Assembly (NCBI RefSeq): GCF_019443325.1
Contig: NZ_CP080383.1
Location: 1,736,001-1,800,000 of the forward strand
Source: Cryobacterium sp. PAMC25264
GTDB taxonomy: Bacteria > Actinomycetota > Actinomycetes > Actinomycetales > Microbacteriaceae
Direction: 5' to 3'
DNA: 64,000 nt
Below, in pieces: positions 1 through 64,000 of the stretch. The notes beneath the pieces were generated by a model. It worked only from the letters and a program-made list of their open reading frames with translations, was not told the DNA's origin and did no database searches. The position numbers and the translations under genes are program-made. Numbering within the stretch: the first letter of the stretch is position 1; the number at the start of each line of letters is the position of its first letter.

Positions 1-694
1 CGTCCAGGTTGACCGATGCGCCCCAGGTGTTCCCTTCGGCATCGCTGAGGTACGGGCCGAAATTGGGCAGGTAGTTGCCGCTGGGCCCGAGGTGGTTGTG
101 CACGACGTCCTGGATGACCCCGATCCCGGCGGCGTGGCAGGCGTCGACGAAGCGCTGGTAGGCGGCTGGGCCACCGTAGCCCTCGTGCACGGAGTACCAG
201 AGCACACCGTCGTAGCCCCAGTTGTGGCTGCCGTTGAAGGCGTTCACCGGGAGCAGCTCGACGAAGTCGACGCCGAGGGCCGCCAGGTGATCGAGGCGGC
301 CGACCGCGGCATCCAGGGTGCCCTCGGGGGTGAACGTGCCGATGTGCAGCTCGTAGATGGTGCCGCCGGCCAACTGGCGGCCGGTCCAGGCGTCGTCCTG
401 CCAGGTATGGGCGGCCGGGTCGAAGGTGCGGGAGAGACCGTGCACGCCCGCGGGCTGGCGCCGGGACCGCGGGTCGGGGAACGGGCCGGCGCCGTCGACC
501 AAGAAACCGTAGTCGACGCCGCCTGCCGTGCCGGGCAGGCCGGCGTGCCACCAGCCGGAGTCGTCGCGGCTCATGGCTGCCGGGCCGGCGTCGCTGACCA
601 GCTGCACCAGGGTGGCGTTCGGCGCCCACACCTCGACGGGACGCTGCGCTGGAAAGGTTCGGTCTGGTGCGGAGCTGGTGGCGTCCTCGGTCAC
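1..694 (-). CDS. treZ: Malto-oligosyltrehalose trehalohydrolase TreZ, N-terminal part (cut by window edge)
   Basis: Last step of the TreY/TreZ route: hydrolyses maltooligosyl trehalose to free trehalose plus a shorter maltodextrin, in the cytoplasm. The first 231 residues are present and the 3' part lies outside the window. Visible are an N-terminal beta-sandwich (CBM48-like, with [14 protein letters not shown] near residue 16) and the start of the GH13 barrel, with [35 protein letters not shown] and region I as DVVHNHLG. The catalytic Asp and Glu lie beyond the edge. The start is a GTG whose last two bases are the first two of the treY stop (GTGA), so translation is coupled to treY. Being last in treX-treY-treZ order supports the assignment. 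Confidence 0.93.
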
Positions 695-3033
695 GGGGCG
701 ACCTCCTCGGTGGTGGCGGATGCGGGCTGGGCGGTGGCTGCGGGGATGAGCAGTGCCACCGGGTAGCGCGAGAGCAGGTCGGCCAGCCGCACCTCTCCCC
801 CGGCGACGTGGGCGCCGGTGAGGGTGTCCTGCCAGGCGTGGCCGGCGAGCATGATCGTGGTGTCGCCCCAACCGGTGCGAGACAGGGCCACAGGCAGTCG
901 GGTGGCCACCGTGACGGCGCCGCCCCGGTCGAAGGCCACGACGTGGGCGGCCGCCGAGCCGAAGGCCTCGACGGGAGCGTGTCGGCGGAACAAATCCGGC
1001 CGTTCCCGTCGCAGCCGGAGCGCACGGGTGGTGACCAGCAGCTTGGCCGCGCCCGTCTCATCCACCGGCGGCAGCCAACCCGCGGTGACCCGGGCCAGGT
1101 ACTCGCGGCGCACCCCGTAGTCGACGGGGCGGCGGTTGTCGGGATCGACGAGGGACGTCTCCCAGAGCTCGCTGCCCTGGTAGACGTCGGGCACACCGGG
1201 GGCGGTGAGCTGGATCAGCTTGAGCGCGAGGGAGTTGCTCCAACCGGCCTGCCGGATTTTGTCGACGAACGCGGTGACGGTGTCGCGCAACGGACCGGGT
1301 TCGGCCAGGTTGCGGACGAGGTCGCGCATGGCGTTCTCGAACTCCTCGTTCGGCGCGGTCCAGGTGGTGGAGAGGTTGGCTTCCCGGGACGCCTTCTCTG
1401 CGTAGCCGATGAGGCGATCCGTCGACGCCGGCCATGAACCGACGACGGCCTGCCAGAGCAGGTTCTCGAAGGGCGCGTCGCCGAGCGGAGCCAGCCCGCG
1501 CAGCGTGCCGAGCACGGCGGCCCACTCGTCCGGAAGCTCGGCGATGACCGAGATGCGGCTGCGCACGTCCTCCGCACGCTTCGTGTCGTGGGTGGACAGC
1601 GTGGTCTGGGACGCGGGCGAGACGGCCAGGCGGGTTTGCTGGCGGCGGTGGAACTCATCCACAGGCACCGCGAACTCGCTCGGGTCCGCGCCGACCTCGT
1701 TGAGCGAGGTGAGCCGGCTGTAGCGGTAGTAGGCGGTGTCTTCGACGCCCTTGGCCATAACCATGCCGGAGGTCTGCTGGAACCGCACGGCAGCCGGGTG
1801 GGCGGGGTCGGTGAGAACGGGCAGCAGCGCGCTGATGGTGGCGTCCAGATCCGGTCGGCGCTGCCGGGCCAAGCGCACCGCGGTATCCAACTCGTGCCGG
1901 CCGACGGGCAGGTAGGAGCGGTACACCGGGAACCAGGCGATCAGTTCCGCCAGGGCGTCGACAGCGTCAGGCACCTCGGGGATCAGCCGGTCCAGCCGGT
2001 GTACCTCGCTCTGCAGGATCGTGTCCGCGATGGCGCGTTTGCCCGCGTAGACCAGTTCGCTCCAGGAGACGGGGCCGAGACCGCCCCGCTCTGCCTGCAG
2101 GGCGGCCTCGAGGGCGTCGAGTCGCTCCTGGCCCGACGGGTCGACGAGGACCCGGTCAAAGTCGGCGAGGGCGTCGTACCCCGTGGTCCCGTCGGTCGAC
2201 CAGTTGCTGGGCAGCTGCTCGCGACCCTCGAGGATCTTCTCCACGAGGAGGTAGCGGCCGCCCATCGCGGCCTGCAGGCGATCGAGGTAACCGCCCGGGT
2301 CGGCCAGGCCGTCCGGGTGGTCCACCCGCAGGCCCTGCACCGTTCCGGTGCGCACCCAGCGCAGGATCTCGCGGTGGGATTCGTCGAAGACCCACGGCAC
2401 CTCGACGCGGAGGCCGGCGAGGGTGTTCACCGCGAAGAACCGCCGATAGTTGAGGTCGGCGTCGGCCCGGCGCCAGTTCACCAGCTCGTAGTGCTGCCGG
2501 TCGTGCACGACCGTGGCGCTCGCGCCGTCGTCCGCGGTCCCCGGGGCCAGCGGGAACCGGTTGTCGTAGTAGTGCAGTTCGTCGCCGACGATGGTGAGCT
2601 TGTCGAGTTCGGTGTCACCGTCTCCGAGCACCGGGAGCAGCAGTCGGTCGTGGCCGGCCGGCCAGTCCACGTCGAAGGCCTCGGCGTAGCGCGATGCCTG
2701 CCCGCGCTTCAGGAGATCCCACCACCAGGCGTTGCTCAGGGGGGTGTTCACCCCCATGTGGTTGGGCACGATGTCGACCAGGATGCCTCGGCCGGCGGTC
2801 GTGGCCTGCTCGGAGAGCCGCGCAAGGGCTTCGGGGCCGCCTCTGGCCGGGTCGACGGTGCCGTGGTCGATCACGTCGTAGCCGTGATCGGACCCCGGCT
2901 CGGCGGTGAGCAGCGGTGAGAGGTAGATCCAGTCGGCACCCAGTGCGGTGACGTAATCGAGCACGGCTGCCGCCGCATCCAGGTCGAAGGCCGACGTGAT
3001 CTGCAGGCGATAAGTGGAGACGGGAACGATCAT
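691..3033 (-). CDS. treY: Malto-oligosyltrehalose synthase TreY
   Basis: Intramolecular transglucosylase of GH13 that converts the reducing-end alpha-1,4 bond of a maltodextrin into the alpha,alpha-1,1 bond of trehalose, supplying TreZ. 780 residues, normal for TreY. GH13 landmarks appear in order: DIVPNHMG (region I, residues 87-94), [13 protein letters not shown] (region II, with the nucleophile Asp), LLVEKILEG (region III, with the acid/base Glu) and [12 protein letters not shown] (region IV). The gene starts 5 bases after the treX/glgX stop and overlaps treZ by 4 bases, so the three are almost certainly one transcript. TreX trims branches, TreY isomerises and TreZ releases trehalose, a compatible solute and storage sugar. 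Confidence 0.96.
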
Positions 3034-3038
3034 GGCGG

Positions 3039-5267
3039 TTACGCGTGTCCTTCGGTCGCGGCGTACGGGTCGGGGAGAACCGGCAGCGTGAGCGTCGCCG
3101 TCGGCGGGGACGGGTGGCTCGCCAGCGACGCGGCCACGGAGTGATCCGGCAGGGCCTCGGGTTCGTGGTACTCGCGGAGAACGACGAGTGAGCGTCCCTT
3201 CACCGTGTGGATGGCACCGGCCGGGCGGGGCAGCGAGTCGGCGCCCTCTCCCCCGGTGTCGATCACGATCTCCCAGGCCGGCGAGTACTCGTCGCTGGGC
3301 AGCGTGAACTCGACGTCCTCGCCATCCGCGTTGAAGAGCAGGATGAAGTTGACGTCGGTGACCTCCCGGCCACGGGAGTCGCGCTCGCGGATGCCCTGGC
3401 CGTTGAGGAACATACCCACGGTGCGGGCGCGGCTTTCGTCCCAGTCTTCCGCCCGCATCTCCTCGCCGTCGGTGTTCAACCAGACGATGTCCGCCAGCGG
3501 GTCACCCTCGCCACGCTTGCCGGGGTGGCCGTCGAAGAAGCGACTGCGGCGGAAGGTGGGGTGTTCCTTGCGGAGGCGCACCACGGCAGCCGTGAACTCG
3601 ATCAAAGGCGCATCGGCCTCGTCCCAGTGGATCCAGCTCAGCTCGGAGTCCTGTGCGTAGGTGTTGTTGTTGCCGTGTTGCGTGCGGCCGAGTTCGTCAC
3701 CGTGCAGGATCATCGGCACGCCCTGGGACAGAAGCATGGTGGCGATGAAGTTGCGCTGCTGGCGGCCACGCAGGGTGCGGATGGCGTCGTCGTCGGTGGG
3801 TCCCTCGACGCCGGAGTTCCACGACCGGTTGTGGCTCTCGCCGTCGTTGTTGCCCTCGCCGTTGGCGTCGTTGTGCTTCTCGTTGTAGGAGACCAGGTCG
3901 TTGAGGGTGAAGCCGTCGTGCGCGGTGACGAAGTTGATCGAGGCCACCGGACGGCGGCCGGAGTGCTCGTAGAGGTCGGCGGATCCGGAGATGCGCGACG
4001 CGAACTCGCCGAGGGTGGAGGGTTCTCCACGCCAGAAGTCGCGCACGGTGTCGCGGTATTTCCCGTTCCACTCCGTCCACTGCGGCGGGAAGTTACCGAC
4101 CTGGTACCCGCCGGGGCCGACGTCCCAGGGCTCGGCGATGAGCTTGACCTGGGAGACGATCGGGTCCTGCTGCACGAGCTCGAAGAAGGTCGACAGCTTG
4201 TCGACGTCGTACAGGTCACGGGCCAGGGCGCTGGCCAGGTCGAACCGGAAACCGTCGACGTGCATCTCGATGGCCCAGTAGCGCAGCGAGTCCATGATCA
4301 ACTGCAGCGCGTGCGGGTGGCGCACGTTGAGCGTGTTGCCTGTACCGGTGTAGTCCATGTAGTAGCGGCCGTCGTCGTCCATCAGCCGGTAGTAGGCGGC
4401 GTTGTCGATGCCCTTGAACGAGATGGTCGGGCCCAGGTGGTTGCCCTCCGCGGTGTGGTTGTAGACCACGTCGAGGATGACCTCGATGCCGGCGGCGTGC
4501 AGGTTCTTGACCATGCCCTTGAACTCCTGTACCTGCTGGCCGAGGTCGCCGCTGGAGGAGTATGCGTTGTGCGGGGCGAAGAACCCGATGGTGTTGTAGC
4601 CCCAGTAGTTGCTCAGGCCCTGGTCCTGCAGGGTGGAGTCGTTGACGAACTGGTGCACCGGCATCAGCTCGATGGCGGTGACGCCGAGCTTCTGCAGGTG
4701 CTCGATGACCGACGGATGCGCGACGGCCGCGTAGGTGCCGCGCTGGGACTCCGGCACCTCGCTCTGCAGCTGGGTGAGGCCCTTGACGTGGGCCTCGTAG
4801 ATCACCGTCTCGTTGTACGGGGTGCGCGGTGAGCGGTCGCCGGTCCAGTCGAAGAACGGGTTGACGACGACGCCGAGCATCATGTGCGGGGCGGAGTCCT
4901 CGTCGTTGCGGGAGTCCGGGTCTCCGAAGTTGTAGGAGAACAGGGCCTGGTCCCAGTCCATGACGCCGCAGGTGGCCTTGGCGTACGGGTCGAGCAGCAG
5001 CTTGTTGGGGTTGGCGCGTTTGCCCTCGCTGGGGTTGTACTCGCCGTGCACCCGGTAGCCGTAGCGCTGGCCAGGCTGCACCTCCGGCAGGTAGCAGTGC
5101 CAGACGAAGGCGCTGGACTCGCGGACCTCCACGGGAGTCTCGGCGCCGTTCTCGTCGAACAGGCACAGCTCCACCCGCTCGGCGGCCTCGCTGAACAGGG
5201 CGAAGTTCGTGCCGCTGCCGTCATAGGTCGCGCCGAGCGGGTAGGCAGATCCGGGCCAGGTTTCCAC
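3039..5267 (-). CDS. glgX: Glycogen debranching enzyme GlgX/TreX (GH13 isoamylase type)
   Basis: Hydrolyses alpha-1,6 branches of glycogen or limit dextrin. In front of treY and treZ it plays the TreX role, feeding linear maltodextrins into trehalose synthesis. An N-terminal CBM48 region (YPLGATYDGSGTNFALFS) is followed by a GH13 barrel with DVVYNHTAEG (I), GFRFDLASAL (II, nucleophile Asp), LIAEPWDVG (III, acid/base Glu) and FVTAHDGFT (IV). I choose a GTG start at 5267: GAGGAG lies 6 bases upstream and the protein then begins VETWPGSAYPLG, as family members do. An upstream in-frame ATG at 5342 would add 25 residues without family resemblance. Length 742 residues. The C-terminal tail after the beta domain is variable. 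Confidence 0.94.
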   Translation of the reverse strand: METWPGSAYPLGATYDGSGTNFALFSEAAERVELCLFDENGAETPVEVRESSAFVWHCYLPEVQPGQRYGYRVHGEYNPSEGKRANPNKLLLDPYAKATCGVMDWDQALFSYNFGDPDSRNDEDSAPHMMLGVVVNPFFDWTGDRSPRTPYNETVIYEAHVKGLTQLQSEVPESQRGTYAAVAHPSVIEHLQKLGVTAIELMPVHQFVNDSTLQDQGLSNYWGYNTIGFFAPHNAYSSSGDLGQQVQEFKGMVKNLHAAGIEVILDVVYNHTAEGNHLGPTISFKGIDNAAYYRLMDDDGRYYMDYTGTGNTLNVRHPHALQLIMDSLRYWAIEMHVDGFRFDLASALARDLYDVDKLSTFFELVQQDPIVSQVKLIAEPWDVGPGGYQVGNFPPQWTEWNGKYRDTVRDFWRGEPSTLGEFASRISGSADLYEHSGRRPVASINFVTAHDGFTLNDLVSYNEKHNDANGEGNNDGESHNRSWNSGVEGPTDDDAIRTLRGRQQRNFIATMLLSQGVPMILHGDELGRTQHGNNNTYAQDSELSWIHWDEADAPLIEFTAAVVRLRKEHPTFRRSRFFDGHPGKRGEGDPLADIVWLNTDGEEMRAEDWDESRARTVGMFLNGQGIRERDSRGREVTDVNFILLFNADGEDVEFTLPSDEYSPAWEIVIDTGGEGADSLPRPAGAIHTVKGRSLVVLREYHEPEALPDHSVAASLASHPSPPTATLTLPVLPDPYAATEGHA

Positions 5268-5385
5268 GGTGTACTCCTCGAGGAATGAATAATCGAAAGG
5301 GGGAACGTGGGCGGTTTGCCTGAGCCGGGCCCACTCGTTCACGCTACCCCGTCCGAGGGACCTCGCTCGCCCGCCGGGCCCGGGG

Positions 5386-6420
5386 TCAGGCCATGAGGTC
5401 GTGCACGAGCGGGGCCACCTCGGTGCCGTAGAGCTCGATGCTGTTCATGAGCTTCTCGTGCGAGAGGGTGCCCAGGCTGTACTTGAGGTCGAACCGGGAC
5501 AAGGACAGCCCGGTGGCCATCTTGGCGATCTTGGTGGCGACGGTCTGGGGCGATCCGACGAACAGGGCGCCGTCGGGTCCGGCGTCCTGCTCGAAGCGGG
5601 CCTTGGTGGCCGGCCCCCAACCGCGCTCACGGCCGATGCGGTCCTGCATGGCCCGGTAGTGCGGCCACATTTCCTCACGGGCCTGTTCGTCGGTCGCGGC
5701 CACGTAGCCGGGCGAGTGCTCGCCGATGGGCAGCCGCTCGCGACCGAACTGGTCGAGGGCGCGGTGGTACAGGTCGGTGAACTGCGCGAACGCCAACGGT
5801 TCGCCGCCGATGATCGCGAGCATCAGGGGCAGGCCGTAGTGGGCGGCGCGCACTACCGACTGCGGGCTGCCGCCCACGCCGATCCAGGTGCGGATGCTGC
5901 CCGACTCGGTGGGCGGGAACACCCGCTGGTCGGTCAGGGAGCCCCTCGTGGTGCCGGTCCAGGTGACCGGCTCCTCCTTGAGCAGTTCGGTGAAGAGCTC
6001 AAGCTTCTCCTCGAACAGCTGCTCGTAGTCGCTCAGCTCCAGGCCGAACAGCGGGAACGACTCGGTGAAGGAGCCGCGGCCGAGGATTACTTCTGCTCGA
6101 CCGTTGGAGACGGCGTCGAGGGTAGCGAAGCGTTGGAACACCCGCACCGGGTCGTCGGAGCTGAGCACGGTGACGGCGGAGCCGAGCTTGATGGCAGAGG
6201 TCTGTCCGGCGATCGCGGCGAGGACGACCTCGGGGGCGGAGACGGCGAAGTCCTCCCGGTGGTGCTCACCGATGCCGAAGAAGCTCAGGCCCACCTGGTC
6301 GGCAAGTACCGCCTCGGCCACCACGTTCCGGAGTACCTGCGCGTGGCTGAGCAGGGTTCCGTCGGGGGCGTACGTGACGTCGCCGAACGTGTCGAGACCC
6401 AATTCCAGTGTCGGTGCCAT
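5386..6420 (-). CDS. LLM-class flavin-dependent oxidoreductase
   Basis: Bacterial-luciferase-like monooxygenase fold (FMN or F420 dependent), cytoplasmic, 344 residues. Features seen: an N-terminal strand with GLDTFGDV, then FFGIGEHHREDFAVSAPE, IKLGSAVTVLSSDDPVRVFQRFATLD, GRAEVILGRGSFTESFPLFG and a C-terminal part with VGSPQTVATKIAKM, all typical of the family. The substrate cannot be told from sequence. It is followed by the treX-treY-treZ set, but a 118-base gap and no functional link argue against one operon. A 16-bp palindrome lies 26-41 bases before the ATG, so local regulation is likely. Confidence 0.9.
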   Translation of the reverse strand: MAPTLELGLDTFGDVTYAPDGTLLSHAQVLRNVVAEAVLADQVGLSFFGIGEHHREDFAVSAPEVVLAAIAGQTSAIKLGSAVTVLSSDDPVRVFQRFATLDAVSNGRAEVILGRGSFTESFPLFGLELSDYEQLFEEKLELFTELLKEEPVTWTGTTRGSLTDQRVFPPTESGSIRTWIGVGGSPQSVVRAAHYGLPLMLAIIGGEPLAFAQFTDLYHRALDQFGRERLPIGEHSPGYVAATDEQAREEMWPHYRAMQDRIGRERGWGPATKARFEQDAGPDGALFVGSPQTVATKIAKMATGLSLSRFDLKYSLGTLSHEKLMNSIELYGTEVAPLVHDLMA

Positions 6421-6445
6421 GTGTCGTGCGCCCTTCCCATCGGTT

Positions 6446-6461
6446 TGTATGCAAACGCATA
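6446..6461. promoter_or_regulatory. Palindromic operator candidate upstream of the LLM oxidoreductase
   Basis: Perfect inverted repeat GTATGC-AAAC-GCATAC, 26 bases upstream of the oxidoreductase ATG. It also contains the overlapping smaller symmetry TTTG-N4-CAAA. This looks like a MarR-, TetR- or GntR-type operator. No regulator gene is adjacent, so the cognate protein is unknown. Confidence 0.45.
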
Positions 6462-6560
6462 CTACGTCCCAACGGCCGCGTGGCCGGTTCTATTCCAGGT
6501 GCGTTCAGCGATGCCGCCCCGGTGCCGTCGTCCCGGCGCTGCCGGCTCCAAGCTGCCGGT

Positions 6561-8246
6561 TCAGCGAGCAGCGGATGCGGCGGTGCTGGTCTCGACCACC
6601 TGGCCGGCCTCGACCGCCCAGTGTCTGTCGAGGCTCACAGTGGACAGCATCCGTCGGTCGTGCGTCACCAGCAGCAGCGTACCCGTGTAGGAGTCCAGGG
6701 CCTGCTCGAGCTGTTCGATCGCGGCCAGGTCCAGGTGGTTGGTGGGCTCGTCGAGCACCAGCAGGTTCACGCCGGTGGCCTGGAGCAGGGCGAGGCCCGC
6801 GCGCGTGCGCTCGCCGGGCGAGAGGGCATCGGCCGGCCGGCCGACGTGATCGGCGGTCAGGCCGAACTTGGCCAGCAGGGTGCGGATCTCTCCGGCGGCC
6901 AGGTCGGGCAGGCGCTCCTCGAAGATGGCCACCAGGCTCTGGTCACCGGTGACGCTGGCCCGTGCCTGGTCGATCTCCCCGATCGCGACGCTCGTGCCCA
7001 GGCTCGCCGACCCGGCATCGGGGACACGACGGCCCAGCAGCGCCCGCAGCAGAGTGGTCTTACCCGCCCCGTTGGGCCCGGTGATGCCGATGCGCTCCCC
7101 CGCATTGACCTGCAGCGACACGGGGCCGAAGACGAAGTCGCCCTGCCGCACGATCGCGTCGTTGAGAACGGACACGACGGTGCTCGACCGGGGGGCCGGG
7201 CCGATCGTGAACTCGAGCTTCCATTCCTTGCGCGGTTCGTCGACCTCGTCGAGCCTCTTGATACGGCTCTCCATCTGGCGGACCTTCTGGGCCTGCTTCT
7301 CGCTGGACTCGGCGGAAGCCTTGCGGCGGATCTTGTCGTTGTCCGGCGCCTTCTTCATGGCATTGCGCACGCCCTGGCTGGACCACTCGCGCTGGATGCG
7401 GGCGCGGCCGACCAGGTCTGCCTTCTTGTCGGCGAATTCGTCGAACGCGGCCCGCTTCTGCCGGCGGGCCGTTTCGCGTTCCTCGAGGTAGGAGTCGTAC
7501 CCGCCGCCGAAGACCCGGTTGGCGTTCTGGGCCAGATCCAATTCGAGTACCCGCGTCACGGACCGCGACAGGAACTCGCGGTCGTGGCTGACGAGCACGA
7601 CGCCGCCGCGGAGACCTCGTACGAAGGCCTCGAGACGTTCGAGGCCGTCGAGGTCGAGGTCGTTGGTGGGTTCGTCGAGGAGAACGATGTCGAACCTGGA
7701 CAGCAGCAGCGCCGCCAGGCCCACCCGCGCGACCTGGCCACCGGACAGCGCCGTCATCGGGGCGTCCGCCGCGACGTCGGCGTCCAGCGTGAGGCCGAGC
7801 TCGTGCAGGACGCCCGGCAGCCTGTCGTCGAGATCGGCCGCACCGCTGGCCAGCCATCGGTCGAGGGCCTGCGAGTAGACGTCGGCGGGGTCAGGGCCGC
7901 CGGGTGCGGCCGGTTCGGCGAGAGCGGAGGCCGCGACGTCCATCTCCCGGGTGGCCTGGGCGCATCCGGTGCGTCGGGCGATGTACTCCGAGACGGTCTC
8001 GCCTGGCACGCGCTCGTGTTCCTGCGGCAGCCAGCCCACGAAGGCATCCGCAGGTGAGAGCGACACGCTGCCGGACGAGGGCTCGTCGATTCCGGCGAGC
8101 AGGCGTAGGAGGGTGGACTTGCCGGCGCCGTTCACGCCCACCACGCCCACGACGTCCCCGGGCCCCACGGTGAGGTCGAGGGAGTCGAACAGTGTGCGGT
8201 GGGCGTAGCCGCCGGCCAGGCCCTTGGCGACGAGTGTTGCGGTCAT
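6561..8246 (-). CDS. ABC-F family ATP-binding protein (ribosome-associated, two NBDs)
   Basis: Soluble protein of 561 residues with two ABC ATPase domains and no membrane segments, the ABC-F layout. These proteins act on the ribosome as translation factors or in antibiotic protection. NBD1 has Walker A GVNGAGKS, signature LSGGQVARVGLA and Walker B IVLLDEPTNDLDL. NBD2 has GPNGAGKT, LSPGERTRAGLA and LLVLDEPTNHLDL. A charged linker with KKAPDNDKIRRKA and KQAQKVRQMESRIKRLDE joins them. I use the ATG at 8246 (MTATLVAKGL) because it begins at the first NBD strand. An in-frame start at 8291 would add 15 residues. Whether it confers drug resistance cannot be read from sequence. Confidence 0.9.
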   Translation of the reverse strand: MTATLVAKGLAGGYAHRTLFDSLDLTVGPGDVVGVVGVNGAGKSTLLRLLAGIDEPSSGSVSLSPADAFVGWLPQEHERVPGETVSEYIARRTGCAQATREMDVAASALAEPAAPGGPDPADVYSQALDRWLASGAADLDDRLPGVLHELGLTLDADVAADAPMTALSGGQVARVGLAALLLSRFDIVLLDEPTNDLDLDGLERLEAFVRGLRGGVVLVSHDREFLSRSVTRVLELDLAQNANRVFGGGYDSYLEERETARRQKRAAFDEFADKKADLVGRARIQREWSSQGVRNAMKKAPDNDKIRRKASAESSEKQAQKVRQMESRIKRLDEVDEPRKEWKLEFTIGPAPRSSTVVSVLNDAIVRQGDFVFGPVSLQVNAGERIGITGPNGAGKTTLLRALLGRRVPDAGSASLGTSVAIGEIDQARASVTGDQSLVAIFEERLPDLAAGEIRTLLAKFGLTADHVGRPADALSPGERTRAGLALLQATGVNLLVLDEPTNHLDLAAIEQLEQALDSYTGTLLLVTHDRRMLSTVSLDRHWAVEAGQVVETSTAASAAR

Positions 8247-8319
8247 GGGTCTAGTTTCCCATTCTCGACGCCGGCCGTCGCGCGGCGTCATACCATCGCC
8301 CGGCGCTCACCGAGGTCAT

Positions 8320-8325
8320 TACGCT
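8320..8325 (+). promoter_or_regulatory. Putative -10 of a leaderless promoter (PLP enzyme gene)
   Basis: TACGCT, then exactly 6 bases, then the ATG at 8332, with no Shine-Dalgarno. Transcription would begin at the start codon. Confidence 0.45.
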
Positions 8326-8331
8326 GGCCTC

Positions 8332-9533
8332 ATGACGGTTCGACCAGACAAGCATGCGCCGCAGTCCCTCGCCGAGTCCAGCCGCGCCGTGCACGCGGGC
8401 AACGACATCGACCCCGGCACGGGTGCGGTGCGCACCCCGATCGTGATGGCGAACTCGTACGCGCTGCCCGAGGACCCCTCGACGATCAGCTGGTCGGGCA
8501 CCGATGTTCCCCTCTACACCCGAAATAGCGGCGTCAACCAGCTCGGCCTGCAGCGTAAGTTGGCGCTCCTCGAGCACGGCGAGGACGCCGTGGCACTGGC
8601 CAGCGGCGTCGCCGCGCTGCACGCCGTGTTCTTCACCTTCCTGCGCACCGGTGATCATGTCGTCGTCTCGGATGTCGCCTACGAGGCCACCTTCAAGCTC
8701 TTCCGCGAGCTCCTGCCCGACAAGTACGGCATCACGGCGACGTTCGTGGACACGAGCGACCCGGCGGCCGTCGCGGCGGCTGTCCGCCCCGAGACCCGCC
8801 TGGTGCACGTGGAGGCCATCGCCAACCCGACCACCCGGGTTGCCGACATCGCCGCCATCGCGGCCATCGCCCGAGCGGCCGGCGTCCTGCTGTCGGTCGA
8901 TTCGACGTTCACCCCGCCACCGGTGCTGCGTCCGCTCGATCTCGGTGCCGACCTCGTCGTGCACTCCCTCACCAAGTACATCAACGGCCACGGGGATGCC
9001 ATGGGCGGGGCCGTGATCGGCTCCAGCACGTTGGTGCAGCGGATCAAGTCCGAGGCGATGGTGGACGTCGGCGGGGTGATCAGCCCGTTCAACGCCTGGT
9101 TGATCATGCGCGGGTCGGTCACGCTGCCGCTTCGATTGCGCCAGCACACCGAGAGCGCCCAAATGGTCGCGAAGTTTCTGGCCGCCGACCCGCGGATCGC
9201 TTATGTCGCCTACCCGGGTTGCCGACGCATCCGCAGCATGAGCTGGCCGTTCGCCAGTTCCACCATGGGTTCGGGGGCATGCTCGCGTTCGCCGTGAACG
9301 GCGACGCCGACGCCCAGAACCGGTTCGTGGCCCGGCTCCGGGTGATCACCTCCGCCGTCTCCCTCGGCCACGACGAGAGCCTGATCGTGCACGTATCGGG
9401 CAGCGGGCCGCGGGCCGCTTACTACCCGAAGGAATTCCAGCGGCTCGGACACCTGCGGCTCTCGGTAGGGCTGGAGGACGCCGCCGACCTCATCGGGGAC
9501 CTCAAGGCCGCTCTCGACGAGACCTTCGCCTGA
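8332..9533 (+). CDS. Cys/Met-metabolism PLP-dependent enzyme (gamma-synthase/lyase family), frame broken once
   Basis: Fold-type I PLP enzyme related to cystathionine gamma-synthase/lyase and methionine gamma-lyase. The reaction is not resolved. The first frame (8332 to about 9217) carries PLYTRNSGVNQ, DAVALASGVAAL and the PLP lysine in HSLTKYINGHGDAMGG (about residue 215). The protein continues in the next frame from LPTHPQHELAVRQF to the end at 9533 (GPRAAYYPKEFQRLGHLRLSVGLED). Restoring one base in the CCCGGG run at 9213-9218 rejoins both halves into a 400-residue protein of normal family length. I therefore treat it as one gene, with a sequencing gap or a recent mutation. The start ATG is supported by the leaderless -10 in front of it. 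Confidence 0.82.
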
Positions 9534-9662
9534 CGCCAGCCCGACCCGTCGGAGAGTGGATCGCCCCGTGCGATCGGTGCGGCGCACGGTGTTCGCTCGG
9601 GTTTGGGGTCACACTGGGGGAATATCGGGAGCTGTCCGGCCGCCCGTACGAACGGAGCGATC

Positions 9663-10037
9663 ATGACCGAAGCCGATCTTTTGACTCGCTGGGCCGCGGC
9701 CCGGTGGCACATCATCGTGTCCCAGCTGGCACCCACCTTCCTGCTCACCGCCCTGATCGGGTTCACCGCGCTGGGCCTGGGCGACACCCCCGTCAGCGTG
9801 CGCATCGCCGCCGCCGGTGTTTTGCTCGCCTCCGGAATCCTGGGCGCTCTTGCGCAGATCGCCGCCGCGAATGAGGGCGGGGCGATCATCGAGGACCTGG
9901 CACTGTTGAGCGCACCGTCCGCACTCAGCCGTCGGGTCATCGCGTCGGCTCCCTGGCTGAACGTGGTTCGATTCCTGACGCCCGCGATCTTCGTGATCGT
10001 GTACATCGCCCTGCTGGCCGCGGTGTTCCTGGCCTAG
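9663..10037 (+). CDS. Small integral membrane protein, function unknown
   Basis: 124 residues with about three hydrophobic segments (roughly 20-42, 50-70 and 100-122) and a short polar loop before the last one. No catalytic motif is recognised. The ATG at 9663 is chosen because GGAG lies 5 bases upstream; an in-frame extension to 9603 would add 20 polar residues with no support. It stands alone on the plus strand, convergent with the next gene. Confidence 0.6.
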   Translation: MTEADLLTRWAAARWHIIVSQLAPTFLLTALIGFTALGLGDTPVSVRIAAAGVLLASGILGALAQIAAANEGGAIIEDLALLSAPSALSRRVIASAPWLNVVRFLTPAIFVIVYIALLAAVFLA

Positions 10038-10089
10038 CTTCACCGGTTGGGGTCTGGAGCCGGTGAGGCCCGCTCGCGGGGAACGGCCC

Positions 10090-10437
10090 TCAGGAACCCG
10101 ACGACTGGGCGTGCGGCGCCTGGCCATGGCCGGGTTGCACCGGTGCGGGCTGTGCTGGTACGGGCTGTGCTGGCGCGAAATCGGAGGGCGCGGACGACTC
10201 AGGCCCCTCCGACGACTCGTCGTCGGACGGCGACTGCTCGTCGTCCTGGCCGGACGTCGTTCCGTCGTCGGTGCCGCCGTTTCCGGTGCCGACGCTTCCG
10301 GTGCCGACCGTGGTCGTGCCACTCCCTGACGCCCAGAGCAGGCCCGCCAGCACTCCCCCTCCGACGACGCTGACCGCGCCGACCACCACCGTCACAGCCA
10401 GCGCGGCGGCCTTCCCGGTGCTTCTGATGCTGATCAC
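10090..10437 (-). CDS. Small membrane-anchored protein with disordered Ser/Gly/Pro-rich exterior
   Basis: 115 residues: a short basic N-terminus, one hydrophobic segment (about 8-36, uncleaved signal anchor or signal peptide), then a low-complexity tail, first Gly/Thr-rich, then acidic Ser/Asp/Glu-rich, then Pro/Gln/Ala repeats of the type QPVPAQPAPVQP. The start is GTG with AAGGGA 3 bases upstream. It lies behind the two-component system genes in the same orientation after a 205-base gap. Not recognised as a named family; a cell-wall spacer or sensor partner is conceivable but not shown. Confidence 0.5.
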   Translation of the reverse strand: MISIRSTGKAAALAVTVVVGAVSVVGGGVLAGLLWASGSGTTTVGTGSVGTGNGGTDDGTTSGQDDEQSPSDDESSEGPESSAPSDFAPAQPVPAQPAPVQPGHGQAPHAQSSGS

Positions 10438-10642
10438 GAATCCCTTCCCGCCCGGCCAGACCGTGGCGGCATCCGCGCTCGAGGGCGATCGTCCCCGAGG
10501 CTGTCCTGCCTCGAGCGTGCGCCGGTATTCTTCCAGAATTCTTAGATCGCCGGGACTGTGCAGATCGGCTCAGGGGGCCACCCTGTGCAGGACCCCCGGG
10601 CGGCCGCGTCCGTCGACCGGGTGAGCCGCAACCGGTGTCCCG

Positions 10643-12058
10643 TCAGCGCCGGGCCGGAAGGGTCACGGCCACGGTCGCCCCTGTACCGCTGAAAGGCTCA
10701 ATGGAGACGGAGCCACCGTGCCGTGCCGCCACCTCGGCGACCAGGGCGAGTCCCAGGCCGTAGTGCCGTGGACCGGCTGCGGTTGCGTCTGCGTCTGTAT
10801 CTGCGGTACCGCTGGCGCCCTCGGGAGCAGCAGCACCGGAGGCCGAGGCAGAGGCAGCGGGTGCGTCGGCGCCCCCCGGTGACCCGGCACGGGTGCTGGC
10901 GAATCGTTCGAAGGCGTGGGCATCCGTGCCGGCGGGGAACCCCGGACCGTCGTCGCTGACCAGGATGACCGCGTTCACGCCCACGATCTGCACGTCCACC
11001 CGTACGCTGTGCACGGCATGGTCCACGGCGTTGGACACCAGTGCCGTGAACAGCCGATGCAGGGCGATTCTCGCGCCGTCGACCATGACCGGGGCGCCGG
11101 ACCCGGTGCGCTCCAGCGAAAGGTTCTGGTGCTCAGCGACGGGCCTCAATGAGGCGACCGCTTCGTCGGCGAGTGCGGCGATGTCCAGCGGCTGCTGCTC
11201 GAGGACCTCGCGCGGATCGGCCGCGATCAACAGGTCTTCGAGGATTTCGGTGAGCATCCGGGAATCCTGCACGATCTCGTCGACCTGTCCGCGAATCTGG
11301 GCCGATGCTCCCGGGGCGCCGTCGTCGTCGGGCCCGGTCAGCGCCGGGAGCCGGCGCCGCAACATCTGGGCTCTGGTGCTCAGAACCGTGAGCGGAGTGC
11401 GGAGTTCGTGGCTGGCGTCTGCGACGAACCTGCGCTGGAGGGCGAGGGCCTCGGCCAGGGGCTGCATCGCGCGCCGCGCCATCCAGGTGGCCAGGAACCA
11501 CGCGGCGATGGCAGCCAGGATGCCGGACACGGAAAGTGCCAGGATCAGCCGGCCCCGTTCCTCATCACGTTGGTGCTGGTCGACAGCCACCTGGGTCAGG
11601 TGCGGACCGTTCTGGCTGGTGACTACCCGGTAGTCGTGTCCGTCGATGCTGACCGAGCTCTCCACGGGCTCCCCTGTCTCGGCGACGGAACGCAGGGCGT
11701 CCTCGTCGGGAAGTTGGGCGGGCAGGTCCCGGGAGGTTCGGAGCCTCCCGTCATCGACGACGATGAGGTAGACGCCGTCGGGTGCCTCATCCGGGGAGTC
11801 GATCGAGGCGCTGTTGCTGATCTCCTGATCGGATGCCTCCTGCTGGCCCGCGCTGACGATGCCCAGCACGAGCCCGCCCACGAGCAGAAGCAGGACCACG
11901 ATAAGGCCGGTGAACTGCATGGCGAGACGCCGCGCGGCGCGGCGCAGCTCAGGATCGTCCGTGCGGTCCGTCCGCACACCGATTGACAGCATCGCCGTCC
12001 TACTGAGGACCGTCCTGCCCAGGGCCGTGCGTGGCCGGCCGGTGTCCGGGCGGTTCAC
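10643..12058 (-). CDS. Sensor histidine kinase (two-component system)
   Basis: Membrane histidine kinase of 471 residues: TM1 about 46-69, an extracytoplasmic sensor of about 100 residues, TM2 about 171-192, then a HisKA domain with the phospho-accepting His217 in SHELRTPL and a HATPase_c domain with the N box SNAVDHA, G1 box VSDDGPGF and G2 box YGLGLAL. Between G1 and G2 the ATP lid holds about 40 residues of Ala/Ser/Gly/Asp low complexity (about 391-430), unusual for the family. The start is the GTG at 12058 overlapping the response-regulator stop as GTGA, which implies coupled translation. A longer in-frame start at 12106 is less likely. The ligand is unknown. Confidence 0.93.
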   Translation of the reverse strand: MNRPDTGRPRTALGRTVLSRTAMLSIGVRTDRTDDPELRRAARRLAMQFTGLIVVLLLLVGGLVLGIVSAGQQEASDQEISNSASIDSPDEAPDGVYLIVVDDGRLRTSRDLPAQLPDEDALRSVAETGEPVESSVSIDGHDYRVVTSQNGPHLTQVAVDQHQRDEERGRLILALSVSGILAAIAAWFLATWMARRAMQPLAEALALQRRFVADASHELRTPLTVLSTRAQMLRRRLPALTGPDDDGAPGASAQIRGQVDEIVQDSRMLTEILEDLLIAADPREVLEQQPLDIAALADEAVASLRPVAEHQNLSLERTGSGAPVMVDGARIALHRLFTALVSNAVDHAVHSVRVDVQIVGVNAVILVSDDGPGFPAGTDAHAFERFASTRAGSPGGADAPAASASASGAAAPEGASGTADTDADATAAGPRHYGLGLALVAEVAARHGGSVSIEPFSGTGATVAVTLPARR

Positions 12059-12723
12059 AGCGGGCGTCCGATCCGGTAGCCGATACCGCGCACGGTGTGC
12101 ACGCAATCGCGGCCCAGTTTCTTGCGCAGGTAGTGCACGTACGTGTCGACCACGCCTTCGTCGTCGGCGTCAGGGAAGACCACGCTGAGCAGATCCTCGC
12201 GCGGGTACGTTTGATCCGGCCGACGGGCGAGTCTCTCCAGAAGATCGCACTCGCGTTCGGACAGAGTCACCGTTCCGCCCGCGTCGAGGGTGACCTCGCG
12301 GTCGGCGACACTGAGCCGGCCTCCGGGAACCCGCAACACGGGAACCGTCGAGACCGTCCGCCGACGCAAAGCCCGCAGGCGCGCCAGGAGCTCGTCAAGG
12401 TCGAACGGCTTGGCCAGGTAGTCCTCGGCACCCCGGTCCAACCCCTCCACCCGATCGGCAGGGTTGCCCAGGGCTGAGAGCACCAGTACCGGGGTCAGGA
12501 CGCCGCCGGCCCGGAGTTTCGTGAGAACGTCCAGTCCGTTGATCACGGGCAGGCCACGGTCCAGCAGGATCACATCGAAGTCCTGGGTCAGTCCGGCATG
12601 CAGCGCACGCTGCCCGTCCCTGGCCACGGTCACGTCGTATCCCTCACTGCCGAGCAACTCCTCGAGCATGCCGGAGAGCCGAGCCTCGTCTTCGACGACC
12701 AGGATACGCGGATCGTCTTCCAT
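12055..12723 (-). CDS. OmpR/PhoB-type response regulator
   Basis: 222 residues: receiver domain with acidic pocket VVEDE, phospho-acceptor Asp55 in ILLDRGLP and Lys105 in LAKPFD, then a winged-helix DNA-binding domain with LSERECDLLERLA and VVDTYVHYLRKKLG...VRGIGYRI. It is the partner of the downstream histidine kinase, whose GTG overlaps its stop codon. The ATG at 12723 (MEDDPRILVVEDE) fits the receiver start and has a CATACT hexamer 6 bases before it, so the operon mRNA may be leaderless. The in-frame start at 12762 would add 13 non-family residues. Confidence 0.94.
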   Translation of the reverse strand: MEDDPRILVVEDEARLSGMLEELLGSEGYDVTVARDGQRALHAGLTQDFDVILLDRGLPVINGLDVLTKLRAGGVLTPVLVLSALGNPADRVEGLDRGAEDYLAKPFDLDELLARLRALRRRTVSTVPVLRVPGGRLSVADREVTLDAGGTVTLSERECDLLERLARRPDQTYPREDLLSVVFPDADDEGVVDTYVHYLRKKLGRDCVHTVRGIGYRIGRPL

Positions 12724-12729
12724 GAAGAA

Positions 12730-12735
12730 AGTATG
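12730..12735 (-). promoter_or_regulatory. Putative -10 of a leaderless promoter (response regulator operon)
   Basis: CATACT on the minus strand, 6 bases before the ATG of the response regulator. No Shine-Dalgarno is present. Confidence 0.35.
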
Positions 12736-12779
12736 CGCCTTCTGCAGGCCGACACGTGTCACGGCGTCGCGTACGGCCG

Positions 12780-13208
12780 TCAGTCGAGGGCGTCCAGGTA
12801 TAGCCAGCCACCGTCAACCCTGACGAAGCGGCTCACCTCGTGTTGCTCACCGCGCTGCCCGTCCTGCCGGTAGTACGCCGTGAACTCCACGCTCCCCTCG
12901 GTGTCGAACGGTCCGCCCCGCACCGTGCGACCGATATCCAACCGCACCCAGCGCAACGTGGGGTCCAGTTCCAGGGTCTCCGGCCGGGTGCTCGGGTGCC
13001 AAGTGCGCAGCAGGTAGTCGGCATCCGCGACAGCGAAGGCCGCGTACCGCGACCGCATCAGCGTCTCGGCCCTGGCCGCCCGCGCGTCGCCGAGATGCAG
13101 TCGACCACAGCAGTCGGCGTAGCTCACCCCGCTCAGGCAGGGACAACGGTCCGGGGTGGGAGGCGACGACGACGGATCGGAGAGGGTCACAGAGCCATTC
13201 TCCGCCAT
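12780..13208 (-). CDS. YchJ family protein (UPF0225, SEC-C-like zinc motif)
   Basis: 142 residues, cytoplasmic. The N-terminus holds a cysteine cluster CPCLSGVSYADCCGRLH, the SEC-C-like zinc site typical of YchJ/UPF0225, followed by AETLMRSRYAAFAVADADYLLRTWHPSTRPE and a C-terminal NTF2-like half with VEFTAYYR and the terminal strand WLYLDA. The family is conserved but its biochemical role is not established. It lies between the two-component system and a SOUL protein, all on the minus strand. Confidence 0.88.
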   Translation of the reverse strand: MAENGSVTLSDPSSSPPTPDRCPCLSGVSYADCCGRLHLGDARAARAETLMRSRYAAFAVADADYLLRTWHPSTRPETLELDPTLRWVRLDIGRTVRGGPFDTEGSVEFTAYYRQDGQRGEQHEVSRFVRVDGGWLYLDALD

Positions 13209-13212
13209 CGGG

Positions 13213-13728
13213 TCACGCCGAGGTCACCCGCACCAATGCCTCGTGGCGGGTGAGGAGGCCCGCGGCGGGCTTCGGGTCGACGCGGGCGTAATACACGGGG
13301 CCGTCGGGCAGGAGGTCGGCCGCAAGCACCTCCCCGAGCAGGTGCAGCCCGCGGTCGACGAACCGGCGGGTACTCCAGCCGCCGCGGAAGCGCAGGGCGG
13401 CCGCCTCGAATGTGGGCACTGCTCGCACGGTCACGGCGTCATCCAAGGGCGACGGCACGGCGCGTGGGTCCAGCTGACCCGGCAGCACCACGCTGACCAG
13501 ATGGGTGTCTTCCCCGGCCTCCTCGTGCAGCACCGGGGCCGTCAGGGCGAACCGGGTCGCAGAGCTGTTGTGGCCCCGGAGATAGCGAAGCAACGGTCTC
13601 ACACCCCGGCCGGCCGCTCCCGTGACGTCTCCGCGCACCCGCACTTGCAGCTGGACGCTGTCGGGATAGCGGCGGACGTCGAAACCGGGGAAGGCCCGCA
13701 CCACCGTGTACGGCTGCTGCTCGGTCAT
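13213..13728 (-). CDS. SOUL-family putative heme-binding protein
   Basis: 171 residues beginning MTEQQPYTVV, with the SOUL/HBP features YTVVRAFPGFDVRRYPDSVQLQVRV at the N-terminus, then FALTAPVLHEE, VSVVLPGQ, PLDDAVTVRAVPTFEAAALRFRGGWS and a C-terminal YYARVDPKPAAGLLTRHEALVRV. Members bind heme or tetrapyrroles weakly; the bacterial role is unclear. I start at the ATG at 13728, preceded by TACACT 7 bases away; the longer in-frame start at 13842 runs into the neighbouring gene. It ends 4 bases before the ychJ-like start. Confidence 0.83.
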   Translation of the reverse strand: MTEQQPYTVVRAFPGFDVRRYPDSVQLQVRVRGDVTGAAGRGVRPLLRYLRGHNSSATRFALTAPVLHEEAGEDTHLVSVVLPGQLDPRAVPSPLDDAVTVRAVPTFEAAALRFRGGWSTRRFVDRGLHLLGEVLAADLLPDGPVYYARVDPKPAAGLLTRHEALVRVTSA

Positions 13729-13735
13729 GCCACGG

Positions 13736-13741
13736 AGTGTA
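13736..13741 (-). promoter_or_regulatory. Putative -10 of a leaderless promoter (SOUL gene)
   Basis: TACACT on the minus strand, 7 bases before the ATG at 13728. Confidence 0.35.
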
Positions 13742-13784
13742 ATCCAGGTGCCCCGGATGGGGGTGGAATCGGGTTCGCGCCCGA

Positions 13785-14174
13785 TCAGGCCTTCTTGACC
13801 ACCCCGGACTTGAGCTGCATGGACACGCCTTCGATCCGGCATTCGATGTCGTGGTCGCCCACGCCCTGGCGCAGCCTGATGCCGCGCACCTTGGTGCCGA
13901 CCTTGATCACGTTGGAACTGCCCTTGATCTTGAGGTCCTTGATGATGGTGACCGAGTCGTGGTCGGCCAGGACGGTCCCGAACGCATCGGTGATGACAGC
14001 TTCCTGTGCCGGTTCATCGACGGCGACAGACTCGGCCGTCCACTCGTGGCCGCAGAGCGGACAAACCAGCAGCGCCCCCATCTCATAGGACATGTCGCTG
14101 GAGCATTCCGGGCACGGGGGCAGGGTCTCAGTCACCTCCTCATCGTAGGGGTCGTGTGTTGACGGCTCCGCCAC
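13785..14174 (-). CDS. phnA: PhnA-type zinc-ribbon protein
   Basis: 129 residues. An N-terminal zinc ribbon, LPPCPECSSDMSYE...LVCPLCGHEW (CxxC twice), is followed by the PhnA domain with VTDAFGTVLADHDSVTIIKDLKIKG, VIKVGTKVRGIRL and HDIECRIEG. The name comes from E. coli PhnA (YjdM), which has no proven role in phosphonate breakdown. I use the GTG at 14174 because AGGGA lies 5 bases upstream. The GTG at 14135 has its purine run directly against the start, and a TTG at 14189 has no better support. Confidence 0.87.
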   Translation of the reverse strand: MAEPSTHDPYDEEVTETLPPCPECSSDMSYEMGALLVCPLCGHEWTAESVAVDEPAQEAVITDAFGTVLADHDSVTIIKDLKIKGSSNVIKVGTKVRGIRLRQGVGDHDIECRIEGVSMQLKSGVVKKA

Positions 14175-14272
14175 GTGATTCCCTGACAATTCCCCAGTTT
14201 CCGGCGTACCTTACCGGGTAGATCGCGCCTGTTTGCTGGCGCGACTCGCCCAGCAGAATTCAGGAGGCAGCA

Positions 14273-14890
14273 ATGGGTGTGCTCATCGAGGTCCTGGCCG
14301 CACTGGGAACCATCGTTCTCGTGTCGACGTTGACGGTGGTGCTGATCGGCCGGACGGTCTACACGCGGATGCGCCGCAGCCGAGCGGTGAACCGTGGGCT
14401 GCTTCGCACCCGCGCGACTCTGAGCGTGGGACCGCAGCACGAGATCCTGGCTCAGCGGGTGCGGCTGAGGGATTCGTTGTACAGCGGGCATGCCGCCGTC
14501 GATATCGCGGGTCGCAGCGCCGGTCCGCACGGCGACCTGAAACGGCTGTTCCGCCGGATTGAGTCAGAAGCCCAGACCGTGGATGCCCACCTGCTGCTGC
14601 TGTCCTCGGAAACCGAACCCGAGGTACTCCGCGGTGCCCTGCCGCTTGCCGTTCACCGGGTCGACCAGGTGACTGGGCTCGTACGCACGGTGCGCGCGGC
14701 GGTCGCCGCCGGACTCGGCGGGTTCAGCGACGACGCTCTTCTCACCCTGCAACTCGAGGTCGATCGGGAGATCGCCGCCCTCGACGCCGGCATGGCGCAG
14801 TTGCACACCCTGAACCATCCGGATGCGCAGCCGCCGTCGCGACCTTCTCCCTACCTGGACACCCACCTTGACCGAGGGACTCACTCATGA
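14273..14890 (+). CDS. Membrane-anchored protein coupled to pspA, function unknown
   Basis: 205 residues: one N-terminal hydrophobic segment (about 5-27), an arginine-rich juxtamembrane stretch (RMRRSRAVNRG), then an Ala/Leu-rich, probably helical cytoplasmic region to about residue 175 and a polar tail. The start is strong, with AGGAGG 5 bases before the ATG. The stop overlaps the pspA start as ATGA. Coupling to PspA suggests a membrane adaptor that recruits or regulates the PspA coat, but I recognise no named family. Confidence 0.68.
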   Translation: MGVLIEVLAALGTIVLVSTLTVVLIGRTVYTRMRRSRAVNRGLLRTRATLSVGPQHEILAQRVRLRDSLYSGHAAVDIAGRSAGPHGDLKRLFRRIESEAQTVDAHLLLLSSETEPEVLRGALPLAVHRVDQVTGLVRTVRAAVAAGLGGFSDDALLTLQLEVDREIAALDAGMAQLHTLNHPDAQPPSRPSPYLDTHLDRGTHS

Positions 14891-15696
14891 CCGTCACTTC
14901 CCGGCTCCGCGTCATCTTCCGCAGCAAGGCCTCCCGCACCCTGGACCGGCTGGAGGACCCACGCGAAGCGCTCGACGACAGTTACGAGCAACTCGTCGCC
15001 ATGCTGCAGCAGGTGCGACGCGGTTTGGCCGATGTGGCCACGGCGAAGAAACGGCTCGAACTCCAGGGGCAGGAGATGGGCGCCCGGCACCGCCGATTGG
15101 GGGACCAGGCGCAGGAGGCCCTCACCCAGGGACGCGAGGACCTCGCCCGCACGGCCCTTGAGCGCCGCTCCCTGCTCGAGGGACAGGTGGCCTCGCTCCG
15201 GGACCAGTACACGGCGCTACAGCAGCAGCAGGAGCGTCTGCAGGCCAACGAGCGTCGCCTCGCCGACCGCGTTGCCGCGTTCCGCACCGAGAAGGAGACG
15301 ATCAAGGCCACCTACGCGGCATCCGAAGCCCAGGCACGGGCCAATGAGGCCGCGGCCGGAATCGGCTCCGAGATGAGCGATGTCGGCGTGACCCTCGACA
15401 GGGCCAAGGACCGGGTGGCCCAGATGAAGGCCAGGGCCGCCGCCACGGACGAGCTGCTCGCCAGCGGGGCGCTGAACGATCTGACGGCACCGCCGGACGC
15501 CGACCTGGAGCGCCAGCTCTCCTCCGGCGCCACCCGCGCGGATGTCGAACGCCAGCTGCAGGCGATGAAGGATGCGGCAGCCGGCGGCACCCCGTCAGGT
15601 TCGACGGGGGGTGCGACCGGCGGGACAGCGGGTGGTGCGGCCGGAAACGGGCCGGACGGCTGGCTCAGCATCGGCCGTGGCCCTGCCGCCGGGTAG
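14887..15696 (+). CDS. pspA: PspA/IM30 family membrane-stress protein
   Basis: 269 residues, largely coiled-coil. N-terminal amphipathic helix TVTSRLRVIFRSKASRTLDRLEDP, then the PspA hairpin (LDDSYEQLVAMLQQVRRGLADVATAKKRLELQ, long heptads to about residue 165) and helix alpha4 with LDRAKDRVAQMKARA, followed by a Gly/Ala/Thr-rich tail in place of a fold. PspA/IM30/Vipp1 proteins oligomerise on the inner leaflet and protect membranes under envelope stress. It is translationally coupled (ATGA) to the preceding membrane protein, so the pair should be made in fixed ratio. Confidence 0.9.
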   Translation: MTVTSRLRVIFRSKASRTLDRLEDPREALDDSYEQLVAMLQQVRRGLADVATAKKRLELQGQEMGARHRRLGDQAQEALTQGREDLARTALERRSLLEGQVASLRDQYTALQQQQERLQANERRLADRVAAFRTEKETIKATYAASEAQARANEAAAGIGSEMSDVGVTLDRAKDRVAQMKARAAATDELLASGALNDLTAPPDADLERQLSSGATRADVERQLQAMKDAAAGGTPSGSTGGATGGTAGGAAGNGPDGWLSIGRGPAAG

Positions 15697-15831
15697 CCCG
15701 GGAGCGTCCCGGCCGGCTCCCCCGTCCCTGCGATGACCGAAGGGCCGTCCGGCTCGGTCCGCAGTCCCCTCGATGCGTGCGGAAAAATTACTAAAAATCT
15801 TTTCCCACCGGGTCTGCATCGACATGCAAAA

Positions 15832-15861
15832 AACCCCCGATGACTACTTTCATCGGGGGTT
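15832..15861 (-). terminator. Rho-independent terminator behind tRNA-Ala
   Basis: Perfect 11-bp stem (15832-15842 with 15851-15861) and 8-base loop, followed on the minus strand by TTTTTTGCAT. It lies 15 bases past the tRNA 3' end. On the plus strand it could also stop pspA transcripts, with a weaker T tract. Confidence 0.8.
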
Positions 15862-15875
15862 CTTGTATTTTGTTG

Positions 15876-15948
15876 TGGATCCGAGGGGATTCGAACCCCT
15901 GACCCCCTGCATGCCATGCAGGTGCGCTACCAGCTGCGCCACGGACCC
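15876..15948 (-). tRNA. tRNA-Ala (anticodon GGC)
   Basis: 73-base cloverleaf without encoded CCA. Acceptor 5' arm GGGTCCG pairs with CGGATCC (one G-T). The D arm contains GCGCAGCTGGTAGCGC, the anticodon stem is CCTGC/GCAGG with loop ATGGCAT, giving anticodon GGC (reads GCC), and the T arm is GGGGTTCGAATCCCC. It is followed by a terminator and preceded, 5 bases upstream, by an 8-bp inverted repeat (15954-15961 with 15970-15977) of unknown role. Confidence 0.96.
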
Positions 15949-16021
15949 AGACTTTGTTTCGAATTCCTCCGAAACAACTTCATTAGGTTACTACATGTTT
16001 TGAGTGCTCGCGAACCAAACG

Positions 16022-16465
16022 CTAGTCCGCGGCATCAATTTCGACCACGGATTCGGTCGGGGTCGCCACTGCGGGTTCCACGACGGGCTCGTCGAGGGCA
16101 CGTGCGCTGGGCAGATCGATCGGGATGACCGGGCAGTCCTTCCAGAGTCGTTCGAGGGAGTAGTAGACCCGCTCTTCTTCGTGGAACACGTGCACGACCA
16201 GGTCGCCGAAATCGACGAGGACCCAGCGGCCCTCGGCGCGTCCCTCACGACGCAGCGGCTTGTAGCCGGCCTCGATGAGCTTGTCCTCGATCTCGCCGGC
16301 GATCGCGACGACGTTGCGCTCGGAGCGTCCGGTGACGATGAGGAAGATGTCGGCCAACGGCAACGGGTGGGAAACGTCGATAGCTACGAGGTCCTCCCCC
16401 GCTTTCGAGTCGGCGGCGGCGGCGGCCACCTTGAGGAGCTCGAGAGCGTGGGCAGAAGCGGTCAT
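16022..16465 (-). CDS. rsfS: Ribosomal silencing factor RsfS
   Basis: 147 residues. Binds L14 (uL14) on the 50S subunit and blocks subunit joining when translation must slow. The RsfS/Iojap domain is clear: KAGEDLVAIDVSHPLPLADIFLIVTG, SERNVVAIAGEIEDKL, GRWVLVDFGDLVVHVFHEEER and YYSLERLWKDCP. An acidic, Pro/Val-rich tail of about 30 residues follows. It is the last gene of the rplU-to-rsfS run and follows nadD and a membrane protein, the usual nadD-rsfS neighbourhood. Confidence 0.94.
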   Translation of the reverse strand: MTASAHALELLKVAAAAADSKAGEDLVAIDVSHPLPLADIFLIVTGRSERNVVAIAGEIEDKLIEAGYKPLRREGRAEGRWVLVDFGDLVVHVFHEEERVYYSLERLWKDCPVIPIDLPSARALDEPVVEPAVATPTESVVEIDAAD

Positions 16466-16548
16466 CGATTGAATCCCTGAGTTAGTAAAAGCGAAAAGGA
16501 TGGCATAAGAAGAAACGAAACTAGTCGGTCACCGGAAAGCATGGGTCG

Positions 16549-17580
16549 CTAGTAGATATTGAAGGCGTAGCCCACCACGAAGAGTGACAGCACGCCGATG
16601 GCCAGCACCGCCGCGGTGATGGCGAGAACCGTCGGCAGTGACGCTCCCCGTTTGCGCGGCGGCGTCATGACGCCGCGGGTGGAGGTGTGGGTGCTGACGG
16701 CGCGGCTCGCGCTCACGGGCGCGACGTCGTTGTGGTGGCCGCCTTCGTCGAGCTGATCCAGCATCCGGTCCATCTCGGACGAGTCAAAGAGGTTGGGGTG
16801 CTGGCCAGTGGCGCCGAGGCTGCGCGGCAGGTCGATGGAACCGGTGATCATGATCTCACCGGTGCTGGTGATGGGACCGGCCGGGCCCTGCCTGGGGATC
16901 GACGGCAGGATCAGGGCGTTGGTCGTCGTCGGTATTCCGCCCGCTCCGACGCCCCGACCGACGAGGTCGTCGAAGGTCTGGTCGTCGCGACGGCCGATCG
17001 TCTCGATGTGGCTGTCGTCTTCGCGGTCGACCGACCAGTGGCCGATGGGCGGGTGCAGCCCGCTGGATGCCGGGGCGGGATTCAGCGCCGGCGCGTCGGC
17101 GGTGCCGGCGTCCCGGTTCGCGGCGTCCCGGTTCGCGGCGTCCCGGTTCGCGGCGACAGCCACCGGCGCCAGCTGGCGTTCGTCGGGAGTCCCGTTGTGA
17201 GCTGAATGGTCGTCGGCTGCGCGTTCATCGGCTGCATGTTCGCCATCTGAACTGTCGGTGCTCGCCGTTGCCGCGGCCTGCAGAGCACGCAGTTCTCGGC
17301 GGCTCAGAGTGCGGCCGGTGTCCTGCACCATGGCCGGCTCGGGGATCGGCAATGGAGCCGGAGCAGGGCGGGCAGGTTCAGCACGTTCGACGGGCGGCGC
17401 AGTGTGCCGGGAGTGGTGTTCGTCGGGCTCGATCGGCGCCGGGGAGGAGGTAGGGCGAGGTTCGGGGGACGCGGGCGACTCGTCGTTCGAACGGTCCTCT
17501 GCAGAGACCGGTTCGTTTTCCCGGGCCAACTCGCGCAACTGTCGTCGCGTCAGTGGCTGCGGGCTGTTACCCAACGTCAT
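16549..17580 (-). CDS. Tail-anchored low-complexity protein between nadD and rsfS
   Basis: 343 residues. Starts [23 protein letters not shown], and a second [12 protein letters not shown] motif appears near residue 95; these RREL helices are the only repeated structured elements. The middle is Pro/Ala/Asp/Glu-rich and disordered and includes a tandem NRDAA repeat. A single hydrophobic segment lies at the extreme C-terminus (about 318-342), preceded by [10 protein letters not shown], so it is a tail anchor with the bulk in the cytoplasm. The ATG overlaps the nadD stop as ATGA. Not assigned to a characterised family. Confidence 0.7.
17110..17154 (-). repeat. 15-bp tandem repeat, 3 copies, inside the tail-anchored protein gene
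   Basis: Three identical 15-base units (17110-17124, 17125-17139, 17140-17154) encode repeated NRDAA. The unit length keeps the frame, so copy number could vary without harm. Confidence 0.9.
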
Positions 17581-18170
17581 GCCACACTCCGATACAGGTG
17601 ATGCTTTGAGATGTACTGGACAACCCCGTCGGGGACCAAGTACCAGACCGGGAATCCCCGGTTCACGCGTTCCCGGCAGTCGGTGGAAGAAATGGCCAGA
17701 GCCGGAACCTCCAACAAGCTTACGTCCTGGTTAGGTAAACCTGAAATGCTCAGATCATGTCCCGGTCGACTCACAGCCACGAAATGAGCCAGCTTCCACA
17801 GTTCGGCGGCGTCCTTCCAGCCTAGGATCTGGGTGATGGCGTCGGCGCCGGTGATGAAGAAGAGTTCGGCGTCCGGCCGTTCAGCGTGCAGGTCCCGCAG
17901 CGTGTCGATGGTGAAGGTGGGGCCGGTACGGTCGATGTCGACGCGGCTCACCGTGAAGCGTGGGTTTGATGCGGTGGCGATCACCGTCATGAGGTAGCGG
18001 TGCTCGGCCACGGTCACGTCGTGCTTCTGCCACGGCTGCCCGGTCGGCACGAAGATGACCTCGTCGAGATCGAAGCTCTGGGCGACCTCGCTGGCCGCCA
18101 CAAGGTGCCCATGGTGGATGGGATCGAAGGTTCCACCCATCACTCCGATGCGCGGGCGGTGCCGGGTCAT
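17577..18170 (-). CDS. nadD: Nicotinate-nucleotide adenylyltransferase NadD
   Basis: Transfers AMP from ATP to nicotinate mononucleotide in NAD synthesis. 197 residues, normal for NadD. The nucleotidyltransferase motif [15 protein letters not shown] is at the N-terminus; [28 protein letters not shown] and the C-terminal [11 protein letters not shown] complete the family pattern. I start at the ATG at 18170 (MTRHRPRIG). An open frame continuing upstream to 18422 overlaps the preceding gene and encodes only Arg/Pro-rich noise. Its stop overlaps the next gene as ATGA. Confidence 0.95.
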
Positions 18171-18184
18171 AGTCGGCCGTTCGG

Positions 18185-18391
18185 TTAGTGGCCGCCGTGG
18201 CTGGACGCGCCACCGTGCGCGGCGGCGTACGCGTTCGCCTTGGCACTGTGGCGGTTGGCGACGTCGCGGAAGCTCCACAGGACGAAACCGAGGGCAGCGA
18301 AGATCACGAGGGCCACCAGGCCGTAGACCCAGGTGGGTACGGGCAGTTGGGCGTGCTCGACCTCGGCCAGGACAGCGGTCAGGAACAACAT
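18185..18391 (-). CDS. Small single-pass membrane protein between proA and nadD
   Basis: 68 residues: a short N-terminal hydrophobic stretch, one clear transmembrane segment (about 21-43, [19 protein letters not shown]), then a basic stretch and a Gly/His/Ser tail ending [14 protein letters not shown] lies 5 bases before the ATG. It ends 14 bases before nadD, so it is probably co-transcribed. Function unknown; the terminal histidines could bind metal but this is only a possibility. Confidence 0.72.
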
Positions 18392-18528
18392 GGAATCTCC
18401 GTTCGGGGAAGCGTGGGGTCAACCGGAAGCCACGACGGGCGGCACCGGCACCTCGACCAGTCTAGCGGGGCGACCCGCCCGCACCGGGAAGGGCTCCCGC
18501 ACGGCGCCGTCCGTGCGCCGAAGACACG

Positions 18529-19887
18529 CTAGGACCGGATCTGGCCGGATCCGCGGACGATCCATTTGGTACTCGTGAGTTCCGGCAGGCCCATGGGCCC
18601 CCGCGCGTGCAGCTTTTGGGTGGAGATACCGACCTCGGCGCCGAAGCCGAACTCGCCCCCGTCGGTGAAACGGGTTGAGGCGTTCACCATCACGGCGGCG
18701 GAGTCGACCTCGCCCAGAAAGCGCTCGGCATTGACGATGTCGTTGGTGATGATCGACTCGGTGTGACCGGTGGAGTACCGGCGGATATGCGCGATGGCCT
18801 CGTCGAGGTCGGCGACGACCGCCACGGACAGGTCCAGGCTCATGTACTCGGTGGCCCAGTCCTCCTCGGTGGCCGGCACCGCGGCCGGGAACAGGGCACG
18901 CACCGTCGCATCCCCGTGAATGGTCACGCCGGCCTCGGCGAGCCGGCCCAGCACAGCCGGCAGTAGCCGCGCGGCGGCGGCCTCGTGCACGAGCACGGTC
19001 TCGACGGCGTTGCAGACACTGGGTCGCTGCACCTTGGCGTTGTGCACGATGTCCGTGGCCCACGCGAGATTCGCCGATTCGTCGAGGAAGATATGCACCA
19101 CGCCGGCTCCGGTTTCGATGACGGGCACGGTGGATTCGGTCACGACAGCCTGGATCAACCCTGCGCTGCCGCGGGGAATCAGCACGTCCACGAATCCGCG
19201 GGCCTGCATCAGACGAGTGGCGCCGGCGCGGCCGTAGGGGTCGATGGTCTGCACGGACTCCCCCGGCAGCCCGGCCGCGACGAGTGCCTGCTGAATCAGG
19301 CCCACGAGCACCCGGTTCGAGTTCTCGGCGGCCGATCCGCCGCGGAGAACCGCGGCGTTGCCGCTCTTGAGGGCCAGGGCGGCGATGTCGACGGTCACAT
19401 TGGGCCGCGCCTCGTAGATGACACCGACCACACCGAACGGCACGCGCACCTGGCTGATCTTGACGCCGTTGGGCAGGCTGCTGCCGCGCACCACCTCGCC
19501 GACCGGGTCCGTGAGCAGTTCGATCTCGGCCACGGCGTCGGCGAGAGAGCGGATGCGCGTCTCGTCCAGCGTCAGTCGGTCCAGCAATGCCGCACTCAGG
19601 CCGTTCTCCGCGCCGACAGAGAGATCGACAGCGTTGGCCTCGACGATACCGGCGACGTTGTCACGGAGCGCCTGGGCGATGCCGTGCAGGGCGCGATTCT
19701 TCACCTGGGTGGGTGCTGAGGCGAGAGCCAGGGAGGCCTGGCGTGCCGCGGTGAGCAACGCGGTGAGGCCGTGGGCGGTTTGAGAAGAGCCACGTTCGCC
19801 GGGCCCGACGTGTGCGGGCACGGCGTCCGGCACGGTCCCCGCCTGGTCCTCGGTGGGCGGCAGGGCGACGGGGCGGGTCTGCGACAT
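18529..19887 (-). CDS. proA: Glutamate-5-semialdehyde dehydrogenase ProA
   Basis: NADPH-dependent reduction of glutamyl-5-phosphate to glutamate-5-semialdehyde, second step of proline synthesis. 452 residues, about 30 longer than usual because of a Pro/Gly-rich N-terminal leader before LTALLTAARQASLALASAPTQVKN. Aldehyde-dehydrogenase landmarks: PFGVVGVIYEARPNVTVDIAAL, GNAAVLRGGSAAENSN, the catalytic Cys in QRPSVCNAVETVLVH and the C-terminal TKWIVRGSGQIR. It starts 9 bases after the proB stop, so proB and proA form one unit. Confidence 0.95.
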   Translation of the reverse strand: MSQTRPVALPPTEDQAGTVPDAVPAHVGPGERGSSQTAHGLTALLTAARQASLALASAPTQVKNRALHGIAQALRDNVAGIVEANAVDLSVGAENGLSAALLDRLTLDETRIRSLADAVAEIELLTDPVGEVVRGSSLPNGVKISQVRVPFGVVGVIYEARPNVTVDIAALALKSGNAAVLRGGSAAENSNRVLVGLIQQALVAAGLPGESVQTIDPYGRAGATRLMQARGFVDVLIPRGSAGLIQAVVTESTVPVIETGAGVVHIFLDESANLAWATDIVHNAKVQRPSVCNAVETVLVHEAAAARLLPAVLGRLAEAGVTIHGDATVRALFPAAVPATEEDWATEYMSLDLSVAVVADLDEAIAHIRRYSTGHTESIITNDIVNAERFLGEVDSAAVMVNASTRFTDGGEFGFGAEVGISTQKLHARGPMGLPELTSTKWIVRGSGQIRS

Positions 19888-19896
19888 GCCCCTAGC

Positions 19897-20745
19897 TTAG
19901 GACAGCTCGTGTGCGACGGGGCGCCCGCTGACGCCGGGTTCAGCCGGCTCGAACCAGGTGCCGATCGCGTCTCCCCGCAGCGCCTCAGCGACGAGCGCCG
20001 TGGAGGTCACGAGCACGGCGGTTCCGGCATCCTGGGCGATCCGGGCGGCGGACACCTTGGTGCCCGCTCCTCCAGTGCCCACTCCCGATAGCGAGGAGCC
20101 GAACTCCACACCGGGCAGGGTGTCACCCACGGCGACGTAGTCGATGCGCTCGGCGCCAGGCAGGTGCGGCGGCCGGGTGTACAGGGCATCCACGTCGCTG
20201 AGCAGCACCAGCAGGTCGGCCTTCACGAGCGTGGCGACGAGGGCGGCGAGCCTGTCGTTATCGCCGAACCGGATCTCGTGGGTGGCGACGGTGTCGTTCT
20301 CGTTCACGATGGGGAGGATACGCAGCCCGAGCAGGCGCTCCATGGCGCGCTGCGCGTTGCTGCGCGGCGACGCGTTCTCGAGGTCTCCGGCTGTGAGGAG
20401 CACCTGTCCCGCGATGATGTCGTACCGGTCGAGGCTGTCCTGGTACCGGAAGATGAGGAGGTTCTGGCCCACCGACGCCGCGGCCTGCTGGGTCGCGAGA
20501 TCGGTGGGGCGCTCGTCCAGCTGCAGGTAGGGCATGCCGGTAGCGATGGCGCCGGAGGAGACCAGGACCACCTCGGCGCCGCGCCCGTGCGCCGACGCCA
20601 GGGCGTCGACGAGGGGTGCGATCTGGCCGACGTTGGCGCCGCTGATCGAGGACGATCCGACCTTGACGACGATGCGTCTGGCCGTGGCGATGCCGCTGCG
20701 CTCCAGGCGGCTCCGGTCGGCGCCGCTCACCCCTCCATCGGTCAC
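19897..20745 (-). CDS. proB: Glutamate 5-kinase ProB (short form without PUA domain)
   Basis: ATP-dependent phosphorylation of glutamate, the feedback-regulated first step of proline synthesis. 282 residues: amino-acid-kinase fold with [52 protein letters not shown] and [17 protein letters not shown]. It ends after the kinase domain, so the C-terminal PUA domain of E. coli ProB is absent. The start is the GTG at 20745 that overlaps the obg stop as GTGA; the open frame upstream lies inside obg and is not translated. Confidence 0.94.
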
Positions 20746-22325
20746 TCGGAGTCGCCCTCCCGGGTGCGCCGACGGGCAGCGTTGTTCTCGGTGACCTCGT
20801 CGGCGCCGCCGTTGTACTCTTCCTCGCCGGTCGACCACATGCCGGCCTCGCGTTCGCGGATGAGTTCGGCCCGGGCGGCGGACTTCGCGTCCATGCGCTT
20901 GAGGTATTCCTCGCGGCGCTCGTTGCTGGTGCGGCGCTTGGAGTCGTCCATCCGGCTATCGGTTCCGCGCGGGGCGGTGATCAGCTCGGCGGTGGAGGTA
21001 AGGGTGGGCTCCCAGTCGAAGATCATCCCGTCCCCCGGGCCGATCACGACGGTCGAGCCGGCGACGGCACCGGCCTTGAAGAGTTCGTCTTCGGTGCCGA
21101 GCTTGGCGAGGCGGTCGGCGAGGAAGCCGACGGCTTCGTCGTTCTTGAAGTCCGTCTGCTGCACCCAGCGCTCGGGCTTGGCGCCGAGGATGCGGAAGAT
21201 GTTGCCGAACGATCCGCCTTCGACGCGCACGATGAAACCGCTGTCGTCGACGGCCTTGGGTCGGATGACGATGCGGGGCTTGAGGGCGGCGGCCTCTGCG
21301 CTGCTGAGACGACCGGCTTCGACGGTTTCGGCCAGGGCGAAGTTGAGCTGGCGGAGGCCCTCGTGGCTGACCGTGGAGATCTCGAAGACGCGGTAGCCGC
21401 GTTCCTCGAGTTCGGCCTTGACGAACGCGGCGAGTTCGCGACCCTCTGGCACGTCGATCTTGTTCAGGGCGATCAGCTGCGGACGTTCAAGGAGCGGCGT
21501 CTGGCCCTCGGGGACAGGGTACGCGGCAAGCTCGCCGAGGATGATGTCGAGGTCACTGATCGGGTCGCGACCGGGGTCGAGCGTGGCGCAGTCGAGGACG
21601 TGCAGCAGTGCGGTGCAACGTTCCACGTGGCGCAGGAACTCGAGACCGAGGCCCTTACCCTCGCTGGCGCCCTCGATGAGGCCAGGGACGTCGGCGACGG
21701 TGTAGCGCACCTCGCCGGCATCCACGACGCCGAGGTTGGGCTGCAGGGTCGTGAAGGGGTAGTCGGCGATCTTGGGCCGCGCGGCGGAGATCGCGGCAAT
21801 GAGGCTGGACTTGCCTGCCGAGGGGTAACCGACCAGGGCCACATCCGCCACGGTCTTCAGCTCGAGGTAGACGTCACCCTCGTAGCCGTAGGTTCCGAGC
21901 AGGGCGAAGCCGGGGGCCTTGCGCTTGGTCGAGGCGAGGGCGGCGTTGCCGAGCCCGCCCTGTCCACCGGGCGCGACGACGATGCGGTAGCCGGGCTCCG
22001 TCATGTCGGCGAGTTCGTTGCCCTCGGCGTCCTTGACCACGGTGCCCAGCGGGACCGGCAGCTCGATGATGTCGCTGCTGTAGCCGTTGCGGTGGTCACC
22101 CATGCCGGGTCCGCCGTTGGCGGAGCTGCGGTGCGGGGACCGGTGGAAGGACAGCAGGGTGGTGACCTGCGGGTCGGCGACGAGGACGATGTCGCCACCG
22201 TTGCCGCCGTTTCCGCCATCGGGGCCGGCGAGAGGCTTGAACTTCTCGCGTTTGACCGAGACACAACCGTTTCCTCCGTTGCCCGCTCGCAGATGCAGCG
22301 TGACTTGGTCAACGAACGTGGCCAT
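20742..22325 (-). CDS. obg: GTPase ObgE/CgtA
   Basis: Essential ribosome-assembly and stress GTPase, 527 residues. N-terminal glycine-rich Obg domain ([20 protein letters not shown]...), GTPase domain with G1 [10 protein letters not shown]3 DVPGLIEGA and G4 NKIDVPEG, then the C-terminal OCT domain ([34 protein letters not shown]) and an additional basic/acidic tail of about 70 residues. The ATG at 22325 has AAAGGGG 7 bases upstream; an in-frame extension to 22388 is unsupported. A terminator-like hairpin lies between rpmA and obg. Confidence 0.96.
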
Positions 22326-22346
22326 GGGAATGCCCCTTTCAGGTGG

Positions 22347-22391
22347 CGATAAAAACAAACATGAGGACGAGCCGAAGCCCGCCCTCATGTT
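22347..22391 (-). terminator. Intra-operon terminator/attenuator between rpmA and obg
   Basis: On the minus strand a 9-bp perfect stem (22383-22391 with 22358-22366), extended inward by further short pairs around a TTCG loop, is followed by TGTTTTTAT. It lies 19 bases after the rpmA stop and about 33 before the obg start. It would let L21/L27 be made in excess of Obg. Confidence 0.75.
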
Positions 22392-22409
22392 GAAAAGCTC
22401 TGTGGATGC

Positions 22410-22667
22410 CTAAGCGGCAGCTACCACGATGTTGACGACCTTGCGGCCACCCTTTGCACCGAACTCGACCGAGCCGGCTTCGAGGGCGAAGAGGGTGTCG
22501 TCGCCGCCACGGCCGACGTTCACGCCGGGGTGGAAGTGGGTGCCACGCTGACGGACGATGATCTCGCCCGCGCCGACAACCTGACCGCCGAAGCGCTTCA
22601 CGCCGAGGCGCTGTGCGTTGGAGTCACGACCGTTGCGAGTGGAACTCGCGCCTTTTTTGTGTGCCAT
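22410..22667 (-). CDS. rpmA: 50S ribosomal protein L27 (bL27)
   Basis: 85 residues, whole family. Begins [29 protein letters not shown] and contains [29 protein letters not shown]. The N-terminus starts directly with the mature MAHKKG form, without the cleavable extension found in Firmicutes. Encoded 19 bases behind rplU, with AGGAGAA before the ATG. Confidence 0.98.
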
Positions 22668-22686
22668 TTGTTCTTCTCCTCAGGCC

Positions 22687-22995
22687 TTAGGCGATGCCGG
22701 TGACCTGAACGCGAGTGAGCTCCTGACGGTGCCCCTGACGCTTCTTGTAACCGGTCTTGTTCTTGAACTTCTGGATGACGATCTTCGGGCCGCGGAGGTC
22801 GTTGAGGACCTCGGCAGTGACCTTGACGTTGGCCAGCGACGCCCCGTCAGAGGTGATCTTGTCGCCGTCGACGAGAAGCACGGCGGCCAGCTCGACGTTG
22901 CCGTCCTTGTCAGCCTTGATTCGGTCCATCGTTACGATGGTCCCGACCTCTACCTTCTCCTGCCGCCCACCGGCGCGCACAACTGCGTAAACCAC
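22687..22995 (-). CDS. rplU: 50S ribosomal protein L21 (bL21)
   Basis: 102 residues: [32 protein letters not shown] and the C-terminal [26 protein letters not shown] are diagnostic. GTG start. First gene of rplU-rpmA-obg-proB-proA. A 38-base leader separates it from a plausible -10 hexamer. Confidence 0.98.
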
Positions 22996-23033
22996 TTTAC
23001 GTACCTATCTCTGGGGAACCCCGGGGGCTCCGA

Positions 23034-23062
23034 TTCCTATGATGGAAAGTTACCGAGTGCAA
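23034..23062 (-). promoter_or_regulatory. Candidate promoter of the rplU-rpmA-obg operon
   Basis: On the minus strand TTGCAC (23057-23062) and TAGGAA (23034-23039) are 17 bases apart, ahead of rplU. The leader between it and the GTG contains a small CCCCGGGG palindrome. Confidence 0.45.
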
Positions 23063-23221
23063 ATGGACCAAGTCGGCCCATCTCACTTCAGAAAACCTTG
23101 GGCGTTGCGTGGACATAGTCCACCGCACACCAACACTCGACTTTAGCGGATCGGATAGCCCCGGTCAAACCATTCGGCGGGGGTGTGTCGCGACGGGTCT
23201 GCCGGCATCCGATTCAGTCCC

Positions 23222-23227
23222 TACACT
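23222..23227 (+). promoter_or_regulatory. Putative -10 of a leaderless promoter (DUF4031 gene)
   Basis: TACACT, 6 bases, ATG at 23234. No Shine-Dalgarno. Confidence 0.4.
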
Positions 23228-23233
23228 TTCAGG

Positions 23234-23524
23234 ATGAGCATACTGATCGACCAGCCTGCCTGGCCGGCCCACGGAACGCTCTGGTCGCACCTGGTGAGCG
23301 ATTCGTCGCTCGAGGAGTTGCACGCGTTCGCGTCTGCTCAGGGCATCCCCCGCCGCGGGTTCGATCTGGACCATTACGACGTGCCCAAGGCCCGCTACGA
23401 CAGCCTGGTGGCCGCTGGAGCGGTGCCCGTGGACTTCCGCGGGCTGGTCACCCGCTTGCGCGCCAGCGGCCTGCGGGTGAGCGGCCGGGAGCGCCGTTCG
23501 CGGCCCGGAGGCGCCACCGGCTGA
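23234..23524 (+). CDS. DUF4031 domain protein
   Basis: 96 residues, almost all domain: SILIDQPAWPAHGTLWSHLVSDSSLEELHAFA, GIPRRGFDLDHYDVPKARYDSLVAAGAVPVD, then a basic tail. The invariant WPAHG, WSHLVSD and DHYDVP motifs make the family clear; its function is unknown. Divergent from rplU and convergent with the following minus-strand operon (7-base gap). Confidence 0.85.
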   Translation: MSILIDQPAWPAHGTLWSHLVSDSSLEELHAFASAQGIPRRGFDLDHYDVPKARYDSLVAAGAVPVDFRGLVTRLRASGLRVSGRERRSRPGGATG

Positions 23525-23531
23525 CGGGGCG

Positions 23532-24968
23532 TCACCAGATGGCGTCGATCCCCACGATGCTGCGACTGATGGCGCCCGTTGCCAGGTCGACGATGATCGT
23601 GGTCGCCGTGGTCGCCTGGGCCCCCACCGGGTAGTCATCGCTGACCTGGGTCTGACTGTTGGGTACGGTCTGGATCGCCAGGTACTGGTCGTTCGGTGAG
23701 ATCACGAAGCCCAGGATGGTCTCGTTGGGCAGCACCGGCTCGTAGACGACCCGGCTGGTGGGGGCGACGGGGTCGCCGGTGACCAGGGTGAGGTACTGGC
23801 GAACGCGGCCGGTCGCCTGGTCGAATTCGGCGACCCGCTGCACGTAGCCCTCTCCCCCGGTGAGGAAGCGCAGCTCAGCCGTGTACGGGGTGGTCCCGGC
23901 CACATCCTGGGGCACGATCGCGGCCTCAGAGCCCGTCGAGAGGTCCAGGATATACTGGCTGCCCTGATCGGAGACCGCGATCCGGACTCCGTCGGGGGCG
24001 AAGGCGTTGAGATTGGGGAATTGCCCGATCGGGATGGGGGCGGTGTCGGTGCGCGGATCGACGAGCAGAAGGGTGGTGTCGAAGAGCTGCGCGACGAGCT
24101 CGGACCGGGCGGGCATGAATCCCCAGGCGATGGCCTGGATGGGGTTTCCGTCCAGGCCCGCAACGGTGTCGACGGTGCCGCGGGTGAGGTCGAGCAGGAA
24201 CAGGGTGTTGTCGTACACGGCACCGGCGGCTCCCGGCGCGCTGCTGAACCGGAACCCGACGGTGCTGGAGGACGGTGAGGCCTGCAGGTCCTGGACGGTT
24301 CCGGTGCCGGGCAGGGTGAGTTCGGCGGCTTGCCCGTCGGCGGAGACCAGGCTCAGCCGGCTGCTGAGGTCGTCGGCGAGGGTGACGACCACGAGTTCGT
24401 CCCCCACGGGCACGAAGGACTGGATGTAGGGCGCCGTGAAGACATCGGTGCTCTCCGGCGAACCGACGGCGGTGCGCAGGATGCGGTCCGGATCCTTGGT
24501 CGACTCCCCCGGGGTCGCCGGCTCCCGGCTGAGGAGGAAGAGGGGCGCCTGACCGGTGCGGAAGGTCACGGCCAGGTCGCTGCTCCGGTCGCCAAAGGCT
24601 CCCGAGACGTCCTTGACCCGGACGGTGTACTCGGTGTCGTAGGCCAGCGGCTGGGGGAACACGACGACGACGGAATCGTTCGAGGTCTGCACGTCGACCG
24701 GGCTGGCCGGGCTGATCTGCACCTGATCCGCGCTGACCTCGGCCAGCTGTTGGTTGGTCGAGAGGACCAGGCGTTGCCCAGCGGCCGAGACCACGGCTGT
24801 CGTGTCGACGTCGGACCCGGTGAGCCGGGGGCCGTTCAGCAGGTTGACCGCCACCAGCGCCAGGCACAGAACGATCAGCCCGGTCAGGAGGATCCCGAGA
24901 GTGCGACGGAACCGACGTGCGCCGCCCGGATCTTCGGGGCCGGCGGTGAACGGCGACTCAGTAGACAT
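23532..24968 (-). CDS. Membrane-anchored Ig-like/beta-propeller protein, third gene of the permease operon
   Basis: 478 residues: a basic cytoplasmic N-terminus, one transmembrane segment (about 24-46, LGILLTGLIVLCLALVAVNLL), then an Ig-like domain (about 60-140, with VVVVFPQPLAYDTEYTVRVKDVSG, SbsA-like) and a large beta-rich part with WD40/propeller-like repeats to the end. It should face the outside. The ATG overlaps the upstream TIGR03943 gene by 11 bases, so it is made with the permease pair and may be an extracytoplasmic partner or ligand-binding module. No named family beyond the Ig-like fold. Confidence 0.72.
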   Translation of the reverse strand: MSTESPFTAGPEDPGGARRFRRTLGILLTGLIVLCLALVAVNLLNGPRLTGSDVDTTAVVSAAGQRLVLSTNQQLAEVSADQVQISPASPVDVQTSNDSVVVVFPQPLAYDTEYTVRVKDVSGAFGDRSSDLAVTFRTGQAPLFLLSREPATPGESTKDPDRILRTAVGSPESTDVFTAPYIQSFVPVGDELVVVTLADDLSSRLSLVSADGQAAELTLPGTGTVQDLQASPSSSTVGFRFSSAPGAAGAVYDNTLFLLDLTRGTVDTVAGLDGNPIQAIAWGFMPARSELVAQLFDTTLLLVDPRTDTAPIPIGQFPNLNAFAPDGVRIAVSDQGSQYILDLSTGSEAAIVPQDVAGTTPYTAELRFLTGGEGYVQRVAEFDQATGRVRQYLTLVTGDPVAPTSRVVYEPVLPNETILGFVISPNDQYLAIQTVPNSQTQVSDDYPVGAQATTATTIIVDLATGAISRSIVGIDAIW

Positions 24969-25749
24969 ACGGGTCGCTCGGCTGTTCGACGGGCGTGATG
25001 GCCGTGGGTTGCAGGGCGAGCGCATCGGTCGATCGCACGCTCGGGTTGGGCCGGAACGTTCCCGTCACCTCGACCCAGTCGTCGGTGTCGTAGCTCGCCT
25101 TCCAGCCCGGCTGGTAGACCGCCAGGCCGATCGGCTGGGCGTCCACGGCGCAGCACGTGACCACGAACCGAGCCACGTAGAAGACGTTGTCGGGGTCTGC
25201 CGCATCGGGCAGCACAAAACCGGTGACCCGGGCCGTCTTATCGGCGTACAGACCCGGGTCGCTCGATTGGGCCAGCAGCGACACCCATTCCTTCACGCTC
25301 AACCGCTCGTAGTCACCGGTGCCCACCAGGGCGGCGGCCTGCGCCGATGAGGCTTCGCTGTCGAGGCCGCCGGAGTTGACCTCACGCTGGGTCGCGGTGG
25401 CGCTGGTGAGCGTGGCCGGAGGCAGGCCGAGCACGGCGATCGCGGCGATCGTGAGGAGAAGACCGCTGCCGGTCAGGGCGAGCGCACCGCGGCGGGCCGA
25501 TAGCGGGCCGGAACCCGCGGGAGTGCGGACCACGAAGCTGGCCACCACGAACAGGAGCCCGAGCGCGGCCATGACGACGGTGAACACGAAGTACCGCGGA
25601 TGGATGTAGAGGCCCAGCTGACCGGTGACACCGAGCCAGATGGTACCGACAACCACGACGAGGCTCAGGCCGATGCCGCGCCAGCGTTCGGCCAGGTAGG
25701 CGGGCACGGGCATCCGTCTCGAGGACGGCTTCTCGGTATCAGGCGACAT
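24958..25749 (-). CDS. TIGR03943 family membrane protein (permease partner, YcgQ-like)
   Basis: 263 residues. Three hydrophobic segments near the N-terminus (about 28-48, 55-75 and 93-113), then a soluble C-terminal domain with KEWVSLLAQSSDPGLYADKTARVTGFVLPD, FVVTCCAVDAQPIGLAVYQP and a closing OB-like strand pair. The TCC motif and the WVEVTGTF ending match TIGR03943/DUF1980 proteins, which are regularly encoded next to DUF318-type permeases, as here. It overlaps the permease gene by 11 bases upstream and the next gene by 11 bases downstream. Confidence 0.85.
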   Translation of the reverse strand: MSPDTEKPSSRRMPVPAYLAERWRGIGLSLVVVVGTIWLGVTGQLGLYIHPRYFVFTVVMAALGLLFVVASFVVRTPAGSGPLSARRGALALTGSGLLLTIAAIAVLGLPPATLTSATATQREVNSGGLDSEASSAQAAALVGTGDYERLSVKEWVSLLAQSSDPGLYADKTARVTGFVLPDAADPDNVFYVARFVVTCCAVDAQPIGLAVYQPGWKASYDTDDWVEVTGTFRPNPSVRSTDALALQPTAITPVEQPSDPYVY

Positions 25750-26779
25750 AGTTCAGCAACAATCCGGCGGCGGCGCTCATCAGGGCCACCAGGGCCGTGA
25801 TCTGCACGAGCGTGCGGGTGGTGAAGGTGGTGCGCATCAGGGCGAGCATCTTGACGTCGATCATGGCTCCAAATGTGAGGAAGGAAGCGATGCCGCCCGG
25901 CATGAAGGTGCTGCCGAACGACAGCACGAAGAAGGCGTCCACGTTGGAGCAGACCGCCACGATGAAGGCGAGCCCCATCATGGCCAGCACCGACCAGACG
26001 GGGTTGCTGCCCAGGGCCAGCAGCACCGACCGGGGCACGAAGACCTGGGTGAGCGCCGCGATCAGCGAGCCGACGAAAAGCGCGGGCATGATCACGGCGG
26101 TCTCCCGGGTGAACAGGTCGACCGACTTCTCGAATCTTCCGTGGCGAGTCGCCGCGCCGTGGCCGTGGCCGTCGTGCTCGTCGTGACCGGCATCCGGTCG
26201 GGCGCACGAGGCCGAAAACGTGCGGGTCAGCAGGCTGTCGGGATCGGGGTGGCGGCTGTAGAGCCAGCCGATCACGTTGGCGATCACGAAACCCGCCACG
26301 ATACGCGTGATCAGGATCCCGTCGCTGAACCCGAACGCCTGGTGGGTGGTGATGATCGTGATCGGGTTGAGGATCGGCGCGGCGAGCAGGAACGTGATCG
26401 ATTCGGGCACCGTGAAGCCCCCGACCATGAATCCGCGGGCGAGGGGCACGTTTCCGCACTCACAGACGGGGAAGAACATGCCCAGGAGCGAGATGCAGGC
26501 GCGGCGGAGCAGCGGCTGGCGCGGCAGGAACCGGGTGACGAAGCCGTGCGGCAGCCACACCTGCACCACTGTCGACAGCAGGATGCCGAGGAAGACGAAC
26601 GGCGCGGATTCGATGATGACGCTCAGCGCCAGCGTGACGGTGTCCTGCGCGCGGTCCGGGAGTCCCCAGCCCTGGAAGGCCGGACTCACGGCTCGGACGG
26701 TGAACGCCAGTGCGACCAGGATGACACCGACGATCAGGCCGGTGGGCACGCGCGACACGGCCCCCCGATCGCTGTGCAT
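25739..26779 (-). CDS. DUF318/YraQ-type permease with histidine-rich loop
   Basis: 346 residues, about eight to ten membrane segments. The family hallmark PVCECGNVPLARG, with paired cysteines in a membrane loop, is present, along with a symmetric second half (VAVCSNVDAFFVLSF). Between the halves a cytoplasmic or external loop carries HDEHDGHGHGAATRHGR (about 198-214), a likely metal-binding stretch. Relatives include ArsP-like exporters and YcgR of Bacillus; the substrate here is unknown. First gene of a three-gene operon, with a TAAGCT hexamer 6 bases before its ATG. Confidence 0.85.
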   Translation of the reverse strand: MHSDRGAVSRVPTGLIVGVILVALAFTVRAVSPAFQGWGLPDRAQDTVTLALSVIIESAPFVFLGILLSTVVQVWLPHGFVTRFLPRQPLLRRACISLLGMFFPVCECGNVPLARGFMVGGFTVPESITFLLAAPILNPITIITTHQAFGFSDGILITRIVAGFVIANVIGWLYSRHPDPDSLLTRTFSASCARPDAGHDEHDGHGHGAATRHGRFEKSVDLFTRETAVIMPALFVGSLIAALTQVFVPRSVLLALGSNPVWSVLAMMGLAFIVAVCSNVDAFFVLSFGSTFMPGGIASFLTFGAMIDVKMLALMRTTFTTRTLVQITALVALMSAAAGLLLNYVA

Positions 26780-26785
26780 TGGTCG

Positions 26786-26791
26786 AGCTTA
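26786..26791 (-). promoter_or_regulatory. Putative -10 of a leaderless promoter (permease operon)
   Basis: TAAGCT on the minus strand, 6 bases before the ATG at 26779. No Shine-Dalgarno. Confidence 0.4.
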
Positions 26792-26872
26792 CCGTGCCGA
26801 AATGACCGTGCCGAGAAACCCCTTCACTGCCGGGCTGGGGAACCATCGGTGCCGACCCCCGAGACGCCGATA

Positions 26873-26900
26873 GCGGCGCCGCCCGCGAGGGTGGCGCCGC
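26873..26900 (-). terminator. GC-rich hairpin behind rne
   Basis: Twelve-pair stem (26873-26884 with 26889-26900, one G-T) closed by a four-base loop, 22 bases after the rne stop. There is no T tract on either strand, so this would be the tract-less kind of terminator common in actinobacteria. Confidence 0.45.
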
Positions 26901-26922
26901 CAGGGCGGTGCGTGTGCCGCTG

Positions 26923-29651
26923 CTACTTCTGGTCGGTCGTGGGCACCACGATGGGCTGCACCGAGGTCGTCGAGCCACCGGCCGTCGTGACGCGCCGGCT
27001 GCGCGAGCGACCCTGACCGGGCTGCTTGGGCTCGGGCAGTGAGTCCAGCACGGAATCGAGCAGCTGATCGGTGACCTGCTTGCTGACCGGACGACGACTG
27101 CGCGGTGACTTCTTCACCGGGATGTCGAGGATCTCCACGCCCTCGGACCCGTCAGCAGCTGCGGGCTGCTGGGCCTGGACACCGGTGTGCTCCCCTGTGG
27201 CCAGGTCCTCGGCGGGCTGACCCGTCGAGGCCTCGGTCGCTGGGGTCCGGTCGTCGGAGCCGGTGCCCGTGCGCACACCAGAGCGGTTGTCCGTGCGGTT
27301 GTTGTCCGTGCGGCTGTTGTCCGAGCGGCCAACCGACCGGTTCCGGGACGCGCTGCGCGAGGCAGGAGCGCCGTCAGCGGCCGGGTCGGTGGCGGTGTCC
27401 ACGGCTGCGGACTCCCCGGACGGAGCGTTGTCGGTGCCAGGCTCGGAGACCGGCGTCGAGCTGCCGGTCGGAGCGGTGCTCGTTGCCGTGGTGCCGGCCG
27501 GCTCGGTGGCGGCGGGCAGGACCGCACCAGCCGCATCCGTCTCGTTCGCTGCGATCACGGGGATGGACCCCGTGAGCGAGCGGGAGATGGTGCGCGCGGC
27601 GATCAGCGCGAGGGCGTGCTTGGCGTCCTCGGTGATGCCGTGAGTGCCCTGGCCGGCCTTGGCAGCGTCGGTGTGGGCGGCGGGCGGGGTGTGGCCGCCG
27701 CGCTGACCGGAGTTGCCACCGTCCTGGTGGGTCGATCCGTTGCCGTTGCCGGTGGATTTGCTGCGCGGGCGTCGTTCCTGGGCCGGCTGCGCCGTCTGAC
27801 GGTGCTTGACCACGGGTCGTGGTGGATGACGATCCCGCGGCCGGCGCAGGTCTCGCAGTTCTCGCTGAACGACTCCAGCAGGCCCAGGCCGAGCTTCTTA
27901 CGCGTCATCTGCACGAGTCCGAGCGAGGTGACCTCGGCCACCTGGTGCTTGGTGCGGTCCCGGCTGAGGCATTCGACCAGGCGGCGGAGCACCAGGTCCC
28001 GGTTGGACTCGAGCACCATGTCGATGAAGTCGACGACGATGATGCCGCCGATGTCCCGCAGGCGCAGCTGACGCACGATCTCGTCCGCGGCTTCGAGGTT
28101 GTTCTTGGTGACGGTCTCTTCGAGGTTGCCGCCTGAACCGACGAACTTGCCGGTGTTAACGTCGACCACGGTCATGGCCTCGGTGCGGTCGATCACGAGC
28201 GAACCGCCCGAGGGCAGCCAGACCTTGCGGTCCAGCGCCTTCTCGATCTGCTCGGAGATGCGGTATTCGTCGAACGCGTCGCGCTCGCCCTCGTAGCGCT
28301 GCACGCGCTCGACGAGGTCGGGGGCCACCTGGCGCAGGTACGACTCGATGACTTCCTGCGCGTCGTCGCCAGAGATGACCATCTTGTGGAAATCCTCGTT
28401 GAAGACGTCGCGAACGATCTTGATGAGCAGGTCGGGTTCGCTGTGCAACAGGGCCGGACCCGACACCGTCTCGACCTGCTTGGCGATGGACGCCCACTGG
28501 GCGGTCAGCCGGTTCACGTCGAGGGTGAGCTGTTCGTCGGTCGCGCCCTCGGCAGCGGTGCGCACGATGACGCCCACGTTGTCGGGCAGGACCTCTTTGA
28601 GGATCTTCTTGAGCCGGGCACGCTCGGTGTCGGGCAGCTTGCGGCTGATTCCGTTCATCGAGCCGTTGGGCACGTAGACGAGGTAGCGGCCGGGCAGGGA
28701 GACCTGGCTGGTCAGCCGGGCGCCCTTGTGTCCGACGGGGTCCTTGGTGACCTGAACGAGGACCTTGTCGCCGGGCTTGAGGGCAAGTTCGATGCGGCGG
28801 GTCTGGGTACCACCGGGCGAGTTCACCGCGGCGGCGTCCCAGTCGACTTCACCGGAGTACAGCACGGCATTGCGACCGCGACCGATGTCGACGAAGGCGG
28901 CTTCCATGCTGGGCAGCACGTTCTGCACTCGGCCGAGGTAGACATTGCCGATGAGCGACGCATCCTGGTTCTTGGCCACGTAGTGCTCGACCAGCACGCC
29001 GTCTTCGAGCACGCCGATCTGGATCTTGTTGTGCTTGGCACGCACGACCATGGCACGGTCGACGGACTCGCGCCGGGCGAGGAACTCGGCCTCGGTGATG
29101 ACCGGGCGGCGACGTCCGGCATCCCGGCCGTCACGGCGGCGCTGCTTCTTCGCCTCGAGGCGGGTAGACCCCTTGATGCGCTGCGGCTCGGTGATGAGTT
29201 CGGGTTCGCGCGGGGTGCGCACCCGCACAACGGTGTTGGCCGGGTCGTCGCTGCGGCCCTCCTCGCCGGTGCGTCGGCGGGCACGACGGCGCACCGTCGA
29301 GCTCTCGTCGGCGTCGTCATCCTCGTCGTCGAGCTGGCGACCGCCGGACCTGACCGGGGCGGGCAGGATCGCCGGCGCCTGGAAGATCAGCGACGTCGTG
29401 GGACGGCGAACCACCTCGACGGTTTCATCGAACGGGGTGGGCAGGGCGGGGAAAGCGACCGGCTGGTCCACGGCCTCGTCGACCGTGACGGGCGTTTCAA
29501 CGGGCTCCGGCAGGCTCGGAGCCTGCGGCGGAACCTGCTCGACCGGAGTCTGCTGTGCTGGAGATTGCTGAGCCGGTGCCGCCTTCCTGGTGGTTTTGCG
29601 AGTGCCGAATAGGCCCTTGCGCTTCTTGTTTTCGTTGTCTTCCACCATCAC
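26923..29651 (-). CDS. rne: Ribonuclease E/G (Rne), frame broken once
   Basis: Endoribonuclease of mRNA decay and rRNA/tRNA processing. The N-terminal frame (29651 to about 27815) has a Pro/Arg-rich extension, the S1 domain (GNVYLGRVQNVLPSMEAAF), the RNase H-like/DNase I-like core with catalytic IIVVDFIDM, RDRTKHQVAEVTSLGLVQMTRKK and the zinc-link CETCAGRGIVIHHDP. At HHDP the frame is lost: adding one base in the CCCGTGG run restores HHDPVVKHRQTAQPAQERR, which leads into the second frame ending at 26923. That disordered C-terminal tail (Thr/Asn/Asp-rich, with basic RSRRPVSKQ near the end) is the usual actinobacterial scaffold. Joined length 909 residues. GTG start with AAGGAG 7 bases upstream; the adjacent ATG is an alternative. 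Confidence 0.9.
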
Positions 29652-29746
29652 TGGTGCGCTCCTTGACCGGTGTGGGCGACCGCGCCACCCACTCGGTTAC
29701 TCTCTCGTGCGACGTTCCCGCTTACGCGACAACCCCGCGAATCCTA

Positions 29747-29864
29747 TTGCGTTGACGCAACCGGCCCGTGGCTCTGGTTGCTAATACCTTTGGTCTACGA
29801 CCAATGAATCTGGGCGAATGTCGCCCATTAAGCCTTTTGGCATCGGTTTGAGCGCGGCTCAAAC
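29747..29864 (-). promoter_or_regulatory. Structured rne 5' leader with four small hairpins
   Basis: Four perfect inverted repeats with 2-3-base loops lie in a row: 29747-29760 (6 bp), 29790-29804 (6 bp), 29811-29827 (7 bp), 29846-29864 (8 bp). A GATAAT hexamer at 29875-29880 on the minus strand could start the transcript just upstream. In E. coli the rne leader hairpins mediate autoregulation by RNase E; the same role here is inference. Confidence 0.5.
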
Positions 29865-29915
29865 GACTGTTTCGATTATCGCACGCATTCCCAGAGACTC
29901 GCGCGCGACACATGA

Positions 29916-29921
29916 CATAAT
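29916..29921 (+). promoter_or_regulatory. Putative -10 of a leaderless promoter (VKOR gene)
   Basis: CATAAT, 6 bases, then the GTG at 29928. No Shine-Dalgarno. Confidence 0.4.
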
Positions 29922-29927
29922 CCGAAT

Positions 29928-30527
29928 GTGCACCTGACCTCGTCGAAAAAGCCTCCCGTCGGCCTCGCCGTCTTCCTCATCCTGGCGGGGGCGATCGGCT
30001 TTGCCGCGGCCTTCGCGCTCACGCTGGACAAGTTCACGATGCTCGAGGATCCGACGGCCCAACTGTCTTGCAACTTCAGTGTCCTGGTGGGATGCAGCAC
30101 CAACCTCGGCTCCTGGCAGGGCGCCCTCTTCGGGTTCCCGAACCCGCTGATCGGGGTGGCGGCGTGGAGCGTCGTGATCACGATCGGAGCCGCCATCCTG
30201 TCCGGTGCCCACTTCGCACGGTGGTTCTGGCTGGGCCTGAACGTCGGCGTGACCGGTGCGCTTGCCTTTGTGATCTGGCTGATGGGCCAGAGCTTCTTCG
30301 TGCTCGATGTGCTGTGCCCGTGGTGCATGGTCACCTGGGCGGTGACGATCCCGGTGTTCCTGGCCGTGACCCTGTACAACCTCAAGACCGGCATCATCCC
30401 CGGTTCGGCACGGGTGCGCCGCCTCGCGGCGGTCGGCTACTCCTGGATCTTCGTGATCACGATCGCGTGCTACCTGGTGGCGGCGACCGTCGCCCAGCTG
30501 CAAATGGACTTCCTCCACCGCCTCTAA
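29928..30527 (+). CDS. Vitamin K epoxide reductase (VKOR) family protein
   Basis: 199 residues, about five membrane segments. VKOR reoxidises periplasmic-type thiol oxidases (DsbA-like) using quinones. The two cysteine pairs are present: CNFSVLVGC in the extracytoplasmic loop after TM1 and CPWC at the start of the fourth helix. FGFPNPLIGVAAW matches the conserved serine/Asn region. There is no fused thioredoxin domain and no DsbA gene nearby, so its partner is elsewhere. Starts GTG; ends just before a perfect 30-bp palindrome that separates it from ndk. Confidence 0.9.
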   Translation: MHLTSSKKPPVGLAVFLILAGAIGFAAAFALTLDKFTMLEDPTAQLSCNFSVLVGCSTNLGSWQGALFGFPNPLIGVAAWSVVITIGAAILSGAHFARWFWLGLNVGVTGALAFVIWLMGQSFFVLDVLCPWCMVTWAVTIPVFLAVTLYNLKTGIIPGSARVRRLAAVGYSWIFVITIACYLVAATVAQLQMDFLHRL

Positions 30528-30540
30528 CCTCGCGTCTCCA

Positions 30541-30605
30541 CCCGCGAACTGTGAGAAAAGCCCCGAAAACGTCGAGTTTTCGGGGCTTTTCTCACAGTTC
30601 GCGGG
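30541..30605. terminator. Perfect 30-bp inverted repeat, bidirectional terminator between VKOR gene and ndk
   Basis: 30541-30570 is the exact reverse complement of 30576-30605, with a 5-base loop GTCGA. The inner part (AAAAGCCCCGAAAAC and its complement) is a standard bidirectional terminator, with T tracts inside the stem. The outer 15 bp extend it beyond what termination needs. It lies 14 bases after the VKOR stop and 26 bases beyond the ndk stop. Confidence 0.8.
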
Positions 30606-30630
30606 AGGGAGCCGCGGGTGATCGGGTGGG

Positions 30631-31050
30631 TTAGGCGAACCAGAGCGCCAGTTCGCGGGCGGCCGACTCGGGCGAGTCGGAGCCGTGAACCAGGTTCTGC
30701 TGAACCTTCAGGCCCCAGTCGCGGCCGAGGTCACCGCGGATGGTTCCGGGAGCGGCCGTGGTGGGGTCCGTGGTGCCGGCCAGGGCACGGAAGCCCTCGA
30801 TCACCCGGTCACCGGCGATACGCAGGGCGAGGATCGACCCGCTCTCCATGAATTCGACGAGCGGCTCGAAGAACGGCTTGCCGGCGTGCTCCGCGTAGTG
30901 CTCGGCCAGGAGCGTGCGCTCGGCCTGGACGAGCTTGATGTCGACGAGGGAGTATCCCTTCGCCTCGATGCGGCGGAGGATCTCGCCGGAGAGGTTGCGG
31001 GCCACGCCGTCGGGCTTGACCAATACGAGTGTTTCCTGGACCTGGGTCAT
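30631..31050 (-). CDS. ndk: Nucleoside-diphosphate kinase Ndk
   Basis: Transfers the gamma-phosphate between nucleoside tri- and diphosphates. 139 residues, complete: ETLVLVKPDGVARNLSGEILRRIEAKGY, ERTLLAEHYAEHAGKPFF, AGTTDPTTAAPGTIRGDLG and the phosphohistidine His122 in NLVHGSDSPESA. The ATG at 31050 has AAGGAG 5 bases upstream; a longer open frame upstream crosses the DUF4233 gene and is spurious. Last gene of the ileS-folC-DUF4233-ndk run. Confidence 0.97.
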   Translation of the reverse strand: MTQVQETLVLVKPDGVARNLSGEILRRIEAKGYSLVDIKLVQAERTLLAEHYAEHAGKPFFEPLVEFMESGSILALRIAGDRVIEGFRALAGTTDPTTAAPGTIRGDLGRDWGLKVQQNLVHGSDSPESAARELALWFA

Positions 31051-31115
31051 GTGTTCTCCTTGTGCTGTCGGTCTGTGCTGGTCGAGTTGGCTGTGAAGTG
31101 GGCGGCTGCGCCTGG

Positions 31116-31463
31116 TCAGGCGGCGTTGTTCTGTCTGTCGATCCGCGAACCACTGATCATGCAGTAAGTCCACATGCCGGCGAACAACGCCCCCACCACG
31201 AACATGGCGGGGTTGAGGAATCCGGTGGCGACGATGACGACCTGGACGGCCCATCCGACCGCATAGGCCCAGGTGAACCGTAGCAAGCCGAGCGTGGCCA
31301 CCATGATCAGGCACAGCAGCGCTCCTCCGCCCAGGGTGACCCAGGCCGGCAGATCACTGAGGCCGAAGATCACCAGGGTGGCCAGGAACACGACGATGAG
31401 CTCGAAGCCGAGCACGATCGAGGCGAGCGACCGGCGCACCGAGGAGGCGCGGGCGGGGCTCAC
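31116..31463 (-). CDS. DUF4233 family membrane protein
   Basis: 115 residues with four hydrophobic segments (about 14-35, 40-60, 63-83 and 86-107). Position between folC and ndk, with GTG overlapping the folC stop as GTGA, is typical for this actinobacterial family of unknown function. Confidence 0.88.
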   Translation of the reverse strand: MSPARASSVRRSLASIVLGFELIVVFLATLVIFGLSDLPAWVTLGGGALLCLIMVATLGLLRFTWAYAVGWAVQVVIVATGFLNPAMFVVGALFAGMWTYCMISGSRIDRQNNAA

Positions 31464-32830
31464 GGTGTCATCCAGTCCCCGGAGTCGGCCAGGGCCACGG
31501 CGTCGCCGACCAGGGTGATCGATCCGGCCACCAGAACCGCGCGTTTGGGTTCGTCCTGGGCCCAGCCGCGCGCCGCGTCAAGGGCCTGCGCGAGATCGCC
31601 GTAGCGGAAGGTTGCGGAGGACCCGGCGATCTCGTCGACGAGGTCGGCCAGGTCGTCGACCGGGATGGCCCGTTCGGAGTGGGACTGGGTGACGTGGAAC
31701 CGGGTCGCCACGGGGCGCAGGGCCTCGATGATGCCGGCGGCGTCCTTGTCTTCGAGGATGCCCACCACAACGGTGATCTCGTCGAAGTCGAAGTAGCTCT
31801 GCAGCGCGGCGGTGAGCGCCAGTGCCCCGTGCGGGTTGTGCGCGGCGTCCACGAGCACGGTCGGCTCGATGCCGACCAGTTGCAGGCGGCCGGGCGAGGT
31901 CGCGGTGGCGAGGCCTTCCACGAGGATGTCCTCGACGAGGGCCTGGCTGCCCGCGCCCAGGAACGACTCGACAGCGGCGATGGCCACGGCGGCATTCTGC
32001 GCCTGGTGGGTGCCGTAGAGCGGCAGGAACAGCTCCGAGTAGGTGCCGGCGATGCCGCGCACCGAGATGAGCTGGCCGCCGACGGCGACGTGGCTGGCGA
32101 GGAGGGCGAAGTCGGCGCCCTCGCCCACCAGGGTGGATTCCGTCAGCTCCGCGGCCCGGGACAGTTCGGCGAGCACCTCCGTCGTCTGCGCCGCGGTGAC
32201 CACGGCTGCGGCGGGCTTGATGATGCCCGACTTGGTGCGCGCGATCTCGGTGACGGTGCTGCCCAACCGCTTGGTGTGGTCCAGGGCGATCGGGGTGAAG
32301 ACGGCAACCTGGCCGTCGGCCACGTTCGTGGAGTCCCATTCGCCGCCCATGCCCACCTCGAGCACGACGACATCCACGGGGGCGTCGGCGAAGCAGGCGA
32401 ACGCCAGAACGGTGAGGGCCTCGAAGAAGGTCAGCGGCACCTCTCCGGCGGTCTCGAGCTCCGCGTCGACCATCGTGAGATAGGGCTGGATGTCGGCCCA
32501 GTTCGCGGCGAGGGCCTCGTCGCTGATCGGGACACCGTCGATCACGATGCGCTCGTTGAGCCGCACGAGGTGAGGGCTCACCAGCAGCCCGGTGCGCAGA
32601 CCGTAGGCGCGCAGGATGCTCTCGATGATGCGGCTGGTGCTCGTCTTCCCGTTGGTGCCGGTGACGTGGATGATCGGGTAGGAGCTCTGCGGGTCGCCGA
32701 GCAGCTCGACCGCGCGCCGGGTGGCCTGCAGGCGCGGCTGCGGGGCGCTCTCTCCTACCCGCTCGAGGAGGGCGGCGAAGACGGCGTCGCCGGCGTCACG
32801 GAATTCGTCGGGGAAGTAGTCGTCAGACAT
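31460..32830 (-). CDS. folC: Bifunctional folylpolyglutamate/dihydrofolate synthase FolC
   Basis: Adds glutamate to folates (and to dihydropteroate) with ATP. 456 residues, Mur-ligase fold: P-loop [73 protein letters not shown] and the C-terminal [11 protein letters not shown] use the ATG at 32830, which has AAGGA 7 bases upstream and overlaps the ileS stop by 8 bases; a GTG at 32848 would add 6 residues. Coupled downstream to DUF4233. Confidence 0.95.
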
Positions 32831-35800
32831 TGATGGTTCCTTTGTCACGGGCGACGGCCACGATGACCGGTCCTCGGTTCGCGTAGTGGTCGGCCTCGAA
32901 GCGCACGTAGTGCTCCACGACTGAGCCGGTGAGGCCCGGCAGCCATTCGGACGGGGTTCCGGTGCTCAGCACGTCGGCGGCGACGGTGGATGCCGAATGG
33001 GTGCCGAAGCGGATCGCCAGGGTCTCGCCGGCCACGTCGACGCCAGAGGCCAGGCCGAAGGTGGCCGCATCCGTGTCGTCGAAGAAGACCAGGTCGAGGC
33101 GGATCCGGTCGCTGACCTCGAAGCCGGCGGACTTGCGGGTGTCCTGCACAGCCCGGATGAGGTCGCGGGCCAGGCCCTCGGCCTCCAGCTCAGGCGTGGT
33201 GGTGGTCTCCAGCAGCACGAAGCCGCCGCCGGTGAGCAGGGCGAGGGCGGCGTTGTGCAGCACCGACTCGGCGTCGGAAGAGGTGGAGGCCGCCTGCAAC
33301 TCCAGGTCGTACTCCCCCGCCTCCAGGGCGATACCGCCGGCCGTGACCACACCGTCAGTCTCGGACCAGTCTCCGCTGCGGGCGGCCTTGATGACCTGCT
33401 GCACCTGCTTGCCGAGCCTGGGGCCGGCGGCCCGGGCGTTGACGGTGAGCTTGGAGGTGATGCCGTAGCTTTCGGCGCTGTCGGCCTCCTGTTCGACGAG
33501 GGTGACCGCCTTGACGTTCAACTCGTCGCGCAGGATGCCCTCGAACCCGGCCAGGGCGCTCGTGTCGGTGGTGACCACGGTGAGGTTCGCCAGCGGAAGG
33601 CGGACCCGCAGGGCGGCCTTCTTGCGGAGCGACAGCACGGTGGAGCTGATCAGGCGAACCTGGTCCATGGCCGTGACCAGTCCGGGGTCGGCGGGGAAGA
33701 CCGTGGCGTCGGGCCAGTCGGTGAGGTGCACGCTGCGGCCGCCGGTCAGGCCCTGCCAGATGCGCTCGGTGACCAGCGGGAGCAGCGGCGCTGCCACCCG
33801 GGTGACGGTCTCGAGCACGGTGTACAGGGTGTCGAAGGCTTCCGACCCGGTGCCGTCGGCGGCGACGCCGCCCCAGAACCTGTCGCGGGAGCGGCGCACA
33901 TACCAGTTGGTGAGCACGTCGGCGAAATCCCGTAGGCGCGAGGCGGCCAGCGTGCTGTCGAGCCGTTCGAGATCGCCGGTGACGTCCTCGATGAGGTCGC
34001 GAGTCTTGGCCAGAAGGTAGCGGTCGAGCACATCGGTGGAGTCGGTGCGCCAGGTGGCGGTGTAGCCGGAGGCGTTGGCGTAGAGCGAGAAGAAATACCA
34101 GGTGCTCCAGAGCGGCAGCAGCATCTGGCGGGTGCCCTCGCGGATGCCCTCCTCGGTGACGATGAGGTTGCCGCCGCGCAGAACCGGCGAGCTCATCAGG
34201 AACCAGCGCATGGCGTCGGAGCCGTCGCGGTCGAAGACCTCGTTGACGTTGGGGTAGTTGCGGAGGGACTTCGACATCTTCTGGCCGTCGTTGCCGAGCA
34301 CGATGCCGTGGCTGACGACGTTCTTGAAGGCGGGCCGGTCGAACAGCGCCGTGGAGAGCACGTGCAGCAGGTAGAACCAGCCGCGGGTCTGCCCGATATA
34401 TTCCACGATGAAGTCGGCCGGGTTGTGGCTCTCGAACCATTCGCGGTTCTCGAACGGGTAGTGCACCTGGGCGAACGGCATCGAGCCGGAGTCGAACCAG
34501 ACGTCGAGGACATCCTCGATGCGCCGCATGGTGGACTGCCCGGTGGGGTCGTCGGGGTTGGGCCGGGTGAGTTCGTCGATGTAGGGGCGGTGCAGGTCGG
34601 TGGGGCGTACGCCGAAATCGGCCTCGAGCTCGTCGAGCGAACCGTAGACGTCGATGCGCGGGTAGGCAGGGTTGTCGCTCTTCCAGACCGGGATGGGCGA
34701 GCCCCAGTAGCGGTTGCGGCTGATCGACCAGTCGCGGGCGTTCCCGATCCACTTGCCGAACTGGCCGTCCTTGACGTTCTCCGGGACCCAGTTCACTTCC
34801 TGGTTGAGGTCGACCATGCGATCGCGGAAGTCGGTGACGCGCACGAACCAGCTGGACACGGCCTTGTAGATCAGCGGGTTGCGGCAGCGCCAGCAATGCG
34901 GGTAGGAGTGCTCGTAGCTGGCCTGGCGGAGCAGCCGGCCCTGCGACTTGATCAACTGGGTGAGCGGCTTGTTGGCGTCGCTCCAGAGCTGCCCGGCGAC
35001 CTCGGTGACCTCGGGCAGGAACTTGCCGCCGTCGTCGAGGGACAGGATCACCGGGATGCCGTAGGCCTGGCAGACCGTCTGGTCCTCCTCGCCGTAGGCG
35101 GGCGCCTGGTGCACGATGCCGGTGCCATCGCTGGTGGTGACGTAGTCCGCGACCACGAAGCGCCAGGCGTTCTGGGTGCCCCACTCGCTCTCGTCGGCGT
35201 AGTAGTCGAACAGGCGGTCGTACGAGACGCCCTCGAGGTCGCGGCCGGTCACGGTGCGACTGATCGCGGCCGTCGCGTCTGCGGCGCTCTCGTAGCCGAG
35301 GTCCTTGGCGTAGCTGCCGACGAGGTCGATGGCCAGCAGGTATTCGCCGCCAAGAACCTCGGTGCCGGACACGGCGCCGGCTTGTTCACGCAACACCTCG
35401 GCATCCGGGTGCCGTTGGGGCCGGCGGGGACGACGGCGTAGACGATGTCGGGGCCCACGGCCAGGGCGAGGTTGGTCGGCAGGGTCCACGGGGTCGTGGT
35501 CCAGGCCAGGGCGCGCACGGCGGTGAGGCCGAGGGTCTCGGCCTTGGCGCCCACGAGCGGGAAGGTGACCGTGACGGTCTGGTCCTGGCGCATTTTGTAG
35601 ACGTCGTCGTCCATGCGCAGCTCGTGGTTGGACAGCGGGGTCTGGTCGCGCCAGCAGTATGGCAGCACCCGGTAGCCCTCGTAGGCCAGTCCCTTGGTGT
35701 GCAGTTCCTTGAACGCCCAGATCACCGATTCCATGAAGGTGATGTCGAGGGTCTTGTAGTCGTTCTCGAAGTCGACCCAGCGGGCCTGGCGGGTGACGTA

Positions 35801-36247
35801 GGCCTCCCAGTCCTTAGTGTACTCGAGCACCGATTCGCGGGCGACGGCGTTGAACGCGGCCAGGCCCATCTGTTCGATCTGACTCTTGTCGGTGATGCCG
35901 AGCTTCCGCTCCGCCTCCAGCTCGGCCGGCAGTCCGTGGGTGTCCCAGCCGAACCGGCGGTGCACCTGCTTGCCGCGCATGGTCTGGAACCTGGGGAACA
36001 GGTCCTTGGCGTAGCCGGTGAGCAGGTGGCCGTAGTGCGGCAGGCCGTTGGCGAAGGGAGGGCCGTCGTAGAAGACCCACTCCGGGGCACCCTCGCGGTT
36101 GTCGATGGAGGCCTGGAAGGTGCCGTCCTTCGCCCAGAAGTCGAGGACTTCGCCCTCGATCTGCGGGAAGTTCGGTGAGGGAACGACAGCGGCGTCGGGG
36201 CTGGCCGAATCGGACTGGTTGTCTTCGGGGGACTTCGGGTACGTCAT
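32823..36247 (-). CDS. ileS: Isoleucyl-tRNA synthetase IleS, frame broken once
   Basis: Charges tRNA-Ile; essential. The first frame (36247 to about 35410) holds [14 protein letters not shown] (the HIGH motif as HYGH, residues 71-74), WDTHGLPAE and [17 protein letters not shown] up to AGPNGT. The next frame continues [24 protein letters not shown] through [31 protein letters not shown] and the anticodon-binding domain to the stop at 32823. One missing base in the ACCCGG region (35405-35413) explains the break; the joined protein is 1141 residues, normal for the long actinobacterial form. The ATG has AGGAG 4 bases upstream, the site controlled by the T-box leader. Confidence 0.93.
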
Positions 36248-36249
36248 GC

Positions 36250-36482
36250 TTCTCCTGGACGAGGCGGTGTTGAGTCGCCGGCCTATTCCACGAGGACGCC
36301 CGCCCCGACAGGACGATGCGCGGTACCACCTCGCTTGCCGTTCCCGTGCAGGCGAACGACCGCTCATACAAAGGCTGTGACGGGCCCGACCCGTTCGGCT
36401 CTACTGGCTGGTCTCGCACCGGGGCACGATTCCACTGTTCTTCCGAAGACTCCCCGGTGATGGCCGGATCAACGTCGGTTAA
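36250..36482 (-). promoter_or_regulatory. Translational T-box riboswitch controlling ileS
   Basis: On the minus strand upstream of ileS the T-box core GGTGGTACCGCG is at 36319-36330 (its TGG can pair with the uncharged tRNA acceptor end). Further 5' lies the short actinobacterial Stem I with CCATCACCGGGGAG, in which ATC (36459-36461) is an isoleucine specifier codon, followed by GTCTTCGGAAGAAC. After the T-box comes GTCCTCGTGG and then the ileS Shine-Dalgarno AGGAG at 36252-36256. There is no terminator T tract, so control is through ribosome access: uncharged tRNA-Ile frees the SD. Confidence 0.9.
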
Positions 36483-36517
36483 TACTACCGCGCCCGTCAA
36501 CTCCGGCGCCGGGCGGT

Positions 36518-37131
36518 TCAGCCGTGATCGAGAACAGGACCGAACCCGGCACAGACCGGAGTGATCGCCGCATCCACATAGGCGGTCAGGTCGCCGCGCG
36601 CCACACCGGCGCCGGCCCACTCCGTGGCGGCCGCAGCCGCAGCCGCGACCACGGCGGTGGAGAAGGCTCGCCCCAACGGGTCGGTGTCGGCCGAGTAGCC
36701 GGGCCGCGCGCCCACGTACTCCCCCACCAGGCCCACCTGCACCAGGAACCGGGCAAGGGCGGATGCCTCCAGCTCGCTAACCGTGTTCATCAGCTCGTAC
36801 TGGGTGACGGACCAGGGCACCCGGCCGGGCCCGAAGCCCTCGGCCACCCGCAGCAGCGCCTGGCGGACCGCCACGGTCACTCCGGCGCTGCGATCGCAGT
36901 CGGCCAATGCGCCGGGCAGGGCGGCGAGTCCCGCGTCGACATCCAGCCAGAGCAGGTCGCTCTTGGCGGAGAAGTAGTTGAAGAACGTGTTACGGCTCAC
37001 GCCGGCTCGCCGGGCGATATCCCCGATGGTGGTCTTGGCGTAGGTCTGCTCGAGGAACAGCTCGGCGGCGGCCTCCTCGAGCATCGCTCGGGAGGAACCG
37101 CGGGGCGGCCGACGGTGCGGGAATCGTTCAT
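36518..37131 (-). CDS. TetR-family regulator, frame broken once near the start
   Basis: A clear TetR N-terminal HTH is encoded: RAMLEEAAAELFLEQTYAKTTIGDIARRAGVSRNTFFNYFSAKSDLLW, then a helical ligand-binding domain ending at 36518. In its frame no good start exists. The ATG at 37131 opens MNDSRTVGRP in another frame, and one extra base in the GGGG run at 37102-37105 joins the two as MNDSRTVGRPRGSSRAMLEEAA, a typical TetR beginning. Joined length 204 residues. It is divergent from the ABC importer genes and probably regulates them. Confidence 0.82.
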
Positions 37132-37153
37132 GGTTCTTTCGTGTTCTACGATG

Positions 37154-37186
37154 GGACTCGACGTCTTCGGTTTTTGTACCGAGTCC
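37154..37186. promoter_or_regulatory. Inverted repeat in the TetR/ABC divergent region (operator candidate)
   Basis: GGACTCG (37154-37160) and CGAGTCC (37180-37186), perfect complements 19 bases apart, lie between the divergent starts of the TetR gene and the importer operon. Spacing is longer than a classic TetR operator. Confidence 0.3.
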
Positions 37187-37295
37187 AATAATGGCACAGC
37201 AGCCTTCAACGCAGACATCGTGGCCGGCCCCCCGGCCGCCCGACCGTCGACTCCCGTCTCCCCAGCGTTCCGCACCCGTGAAAAGAGCCCATCGC

Positions 37296-38993
37296 ATGCC
37301 CCGTCCGGCACCTGTTCGATCCGTACCGCTCCTCTCGACCCGCCGCCCACTCGGTGTGGCCTTCGCCGCCGGCGTCACCGTGCTCGGTCTCGCGCTCACC
37401 GGCTGCACCAGCGCCGCTCCGCAGGCCTCGTCCACCCCGACAGCCGGCGGAACCCTCACCTACGCGTCGGGTGACGCCGAACCCACCTGCCTCGACCCGC
37501 ACGTGGGCGGGAACTACCCTCAGGCGCTCGTGAGCACGCAGTACCTCGAGTCGCTGGTCTCCCTCGACTCCGAGGGCACCGTCATCCCCTGGCTGGCCGA
37601 CAGCTGGACAGTCAGCGCCGATGGCCTGACCTGGGAGTTCACCCTGCGCGACGGCGTCACCTTCTCCGATGGCACGCCACTGGACGCCGCAGCCGTGCAG
37701 GCCAACATCGCCCACCTGCAGGACCCGACGACCGGGTCGTCCACGGGCTACCTGGCCCTCGCGAAGGTCACCGGCACCGAGGCCGTCTCCGACTCTGTCG
37801 TGCGTCTCACCCTCGCGCAGCCCGACAGCGCCCTGCTGGAGTCCCTCTCCCAGCCGTGGCTGGGCATCGAGTCCCCGACGGCGCTCGAGCGCAGCCAGGA
37901 TGACAACTGCGCCGCCCCCGTGGGCACCGGCCCGTTCGTCGTCGACTCCTGGGTGAAGCAGAACGCCATCACCCTGGTGCGGAACGACGACTACACGTCC
38001 CCGCCGGCCGACGCCGAACACGACGGCCCGGCCTACCTCGAGAAGATCGTCTGGCGCTTCATCCCCGATTCGGCCTCCCGCTATGCCGCTCTGCAGGCCG
38101 GCGAGGTCGACGTGATCGACAATGCCCAGCCGGACACCATCGCCCAGGCCGAGCAGAGCGATGCCATCGTGCACCTGGATGCGCCTCGGCCCGGTGCCAG
38201 CAACCGGATCGAGCTGAACTCGGGCAAGGCGCCCTTCAGCGATGCGGCCGTCCGCGAGGCGTTCATCCGTTCGGCGAATGTCGATGACGCCGTCGCGTCC
38301 CTGTTCCAGGGCAGTGCGGAGCGCTCCTACTCGGCCCTGTCGAGCGTCGAGCCCCTCGGAATCTCACGCCCCGAGCTCTTCGACTACGACCCCGCGGCGG
38401 CGGCGACCCTGCTCGATGACGCCGGCTGGTCCGAGAAGGACGCGGACGGCTACCGCACCAAGGACGGCGTGCGTCTCACCGTGGTCTTCCCGGTGAGCAC
38501 CAACCAGTCCATCCCGGCCGAGCAGTCCCTGTTCGAGCAGATCCAGGCGACCGCCAAGGCGACCGGGTTCGACGTGCAGCTGACCAAGCTGGATCTCTCG
38601 AGCTGGTACACGGCCCTCGGCAGTAACGCCTACGACGCCGTCAGTGCGCCGTACACCAAGGTCGGACCCGATGTCCTGCGCATCCTCTTCCACTCCGACG
38701 GAATCACCCCTGCCCCGAGCGGCTACTTCGCCAACCACGCCCAGGTGAACGACCCAGCCCTGGACTCGTTGCTCACCCAGGCAGACCAGGTCTCGACAGG
38801 CTCGACCGACGCCGATGCCGCCGAGCGTGCCTCGCTGTACGCCGACGCTCAGGACCTGATCCTGGAGGGCTTCTACATCCTGCCGCTCTACGACCAGCAG
38901 AACCACTTCCTGCTCGGCACGGCCGTGCAAGGCGCCCGCGCGCTGCCGACGGTGTCGACGCCCACCTTCTACGACGCATGGCTGAACCGCTGA
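37296..38993 (+). CDS. Peptide/nickel-type ABC transporter substrate-binding lipoprotein (SBP family 5)
   Basis: Extracytoplasmic receptor of a DppA/OppA-type importer, 565 residues. The N-terminus is a lipoprotein signal with a hydrophobic core and the lipobox LTGC (lipidated Cys37). The mature part shows the family-5 pattern: GGTLTYASGDAEPTCLDPH, LADSWTVSADGLTWEFTLRDGVTFSDGTPLDA, TGPFVVDSWVKQNAITLVRNDDY and FSDAAVREAFIRSANVDDAV. The ATG at 37296 is chosen because the signal peptide begins there; upstream in-frame starts add polar residues. The substrate could be peptides, metal chelates or sugars. The next gene overlaps its end by 16 bases. Confidence 0.92.
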   Translation: MPRPAPVRSVPLLSTRRPLGVAFAAGVTVLGLALTGCTSAAPQASSTPTAGGTLTYASGDAEPTCLDPHVGGNYPQALVSTQYLESLVSLDSEGTVIPWLADSWTVSADGLTWEFTLRDGVTFSDGTPLDAAAVQANIAHLQDPTTGSSTGYLALAKVTGTEAVSDSVVRLTLAQPDSALLESLSQPWLGIESPTALERSQDDNCAAPVGTGPFVVDSWVKQNAITLVRNDDYTSPPADAEHDGPAYLEKIVWRFIPDSASRYAALQAGEVDVIDNAQPDTIAQAEQSDAIVHLDAPRPGASNRIELNSGKAPFSDAAVREAFIRSANVDDAVASLFQGSAERSYSALSSVEPLGISRPELFDYDPAAAATLLDDAGWSEKDADGYRTKDGVRLTVVFPVSTNQSIPAEQSLFEQIQATAKATGFDVQLTKLDLSSWYTALGSNAYDAVSAPYTKVGPDVLRILFHSDGITPAPSGYFANHAQVNDPALDSLLTQADQVSTGSTDADAAERASLYADAQDLILEGFYILPLYDQQNHFLLGTAVQGARALPTVSTPTFYDAWLNR

Positions 38994-39987
38994 CGGCTGC
39001 CCGCAGCACCGGCGGGCAGCGCGTCCGGGGGTTTGGCGCGCGCATCGGCTGGCCACTCGCACGCCGGGTCGGCGGCGCCGTCTTCGTGCTGTGGGCGGTG
39101 GCCACGCTCACCTTCTTCGCGGTCCGGCTGATCCCCGGCGATCCCGCCCAGGCGATCCTCGGTGGGCCGGGGTCGCAGACCTCGCCGGAGGCCCTCGCAG
39201 CGGTGCGCGCCGAGTACGGCCTCGACCAGCCCGTTTTTCTGCAGTACCTCGCCCAACTCGGCCGTCTCGCGACGGGTGACCTGGGCCGCTCGTACGCCCT
39301 CAACATGGACGTTGGCCCGCTGGTGCTCAGCCAGCTCGGCGGCACCCTGCTCCTAGCCGTCCTCTCCCTCTCTGTGGCCTGGCTCCTCGCCCTGGGCCTG
39401 GCGACCTGGTCCACCGGGCGTGGCCGGGTGGCCCGACAGATCGGCTCGGGTCTGGAGATTGTCGCGGCGGCGCTGCCGCACTTCTGGCTGGCCACCACCC
39501 TCATCGTGGTCGTCAGCGTATGGTGGGGCATCCTGCCGCCGATCAGCACCGCGGATGCGCGTGGCCTGGTGTTGCCGGTGCTCACCTTGGCCATCCCGCT
39601 GGCGGGATTCCTCGGCCAAGTAATGCGGGAGAGCCTGACCACGGCCCTGGAGTCCCCGTTCGTGCTCTCCGCCCGTGCCCGCGGCGAGGGCGAGCGCGGA
39701 GTGCTGTGGCGTCACGCTCTCCGGCACGCGGCCTTGCCCGCCATCGGACTGTCCGGCTGGGCCTTCGGCTCGCTGATCAGCGGTGCCGTGGTGGTCGAGA
39801 CCGTCTTCGCCCGCCCGGCCTGGGCCGCACCCTGCTCAACGCGGTCACCGTGCGCGACGTGCCCGTGGTGATCGGCGTCGTGATGGTCGTCGCACTCGCC
39901 TACATCCTCATGACGATCCTCACCGACCTGGCCTCACGCCTGGCCGATCCGCGCCCCACCTCCCGTACCGCCGGAGGCGCACAGTGA
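38978..39987 (+). CDS. ABC transporter permease (DppB type), frame broken once
   Basis: Inner-membrane subunit with about six helices. First frame: LARRVGGAVFVLWAVATLTFFAVRLIPGDPA, the DppB-like N-terminal helix and PGDP motif, and the EAA loop SARARGEGERGVLWRHALRHAALPAIG; it reaches VVVETVFARP and then goes out of frame. With one base restored in CCCGGCC (39814-39819) it continues GLGRTLLNAVTVRDVPVVIGVVMVVALAYILMTILTDL, the conserved C-terminal end, to the stop at 39987. Joined length 336 residues, normal. The stop overlaps the second permease as GTGA. Confidence 0.88.
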
Positions 39988-40883
39988 GCGAACTCGAGAT
40001 CACCGCCGCGGCATCCGCACGGCCGGGTGGCCAGGGCGGTGAGCAGGACAGCCGACCAGGTTCTCCGTCCAACGGTCGGCGGGCCCGGCCCAGCGTCGTC
40101 GAGATCGCGGCCGGCCTGCTGGCCCTGTTCCTGCTCGTCGCGGCCATAGCCCCCCGGCTGCTGGCTCCGGGTGACCCGCTCGCGATCGACCCGCTGTCGG
40201 CATTCGGTGCGCCGTCCTGGGCGCATTGGTTCGGCACCGACGAGTCCGGCCGGGACATCTATACCCGGGTGATCGACGGCGCCCGTGACTCGCTCGTGAT
40301 TGGTGTGTCGGCCACCCTGATCGGGCTGGGCCTCGGCGCTGTGCTCGGAACCGTGGCCGGAACGCTCGGCGCCGCCGTGGACTTCACGGTCAACAGATTC
40401 CTCGAGGTTCTATTCGCCTTCCCCGGCCTGTTGCTCGCGCTCCTGTTCATCCTCGTCTTCGGTCCGGGGGCGGGCAGCGCGATCGTGGCCGTCGGGCTGT
40501 CGACGGCACCGGGCTACGCGCGCATCATTCGCGCCCAATTGCTGCGAGTGCGCTCCTCGGCGTTCGTCGAGGCCGCGACGGTGCAAGGACTGGGCCGCGG
40601 GCGCATCCTCAGCCGGCACATCCTGCCCAACACCCTGGCACCCCTCCTTGTTCTCGGCACTCTCGGTGTGGGCCAGGCCATCGTCTGGGCCGCCGCCCTG
40701 AGCTACCTGGGCCTGGGCGCCCAGCCGCCGGCCGCCGAGTGGGGCGCGATGCTCGCCGCCGGCCGCACGTACATCACGTCGGCGTGGTGGATGAGTTTCT
40801 TCCCCGGCCTGTTCATCGTGCTGACCGCCGTGTGCGCCACCGCCCTGGGCCGCGCGATCGAACGCCGGATGAGGCACGCATGA
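39984..40883 (+). CDS. ABC transporter permease (DppC type)
   Basis: 299 residues: a disordered N-terminus, TM1 near 36-55, the characteristic extracytoplasmic segment HWFGTDESGRDIYTRVIDGARDSLVIGV, then five helices with the EAA loop VEAATVQGLGRGRILSRHILPNTLAPLLV and the C-terminal SYLGLGAQPPAAEWGAML motif. The GTG start overlaps the upstream permease stop, and its own stop overlaps the ATPase gene as ATGA. It forms the heterodimeric channel with the preceding gene product. Confidence 0.93.
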   Translation: MSELEITAAASARPGGQGGEQDSRPGSPSNGRRARPSVVEIAAGLLALFLLVAAIAPRLLAPGDPLAIDPLSAFGAPSWAHWFGTDESGRDIYTRVIDGARDSLVIGVSATLIGLGLGAVLGTVAGTLGAAVDFTVNRFLEVLFAFPGLLLALLFILVFGPGAGSAIVAVGLSTAPGYARIIRAQLLRVRSSAFVEAATVQGLGRGRILSRHILPNTLAPLLVLGTLGVGQAIVWAAALSYLGLGAQPPAAEWGAMLAAGRTYITSAWWMSFFPGLFIVLTAVCATALGRAIERRMRHA

Positions 40884-42646
40884 GCGCCGACGCCACCCGG
40901 ATGGCCGTGCCGATGGGCGGCCCATCACCCGTGCCGGCACTCACACTCCGGAATCTCTCGGTCGGGTTCGGGTCCCAGACTGTGGTGCGCGGAGTGTCCC
41001 TTGATCTTGCACCGGGCGAATGCCTGGCGATCGTCGGCGAGTCCGGGTCGGGCAAGAGCGTCACCGCCCGCAGCCTGCTCGGCCTCGCCGGCGCCGGTGC
41101 GCAGGTCAGCGCCGACGAACTCAGTGTGGCCGGCGAGTCGGTCCTCGGCCTCAGCGAGTCCGCCTGGCGCCGACGCCGTGGCCGCGACGTGGGACTGGTG
41201 CTGCAGGATGCCCTCGCCTCACTCGACCCGCTGCGTCCGATCGGGCGGGAGATCGGTGACTCGCTCCGACTGCACACGGGGCTCGACGGTGCCGAGCGTG
41301 CGAGGCGGGTACTCGAGGTCCTCGCCGCCGTCGGCCTGCCCGACCCCGAAGTCTATGCAGGCCGGCGGTCCGGGGAGCTCTCCGGTGGCCAGCGCCAGCG
41401 GGCGCTCATCGCGGCCGCGCTCGCCCTCGATCCCCCGCTGTTGATCGCCGACGAACCTACCACGGCGCTCGACGTCACCGTGCAGGCCCAGGTTCTCGAC
41501 CTGCTCGAGGAGATCCGCGACCGCGGCACCGCCATCCTGCTGATCAGCCACGACCTCGCCGTGGTCAGCCGCATCGCCGACCGGATCGTGGTCATGCACG
41601 ACGGCCGCATCGTCGAGACCGGAATGCCGAACGAGGTGCTCGGGCACCCCAGCCACCCCGAGACCCGGCGGATGCTCGCCGCGGTTCCCGTGGACAAGCC
41701 GCGGGGAACCAGGCTGGCGCCCACGCCGGAACCGTCACTCACACCGGAGGCAACCGCCGGGGCGGGCCGTCGGCGCGTGGCCGAACGCCCGAGTGCGCCG
41801 GCAACTGAGGTGACCTCTGGTTACCCGGGCGCCGCTCCCGACGCCCGGACGCCGTCCAGCCCCGACCTGGCCCTGGAGGGCATCGGGCTGAACAAGACCT
41901 TCCGCGGTCAGCACGGCACCGTGCAGCATGCCGTCGACGACGTGAACTTCAGCCTGCCGCGCGGCCGCACCCTGGGCATCGTGGGCGAGTCCGGCTCTGG
42001 CAAAACCACCACGGCCCGTCTGGCCCTCGCGCTCACCGCGGCGGACTCCGGAGAGGTGCGCCTGCTCGGCGAACCGTGGAGCGCGTTGCCCGAGAAACAG
42101 CGCCGCGCTCGGCGCCGATTGGTGGGAGCCGTGTACCAGGATGTGCTCGCCTCCTTCGATCCCAGGCTGAGCGTGCGCGAGATCCTGCGGCACGCTGTGG
42201 CCGTCGCCGCACCGTCCGGTCGCGGGGCCACTGTTCGGCGGGCCGGAGACCTGCGGGTGTCCGGACTCCTGGACGATGTCGGCCTGTCGGCCACCCTGCT
42301 CGACCGTCGGCCGACCGATCTGTCTGGAGGGCAACGACAGCGGGTGGGCATCGCCCGCGCCCTGGCCTCCCGGCCGCAGATCCTGATCTGCGATGAACCG
42401 GTATCGGCGCTGGATGTGAGCGTGCAAGCTCAGGTCCTCGACCTTCTCGACGAGCTGCAGCGCGAGCTGTCGCTGAGCCTGTTGTTCATCTCGCACGACC
42501 TCGGGGTCATCCAACACGTCAGCGACGAGGTCGCCGTCATGCACGCGGGTCGCATCGTCGAGACGGGACCGGCCGAGCAGATCTTCCGGGCGCCGGCGCA
42601 TCCGTACACCCGGGCACTGCTCGCGGCCGTGCCGCGCCTGTTCTGA
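40880..42646 (+). CDS. Fused double ATP-binding subunit (DppD-DppF type)
   Basis: 588 residues with two complete ABC ATPase domains in one chain. NBD1: Walker A GESGSGKS (53-60), LSGGQRQRALIAAAL and LLIADEPTTALDV. NBD2: GESGSGKT (369-376), LSGGQRQRVGIARAL and ILICDEPVSALDV. The linker (about 285-330) is Pro/Thr/Ala-rich. Each half is followed by the oligopeptide-type C-terminal region (GRIVETG, and near the end the HPYTRALLAAVP motif). With the two permeases and the binding protein this completes a four-gene importer, every junction overlapping. Confidence 0.94.
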   Translation: MSADATRMAVPMGGPSPVPALTLRNLSVGFGSQTVVRGVSLDLAPGECLAIVGESGSGKSVTARSLLGLAGAGAQVSADELSVAGESVLGLSESAWRRRRGRDVGLVLQDALASLDPLRPIGREIGDSLRLHTGLDGAERARRVLEVLAAVGLPDPEVYAGRRSGELSGGQRQRALIAAALALDPPLLIADEPTTALDVTVQAQVLDLLEEIRDRGTAILLISHDLAVVSRIADRIVVMHDGRIVETGMPNEVLGHPSHPETRRMLAAVPVDKPRGTRLAPTPEPSLTPEATAGAGRRRVAERPSAPATEVTSGYPGAAPDARTPSSPDLALEGIGLNKTFRGQHGTVQHAVDDVNFSLPRGRTLGIVGESGSGKTTTARLALALTAADSGEVRLLGEPWSALPEKQRRARRRLVGAVYQDVLASFDPRLSVREILRHAVAVAAPSGRGATVRRAGDLRVSGLLDDVGLSATLLDRRPTDLSGGQRQRVGIARALASRPQILICDEPVSALDVSVQAQVLDLLDELQRELSLSLLFISHDLGVIQHVSDEVAVMHAGRIVETGPAEQIFRAPAHPYTRALLAAVPRLF

Positions 42647-42691
42647 CCTTCCGGGGGCGAGCGCCGCTATACGGGACGGCACCCGGCCCCC

Positions 42692-42697
42692 TACGCT
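42692..42697 (+). promoter_or_regulatory. Putative -10 of a leaderless promoter (polytopic membrane protein)
   Basis: TACGCT, 7 bases, GTG at 42705. No Shine-Dalgarno. Confidence 0.35.
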
Positions 42698-42704
42698 GAG
42701 GCCT

Positions 42705-43985
42705 GTGTTCTCCATTGTGACGTCGACGGTTAGGCTGGCTGCCACGCGCTGGCCGGTCCTGCTGGCGTTCTATCTGGCCGGCTGGCTGGCGCGCTACTTG
42801 GTGATCGAGGTCGCCGCATTCGCCGGCACCACCGATGCCCTCGTCGCATTCCTGATCATGCCGATTGCCATTCTGGCCCGGCTGGCCAGCTTCATCGCGA
42901 TGTTCCTCGTGCTGCGCGCGGGAATGCCGGGGTTCGGTCAGCTCGCCGCCAACGGCGAGGATGCCATCGACCGCACCACCGAAACCGACCAGAAGGCCGC
43001 GCCGAGTCTTCAGGACCTGTTCCTGGCGAGCATCCTGCCGTTTTTCGCGTTCTATGCCGCCTGGCAGTTTCTGCAGGAGGACACCCTGCAGTACGCGGCG
43101 TCGGCGTTGGCCAAGATCAACCCGTTCGCAAACGAGGACAACTCGGCCGGTGTGCTGAATCTGCAACTCACCTGGGCGTCGGGGGCCGCGATCGTGATCG
43201 CCTTCACCGGCCGCTACCTGCTCAAGCGCTACAGCGACCGGCTCCCACGCTGGACCGCGATCGTGACCGTGTACCTCGAGGCCGTGTGGGTGTACCTCAC
43301 CGTGTTCCTGATCAGCGTCTACCGCGGCGACGTGGATTCCTGGATCGCCAACCGCGCCGCCGCCCACTGGGTCGCCGATCTTCGGCACACCATCGGCGAT
43401 GTCTTCGCTCCCCTGGGAGTTGCGTGGGATGCGATCGCCTGGGCGATCGGCGAGGCGGGCGCCCTGGTCCTCCTGCCCGTGGCCTGGCTCGCCCTCGCCG
43501 GCATCGTCTACGGACGTGCGCTCGCCGCCACACCGATCACGCTGCGTGCTCCGTCGGGACGGTACGCCACGAACCGGTACGCGACGAGCCTGCGCTCCGG
43601 CTACTCCCGGGTGCCCAAGGCCATCTCCCGACGCTTCGCCGACATCGGCGGCGACTTCGTCGGCCGCTGGAAGCCTCTCGCGAACGCTCTGACACTGGTC
43701 TGGCGTGCGGGTGTGGTGCCCATGGGTATCTTCGTTCTGGCATATACGGTGCTGGAGGCCGCGTCCGGCTGGCTGGCGCTCGCGGCCATCCAGCTCATCG
43801 GCCCTCACGACCTCCAGGACTGGTGGATGAACGCGGACGGCTCTCTGATCTTTGCGCTGGACGTGCTCGTGGAACCGCTCAGGATCTGCCTCATCGCCGC
43901 GGGTTACGACTTCTGCCTGGGCCGCCTGGGCGAGAGACGAGACTCGGCCAGGAAGCATTCTGAGGCGGAAGCAGCGTCGGCCTGA
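42705..43985 (+). CDS. Polytopic membrane protein, function unknown
   Basis: 426 residues with about eight hydrophobic segments (near 12-37, 45-70, 105-125, 155-175, 185-208, 245-268, 335-365 and 375-400). The long loop between segments 6 and 7 is basic, with RYATNRYATSLRSGYSRVPKAISRR, so it is probably cytoplasmic. No catalytic motif is recognised. It is convergent with the three-gene set of secreted-side proteins that follows. Confidence 0.65.
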   Translation: MFSIVTSTVRLAATRWPVLLAFYLAGWLARYLVIEVAAFAGTTDALVAFLIMPIAILARLASFIAMFLVLRAGMPGFGQLAANGEDAIDRTTETDQKAAPSLQDLFLASILPFFAFYAAWQFLQEDTLQYAASALAKINPFANEDNSAGVLNLQLTWASGAAIVIAFTGRYLLKRYSDRLPRWTAIVTVYLEAVWVYLTVFLISVYRGDVDSWIANRAAAHWVADLRHTIGDVFAPLGVAWDAIAWAIGEAGALVLLPVAWLALAGIVYGRALAATPITLRAPSGRYATNRYATSLRSGYSRVPKAISRRFADIGGDFVGRWKPLANALTLVWRAGVVPMGIFVLAYTVLEAASGWLALAAIQLIGPHDLQDWWMNADGSLIFALDVLVEPLRICLIAAGYDFCLGRLGERRDSARKHSEAEAASA

Positions 43986-43992
43986 GACCCAG

Positions 43993-44595
43993 TCAGTCCA
44001 GCGCCATGCGCAGGTAGTCGGGGAGCTCGTCGGACACCGCGATACCAACGGACAGGATGGCACCGTCGCCGGCGTCGGCGGGTACAACGAATTCGGCGTC
44101 GAAGCTGTACGGGCCGCTCTGCTCGGAGCTGCACGAGGCGAACTCGGGTCCTCGGCCGGCGAGGGTGATCGGGTTTGCGCTCGCGTTACCCCAGCTGCGT
44201 GCCGGGCCCGGACCGCCGTGCTCCTCTAGCCGCGCGACGCACCCGCCACTGGCGCCGTCCTCGACGCTCCGACTTGGGTCGACCCGAACGGTAACGACGA
44301 GCAACTCGGTTCCGGCAGGCAGATCCCTCTCCTGTCCGACGGCGCTCGTCGCGCTCACCCTGGTGGTCTTCTCGACCTGCCAGCTGGACGGACCATACTG
44401 CGCGGTGTCGCCGGCCGACACCTCCTCTGGCCTGCTCGGTGATGCGGACAGGGAGGTGGACCACTCGTTGGCGGAGGTGATCGCGACGGTAACCGGCAGG
44501 AGGACCGCAACGGCGGCCAGAGCCAGCCAGTTGTGGCGGAGCCATCCTGGTCCCCTCACGACGCGCCTCAGTCTGCGCCTGTCCCTGCGATTCAT
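43993..44595 (-). CDS. Single-pass extracytoplasmic protein, third of a tandem set
   Basis: 200 residues: a very basic N-terminus (MNRRDRRRLRRVVRGPG), one membrane segment (about 25-42), then an all-beta exterior domain of about 150 residues with two cysteines (GGCVARLEEH and FASCSSEQ) that could form a disulfide. Its layout resembles the two upstream genes: anchor, then a beta-sandwich opening with a comparison strand such as TELLVVTVRVDPS. The ATG overlaps the previous stop as ATGA. Function unknown; DUF4352-like Ig folds look similar. Confidence 0.62.
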   Translation of the reverse strand: MNRRDRRRLRRVVRGPGWLRHNWLALAAVAVLLPVTVAITSANEWSTSLSASPSRPEEVSAGDTAQYGPSSWQVEKTTRVSATSAVGQERDLPAGTELLVVTVRVDPSRSVEDGASGGCVARLEEHGGPGPARSWGNASANPITLAGRGPEFASCSSEQSGPYSFDAEFVVPADAGDGAILSVGIAVSDELPDYLRMALD

Positions 44596-45185
44596 TGTGA
44601 GCCCCACTCCGGAAACGAGAGCTCGAGCTCGTGCTGCACGACCAGATCGGTCAGGTCGACGGGAACGACCAGAAGCGAATCGACCCGAGGATCGGAGTCG
44701 ATCGCGAGTTCGAGCGTCGCTGTTGATGCTGCGGTGCTGTGAACGACCGTGGCGGGCACCTCGAACAGGAGCGGGCCGCTCACCGGAATGCCGGTGGCCA
44801 ATCGCATATCGGCCACGGTGCTGTCCTGAGGTCGGCTGGAGGCGCTGAAACTGACGTCGCCCACCCGGAGCACAGCGGTACCGAGTGACGCGGCCTTGTC
44901 ATCCACCACGGCTTCAACGGTCAGCTCGACCACGACCCACAATCCCGGCGTGGCACCCGCCCATCCGTTGCCGGTCGTCACCTCCTCGGCTACCGCTGCG
45001 GAGTAAACGGTGGCACGAATGTTCCGGCCGCTTGCGGGTTCCCCGATGACCCCGGGCACCACGATCGAGGCTTGCTGCGCTTCCCTGCTGGGGGTGGTGT
45101 GCAGCACGAGCGCCGCAAGCGCCAGGATGGCGGTGAGCAGCACGCCATTCGCAGCGTGGCGCCGGAGCGTGGGAGAGGCCGTCAC
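44592..45185 (-). CDS. Single-pass extracytoplasmic protein, second of a tandem set
   Basis: 197 residues: signal anchor (about 11-30, GVLLTAILALAALVLHT), then a beta-rich exterior domain with ATPGLWVVVELTVEAVVDDKAASLG, LRVGDVSFSASSR and GPLLFEVPATVVHSTAASTATLELAI, an arrangement reminiscent of DUF4352-type domains. The GTG start overlaps the first gene as GTGA and the stop overlaps the third as ATGA. No enzymatic motif. Confidence 0.62.
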   Translation of the reverse strand: MTASPTLRRHAANGVLLTAILALAALVLHTTPSREAQQASIVVPGVIGEPASGRNIRATVYSAAVAEEVTTGNGWAGATPGLWVVVELTVEAVVDDKAASLGTAVLRVGDVSFSASSRPQDSTVADMRLATGIPVSGPLLFEVPATVVHSTAASTATLELAIDSDPRVDSLLVVPVDLTDLVVQHELELSFPEWGSQ

Positions 45186-45826
45186 TCGTTCACCCCTGCA
45201 CCGACGTCGCCGAGGGTGAGTTCGAGGGTGGCGCTCACGATCGGGTCCCCGTACAGCCCGCCGTAGGTGAGCCTGCCCTCGCTGATGAAGTCGCGGTCTA
45301 GGAGGTTCACCGTGATCGGCTCCCCCTTCTTGACGTCATCGCCGGAAACCTCCCACATGTAGGCGAGCTCGACAGGCACGCCGGGTTGCACCACCACCCG
45401 GTCGCTGCCGTCGTCGATGACCAGAATCCGCTCCGGCGGCACAGCATCCGCCAGCCCGGGGACGTCGGCGATCCCAACGCTGTCCGCTTCTGTTGTCCCG
45501 AGGCGGCGGGGCTCCGACGTGGTGTTCTCCACGGTCGCTCGCACCACAAGGAGCCGGTTTCCCTCTTCGGGCACGATGCTCTGTTCAGGAAAGGCATCGA
45601 TCAGCAGCGCGCCGTTCACAACAATCGTCAGTTCGGTGCCGATGTGGCTGGCTCCAGCTTCGATCACTGGAGTGGACGGAACCGGGGCGTCATCCAGGCC
45701 GCCGACCACCGCGGAGAACGCCAGCAACACGGCCGAGACACTCGTGATGAGCCACTTGGTCGGCACATGATCGACGAGTGCCCGGACTCGCTGACTCCGG
45801 GAACCGCGCACCCCTCGGTCATCCAT
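45182..45826 (-). CDS. Single-pass extracytoplasmic protein, first of a tandem set
   Basis: 214 residues: basic N-terminus, one membrane segment (about 27-45, WLITSVSAVLLAFSAVVGGL), then a beta-rich exterior domain with GNRLLVVRATVENTTSEPRRL, PGVPVELAYMWEVSGDDVKKGEPITVNLLDRDF and a closing strand. The ATG at 45826 has TACGAT 6 bases before it; upstream in-frame starts lie in the TetR-like gene. First of three coupled genes of the same plan, 40 bases behind the TetR-like gene. Confidence 0.62.
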   Translation of the reverse strand: MDDRGVRGSRSQRVRALVDHVPTKWLITSVSAVLLAFSAVVGGLDDAPVPSTPVIEAGASHIGTELTIVVNGALLIDAFPEQSIVPEEGNRLLVVRATVENTTSEPRRLGTTEADSVGIADVPGLADAVPPERILVIDDGSDRVVVQPGVPVELAYMWEVSGDDVKKGEPITVNLLDRDFISEGRLTYGGLYGDPIVSATLELTLGDVGAGVNE

Positions 45827-45832
45827 GGGCTC

Positions 45833-45838
45833 ATCGTA
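45833..45838 (-). promoter_or_regulatory. Putative -10 of a leaderless promoter (three-gene exterior-protein operon)
   Basis: TACGAT on the minus strand, 6 bases before the ATG at 45826. Confidence 0.4.
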
Positions 45839-45866
45839 CTGAGTGACGATGGCCCGATGGGCGGGA

Positions 45867-46472
45867 TTACGATTCCACCGGAATTCCGTCCAGCAACTCT
45901 TGAGCGTGCTCGGTGATGTGCCGCCCCGCCGTGCCGTCGTGCCCCAGCACTCGCAGGCAGCTGTACAGGATGGTGGCGACCAGGGCGTCGGCGTCCTCGT
46001 CTGGACGGTCGGCACAGATCGCGATGACACTTTCCACGAGTCCGAAGACCACGTCGACGAGATAATCGTGACCCGACTCGGACCCCGCGCTCCCGGCCGG
46101 ACCCAGGTCGGCGCGCACCTCGGCCTCCACGCCGGCTGCGATCAACGCGGCATACGTGTCGGGCAGGCGGGCCCGTTCGATCCGGAAGGGCTCCAGGAGG
46201 TCGTTGCGGATCTCGGGGAGGAAGTAGAGGGTGCCCAGGTTGTGCGCGGATTCGGCCAGTTGGTCGGTGTCAAAACTGATGAGGGCGGCTAGGTGCACGA
46301 CAGCCGAGGCGGGTGCGGCGTCCCGGTAGGCGGCCACTCGCGTGGAGGGCTCCACCGTGCGCATGAGCAGGACCGTGAGGATCTGCTCCGTCGCCGACAG
46401 ATCGGGTCGAGGGGCGGCCGCCGCACGAGGCCGGCCGCGTTCGGCACGGGGCTGCACGGCATGGTCTGTCAC
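45867..46472 (-). CDS. TetR-like regulator lacking its helix-turn-helix
   Basis: 201 residues. It begins with a TetR-style N-terminal arm, VTDHAVQPRAERGRPRAA, then DLSATEQIL, where the first HTH helix should start, but passes straight to TVLLMRTVEPSTRVAAYRDAAPASAVVHLAALISFD, sequence expected only after the HTH. Roughly 40 residues including the recognition helix are missing without loss of frame. The ligand-binding helices (LGTLYFLPEIRNDLLEPFRIERARL and on) look intact. As written it could not bind DNA in the usual way. It may be a remnant, a dominant-negative partner, or an assembly artefact. GTG start at 46472. Confidence 0.7.
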   Translation of the reverse strand: MTDHAVQPRAERGRPRAAAAPRPDLSATEQILTVLLMRTVEPSTRVAAYRDAAPASAVVHLAALISFDTDQLAESAHNLGTLYFLPEIRNDLLEPFRIERARLPDTYAALIAAGVEAEVRADLGPAGSAGSESGHDYLVDVVFGLVESVIAICADRPDEDADALVATILYSCLRVLGHDGTAGRHITEHAQELLDGIPVES

Positions 46473-46648
46473 AGAGCCATCTGTGCCACACAACGCCACC
46501 CCGGCGGGCAGCGCCAGATCCCCGCAGACCACGGCTCCAGAATGCCTGTGATGCCCGTGGATCACGACCGCCGCTCCTCCACAACAGGCTGGTCAAGAGC
46601 GTTTTCCACACCCCTCTAGGTGCAGGTTCGGGTGTCGGTGGCAGGTGC

Positions 46649-46654
46649 GACTAT
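46649..46654 (+). promoter_or_regulatory. Putative -10 of a leaderless promoter (DUF222 gene)
   Basis: GACTAT, 6 bases, ATG at 46661. No Shine-Dalgarno. Confidence 0.3.
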
Positions 46655-46660
46655 CAACGC

Positions 46661-48169
46661 ATGAGCAGCCCAGTAGAGCAGTTCCCAGCCGAACCGGATG
46701 ACCCGGATGACCCGGGTCGCGACGCGCACGCGCACCGTCGCCGCCGCACCCTGCAGGAGCAGGCGCAGGCCACGCTTGCGAAGAAGGTCGCCCGCGCGGC
46801 CAAATCGCACCGCAAGATCGCCAAGGCCACCGCGCGACGGGCACGAGATATGGCCGATCTGCAGCAGTGGAGCAGCGACCCGGTGAACGCGAAACTCCTC
46901 AACCCCGACTACGCCTTCGGGGAGGCGCGTGCCCTCCCAGAGACGCGCGGTCCGGTGCTCACCGACGCGCAGGCGAGTCCGCGAAAGATCGCCGCGTGGG
47001 AGGACCAGGAGGTCGCCCGCCGAACGGTCACCAGCGAGGTCGCCTGTGCCCTGCGTCTCGCCGAACGCACTGCGGAGAACCTGATTGGGGAATCTGCCAT
47101 GTTCGCCGGCCCGATGACGGCCACACTGACGGCCATGAGTGCGGGTGAGATCAGTTACCGGCACGGTCAAGTGTTGATGGAGCAACTCAGCTTCGTCCCG
47201 CTCGAGGAAGCGGCCCAGCTGGAAGCAGAATTGCTGCCCGCGGCGAAAGACCTCACCGCGGGCAAACTCAGGGTCAAGGCCCGGCGGCTGCGGGAGCGAC
47301 GGCACCCGGAAACCCTCACCACGCGCGCCGCCGCCGCTGTCGCGGAGCGCGGCATCTGGTGGGAAGGGCGACCAGACGGCATGGGCACCCTCACCTGGTA
47401 CGGCACTGCGCAGCAAACCCAGGCCGCTCACGACCGGCTCATCCGCATCGCCGAAGCCACCCGCGTCCACGAGCGTGCGGACGAGTCGATCCCCGAAGAC
47501 CAGAGGCGCACCATCGGCCAGATCTGCGCCGACGCACTCGCCGACCTGGTGCTGGACGGCGTCACCCCGTCGGGTACCGGCGGCGGCATCCAGGGCCAGG
47601 TGCTCGTCACCGTGCCCGCCCTCACCGCGATGGGCACCAGCGACGAGCCCGGTTTCCTCGACGGGTACGGGCCGATCCCGGCGGATGCGGCCCGCGAGAT
47701 CGCCGCGGGAGCGCCGAGCTTCGCCCGGTTGCTCACGCATCCCGAGACCGGCGCCGTTCTCTCCGTCGGGAAGGACCGCTATACGGTCCCCGCCGATCTA
47801 CGCCGCTGGTTGCGGCTCAGGGACGGAACCTGCCGGTTCCCCGGGTGCACCCGGCCCGCCACTCGCAGCGACATCGACCACACCACAGCCTGGGAAGCCG
47901 GCGGCCCCACCGATTACGACAACCTCGCCCATTTGTGCGCACCGCACCACAGACTCAAGCACCAAACCCTCTGGTCGGTCGTGCAGGAGCCCGGCGGAGT
48001 GCTCGTGTGGACCTCGCCGGCCGGGGCCACCCACCGCACCTACCCCGAAACCACCCTCGGGCCACCACCCGCCCAACCGCCGACACAGCCAGTGCCACCC
48101 GGGACCCCGGCAGAGTCCCGCACGGCCGGGCAGCTTCCCGGGCATCCTCCCGAGGAGCCGCCGTTCTAA
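46661..48169 (+). CDS. DUF222 / HNH endonuclease domain protein
   Basis: 502 residues. A DUF222 (13E12-type) region of about 300 residues, with EVACALRLAERTAENLIGESA and GEISYRHGQVLMEQLSFV, is followed by an HNH nuclease motif, CRFPGCTRPATRSDIDHTTAWEAGGPTDYDNLAHLCAPHHRLKH, with paired Cys and His residues for zinc and metal. A Pro-rich tail ends the protein. These genes are abundant and often multicopy in actinobacteria and are associated with 13E12 repeats or mobile DNA; no mobile partner is seen here. Its role is not known. Confidence 0.9.
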   Translation: MSSPVEQFPAEPDDPDDPGRDAHAHRRRRTLQEQAQATLAKKVARAAKSHRKIAKATARRARDMADLQQWSSDPVNAKLLNPDYAFGEARALPETRGPVLTDAQASPRKIAAWEDQEVARRTVTSEVACALRLAERTAENLIGESAMFAGPMTATLTAMSAGEISYRHGQVLMEQLSFVPLEEAAQLEAELLPAAKDLTAGKLRVKARRLRERRHPETLTTRAAAAVAERGIWWEGRPDGMGTLTWYGTAQQTQAAHDRLIRIAEATRVHERADESIPEDQRRTIGQICADALADLVLDGVTPSGTGGGIQGQVLVTVPALTAMGTSDEPGFLDGYGPIPADAAREIAAGAPSFARLLTHPETGAVLSVGKDRYTVPADLRRWLRLRDGTCRFPGCTRPATRSDIDHTTAWEAGGPTDYDNLAHLCAPHHRLKHQTLWSVVQEPGGVLVWTSPAGATHRTYPETTLGPPPAQPPTQPVPPGTPAESRTAGQLPGHPPEEPPF

Positions 48170-48310
48170 CAAGGCGAGGCCGGCGAAGGTCAGGGTGGTC
48201 GGTGTGGCTCCTGATCGGCCCACGCTCCTGAGAAGACTCCCAAACAAGCCCCGGATCAGCCCGTTCGGAGGGTCGCCGTGCCGGTCAAGGCGGAGCATCG
48301 ACTAGATTGG

Positions 48311-48356
48311 TTCAGCAGTACTGAAGGCACCTCACCATCGACACGGTGCCGCTGAA
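48311..48356 (+). promoter_or_regulatory. valS leader with alternative hairpins
   Basis: TTCAG (48311-48315) can pair with CTGAA at 48321-48325 or, extended as TTCAGC, with GCTGAA at 48351-48356 enclosing a GGCACC/GGTGCC stem (48326-48331 with 48345-48350). The two foldings exclude each other. No T-box core is present. Confidence 0.3.
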
Positions 48357-48373
48357 ATAAGAATCGGAGAGTC

Positions 48374-50956
48374 ATGAGCAACGCTGACCGCGTTCCCGAA
48401 AAGCCAGTCCTAGAAGGACTGGAAGCCAAATGGGAAGCCAGCTGGGAGGCTCAGGGCACCTACCGGTTCGACCGGGCCGCTGCCACGAAGCAGTCGATCT
48501 TCTCGATCGATACCCCGCCGCCCACCGCATCCGGTTCCCTCCACATCGGCCATGTCTTCAGTTACACCCACACCGATGTCGTCGCGCGATTCCAGCGCAT
48601 GCGCGGCAAGAGCGTGTTCTACCCGATGGGTTGGGACGACAACGGCCTGCCCACCGAGCGCCGCGTGCAGAACTTCTACGGCGTGCGCTGCGACCCGTCG
48701 CTGCCGTATACCCCTGACTTCGTGCCGCCCTTCGAGGGCGGCGACGGCAAGAGCACCAAGGCCGCCGACCAGCTTCCCGTGAGTCGTCGTAACTTCATCG
48801 AACTCTGCGAACGCCTCACCGTCGAGGACGAGAAGCAGTTCGAGGAGCTGTGGCGCACCCTCGGCCTCTCCGTCGACTGGACCCAGAGCTACCGCACCAT
48901 CGCGCCGGAGTCGATCTTCGCCTCACAGCTCGCTTTCGTGGGCAACGTCACCCGCGGCGAGGCCTACCAGGCCATGGCGCCGACGCTCTGGGATGTCACC
49001 TTCCGCACGGCCGTGGCCCAGGCCGAGCTCGAGGACAAGGAGATGCCCGCCGCCTACCACCGGGTGTCCTTCCACAAGCCGGATGGCTCCACCATCGAGA
49101 TCGAGACCACCCGCCCCGAACTCCTCGCGGCGTGTGTGGCACTCGTGGCGCATCCGGATGACGAACGGTACAAGCCGCTCTTCGGAACGACCGTGCGCAC
49201 CCCCGTCTTCGACGTGGAGGTGCCGATCCTGGCTCACCACCTCGCCCAGAAAGACAAGGGATCGGGCATCGCCATGATCTGCACCTTCGGCGACGTCACC
49301 GACGTGGTCTGGTGGCGCGAACTCGACCTGCCCAACCGCGCGATAATGGGCTTCGACGGCCGCATCATCGCCGAAGCGCCCGACGTCATCACCACTCCCG
49401 ACGCGCAGGCCGCGTATGCAGAGCTCGCCGGCAAGACGGTGTTCTCCGCCAAGCAGGCCATGGTCGACCTGCTCCGCGCATCCGGCGACCTGATCGGCGA
49501 ACCCAAGCCGATCGTGCACCCGGTCAAATTCTTCGAAAAGGGCGACAAGCCCCTCGAGATCGTCTCCACCCGTCAGTGGTACATCCGCAACGGCGCACGC
49601 GACGAAGCACTGCGAACCAGGCTCATCGAACACGGAACCGCTTTGCAGTGGCATCCTGAGTTCATGCGCGTGCGCTACGAGAACTGGGTCAACGGTCTCA
49701 CCGGTGACTGGCTGGTGTCCCGGCAGCGCTTCTTCGGCGTGCCGCTCCCGGTTTGGTACCCGCTCGATGCCGACGCCAACCCGGTCTTCGACCAGCCGAT
49801 CATCGCCACCCGCGAGCTGCTCCCGGTCGACCCGTCCTCCGATGTGGCTCCCGGCTATACGGCCGAGCAGCGCGGCGTCGCCAACGGCTTCGTCGGCGAG
49901 GTCGACGTGATGGACACCTGGGCTACCTCCTCCCTCACCCCCCAGCTGGCCGGCGGTTGGGAAACCGACCCTGAGCTTTTCGAGCTGGTCTACCCGTACT
50001 CGCTGCGCCCGCAGGGTCAGGACATCATCCGCACCTGGTTGTTCTCCACGCTGCTGCGTGCGGAACTCGAGCACGGCGAATCACCGTGGAAGCACGCCGC
50101 CCTGTCGGGCTTCATCGTGGACCCCGACCGCAAGAAGATGTCGAAGTCCAAGGGCAACGTGGTCACCCCGGCCGACGTTCTCGTGCAGCACGGGTCGGAT
50201 GCCGTGCGGTACTGGGCAGCCTCGTCCCGTCTCGGCACCGACGCGGCGTTCGACCCCAAGAACCCGACCCAGATCAAGATCGGTCGCCGCCTGGCGATCA
50301 AGATCCTCAACGCGAGCAAGTTCATCCTCGGCTTCGCCGGCGACGACTCCGCGCCGGTCACCGAGCCGATCGACGCGAGCATGCTCGCCCGTCTCGACCT
50401 GGTGGTGGCCCAGGCCACAGCCGCGTTCGACGCGTTCGACCACGCTCGTGCTCTGGAGGTGTCGGAGAGCTTCTTCTGGACCTTCTGCGACGACTACCTC
50501 GAGCTGGTCAAGGAACGCGCCTACGGCGAACCGGGCCCCGACCAGGCATCGGCCGTGGCTGCCCTGCGCCAGGCCCTGTCAACGCTGCTTCGCCTGTTCG
50601 CTCCGTTCGTTCCGTTCGCCACGGAAGAGGCCTGGTCCTGGTCCAACGACGGTTCGGTCCACCGCGCCCCGTGGCCGGTGGCAGGCTCGACGCCGGCGGA
50701 TGCCGACTCGCTCGCCCTGCTCGACCTGGCCAGCCGTGCCCTCACGGGCATCCGTCGAGCCAAGACCGACGCCAAAGCGTCACAGAAGTCCGCTGTCTCC
50801 TCCGCCACCATCGGAGGCACAGCGGCAGAGGTGGCCCTGCTCGGGCAGGTAGCCGCCGATTTGAAAGCAGTAGGCCGCATCGAGGACTTGACGTTCGTCG
50901 AGGCCACCGAATTGGTCGTGACTGATATCGTGCTCGCCACGGTGTCGGAAATTTAA
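48374..50956 (+). CDS. valS: Valyl-tRNA synthetase ValS
   Basis: Charges tRNA-Val; essential. 860 residues: class I motifs PPTASGSLHIGHVFSYTHTDV (HIGH near residue 56) and RKKMSKSKGNVVTPADVL, editing domain between them with ETTRPELLAACVALVAHPDD, and an anticodon-binding domain after ARLDLVVAQATAAFDAFDHARALEV. It lacks the long C-terminal coiled-coil arm of the Gram-negative type and so belongs to the shorter form. GGAGA lies 3 bases before the ATG. A GNAT gene follows after 9 bases. Confidence 0.96.
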   Translation: MSNADRVPEKPVLEGLEAKWEASWEAQGTYRFDRAAATKQSIFSIDTPPPTASGSLHIGHVFSYTHTDVVARFQRMRGKSVFYPMGWDDNGLPTERRVQNFYGVRCDPSLPYTPDFVPPFEGGDGKSTKAADQLPVSRRNFIELCERLTVEDEKQFEELWRTLGLSVDWTQSYRTIAPESIFASQLAFVGNVTRGEAYQAMAPTLWDVTFRTAVAQAELEDKEMPAAYHRVSFHKPDGSTIEIETTRPELLAACVALVAHPDDERYKPLFGTTVRTPVFDVEVPILAHHLAQKDKGSGIAMICTFGDVTDVVWWRELDLPNRAIMGFDGRIIAEAPDVITTPDAQAAYAELAGKTVFSAKQAMVDLLRASGDLIGEPKPIVHPVKFFEKGDKPLEIVSTRQWYIRNGARDEALRTRLIEHGTALQWHPEFMRVRYENWVNGLTGDWLVSRQRFFGVPLPVWYPLDADANPVFDQPIIATRELLPVDPSSDVAPGYTAEQRGVANGFVGEVDVMDTWATSSLTPQLAGGWETDPELFELVYPYSLRPQGQDIIRTWLFSTLLRAELEHGESPWKHAALSGFIVDPDRKKMSKSKGNVVTPADVLVQHGSDAVRYWAASSRLGTDAAFDPKNPTQIKIGRRLAIKILNASKFILGFAGDDSAPVTEPIDASMLARLDLVVAQATAAFDAFDHARALEVSESFFWTFCDDYLELVKERAYGEPGPDQASAVAALRQALSTLLRLFAPFVPFATEEAWSWSNDGSVHRAPWPVAGSTPADADSLALLDLASRALTGIRRAKTDAKASQKSAVSSATIGGTAAEVALLGQVAADLKAVGRIEDLTFVEATELVVTDIVLATVSEI

Positions 50957-50965
50957 GGAGAACGC

Positions 50966-51412
50966 ATGTCTGTACAGGTCCGCCCGCTCGGCGACAAGGA
51001 CTTCTTCCCGTGGCTGGGTCTTTTCGAGGGCTACAGCGAGTTCTATAAGAGCGACCTCACCGACGAGAAGGCTCTGCGTGTGTGGAGCTGGATCATCGAC
51101 AAGAACCACGACCTCGACGGCGCTGTCGCGGTTGACGACAATGGTGACTTCGTCGGCTTCACCCTCTTCCGTGCGGTTCCGCGCACCCTCAGCGGCGATG
51201 TCGGCCTCTTCGTCGACGACCTCTTTGTGGCACCGGATGCCCGAGACGCCGGCACCGGTCGAGCCCTGATGGACTTCGCCAAGGAGTACGCCAAGGCGCA
51301 CAACTACCGTTCCCTGCAGTGGGTCACGGCGGCGGACAACAAGACCGCTCAGAAGCTCTACGACGAGGTCGGCACCCGCACCACCTGGGTCACCTACGAG
51401 GCCGAGGTCTAA
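50966..51412 (+). CDS. GNAT-family N-acetyltransferase
   Basis: 148 residues. Acetyl-CoA-binding motif A is LFVDDLFVAPDARDAGTGRALMDFAKEYA, preceded by GFTLFRAV and followed by WVTAADNKTAQKLYDEVG (motif B). The acceptor is unknown. AAGGAG lies 5 bases before the ATG, and the 9-base distance from valS suggests co-transcription. Confidence 0.9.
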   Translation: MSVQVRPLGDKDFFPWLGLFEGYSEFYKSDLTDEKALRVWSWIIDKNHDLDGAVAVDDNGDFVGFTLFRAVPRTLSGDVGLFVDDLFVAPDARDAGTGRALMDFAKEYAKAHNYRSLQWVTAADNKTAQKLYDEVGTRTTWVTYEAEV

Positions 51413-51413
51413 C

Positions 51414-51680
51414 ATGCAGCTCGGAACCCGCTGGTCACTCGGCGCCACGCCGCCGGCGGGCCTGCCTGAGGTCGTCCTCATCGCCTTACAGGCGGTGGAG
51501 GGCGACCTCACTACCCTCCCCGACGACACCAGCGGGTGGCGCTGGACGCTCACCTGGCTCGAGGGAAATCCCGTCATCGAACTCGACGACGGCACCGTCA
51601 TCCGGTTCGACCCGAAGGAAGACAGCGCCACCATCACGCAGCCGGCCGTCGTCATCGACGACGAGGACGACTGGATCTAA
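51414..51680 (+). CDS. Small acidic protein behind the GNAT gene, function unknown
   Basis: 88 residues, soluble, acidic: MQLGTRWSLGATPPAGLPEVVLIALQAVE, WRWTLTWLEGNPVIELDDGTVIRFDPKED, ending VVIDDEDDWI. It begins one base after the GNAT stop, so it is co-translated. I see no cysteine or catalytic motif. The family looks like a small conserved actinobacterial protein but I cannot name it. Confidence 0.7.
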   Translation: MQLGTRWSLGATPPAGLPEVVLIALQAVEGDLTTLPDDTSGWRWTLTWLEGNPVIELDDGTVIRFDPKEDSATITQPAVVIDDEDDWI

Positions 51681-51685
51681 GCAGG

Positions 51686-51745
51686 TGGATCCAGGCCGCT
51701 GAACCTATGGGCGGTTGGATCCAGGCCGCTGAATCTATGGGCGGT
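51686..51745. repeat. 30-bp direct tandem repeat, 2 copies
   Basis: Units 51686-51715 and 51716-51745 differ at one base (C or T, unit position 20). A third start (TGAATCTC) follows. It begins 5 bases after the stop codon of the small acidic protein. Each unit is ten codons long. Confidence 0.9.
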
Positions 51746-51809
51746 TGAATCTCGGGGCGCCTGGATCTCAGGAGACTGGGAGCAGGCCACCGGATCTGAC
51801 CTGATCCCG

Positions 51810-53053
51810 TCAACCGTTCGGCGTCTCCCACCGCCACAGGGCGGCCAGGCCGAGACCACCCGCGATGCTGAGTGCGGTCAAACCCAGTTCTCCCGGTGAC
51901 GCACCGCTTCGCGCCTGCTGCAGGAGCCGAAGCACCAGCATCGCGCCCGAGGCGCCGTAGGGATGCCCGAGGGCGAGCGCCCCGCCCTGGCGGTTGGCCC
52001 GCTCCACCGGCACGCCCATCAGGTCGAGCGACGCCAGCACCTGTGCCGCGAACGCTTCCGTGAACTCGACCCGGCCCACGTCGCCGGGAGACACTCCCGT
52101 GCGGGCGAAGAGCGCCTGCCCGGCCGCTGCCCCGCCCACACCCAGCAGAGTCGGGTCGACGCCCGCCGCGACCGCATCCACGAAGCTCAGGTACCCGGAT
52201 GCGCCCCAGGCGTCGGCCCGGGCGCGGCTGGTCACGACCACGACCACCGCACCGTCGGCGTCAGCGCAGGAGTTCCCGGCAGTGACGGATCCACCCGGGG
52301 TGAACGCGGCCGGGAACCGAGCCAGGAGACTCTCCCCCAGCCCGGGCGGGGACCGGAGTCAACCGCGAAGGGTCCGCCCGGTGTCTGGATGGCAACGATC
52401 TCTTCCTCGAAGGCACCTGCCGCTCTCGCCGCCACGGCGAGGTGATGGCTGCGCAGCGCGAAGGCATCCTGACGTTCGCGGGTGATGCCGTAGGCCGCGG
52501 CGACGGTGTCGGCTGCGACACCCATGTCCGGGTCGCCCAGGTGATCCGGAGAGAAACGCACCCTGTCGTAGAAGTCAGGGGCGTCGGGCTGTGAGCTGAG
52601 GCGGTGGGCGCGGAGGGGCGCCGTGCTCGTGCTGTCGACCCCGCCGGCGAGGTAGAGGCTGCCGGCGCCGGCCTGAACGAGTCGGCAGGCCAGCACAATG
52701 GCTTCGAGGCCCGACCCACACTGGCGGTCGATGGTCTGCCCCGGCACTGAAACCGGCAGGCCTGCCGTCAGCAGCGCCAGTCGGGCCACGTTGCCGCCGC
52801 CGCCGACCGCGTTGCCGATGATGACGTCATCCACCCCCACCGCAGGGATTCCGGTGGCGGCCAGCACGGCCGCGAGCACCGGCGCCAGAAGGTTCTCCTG
52901 GGTGACGGCGCCCAGCGCGCCGTTGCGTCGGGCGAAGGCCGTTCGGCGGCCGAGCAGGATCACCGGCTCCCGGTCGGCCGCGGACGGGGTCTTGCCGTCC
53001 GGGCCTGTTCCGGATGCAAGGCTGCCGTCCGGGTCAGCGGAGTCGAACGACAC
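51810..53053 (-). CDS. Thiolase-fold protein with altered active site, frame broken once
   Basis: Thiolase superfamily, 414 residues when joined. First frame (53053 to about 52345): DDVIIGNAVGGGGNVARLALL and the nucleophile Cys112 in QTIDRQCGSGLEAIVLA, up to FAVDSGPRPG. One missing base in CCCGGG (52341-52346) switches to the second frame, with GRVEFTEAFAAQVLA and the GHP loop NRQGGALALGHPYGASGAM, ending at 51810. Two other motifs deviate: NEAF reads TEAF, and the C-terminal CxG with the second catalytic Cys reads SIAG (LTALSIAGGLGLA). Normal condensation or cleavage is therefore doubtful. The GTG start overlaps the ligase gene by 20 bases. Confidence 0.82.
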
Positions 53054-54470
53054 GCGAGTCCCCCTGTTCGATCCAGCGGCCGAGCAAACTGCGGCTGACC
53101 TTTCCCGCCGGGGTGAGGGGCAGTTCGCTCAACCGGTAGTAGGACTGGGGCCGTTTGGGCGCCACCAGCGCCGCGCTGCACGCGGCGCGTAGGCTCACCG
53201 CATCCAGGTCGGTGCCGGGGACCAGGTCGGTGTCACCGAGCACCGCGGCCACAACCCGGCAACCGCGGGTCTCGTCGGGCAGGCCTGTCACCACGGCGGC
53301 TCGCACGCCGGGCACCGCCTGCAGGGCCGCCTCCACTTCCTGCGGGTAGACGTTACTGCCCGCGCTCATGATCATGTCGTGGCTGCGACCCAGGTGGTGC
53401 AGCACACCGTCTCCGTCGAGGAAGCCGTCGTCGCCCACCGTGCACCAGCTGCCCAGGCGTTGGAAGGCCGCCCCGTCGTCTCCCCAGAGGTAGCCGTCGC
53501 ACACCAGGTCGCTGGAAACCTGGATGGTCCCCGCGTCCCCGGGTGCGACGACGTCGTCCTGGTCGTCGACGATTCGGATCCGCACCCCTGGGAAGGGCAG
53601 CCCGACCGCCGTCCCGGTGGGCTCCGGACGCTGACCGGGTGCCAGGACCATCGTGGAGACGAACCCGAGTTCGGCGGCACCGTAGTAGGCGGACACGGTG
53701 GCGGCGGGCGCCCACCGTTGCAGGAGCACAGTGGTGTCGAGGTCGAGCTTGGCTCCCCCGCTGACGATGCTGGTGATCCCCCGGCACAGCCGGTTCGCCG
53801 CCAGCCCCCGTTGCGCGAGCAGCCGCAGCACGGCCGGCACGGCCACCAGCCGGGTGATGCCGTGGTTCTCGATGCGCTCGAACGCCGCAGCCACATCGAA
53901 ACTCGGCAGTGTGTGGAAGGCCGCCCCGACATGCAGGGATTCGGCCAGGGCGTAGAGATTCAGGCTGGCGCTGAGCGGTCCGGGCGCAAGGGTGCTGTCG
54001 TGCCGCGTGAGGCCGAGCACCCCGGCGCTGCGGGGAAACGACTGCTGCCACGAACGCCGAGTGCGCCGGAACGCCTTGGGCACCGCCGTTGTGCCCGACG
54101 TGAAGCCGTACAAGAAGGTGGAGTCGCCCGGCCCGTCCGTCATGGTCTCGTGAAAAACGGTCGTGCTCTCGAGTCCGCTGAGCCGGCCAAGCACCTCGGC
54201 ACGCTGCTCCGCGGGCCACCCAGGGTCGAGGACGGCGACGCTGCCGGAGCCGGCGACACCGGCGAGGAATCGCACAACGAACTCGAGGCCGTTGGGTTGG
54301 CTGATGACAGTCGGCCCATTCGGCCGGTCTGTGCCCGGCGGTGTTCCACCGAGTCGCTGCAGCACCGCATCGCGCAGCTCGACGTAGCTCAGGCGATCGT
54401 CGCCGATCTGGACAGCGAGTTGCTGAGGGTGCGTCTCGGCCCTGTGCTGAACCGCGGAGAGAATGGGCAT
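53034..54470 (-). CDS. AMP-binding acyl-CoA ligase-like protein
   Basis: ANL superfamily, 478 residues, on the short side. Motifs: the P-loop is FTSGTTAVPKAF (the usual Gly before the Pro-Lys segment reads Ala-Val), A5 AYYGAAELGF, A7/A8 DGDGVLHHLGRSHDMIMSAGSNVYPQEVE and the C-terminal lysine in LPLTPAGKVSRSLL. It should activate a carboxylic acid as acyl-AMP and probably pass it to CoA. The ATG at 54470 has AAAGGG 5 bases upstream. It lies between a methyltransferase and a thiolase-like gene, suggesting one small lipid or acyl pathway. Confidence 0.86.
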   Translation of the reverse strand: MPILSAVQHRAETHPQQLAVQIGDDRLSYVELRDAVLQRLGGTPPGTDRPNGPTVISQPNGLEFVVRFLAGVAGSGSVAVLDPGWPAEQRAEVLGRLSGLESTTVFHETMTDGPGDSTFLYGFTSGTTAVPKAFRRTRRSWQQSFPRSAGVLGLTRHDSTLAPGPLSASLNLYALAESLHVGAAFHTLPSFDVAAAFERIENHGITRLVAVPAVLRLLAQRGLAANRLCRGITSIVSGGAKLDLDTTVLLQRWAPAATVSAYYGAAELGFVSTMVLAPGQRPEPTGTAVGLPFPGVRIRIVDDQDDVVAPGDAGTIQVSSDLVCDGYLWGDDGAAFQRLGSWCTVGDDGFLDGDGVLHHLGRSHDMIMSAGSNVYPQEVEAALQAVPGVRAAVVTGLPDETRGCRVVAAVLGDTDLVPGTDLDAVSLRAACSAALVAPKRPQSYYRLSELPLTPAGKVSRSLLGRWIEQGDSRVVRLR

Positions 54471-54481
54471 CACTACCCTTT

Positions 54482-54520
54482 CTACCGCACGAAGCTATCG
54501 CACGACGCTATCGCACGGCG
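54482..54520. repeat. 13-bp tandem repeat, 3 copies, across a stop codon
   Basis: Units 54482-54494, 54495-54507 and 54508-54520, of pattern CTATCGCACGACG with one or two changes. The last unit contains the methyltransferase stop (TAG on the minus strand); the others fill the gap to the ligase gene. Confidence 0.85.
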
Positions 54521-55338
54521 ATGATCTCACCGTGCGTGAGAACGAACCAGCCGTCGGGATCCAGCGCCCACTGCCGCCAGGCGGCACCGATCTCGTGGAG
54601 GTCCTTCAACCGTGCCACCCCGGCCTCGATGGCCCGGGCGACGAAGTCGGCCTCGGTGGCGCGTTGCGCCCAGGACTCTCCCCACCACTCCCGTTCAGCC
54701 TCCGAGGCGAAGCACCACACCGACGCGCTGCGGGTGACCTCGGCGAATCCGGCCTGCCGTGCCCAGGCCTTGAGCGCCCGGCCGGCGTCTGGGTCGCCAC
54801 CTCTCATGGTGTGCACCGCGCGGCACGCCGCCATCCACGTCGCCAGGGCCGGCAGTTTCGGATACCAGGCGGCTCCCCCGTAGTCGGCGTCTCGCGCGGC
54901 GAGGATGCCGCCGGGCCTCAGCACCCGACGCATCTCTCGCAGGGCCGCCACGGGATCGTCGACGTGTTGCAGCACCTGGTGGGCGTGCACAATATCCACG
55001 GATGCGTCCGCGACCGGCAGAGCGTAGACATCGCCGACCAGGAAGCTCGTATTGGACAGCCCCGCGTCGAATGCGAGACCGGCCGCGTACTCCACCGCCG
55101 TGGCCGAGGAGTCCAGTCCGATCACCCGGCCGGGAGCGAGTCGGCTGGCCAGGTCGACCGTCACCGTGCCCGGCCCGCACATCACATCGAGCAGGCTGAG
55201 CCCCGGACTCAGGTGCGGCACCAGGTGGGCGGCCGAATTCGCCACGGTGCGCCAGGTGAGCACCCGCTGCAGGTGTTCGTGCCCGAGCGGGGGCAGGTCT
55301 CGCGGGGCGGTCTCCTGGCGCTCGGGGGTGTCGTTCAT
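54508..55338 (-). CDS. Class I SAM-dependent methyltransferase (UbiE-like)
   Basis: 276 residues. SAM-binding motif I LLDVMCGPGTVTVDLA, motif II VIGLDSSATAVEYA, motif III VGDVYALPVADASVDIVHAHQVLQHVDDP and VLRPGGILAARD. The C-terminal half is helical with several Trp, suiting a hydrophobic substrate. The acceptor is unknown. It sits upstream of the acyl ligase in the same orientation with 37 bases between. TAGGAT stands 6 bases before the ATG. Confidence 0.9.
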   Translation of the reverse strand: MNDTPERQETAPRDLPPLGHEHLQRVLTWRTVANSAAHLVPHLSPGLSLLDVMCGPGTVTVDLASRLAPGRVIGLDSSATAVEYAAGLAFDAGLSNTSFLVGDVYALPVADASVDIVHAHQVLQHVDDPVAALREMRRVLRPGGILAARDADYGGAAWYPKLPALATWMAACRAVHTMRGGDPDAGRALKAWARQAGFAEVTRSASVWCFASEAEREWWGESWAQRATEADFVARAIEAGVARLKDLHEIGAAWRQWALDPDGWFVLTHGEIIAVR

Positions 55339-55344
55339 GGCCAG

Positions 55345-55350
55345 ATCCTA
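55345..55350 (-). promoter_or_regulatory. Putative -10 of a leaderless promoter (methyltransferase-ligase-thiolase operon)
   Basis: TAGGAT on the minus strand, 6 bases before the ATG at 55338. Confidence 0.4.
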
Positions 55351-55421
55351 TGACGGTGCGCCGCCCACCGCACCCGCGCGCCGACCCTCAATCGCGCCGG
55401 CACCTGCACCCGAGCCGACAC

Positions 55422-55427
55422 TAGGCT
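55422..55427 (+). promoter_or_regulatory. Putative -10 of a leaderless promoter (dcp)
   Basis: TAGGCT, 6 bases, ATG at 55434. Confidence 0.4.
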
Positions 55428-55433
55428 GGGGCG

Positions 55434-57479
55434 ATGGCCGACCCCTTGAATCCGTTCCTCGCTCCCAGCACCCTGCCGTACCAGCTGCCACCGTTCGCGG
55501 AGATTCGTGACGAGCACTACCGCCCGGCGTTCGACGCCGGCATGGCCGAGCAACTCGCCGAGGTCGCCGCCATCACCCAGGATCCGGCAGACCCGACCAT
55601 CGAGAACACCCTCGTGGCCCTCGAGCGGAGCGGCCAGGTGCTCACGCGCGTGGCCACGGTGTTCTTCTCGCTCAGCTCCTCCGACTCCACCGACTTCGGT
55701 ACCGTCCTCGAGGAGGAGCTCGCTCCCCTGCTGGCGGCGCACACCGACGCCATCCGTCTCGACCAGGCCCTGTACGCGCGTATCGCCAACCTCCATGAGC
55801 GCAAGGACGCGCTGGGCCTGGACCCGGAGACCGCCTACCTGCTCGAGCGGTACCACACCGAGTACACCCTCGCCGGAGCAGGTCTCTCCGACGCCGACAA
55901 GGACACCCTGCGCGAGCTGAACATGCGGCTGTCCACCCTCACCACCCGGTTCGAGAAGAACCTGCTCGCCGACACCAATGACCTCGCCGTCGTCATCGAC
56001 GATGTGGCCGAGCTCGACGGCCTCGGCGACGGCGAGATCTCGGCCGCTGCGGAGGCGGCCAGGGAGCGCGGTCTCACCGGAAAGTACGTCATCACCCTGG
56101 TGCTGCCGACCAGCCACCCGTACCTCGCGTCGCTGAGCAACCGTGCCGTGCGGGAACGTCTGCTCACGGCGTCGCGGTCCCGCGGCATCCGTGGCGGCGA
56201 GCACGACAACCGCGACCTGGTGCTCGAGATCACCCGGCTGCGCGCCCAGCGGGCCCGCCTGCTCGGTTTCGCCAGTCACGCTGCGTACGTCACGGCGGAT
56301 GAGACGGCGAAGTCCCCCGAGGCCGTCGCCGACATGCTCGGTCGGCTCGCCCCCGCCGCAGCGCGGAACGCACAGACCGAGCAGCGGGCGTTGCAGGCGG
56401 CGGTGCGCGAATCCGGCGCTGACTTCGACCTGGCGGCCTGGGACTGGGCGTTTTACACCGAGAAGGTGCGCCAGGCGACGTTCAACGTGGACACGAGCGC
56501 CATGCGACCGTACTTCGAATTGGAACGTGTGCTGCGGGACGGCGTGTTCTATGCCGCCACCCGCCTGTACGGCGTCACCTTCACCGAGCGTCCGGACCTG
56601 ACGGCGTGGAACCAGGAGGCGCGGGTCTTTGAGGTCGCCGACGAGGACGGTGGCCCGGTCGGCCTGTACATCGCCGACTTCTACACCCGCGATTCCAAGC
56701 GTGGCGGCGCCTGGATGAACTCGCTCATCTCGCAGTCCAGCCTGCTGGGCACCCCCAGCATCGTGACCAACAACCTCAACGTTTCCAAGCCGGCCGCCGG
56801 GTCCCCCACCCTGCTCAGCTTCGACGAGGTCAACACACTTTTCCATGAGTTCGGCCACGCCCTGCACGGCCTGTTCGCCCGGGTGACCTATCCGCGATTC
56901 GCGGGAACCAACGTCTACCGCGACTTCGTCGAGTTCCCCAGCCAGGTCAACGAGATGTGGATGCTCTGGCCTGAGGTCCTGGAGAACTACGCCAGGCACT
57001 ACCGCACCGGCGAGGCCATGCCTCAGGAGCTCGTGGACCGCATCCGTGAATCCACCACCTTCAACGAGGGCTTCTCAACCAGCGAATACCTCGCCGCCGC
57101 ACTGCTCGACCAGGCCTGGCACCGCATCAGCGCCGACGACGCCGTGATGGATGTGGCCGCGTTCGAGGCCGCCGCACTGACGGCTGTGGGGCTCGACAAC
57201 CCGGCGGTGCCCACTCGCTACTCGAGCACCTACTTCGCCCACACCTTCTCCGGCGGCTACGACGCCTGCTACTACTCCTACATCTGGAGTGAGGTGCTCG
57301 ACGCCGACACGGTGGCCTGGTTCACCGAGAACGGCGGACTCACCCGGGCCAACGGCGACCGGTTCCGCGCCCGACTGCTGGGCGTGGGCGGCAGCGGTGA
57401 CCCCCTGGCCGCGTACCGGGACTTCCGCGGCCGGGACGCTCACATCCAGCCGCTCCTCGACCGCAGGGGCCTCAACTAG
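55434..57479 (+). CDS. dcp: Peptidyl-dipeptidase Dcp (M3 metallopeptidase)
   Basis: Zinc peptidase releasing dipeptides from C-termini, 681 residues as in E. coli Dcp. The N-terminus LNPFLAPSTLPYQLPPFAEI and the segments HYRPAFDAGM, ALERSGQVLTRVATVFFSL and AGLSDADKDTL follow Dcp closely. The catalytic HExxH is HEFGHALHG (His471, Glu472, His475), with the third ligand Glu in the following FVEFPSQVNEMWM region. C-terminal FAHTFSGGYDACYYSYIWSEVLDADT matches the substrate-binding end. No signal peptide, so cytoplasmic. Confidence 0.94.
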   Translation: MADPLNPFLAPSTLPYQLPPFAEIRDEHYRPAFDAGMAEQLAEVAAITQDPADPTIENTLVALERSGQVLTRVATVFFSLSSSDSTDFGTVLEEELAPLLAAHTDAIRLDQALYARIANLHERKDALGLDPETAYLLERYHTEYTLAGAGLSDADKDTLRELNMRLSTLTTRFEKNLLADTNDLAVVIDDVAELDGLGDGEISAAAEAARERGLTGKYVITLVLPTSHPYLASLSNRAVRERLLTASRSRGIRGGEHDNRDLVLEITRLRAQRARLLGFASHAAYVTADETAKSPEAVADMLGRLAPAAARNAQTEQRALQAAVRESGADFDLAAWDWAFYTEKVRQATFNVDTSAMRPYFELERVLRDGVFYAATRLYGVTFTERPDLTAWNQEARVFEVADEDGGPVGLYIADFYTRDSKRGGAWMNSLISQSSLLGTPSIVTNNLNVSKPAAGSPTLLSFDEVNTLFHEFGHALHGLFARVTYPRFAGTNVYRDFVEFPSQVNEMWMLWPEVLENYARHYRTGEAMPQELVDRIRESTTFNEGFSTSEYLAAALLDQAWHRISADDAVMDVAAFEAAALTAVGLDNPAVPTRYSSTYFAHTFSGGYDACYYSYIWSEVLDADTVAWFTENGGLTRANGDRFRARLLGVGGSGDPLAAYRDFRGRDAHIQPLLDRRGLN

Positions 57480-57542
57480 CCCCACCAGGGGCTCATCCAC
57501 CCCCACCAGAGGCTCGACCAACCCCGCCGGCGGCGTCGCGCG
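57480..57542. repeat. 21-bp degenerate tandem repeat, 3 copies, behind dcp
   Basis: Units 57480-57500, 57501-57521 and 57522-57542 share a CCCCACCAGNGGCTC-like core; the third is the most diverged. They begin directly after the dcp stop codon. Confidence 0.6.
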
Positions 57543-57568
57543 AATCCCCTCCCAAATCTTTCTCCTCC

Positions 57569-57619
57569 GGACAAATGCACCCGGCACGTGGGGTGCAATC
57601 GTCCGGAACGGGAACAGTC
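57569..57619. repeat. 51-bp direct repeat, copy 1 (left of acdS)
   Basis: Matches 59530-59580 at 42 of 51 positions without gaps. Inside it CGGAC/GTCCG and TGCACCC/GGGTGCA form a two-part hairpin with a GGCACGTG loop. It lies between dcp and acdS. Confidence 0.8.
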
Positions 57620-57640
57620 AGTCCGTGGGAGCGACGCTGC

Positions 57641-58662
57641 TCAGTGGTACAGCGCGCTGTAAGCGTTGATGGCGGGCTGCCCGCCCAGGTGGGCATAGAG
57701 CACCGTGCTGTCCGGTCCGATGTCACCGGAGCTGACGAGATCGATCAGCCCGGCCATCGACTTGCCCTCGTAGACCGGGTCGATGATGACGCCCTCCAGG
57801 CTCGCGGTGAGGCGGATGGCGGCATTCGTCGACTCGACGGGGATCCCGTAGTAGTCCCCGGCCCAGCCCTCGAGCACGGTGATCTCGTCATCGGCGATCG
57901 GCCGGCCCACACCGATGAGCTCCGCGGTCCTGCGGGCGATGCGGGCCACCTGCTCGCGTGTCGCCTCGATCTTGGCGGAGGCGTCAATGCCGATGACCCT
58001 TCGTCGGCGGCCGCCGAAATTGGCCTCCAGATCGGCGAAGCCGGCGATCATGCCCGCGTGAGTGGACCCGGTGACGCTGCACACCACGATGGTGTCGAAG
58101 AAGACGCCCTGCGCGGCCTCCTGCTCGGCCACCTCGTGTGCCCAGTTCGCGAAACCGAGACCGCCCAGCCGGTGGTCGGAGGCGCCGGCGGGGATGGGGT
58201 ACGGCGTGCCGCCCGACGCCTCGACATCGGCTATGGCCTGCGTCCAGGAGTCTTTGAAACCGATGCCGAAGCCGTCGGCGGAGATGCGCACATCCGCCCC
58301 GGTGAGGCGGGAGAGCAGGATATTGCCGACCCTGTCGTTCACACTGTCCGGCCAGTCCACCCACTGTTCCTGCACGAGCACGGCCTTCAGCCCAAGGTGC
58401 GCGGCCACCGCGGCCACCTGCCGGGTGTGGTTGGACTGGATGCCACCGATCGAGACCAGGGTGTCCGCTCCCTGGGCCAGCGCCTCGGGGATGAGGTATT
58501 CGAGCTTGCGGGTCTTGTTGCCGCCGAAGGCCAGACCGCTGTTGACGTCCTCACGTTTGGCCCAGATCCGGGCGCCACCAAGGTGGTCGCTCAGTCGGTC
58601 AAGCGGATGAATCGGGCTGGGCCGAAGGTGAGCGGGTGACGGGGAAAATCGCGCAGTGCCAT
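57641..58662 (-). CDS. acdS: 1-aminocyclopropane-1-carboxylate (ACC) deaminase AcdS, frame broken once
   Basis: PLP enzyme that opens ACC to 2-oxobutyrate and ammonia; in plant-associated bacteria it lowers plant ethylene. The ATG at 58662 starts [15 protein letters not shown]; one missing base in the GGGCTGGG stretch (58614-58622) shifts to the frame [40 protein letters not shown], containing the PLP lysine (GGNKTRK, about residue 51). The rest is intact, with [54 protein letters not shown] (catalytic Tyr-Glu) and YAHLGGQPA (active-site Leu). Joined length 340, family length 338. AAAGGA lies 4 bases upstream. The related D-cysteine desulfhydrase is the alternative. Confidence 0.88.
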
Positions 58663-58753
58663 GGGGTCCTTTGGTCTGATCGGGTTGGGGTTGATCGGGT
58701 CAGGTGAAGAGAAATGGACGTGATCGGACGTAACCGTGCCGCGAGGTCGAGGC

Positions 58754-59431
58754 TCAGTCGGCAGGATCCGCGGCTTGTGCGGTGGCGAGCATCCGGCCCA
58801 GGGTCAACCAGTTGTCCCGCACCGCCGTGCCGGCCTCCACGGCCAGTCCATCCGCACACAAGCGGATGATGCGCTCGTGATCGGCCACCGAGGCCCGCCC
58901 GGCGAGGGACGAGAATCGAGCCCGCTCGAGACGTCTGAGCGTGGGCGTGACCTGCTCGAGCAGTGCGGGCAGCAGCTCGTTGGCGCTGGCCCGCACCGCG
59001 ACCGCATGGAAGTCGTCGTCTGCAGCGATGGCGGCGGCCACATCGTTTGCGGCCAGGGCCAGTCTGAATTGCTCATTGGCGGCGGTCATCAGGTCGAGAT
59101 CGGCGGAAGTGAGCTGGGCGACGGCCTCCCGCGCTGCGAGTTCGTGCAACGAAGCGGCGATCGCCTGCGCGTTCAGAGCGGCCCGTTCGTCCAGCGGAGC
59201 CACGATAGTCTGCCGAGCTCGCGCCGTGCGCACCAGGCCCGCCGTCTCGAGGCGTGCGATCGCCTCGCGGATCGGCGTGCGGCTCACACCGAGCCAGGAC
59301 TCGAGTTCGGCATCGCGCAGTTTCTCCCCCGGTGCCAGCGTGCCGTCCACAATGGCGGTGCGGAGCGACTCATAGGCGTAGTCGCGCAGCGAGGCAGGGC
59401 GGTGGGACGCATCAGGAACAGGAACCGGCAT
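58754..59431 (-). CDS. GntR-family regulator (FCD type), probable regulator of acdS
   Basis: 225 residues: a winged-helix GntR domain (DYAYESLRTAIVDGTLAPGEKLRDAELESWLGVSRTPIREAIARLETAGLV) and an all-helical FCD effector domain with the usual Asp/His metal ligands region DDDFHAVAV and the later ADHERII. It lies 91 bases upstream of acdS in the same orientation. The ATG is preceded immediately by an AT-rich promoter, so the mRNA should be leaderless. Effector unknown; a carboxylate such as ACC or its product would fit the neighbourhood. Confidence 0.9.
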   Translation of the reverse strand: MPVPVPDASHRPASLRDYAYESLRTAIVDGTLAPGEKLRDAELESWLGVSRTPIREAIARLETAGLVRTARARQTIVAPLDERAALNAQAIAASLHELAAREAVAQLTSADLDLMTAANEQFRLALAANDVAAAIAADDDFHAVAVRASANELLPALLEQVTPTLRRLERARFSSLAGRASVADHERIIRLCADGLAVEAGTAVRDNWLTLGRMLATAQAADPAD

Positions 59432-59436
59432 GCAAT

Positions 59437-59467
59437 ATATTACATATGCAAGGCCGTCTTCTGTCAA
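59437..59467 (-). promoter_or_regulatory. Promoter of the gntR-acdS unit, leaderless
   Basis: Consensus -35 TTGACA (59462-59467). 17 bases later TGTAAT (59439-59444), or 19 bases later TAATAT (59437-59442), with the start codon only 5-7 bases further. The AATATATT palindrome overlapping the -10 (59434-59441) may be a regulator site. Confidence 0.6.
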
Positions 59468-59529
59468 CTTCCGATCAGCCTGCCTGGGGCCCCAATCGGT
59501 GCGTTTCCATCCGCGATTGGTCCCGCTGC

Positions 59530-59580
59530 GGACAACTGGTCCCGGCACACCGGGTGCGATCGTCCGGAACGGGTGCAGTC
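59530..59580. repeat. 51-bp direct repeat, copy 2 (right of gntR)
   Basis: Partner of 57569-57619, 42 of 51 bases equal. It keeps the CGGAC/GTCCG outer pairing and forms a CCCGG-CACA-CCGGG inner stem. It lies upstream of the gntR promoter. Confidence 0.8.
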
Positions 59581-59626
59581 GCCCATCCGCGAAGCGGACC
59601 GCGGGACGCAGGAGCCCAGGACGCAA

Positions 59627-59654
59627 AACCGCCCCCGAGCAATCGGGGGCGGTT
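59627..59654 (-). terminator. Rho-independent terminator of clpX
   Basis: Perfect 12-bp stem (59627-59638 with 59643-59654) and 4-base loop, followed on the minus strand by TTTTGCG. It ends 21 bases past the clpX stop. Confidence 0.85.
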
Positions 59655-59675
59655 CGTGAGCGGGTGCCGAGCGGC

Positions 59676-60956
59676 TCAGGCCGACTTGTCTTCGCGGCGA
59701 GCGGTGTGCAGCACGATGGTCGGGGCCGCATTCTCGAGCACCGACTCGCGGGTGACCACAACGCGTGCGACATCCGTGGACGAGGGGACCTCGAACATGA
59801 TCGGCCCGAGGACCTCTTCCATGATGGCGCGCAACCCGCGAGCACCGGTCTTGCGGAGCACCGCGAGGTCGGCGATCGCCTCGAGGGCCGGCTGCTCGAA
59901 GTCGAGCTCCACCCCGTCGAGTTCGAACATGCGCTGGTACTGACGCACCAGGGCGTTCTTGGGCACGGTGAGGATCTGCATGAGTGCAACCTGGTCAAGC
60001 TGGGTGACCGTGGTCACCACCGGGAGCCGGCCGATGAACTCGGGAATCAGACCGAACTTGTGCAGGTCCTCCGGCAGCACCTCGCTGAAGAGGTTGATGT
60101 CGTCGCCCTTGCTGTGCAGCGGAGCACCGAAGCCGATGCCCTTCTTGCCCGCGCGCTGGGAGATGATGTCGTCGAGCCCGGCGAAAGCGCCCGCCACGAT
60201 GAACAGCACGTTGGTGGTGTCGATCTGGATGAACTCCTGGTGCGGGTGCTTACGCCCACCCTGGGGCGGCACGGAAGCCACGGTGCCCTCGAGGATTTTC
60301 AGCAGGGCCTGCTGCACGCCCTCGCCCGAGACGTCGCGGGTGATCGACGGGTTCTCGGCCTTGCGGGCGATCTTGTCGATCTCGTCGATGTAGATGATGC
60401 CGGTCTCGGCGCGCTTCACGTCGTAGTCGGCGGCCTGGATGAGCTTGAGGAGAATGTTCTCCACGTCCTCGCCCACGTAGCCGGCCTCAGTGAGTGCCGT
60501 TGCATCCGCCACCGCGAACGGAACGTTCAGCCGCTTCGCGAGGGTCTGGGCGAGGTAGGTCTTTCCGCAACCGGTCGGGCCGATGAGCAGGATGTTGGAC
60601 TTGGCGATCTCGACGTCGTCGTGGATGGCGTCGGCCGCGGTCAGCGTGGCGCGTGAGCGCACGCGCTTGTAGTGGTTGTAGACGGCGACGGCGAGGGCCC
60701 GCTTGGCGGATTCCTGACCGATGACGTATTCCTCCAGGAATCCGAAGATCTCGCGGGGCTTGGGCAGTTCGAACTCGCTGCCGGCTTCTTCGGCGCCGGC
60801 CTCGGCCAGACGCTCCTCGATGATCTCGTTGCAGAGCTCAACGCATTCATCGCAGATGTACACGCCGGGTCCGGCAATGAGCTGCTGCACCTGCTTCTGG
60901 CTCTTTCCGCAGAAAGAACACTTCAACAGGTCGGCGCTCTCGCCTATTCGTGCCAT
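59676..60956 (-). CDS. clpX: ATP-dependent Clp protease ATP-binding subunit ClpX
   Basis: Hexameric AAA+ unfoldase feeding ClpP, 426 residues. N-terminal zinc-binding domain with Cys13, Cys16, Cys35 and Cys38 ([23 protein letters not shown]), Walker A GPTGCGKT (126-133), Walker [12 protein letters not shown] and the pore motif GYVGED. The ClpP-docking IGFG loop is present as [15 protein letters not shown] lies 7 bases before the ATG. Separated from clpP2 by a terminator, so it has its own transcript. Confidence 0.98.
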
Positions 60957-61038
60957 CCGTGAGCCTCCTCCATCAATGACGCTGAATCGAGCCTAGCTTG
61001 TGCGTGTGACAGATAGGTGCACCACCCCACAAAGCGAA

Positions 61039-61068
61039 ACGGCGCGCCGCCCGAAGGCAGCGCGCCGT
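61039..61068 (-). terminator. Terminator of the tig/clpP1-clpP2 region
   Basis: 9-bp perfect arms ACGGCGCGC/GCGCGCCGT with an inner 3-bp stem and 4-base loop, followed on the minus strand by TTTCGCTTT. It lies 43 bases past the clpP2 stop. Confidence 0.7.
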
Positions 61069-61111
61069 CCCCGAAACCACGGGGTGCCGAACAGATGCCC
61101 GGCCCCTCGTG

Positions 61112-61783
61112 TTACTTGACGAGCGTCGGAACGTTCTTGCGGCTGGTCAGGATCTGGTCGATCAGACCGTACTCGAGCGCCTCGGGCGCACCGAGGATCT
61201 TGTCGCGGTCGATGTCCTTGTGCACCTGCTCCTGGCTGCGGTTGGAGTGGTGAGCCAGAGTCTCTTCGAGCCATTCGCGCATCCGCTGGATCTCGGCTGC
61301 CTGGATCTCGATGTCGGACGCCTGGCCGCCACCCTGGCCGCCGGCCGAGGGCTGGTGGATGAGGATACGGGCGTTGGGAAGCGCAAGGCGCTTGCCCGGC
61401 GTGCCACCGGCCAGCAGCACGGCAGCGGCGGAAGCCGCCTGGCCGAGGCAGACCGTCTGGATGTGCGGACGGATGTACTGCATGGTGTCGTAGATCGCCG
61501 TCATGGCGGTAAACGAGCCACCGGGCGAGTTGATGTACATCACGATGTCGCGGTCGGGGTCCTGGCTCTCGAGAACGAGAAGCTGGGCCATGACGTCGTC
61601 GGCGGATGCGTCGTCGACCTGCACGCCGAGGAAGATGATGCGGTCCTCGAAGAGCTTGGCGTACGGGTCCTGGCGCTTGTAGCCGTAGGCGGTGCGCTCC
61701 TCGAAGGTGGGGAGGATGTAGCGCGACTCGGGTGCCTGCGGAGCCAGTCCGCCGGCCTGGTGGCCAAAGTTGGTGAATTCCAT
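61112..61783 (-). CDS. clpP2: ATP-dependent Clp protease proteolytic subunit (ClpP2)
   Basis: 223 residues. Serine peptidase with catalytic Ser118 (GQAASAAAV), His143 (ILIHQP) and Asp194 (DIDRDKIL); INSPGGS forms the oxyanion region. The longer N-terminus ([25 protein letters not shown]) matches actinobacterial ClpP2, which is the partner of ClpP1 in a mixed double ring. It begins 12 bases after clpP1. Confidence 0.95.
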
Positions 61784-61795
61784 GATCTGCCCGTC

Positions 61796-62395
61796 CTACT
61801 TCTTGTTCACTGAGTCGTCGGTGCCGCCGCCGCCGACCACTTCCGTCGCAGACTTGCGCAGGTGGTCGACGAAACCGTAGTCCAGAGCCTCCTGGGCGGT
61901 GAACCAGTTGTCGCGGTCGTTGTCGATGAGAATCTGTTCGACCGACTTGCCGGTCTGCTCGGCGGTGAGCTCTGCCATGCGCTTCTTCATGTCCAGGATG
62001 ACCTTGGCCTGGGTCTGGATGTCGGCGGCCGTGCCACCGAATCCGCCGGACGGCTGGTGCAGGAGCACGCGGGCGTTCGGGGTGATGTACCGCTTGCCCT
62101 TGGTGCCGGAGGACAGCAGGAACTGGCCCATCGATGCCGCCAGCCCGATTCCCACGGTGACGATGTCGTTCGACACGAACTTCATGGTGTCGTAGATGGC
62201 CATACCGGCGGTGATCGATCCGCCGGGTGAGTTGATGTAGAGGAAGATGTCCCGCTGAGAATCTTCTGCTGCGAGCAGCAGGATCTTGGCACAAATCTCG
62301 TTGGCGTTGTCGTCGCGCACTTCTGAGCCGAGCCAGATAATGCGGTCGTTAAGCAGCCGGTCAAAAACGCCGGGTGTAAGTGCCATTTCGGCCAT
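61796..62395 (-). CDS. clpP1: ATP-dependent Clp protease proteolytic subunit (ClpP1)
   Basis: 199 residues with catalytic Ser88 (GLAASMGQF), His113 (VLLHQPSGG) and Asp162 (DNDRDNWF), INSPGGS and the Gly-rich [11 protein letters not shown] substrate strand. In actinobacteria ClpP1 and ClpP2 assemble into one active tetradecamer. GGAG lies 6 bases before the ATG at 62395. The C-terminal end is Gly/Asp-rich and probably flexible. Confidence 0.95.
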
Positions 62396-62500
62396 GTCGC
62401 GCTCCGTTTCACTTGTCGCTTCAGGAATGAATCTATAGGGTCCAACGCGCGGGAAAGGCTCTGTTCGCCCTCGGCAGATTCAGGCCGGGACCCGGTACGC

Positions 62501-62538
62501 AGAACGGGCCGGCTGTCCGTGGACAACCGACCCGTTCT
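62501..62538 (-). terminator. Interrupted hairpin between tig and clpP1
   Basis: 8-bp outer arms (62501-62508 with 62531-62538) and an inner TGTCC/GGACA stem separated by small mismatched loops. No T tract follows on the minus strand, so it may only weaken read-through from tig into clpP1. Confidence 0.3.
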
Positions 62539-62556
62539 TCGCCCGAGGGCGGGATG

Positions 62557-63945
62557 CTACTTCTTGGCTGCAGCCTTCTTCTTGGGCTTCGCCTCGGCGG
62601 CCGGTGCCTCCTCGACGGCTTCGTCAGAAGCTGCCTCGTCGGTGGCCTCATCCGCTGCCGGCTCGTCGTCGACGACGGCCGTGAACTCGGACAGGTCGAC
62701 GGTGGCACCGTTGGAGTCGGTGACCTCGGCCTTACCCAGGGCGATGGCGAGGGCCTTGTTACGGGCGACCTCGGCGACCATGGAGGGGATCTGGCCGTTG
62801 CCGGACAGGGCCTGAACGAACTCGCTCGGGTCCATGCCGTACTGCGACGCACCCTGGATCAGGTACTGGGTGAGCTCGTCCTGGCTGACCTTGACCTTCT
62901 CGGCCTCGGCGATGGTGTCGAGGAGGATCTGCTGGCGGAAGGTCTTCTCGCTGGCTTCGGTCACCTCGGCGCGGTGCGTCTCGTCCTCGAGGCGGTTCTC
63001 GCCCTCGAGGTGACGGTGCACCTCGTCGGCGATGATCGCTTCGGGGATGGGGACCTCGACGGAGGAGAGCAGCTGCTCGATGAGAAGCTCGCGGGCCTGG
63101 TTGCCCTGGCCGAAGACCTTGGAGCGGCCGACCTGGGCCTTCAGGCTCTCGGTGAGCTCGGCGATGGTGTCGAACTCGCTGGCGATCTGAGCGAAGTCGT
63201 CGTCGGCGGTGGGAAGCTCGCGCTCCTTGACGGCGATGACGGTGACGGTGATCTCAGCGGTTTCGCCCTCGTGGTCGCCACCGAGCAGCTTCGACGCGAA
63301 GGTGGTGGTCTCACCGGCGGTGAGAGACTCGAGTGCTTCGTCGATGCCCTCGATGAGGTCGCCGGAGCCGACCTCGTAGGAGATGCCGCTGGCGTTGTCG
63401 ACCTCGACACCGTTGACGGATGCGACGAGGTCGATCTGCGCGAAGTCACCGGTGGTGGCGGGGCGGTCGACCGTGATCAGCGTGCCGAATCGGCTGCGCA
63501 GGGTGTTGAGCTCCTCGGTGACCTCGTCATCGGAGATGTCGACAGCGTCGACGGTGAGCTTGATGCCCTCGTAGGCGGGCAGGTCGATCTCGGGGCGCAC
63601 GTCGACCTCGATGGCCAGCAGCAGGTCTCCGGAGAAGTCCTTGTCGCTGGGCCATTCGACGATGTCGGCCTCGGGGCGACCGAGCGGGCGCAGCTTGTGC
63701 TCATCAACGGCCTTGCGGTAGAAACCGTCGAGGCTCTCGTTGACGGCGTGCTCCAGCACGGCGGACTTGCCGACGCGCTGGTCGATGATGGGCGGCGGAA
63801 CCTTGCCCTTGCGGAAGCCGGGGATGTTGATGTCCTCAGCGATGTGCCCGTAGGCGTGGGTAATGCTGGGCTTCAGCTCTTCCGGAGTCACCGAGATGGT
63901 GACCTTGGCGCGCGTGGGGCTCAGCTTTTCGACCGTGGACTTCAC
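62557..63945 (-). CDS. tig: Trigger factor (ribosome-associated chaperone and prolyl isomerase)
   Basis: 462 residues. N-terminal ribosome-binding domain with the signature [11 protein letters not shown], a central FKBP-type PPIase domain ([38 protein letters not shown]) and the helical C-terminal chaperone arms, then an Ala/Glu/Lys tail ending [10 protein letters not shown]. Binds L23 at the exit tunnel. GTG start with AGGAG 8 bases upstream. First of tig-clpP1-clpP2, the common bacterial order. Confidence 0.97.
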
Positions 63946-64000
63946 GTTTAAATCTCCTGTGTTCGACAGATTGTGTTCGTCAGATGTTCAGGGGGGTGAT

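Follow-up and report, generated by a model that had tools for sequence, protein, structure and literature searches.

According to the Kastor paper (PMC12007338), long-read errors consist mainly of short indels at homopolymers, and in the long-read example given there false deletions make up the majority of indels, most of them lying after stretches of four to five. Similarly, an evaluation of MinION assemblies reports that SNPs and indels are over-represented at homopolymers (PMC6325685). Here we examine a 64,000-base stretch of a Cryobacterium chromosome (hereafter, the window), in which the original prediction had placed seven genes, each broken by the loss of one base beside a G/C run. The window comprises bases 1,736,001-1,800,000 of a single contig of 4,064,970 bases, rated 99.99% complete; its GC content is 64-71% along its length, in a genome of ca. 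68% GC. The C-terminal part of its ileS gene matches Cryobacterium sp. 1639 and Cryobacterium arcticum SK-1 at 92%, the closest among the named matches listed.

All counts of losses and gains were made against one other genome of the same genus (G004), which is collinear with most of the window at 90-97% identity, mostly 93-97%. Alignment of G007 and G002 stretches with the window was confined to the surroundings of the thiolase gene, and these stretches were not used further. A segment of ca. 3.2 kb (window 42640-45860) has no G004 alignment; Cryobacterium sp. 1639 aligns with it at ca. 71%, and C. arcticum SK-1 does so within a longer block of ca. 80%. This segment has apparently been lost from, or replaced in, G004.

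Seven split genes in the window

Alignment with G004, where all seven genes are open, bears out the original prediction of one missing base in each: net one-base losses lie at window positions 9215, 27814-27816, 35406, 37101, 39813, 52345 and 58618, every one within about four bases of the predicted place. These are the only net frameshifts here among the G004 genes contained entirely within a single block of the window alignment, and the reverse comparison adds a single edge case (window 45867-46337), in which G004 is without two bases at the very end of the gene. Profile scans also confirm the family names that had been given, namely a Cys/Met-metabolism PLP enzyme, an RNase E/G, an isoleucyl-tRNA synthetase, a TetR regulator, an ABC permease, a thiolase and an ACC deaminase. 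The predicted placement beside G/C runs needs qualification, in that five of the losses shorten a run of 4-5 G or C bases, whereas those in the thiolase and ACC deaminase genes only adjoin runs. That these two lost bases do not lie within a run counts against an undercall of run length. The description of the genes as broken is strongest for ileS, thiolase, the PLP enzyme, the permease and acdS.

The clearest of the seven breaks is that in ileS (32823..36367, minus strand), which lies in two frames with a net one-base loss at 35406. The frame changes between residues 1-280 and 274-1141, which are 99.6% and 97.9% identical, respectively, to the G004 protein. Apart from these two pieces, a whole-genome search for the family turned up only far weaker matches; nothing in this genome passes the cut-off (0/1), whereas 14 of 14 control genomes do, and ileS is the only isoleucyl-tRNA synthetase found in this genome by that search. 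Among 80 relatives, 77 have an ileS frame open for at least 1000 amino acids, and the extra base is present in 39 of the 56 relatives' loci compared at the site, the remaining 17 having other local gap counts. One of the three exceptions among the 80 begins at a contig end; the other two are themselves in two frames, in Rathayibacter tanaceti VKM Ac-2596 (L051:9084-12229) and Cryobacterium sp. MLB-32 (L055:8870-12314), and possibly reflect a similar assembly error in those contigs.

Two further genes are divided such that both parts are recognizable by profile. In the PLP enzyme of the methionine gamma-lyase/cystathionine gamma-synthase kind (8332..9533, plus strand), with its loss at 9215 in a G/C run, the N- and C-terminal parts lie in different frames and match the same NCBIfam profiles, and the G004 copy is open. 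The same holds for the thiolase (51810..53053, minus strand), whose two parts match thiolase profiles in different frames on either side of a net one-base loss near 52345, adjoining G/C runs; again the G004 copy is open, and all seven other loci compared, which come from four genomes, have the extra base. The ABC transporter permease (BPD_transp_1; 38978..39987, plus strand, the downstream end being estimated from the G004 gene length) has a net one-base loss at 39813, where 35 of 35 other loci have the extra base. The acdS gene (ACC deaminase; 57641..58662, minus strand, the upper end being that of the original prediction) has its net one-base loss near the 5' end, at 58618, adjoining a G/C run, and its G004 copy scores 517.4 bits, over the TIGR01274 cut-off of 392. 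The acdS and PLP enzyme sites could be compared with G004 only.

The other two genes are less clearly broken. The rne gene (RNase E/G family; 26923..29651, minus strand) has a net one-base loss at 27814-27816, a site at which all 60 other loci spanning it have the extra base; the C-terminal tail is shifted, whereas the catalytic core stays in frame (profile positions 2-415 of 415). The original prediction had treated both rne and ileS as indispensable. For ileS, which is single-copy and clearly hit, the argument stands; because the catalytic core remains in frame, rne is weak evidence on this point. In the TetR-family regulator gene (36518..37131, minus strand, the upper end being estimated from the G004 gene), the net one-base loss at 37101 falls at about codon 10, upstream of the helix-turn-helix, so both domains remain in one frame. 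Of eight other loci at this site, four have the extra base, three show +8 and one shows 0.

An eighth clean one-base shortening affects a C run at window 37255-37263 (at 37259), between the TetR gene and the next gene, a region called intergenic from the G004 gene calls. It sits upstream of an ABC substrate-binding protein gene, and a promoter or leader study of that gene could be misled by it. Elsewhere in the window, a valine--tRNA ligase (48374-50956) scores 1445.3 against the 900-bit cut-off of an alternative ValS exception model.

Single-base losses across the chromosome

The comparison was widened to 18 stretches flanking the window and nine at three distant places on the same contig, each aligned with its G004 counterpart. 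In total, 553,436 of the 4,064,970 bases were compared; of eight dispersed stretches, four for which no G004 counterpart was retrieved (L121, L123, L125 and L127) and one that repeats another stretch (L124) were left out of the counts, and run comparisons were dropped if the six flanking bases on either side held more than one mismatch or any gap. Within the window and the 18 flanking stretches, clean single-base indels leave a base missing here in 71 cases vs 18 in G004. The asymmetry is marked at G/C runs of at least three, which over all 553,436 aligned bases are shorter here in 59 cases and shorter in G004 in 6 (binomial p 5e-12); inside predicted genes the figures are 35 and 0. Nearly all of the shortenings (56 of 59) amount to one base, and the other three to two, three and four bases. 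The rate of loss rises with run length, from 14 of 12,407 runs of three to 20 of 2,264 runs of four, 18 of 512 runs of five and 5 of 32 runs of six. A/T runs of lengths 2-6, by comparison, gave 5 losses here vs 4 in G004. By place, the losses (here:G004) number 43:4 around the window, 8:1 near 0.7 Mb and 6:0 near 2.7 Mb, where two of the six are the differences of three and four bases; near 3.7 Mb the ratio is only 2:1, too few to tell alone.

The original prediction that other genes of this genome would be mis-called in the same way also held. Among 457 fully aligned G004 genes, 381 show no non-triplet indel here and 34 show interior single-base losses only, 30 of these with one loss and four with two. 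A lone interior gain was seen in none of the 457. The 42 genes with mixed or gene-edge indels were counted as neither intact nor broken. In the reverse direction, an interior loss in G004 affects 2 of 463 genes of this genome.

We scanned 33 of the 34 broken genes for family membership. Substitutions in the exception, L145:248-1207, are patterned like those of a misread frame, and its place among the 34 is doubtful. Matches above the curated cut-off were obtained for sufC, tkt, uvrA, gltB, gltD, secF, pepN, murA, ffh, ftsY, rpsD, an EmrB-type transporter, rplN, thiL, rsmD and acdS, whereas a phosphoglycerate kinase, an rsmB-like gene, part of a dihydroorotase, an acyl-CoA ligase-like gene, a nitrate-reductase-like gene and a shikimate kinase could be named only below it. 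At the thresholds used, the scan gave no family for L147:18755-19951, L178:3693-4760, L140:5901-6740 and L147:10872-11294. Genes of the type of sufC, tkt, phosphoglycerate kinase (pgk), secF, murA, ffh, ftsY, rpsD, rplN and thiL are generally indispensable. When the whole genome was searched for rpsD, ffh, rplN and pgk, none turned out to have an intact copy elsewhere; the matches to ffh, rplN and pgk each come in two pieces, and in rpsD the first 21 profile positions are missing from the matching frame. Together with ileS, these four are single-copy genes that have been hit.

Weighing error against biology

If the broken genes were decaying, relaxed selection and other disabling changes would be expected to accompany the frameshifts; these marks of pseudogenes were looked for in the 457 genes, and the expected pattern was not seen. 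The ratio of substitutions at codon positions 1 and 2 to those at position 3 is 0.126 in the 34 broken genes vs 0.135 in 377 intact ones (bootstrap 95% range 0.102-0.174), four intact-looking genes having been left out as misread frames. Stops created by substitution occur in three properly framed genes of the 457, one of which is also frameshifted. No substitution was seen in the 121 rplN codons compared, yet the gene lies in two frames. Thus, purifying selection on the broken genes is undiminished and nonsense substitutions are few, and the substitution pattern fits sequence error rather than pseudogenes.

These observations bear on whether the losses could be real mutations in this strain, arising in a lineage with deletion-biased slippage or through ongoing gene decay. 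Natural slippage, too, is expected to grow with run length, so the dependence on run length would suit this reading as well. The distribution of losses between genes and the sequence around them also speaks for it: 24 of 2,193 runs outside genes are shortened vs 35 of 13,025 inside (Fisher p 7e-7), as selection would produce. The loss rate outside genes is some two to four times that inside, whereas a simple undercall predicts equal rates. When coding was re-scored locally and the runs were stratified by length, 23 losses lay outside genes vs 7.7 expected from the coding rates, and allowing for six natural ones, as judged from the shortfalls of G004, leaves 23 against 7.7 + 6 (p ca. 0.014). 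Some of the intergenic losses could be genuine indels of a kind that selection removes from genes. As an explanation of the breaks, however, real mutation is very improbable. It would have struck single-copy ileS, pgk, rpsD, ffh and rplN; purifying selection on the broken genes is undiminished; and real decay would bring gains and stop substitutions, where we see no lone interior gain and three genes with a substitution stop among 457. A slippage mutator would generally be expected to gain bases as well as lose them. An intergenic lean has been described before: the Kastor paper presents a long-read assembly with 32.6% of its indels outside genes in a genome that is 89.1% coding, and suggests natural intergenic variation as a cause (PMC12007338).

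A different possibility is that the sequence is right and that the cell gets past the breaks at G/C runs, either through ribosomal frameshifting or through slippage of the transcript. Indispensable-type genes are affected, the losses lie at or beside runs, and conservation at the protein level extends over both sides of the breaks, all of which this reading would accommodate. We nevertheless give it almost no weight, far less even than real mutation. Neither G004 nor the other loci compared at the rne, permease and thiolase genes share these sites, so that the conservation in relatives expected of recoding sites is lacking; every one of those other loci has the extra base (60/60, 35/35 and 7/7, respectively), and the ileS frame is open in 77 of 80, as noted above. 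A run by itself cannot serve as the signal, since among runs of three to six bases no more than 0.1-16% are affected, and no clear motif was found beyond the run: in 48 position tests on the 59 events no coherent common motif emerged, the best z-scores being 3.65 (for T at the fourth base past the run) and 3.13 (for G at the second), and an earlier, smaller set had hinted at runs with A before and G after. About one gene in 13 would need such a mechanism. It is scarcely credible that the deposited sequence is right and that, in translating G/C runs, this Cryobacterium reads a base twice and so tolerates hundreds of one-base losses, including some in genes for ribosomal proteins and tRNA synthetases. 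A modified base that disturbs base calls through a shared motif was also considered, and was rejected on the same lack of a coherent motif in the 48 position tests.

A systematic undercall of the consensus, which the original prediction had proposed as the best explanation, emerges from these comparisons strengthened, most of what it predicts having been observed: losses far outnumber gains and become more frequent in longer runs, the same bias is found away from the window, indispensable single-copy genes are not spared, and no other mark of decay accompanies the breaks. The seven breaks are almost certainly errors of the deposited consensus, in which G/C runs would have been undercalled. Because the error pattern reaches well beyond the seven genes and includes indispensable ribosome genes, the apparent breaks most likely have no biological meaning and are an ordinary artefact of sequencing. 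In the deposited sequence, G and C runs would have been called too short at roughly one site in every 10 kb, almost always by a single base, presumably through long-read base calling in an assembly that was incompletely polished. Each miss within a gene would shift the remainder out of frame, so that ca. 7% of genes would look broken. The living cell very probably has intact copies, and we would expect the reads to disagree with the consensus at these sites.

Consequences and comparison with known systems

Extrapolation from the excess of 53 in 553,436 bases suggests ca. 390 G/C-run undercalls in the genome. The splitting of some 7% of genes (34/457) matters for any user of this genome, since pseudogene counts, missing enzymes and gene families taken from the assembly would be wrong; its estimated completeness of 99.99% says little on the accuracy of its reading frames.

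The genome resembles a decaying one with real pseudogenes in having frameshifted reading frames. Unlike real pseudogenes, the broken genes here include indispensable types, and they come with few stop substitutions, no lone interior gains and no relaxed selection. The resemblance to the long-read homopolymer deletions described in PMC12007338 and PMC6325685 lies in the concentration of indels at homopolymers. As in the example of the Kastor paper (PMC12007338), false deletions would predominate here, genes are split and the intergenic share of indels is raised. That example has more A/T than G/C cases, whereas in this genome, of ca. 68% GC, the losses are mostly in G/C runs.
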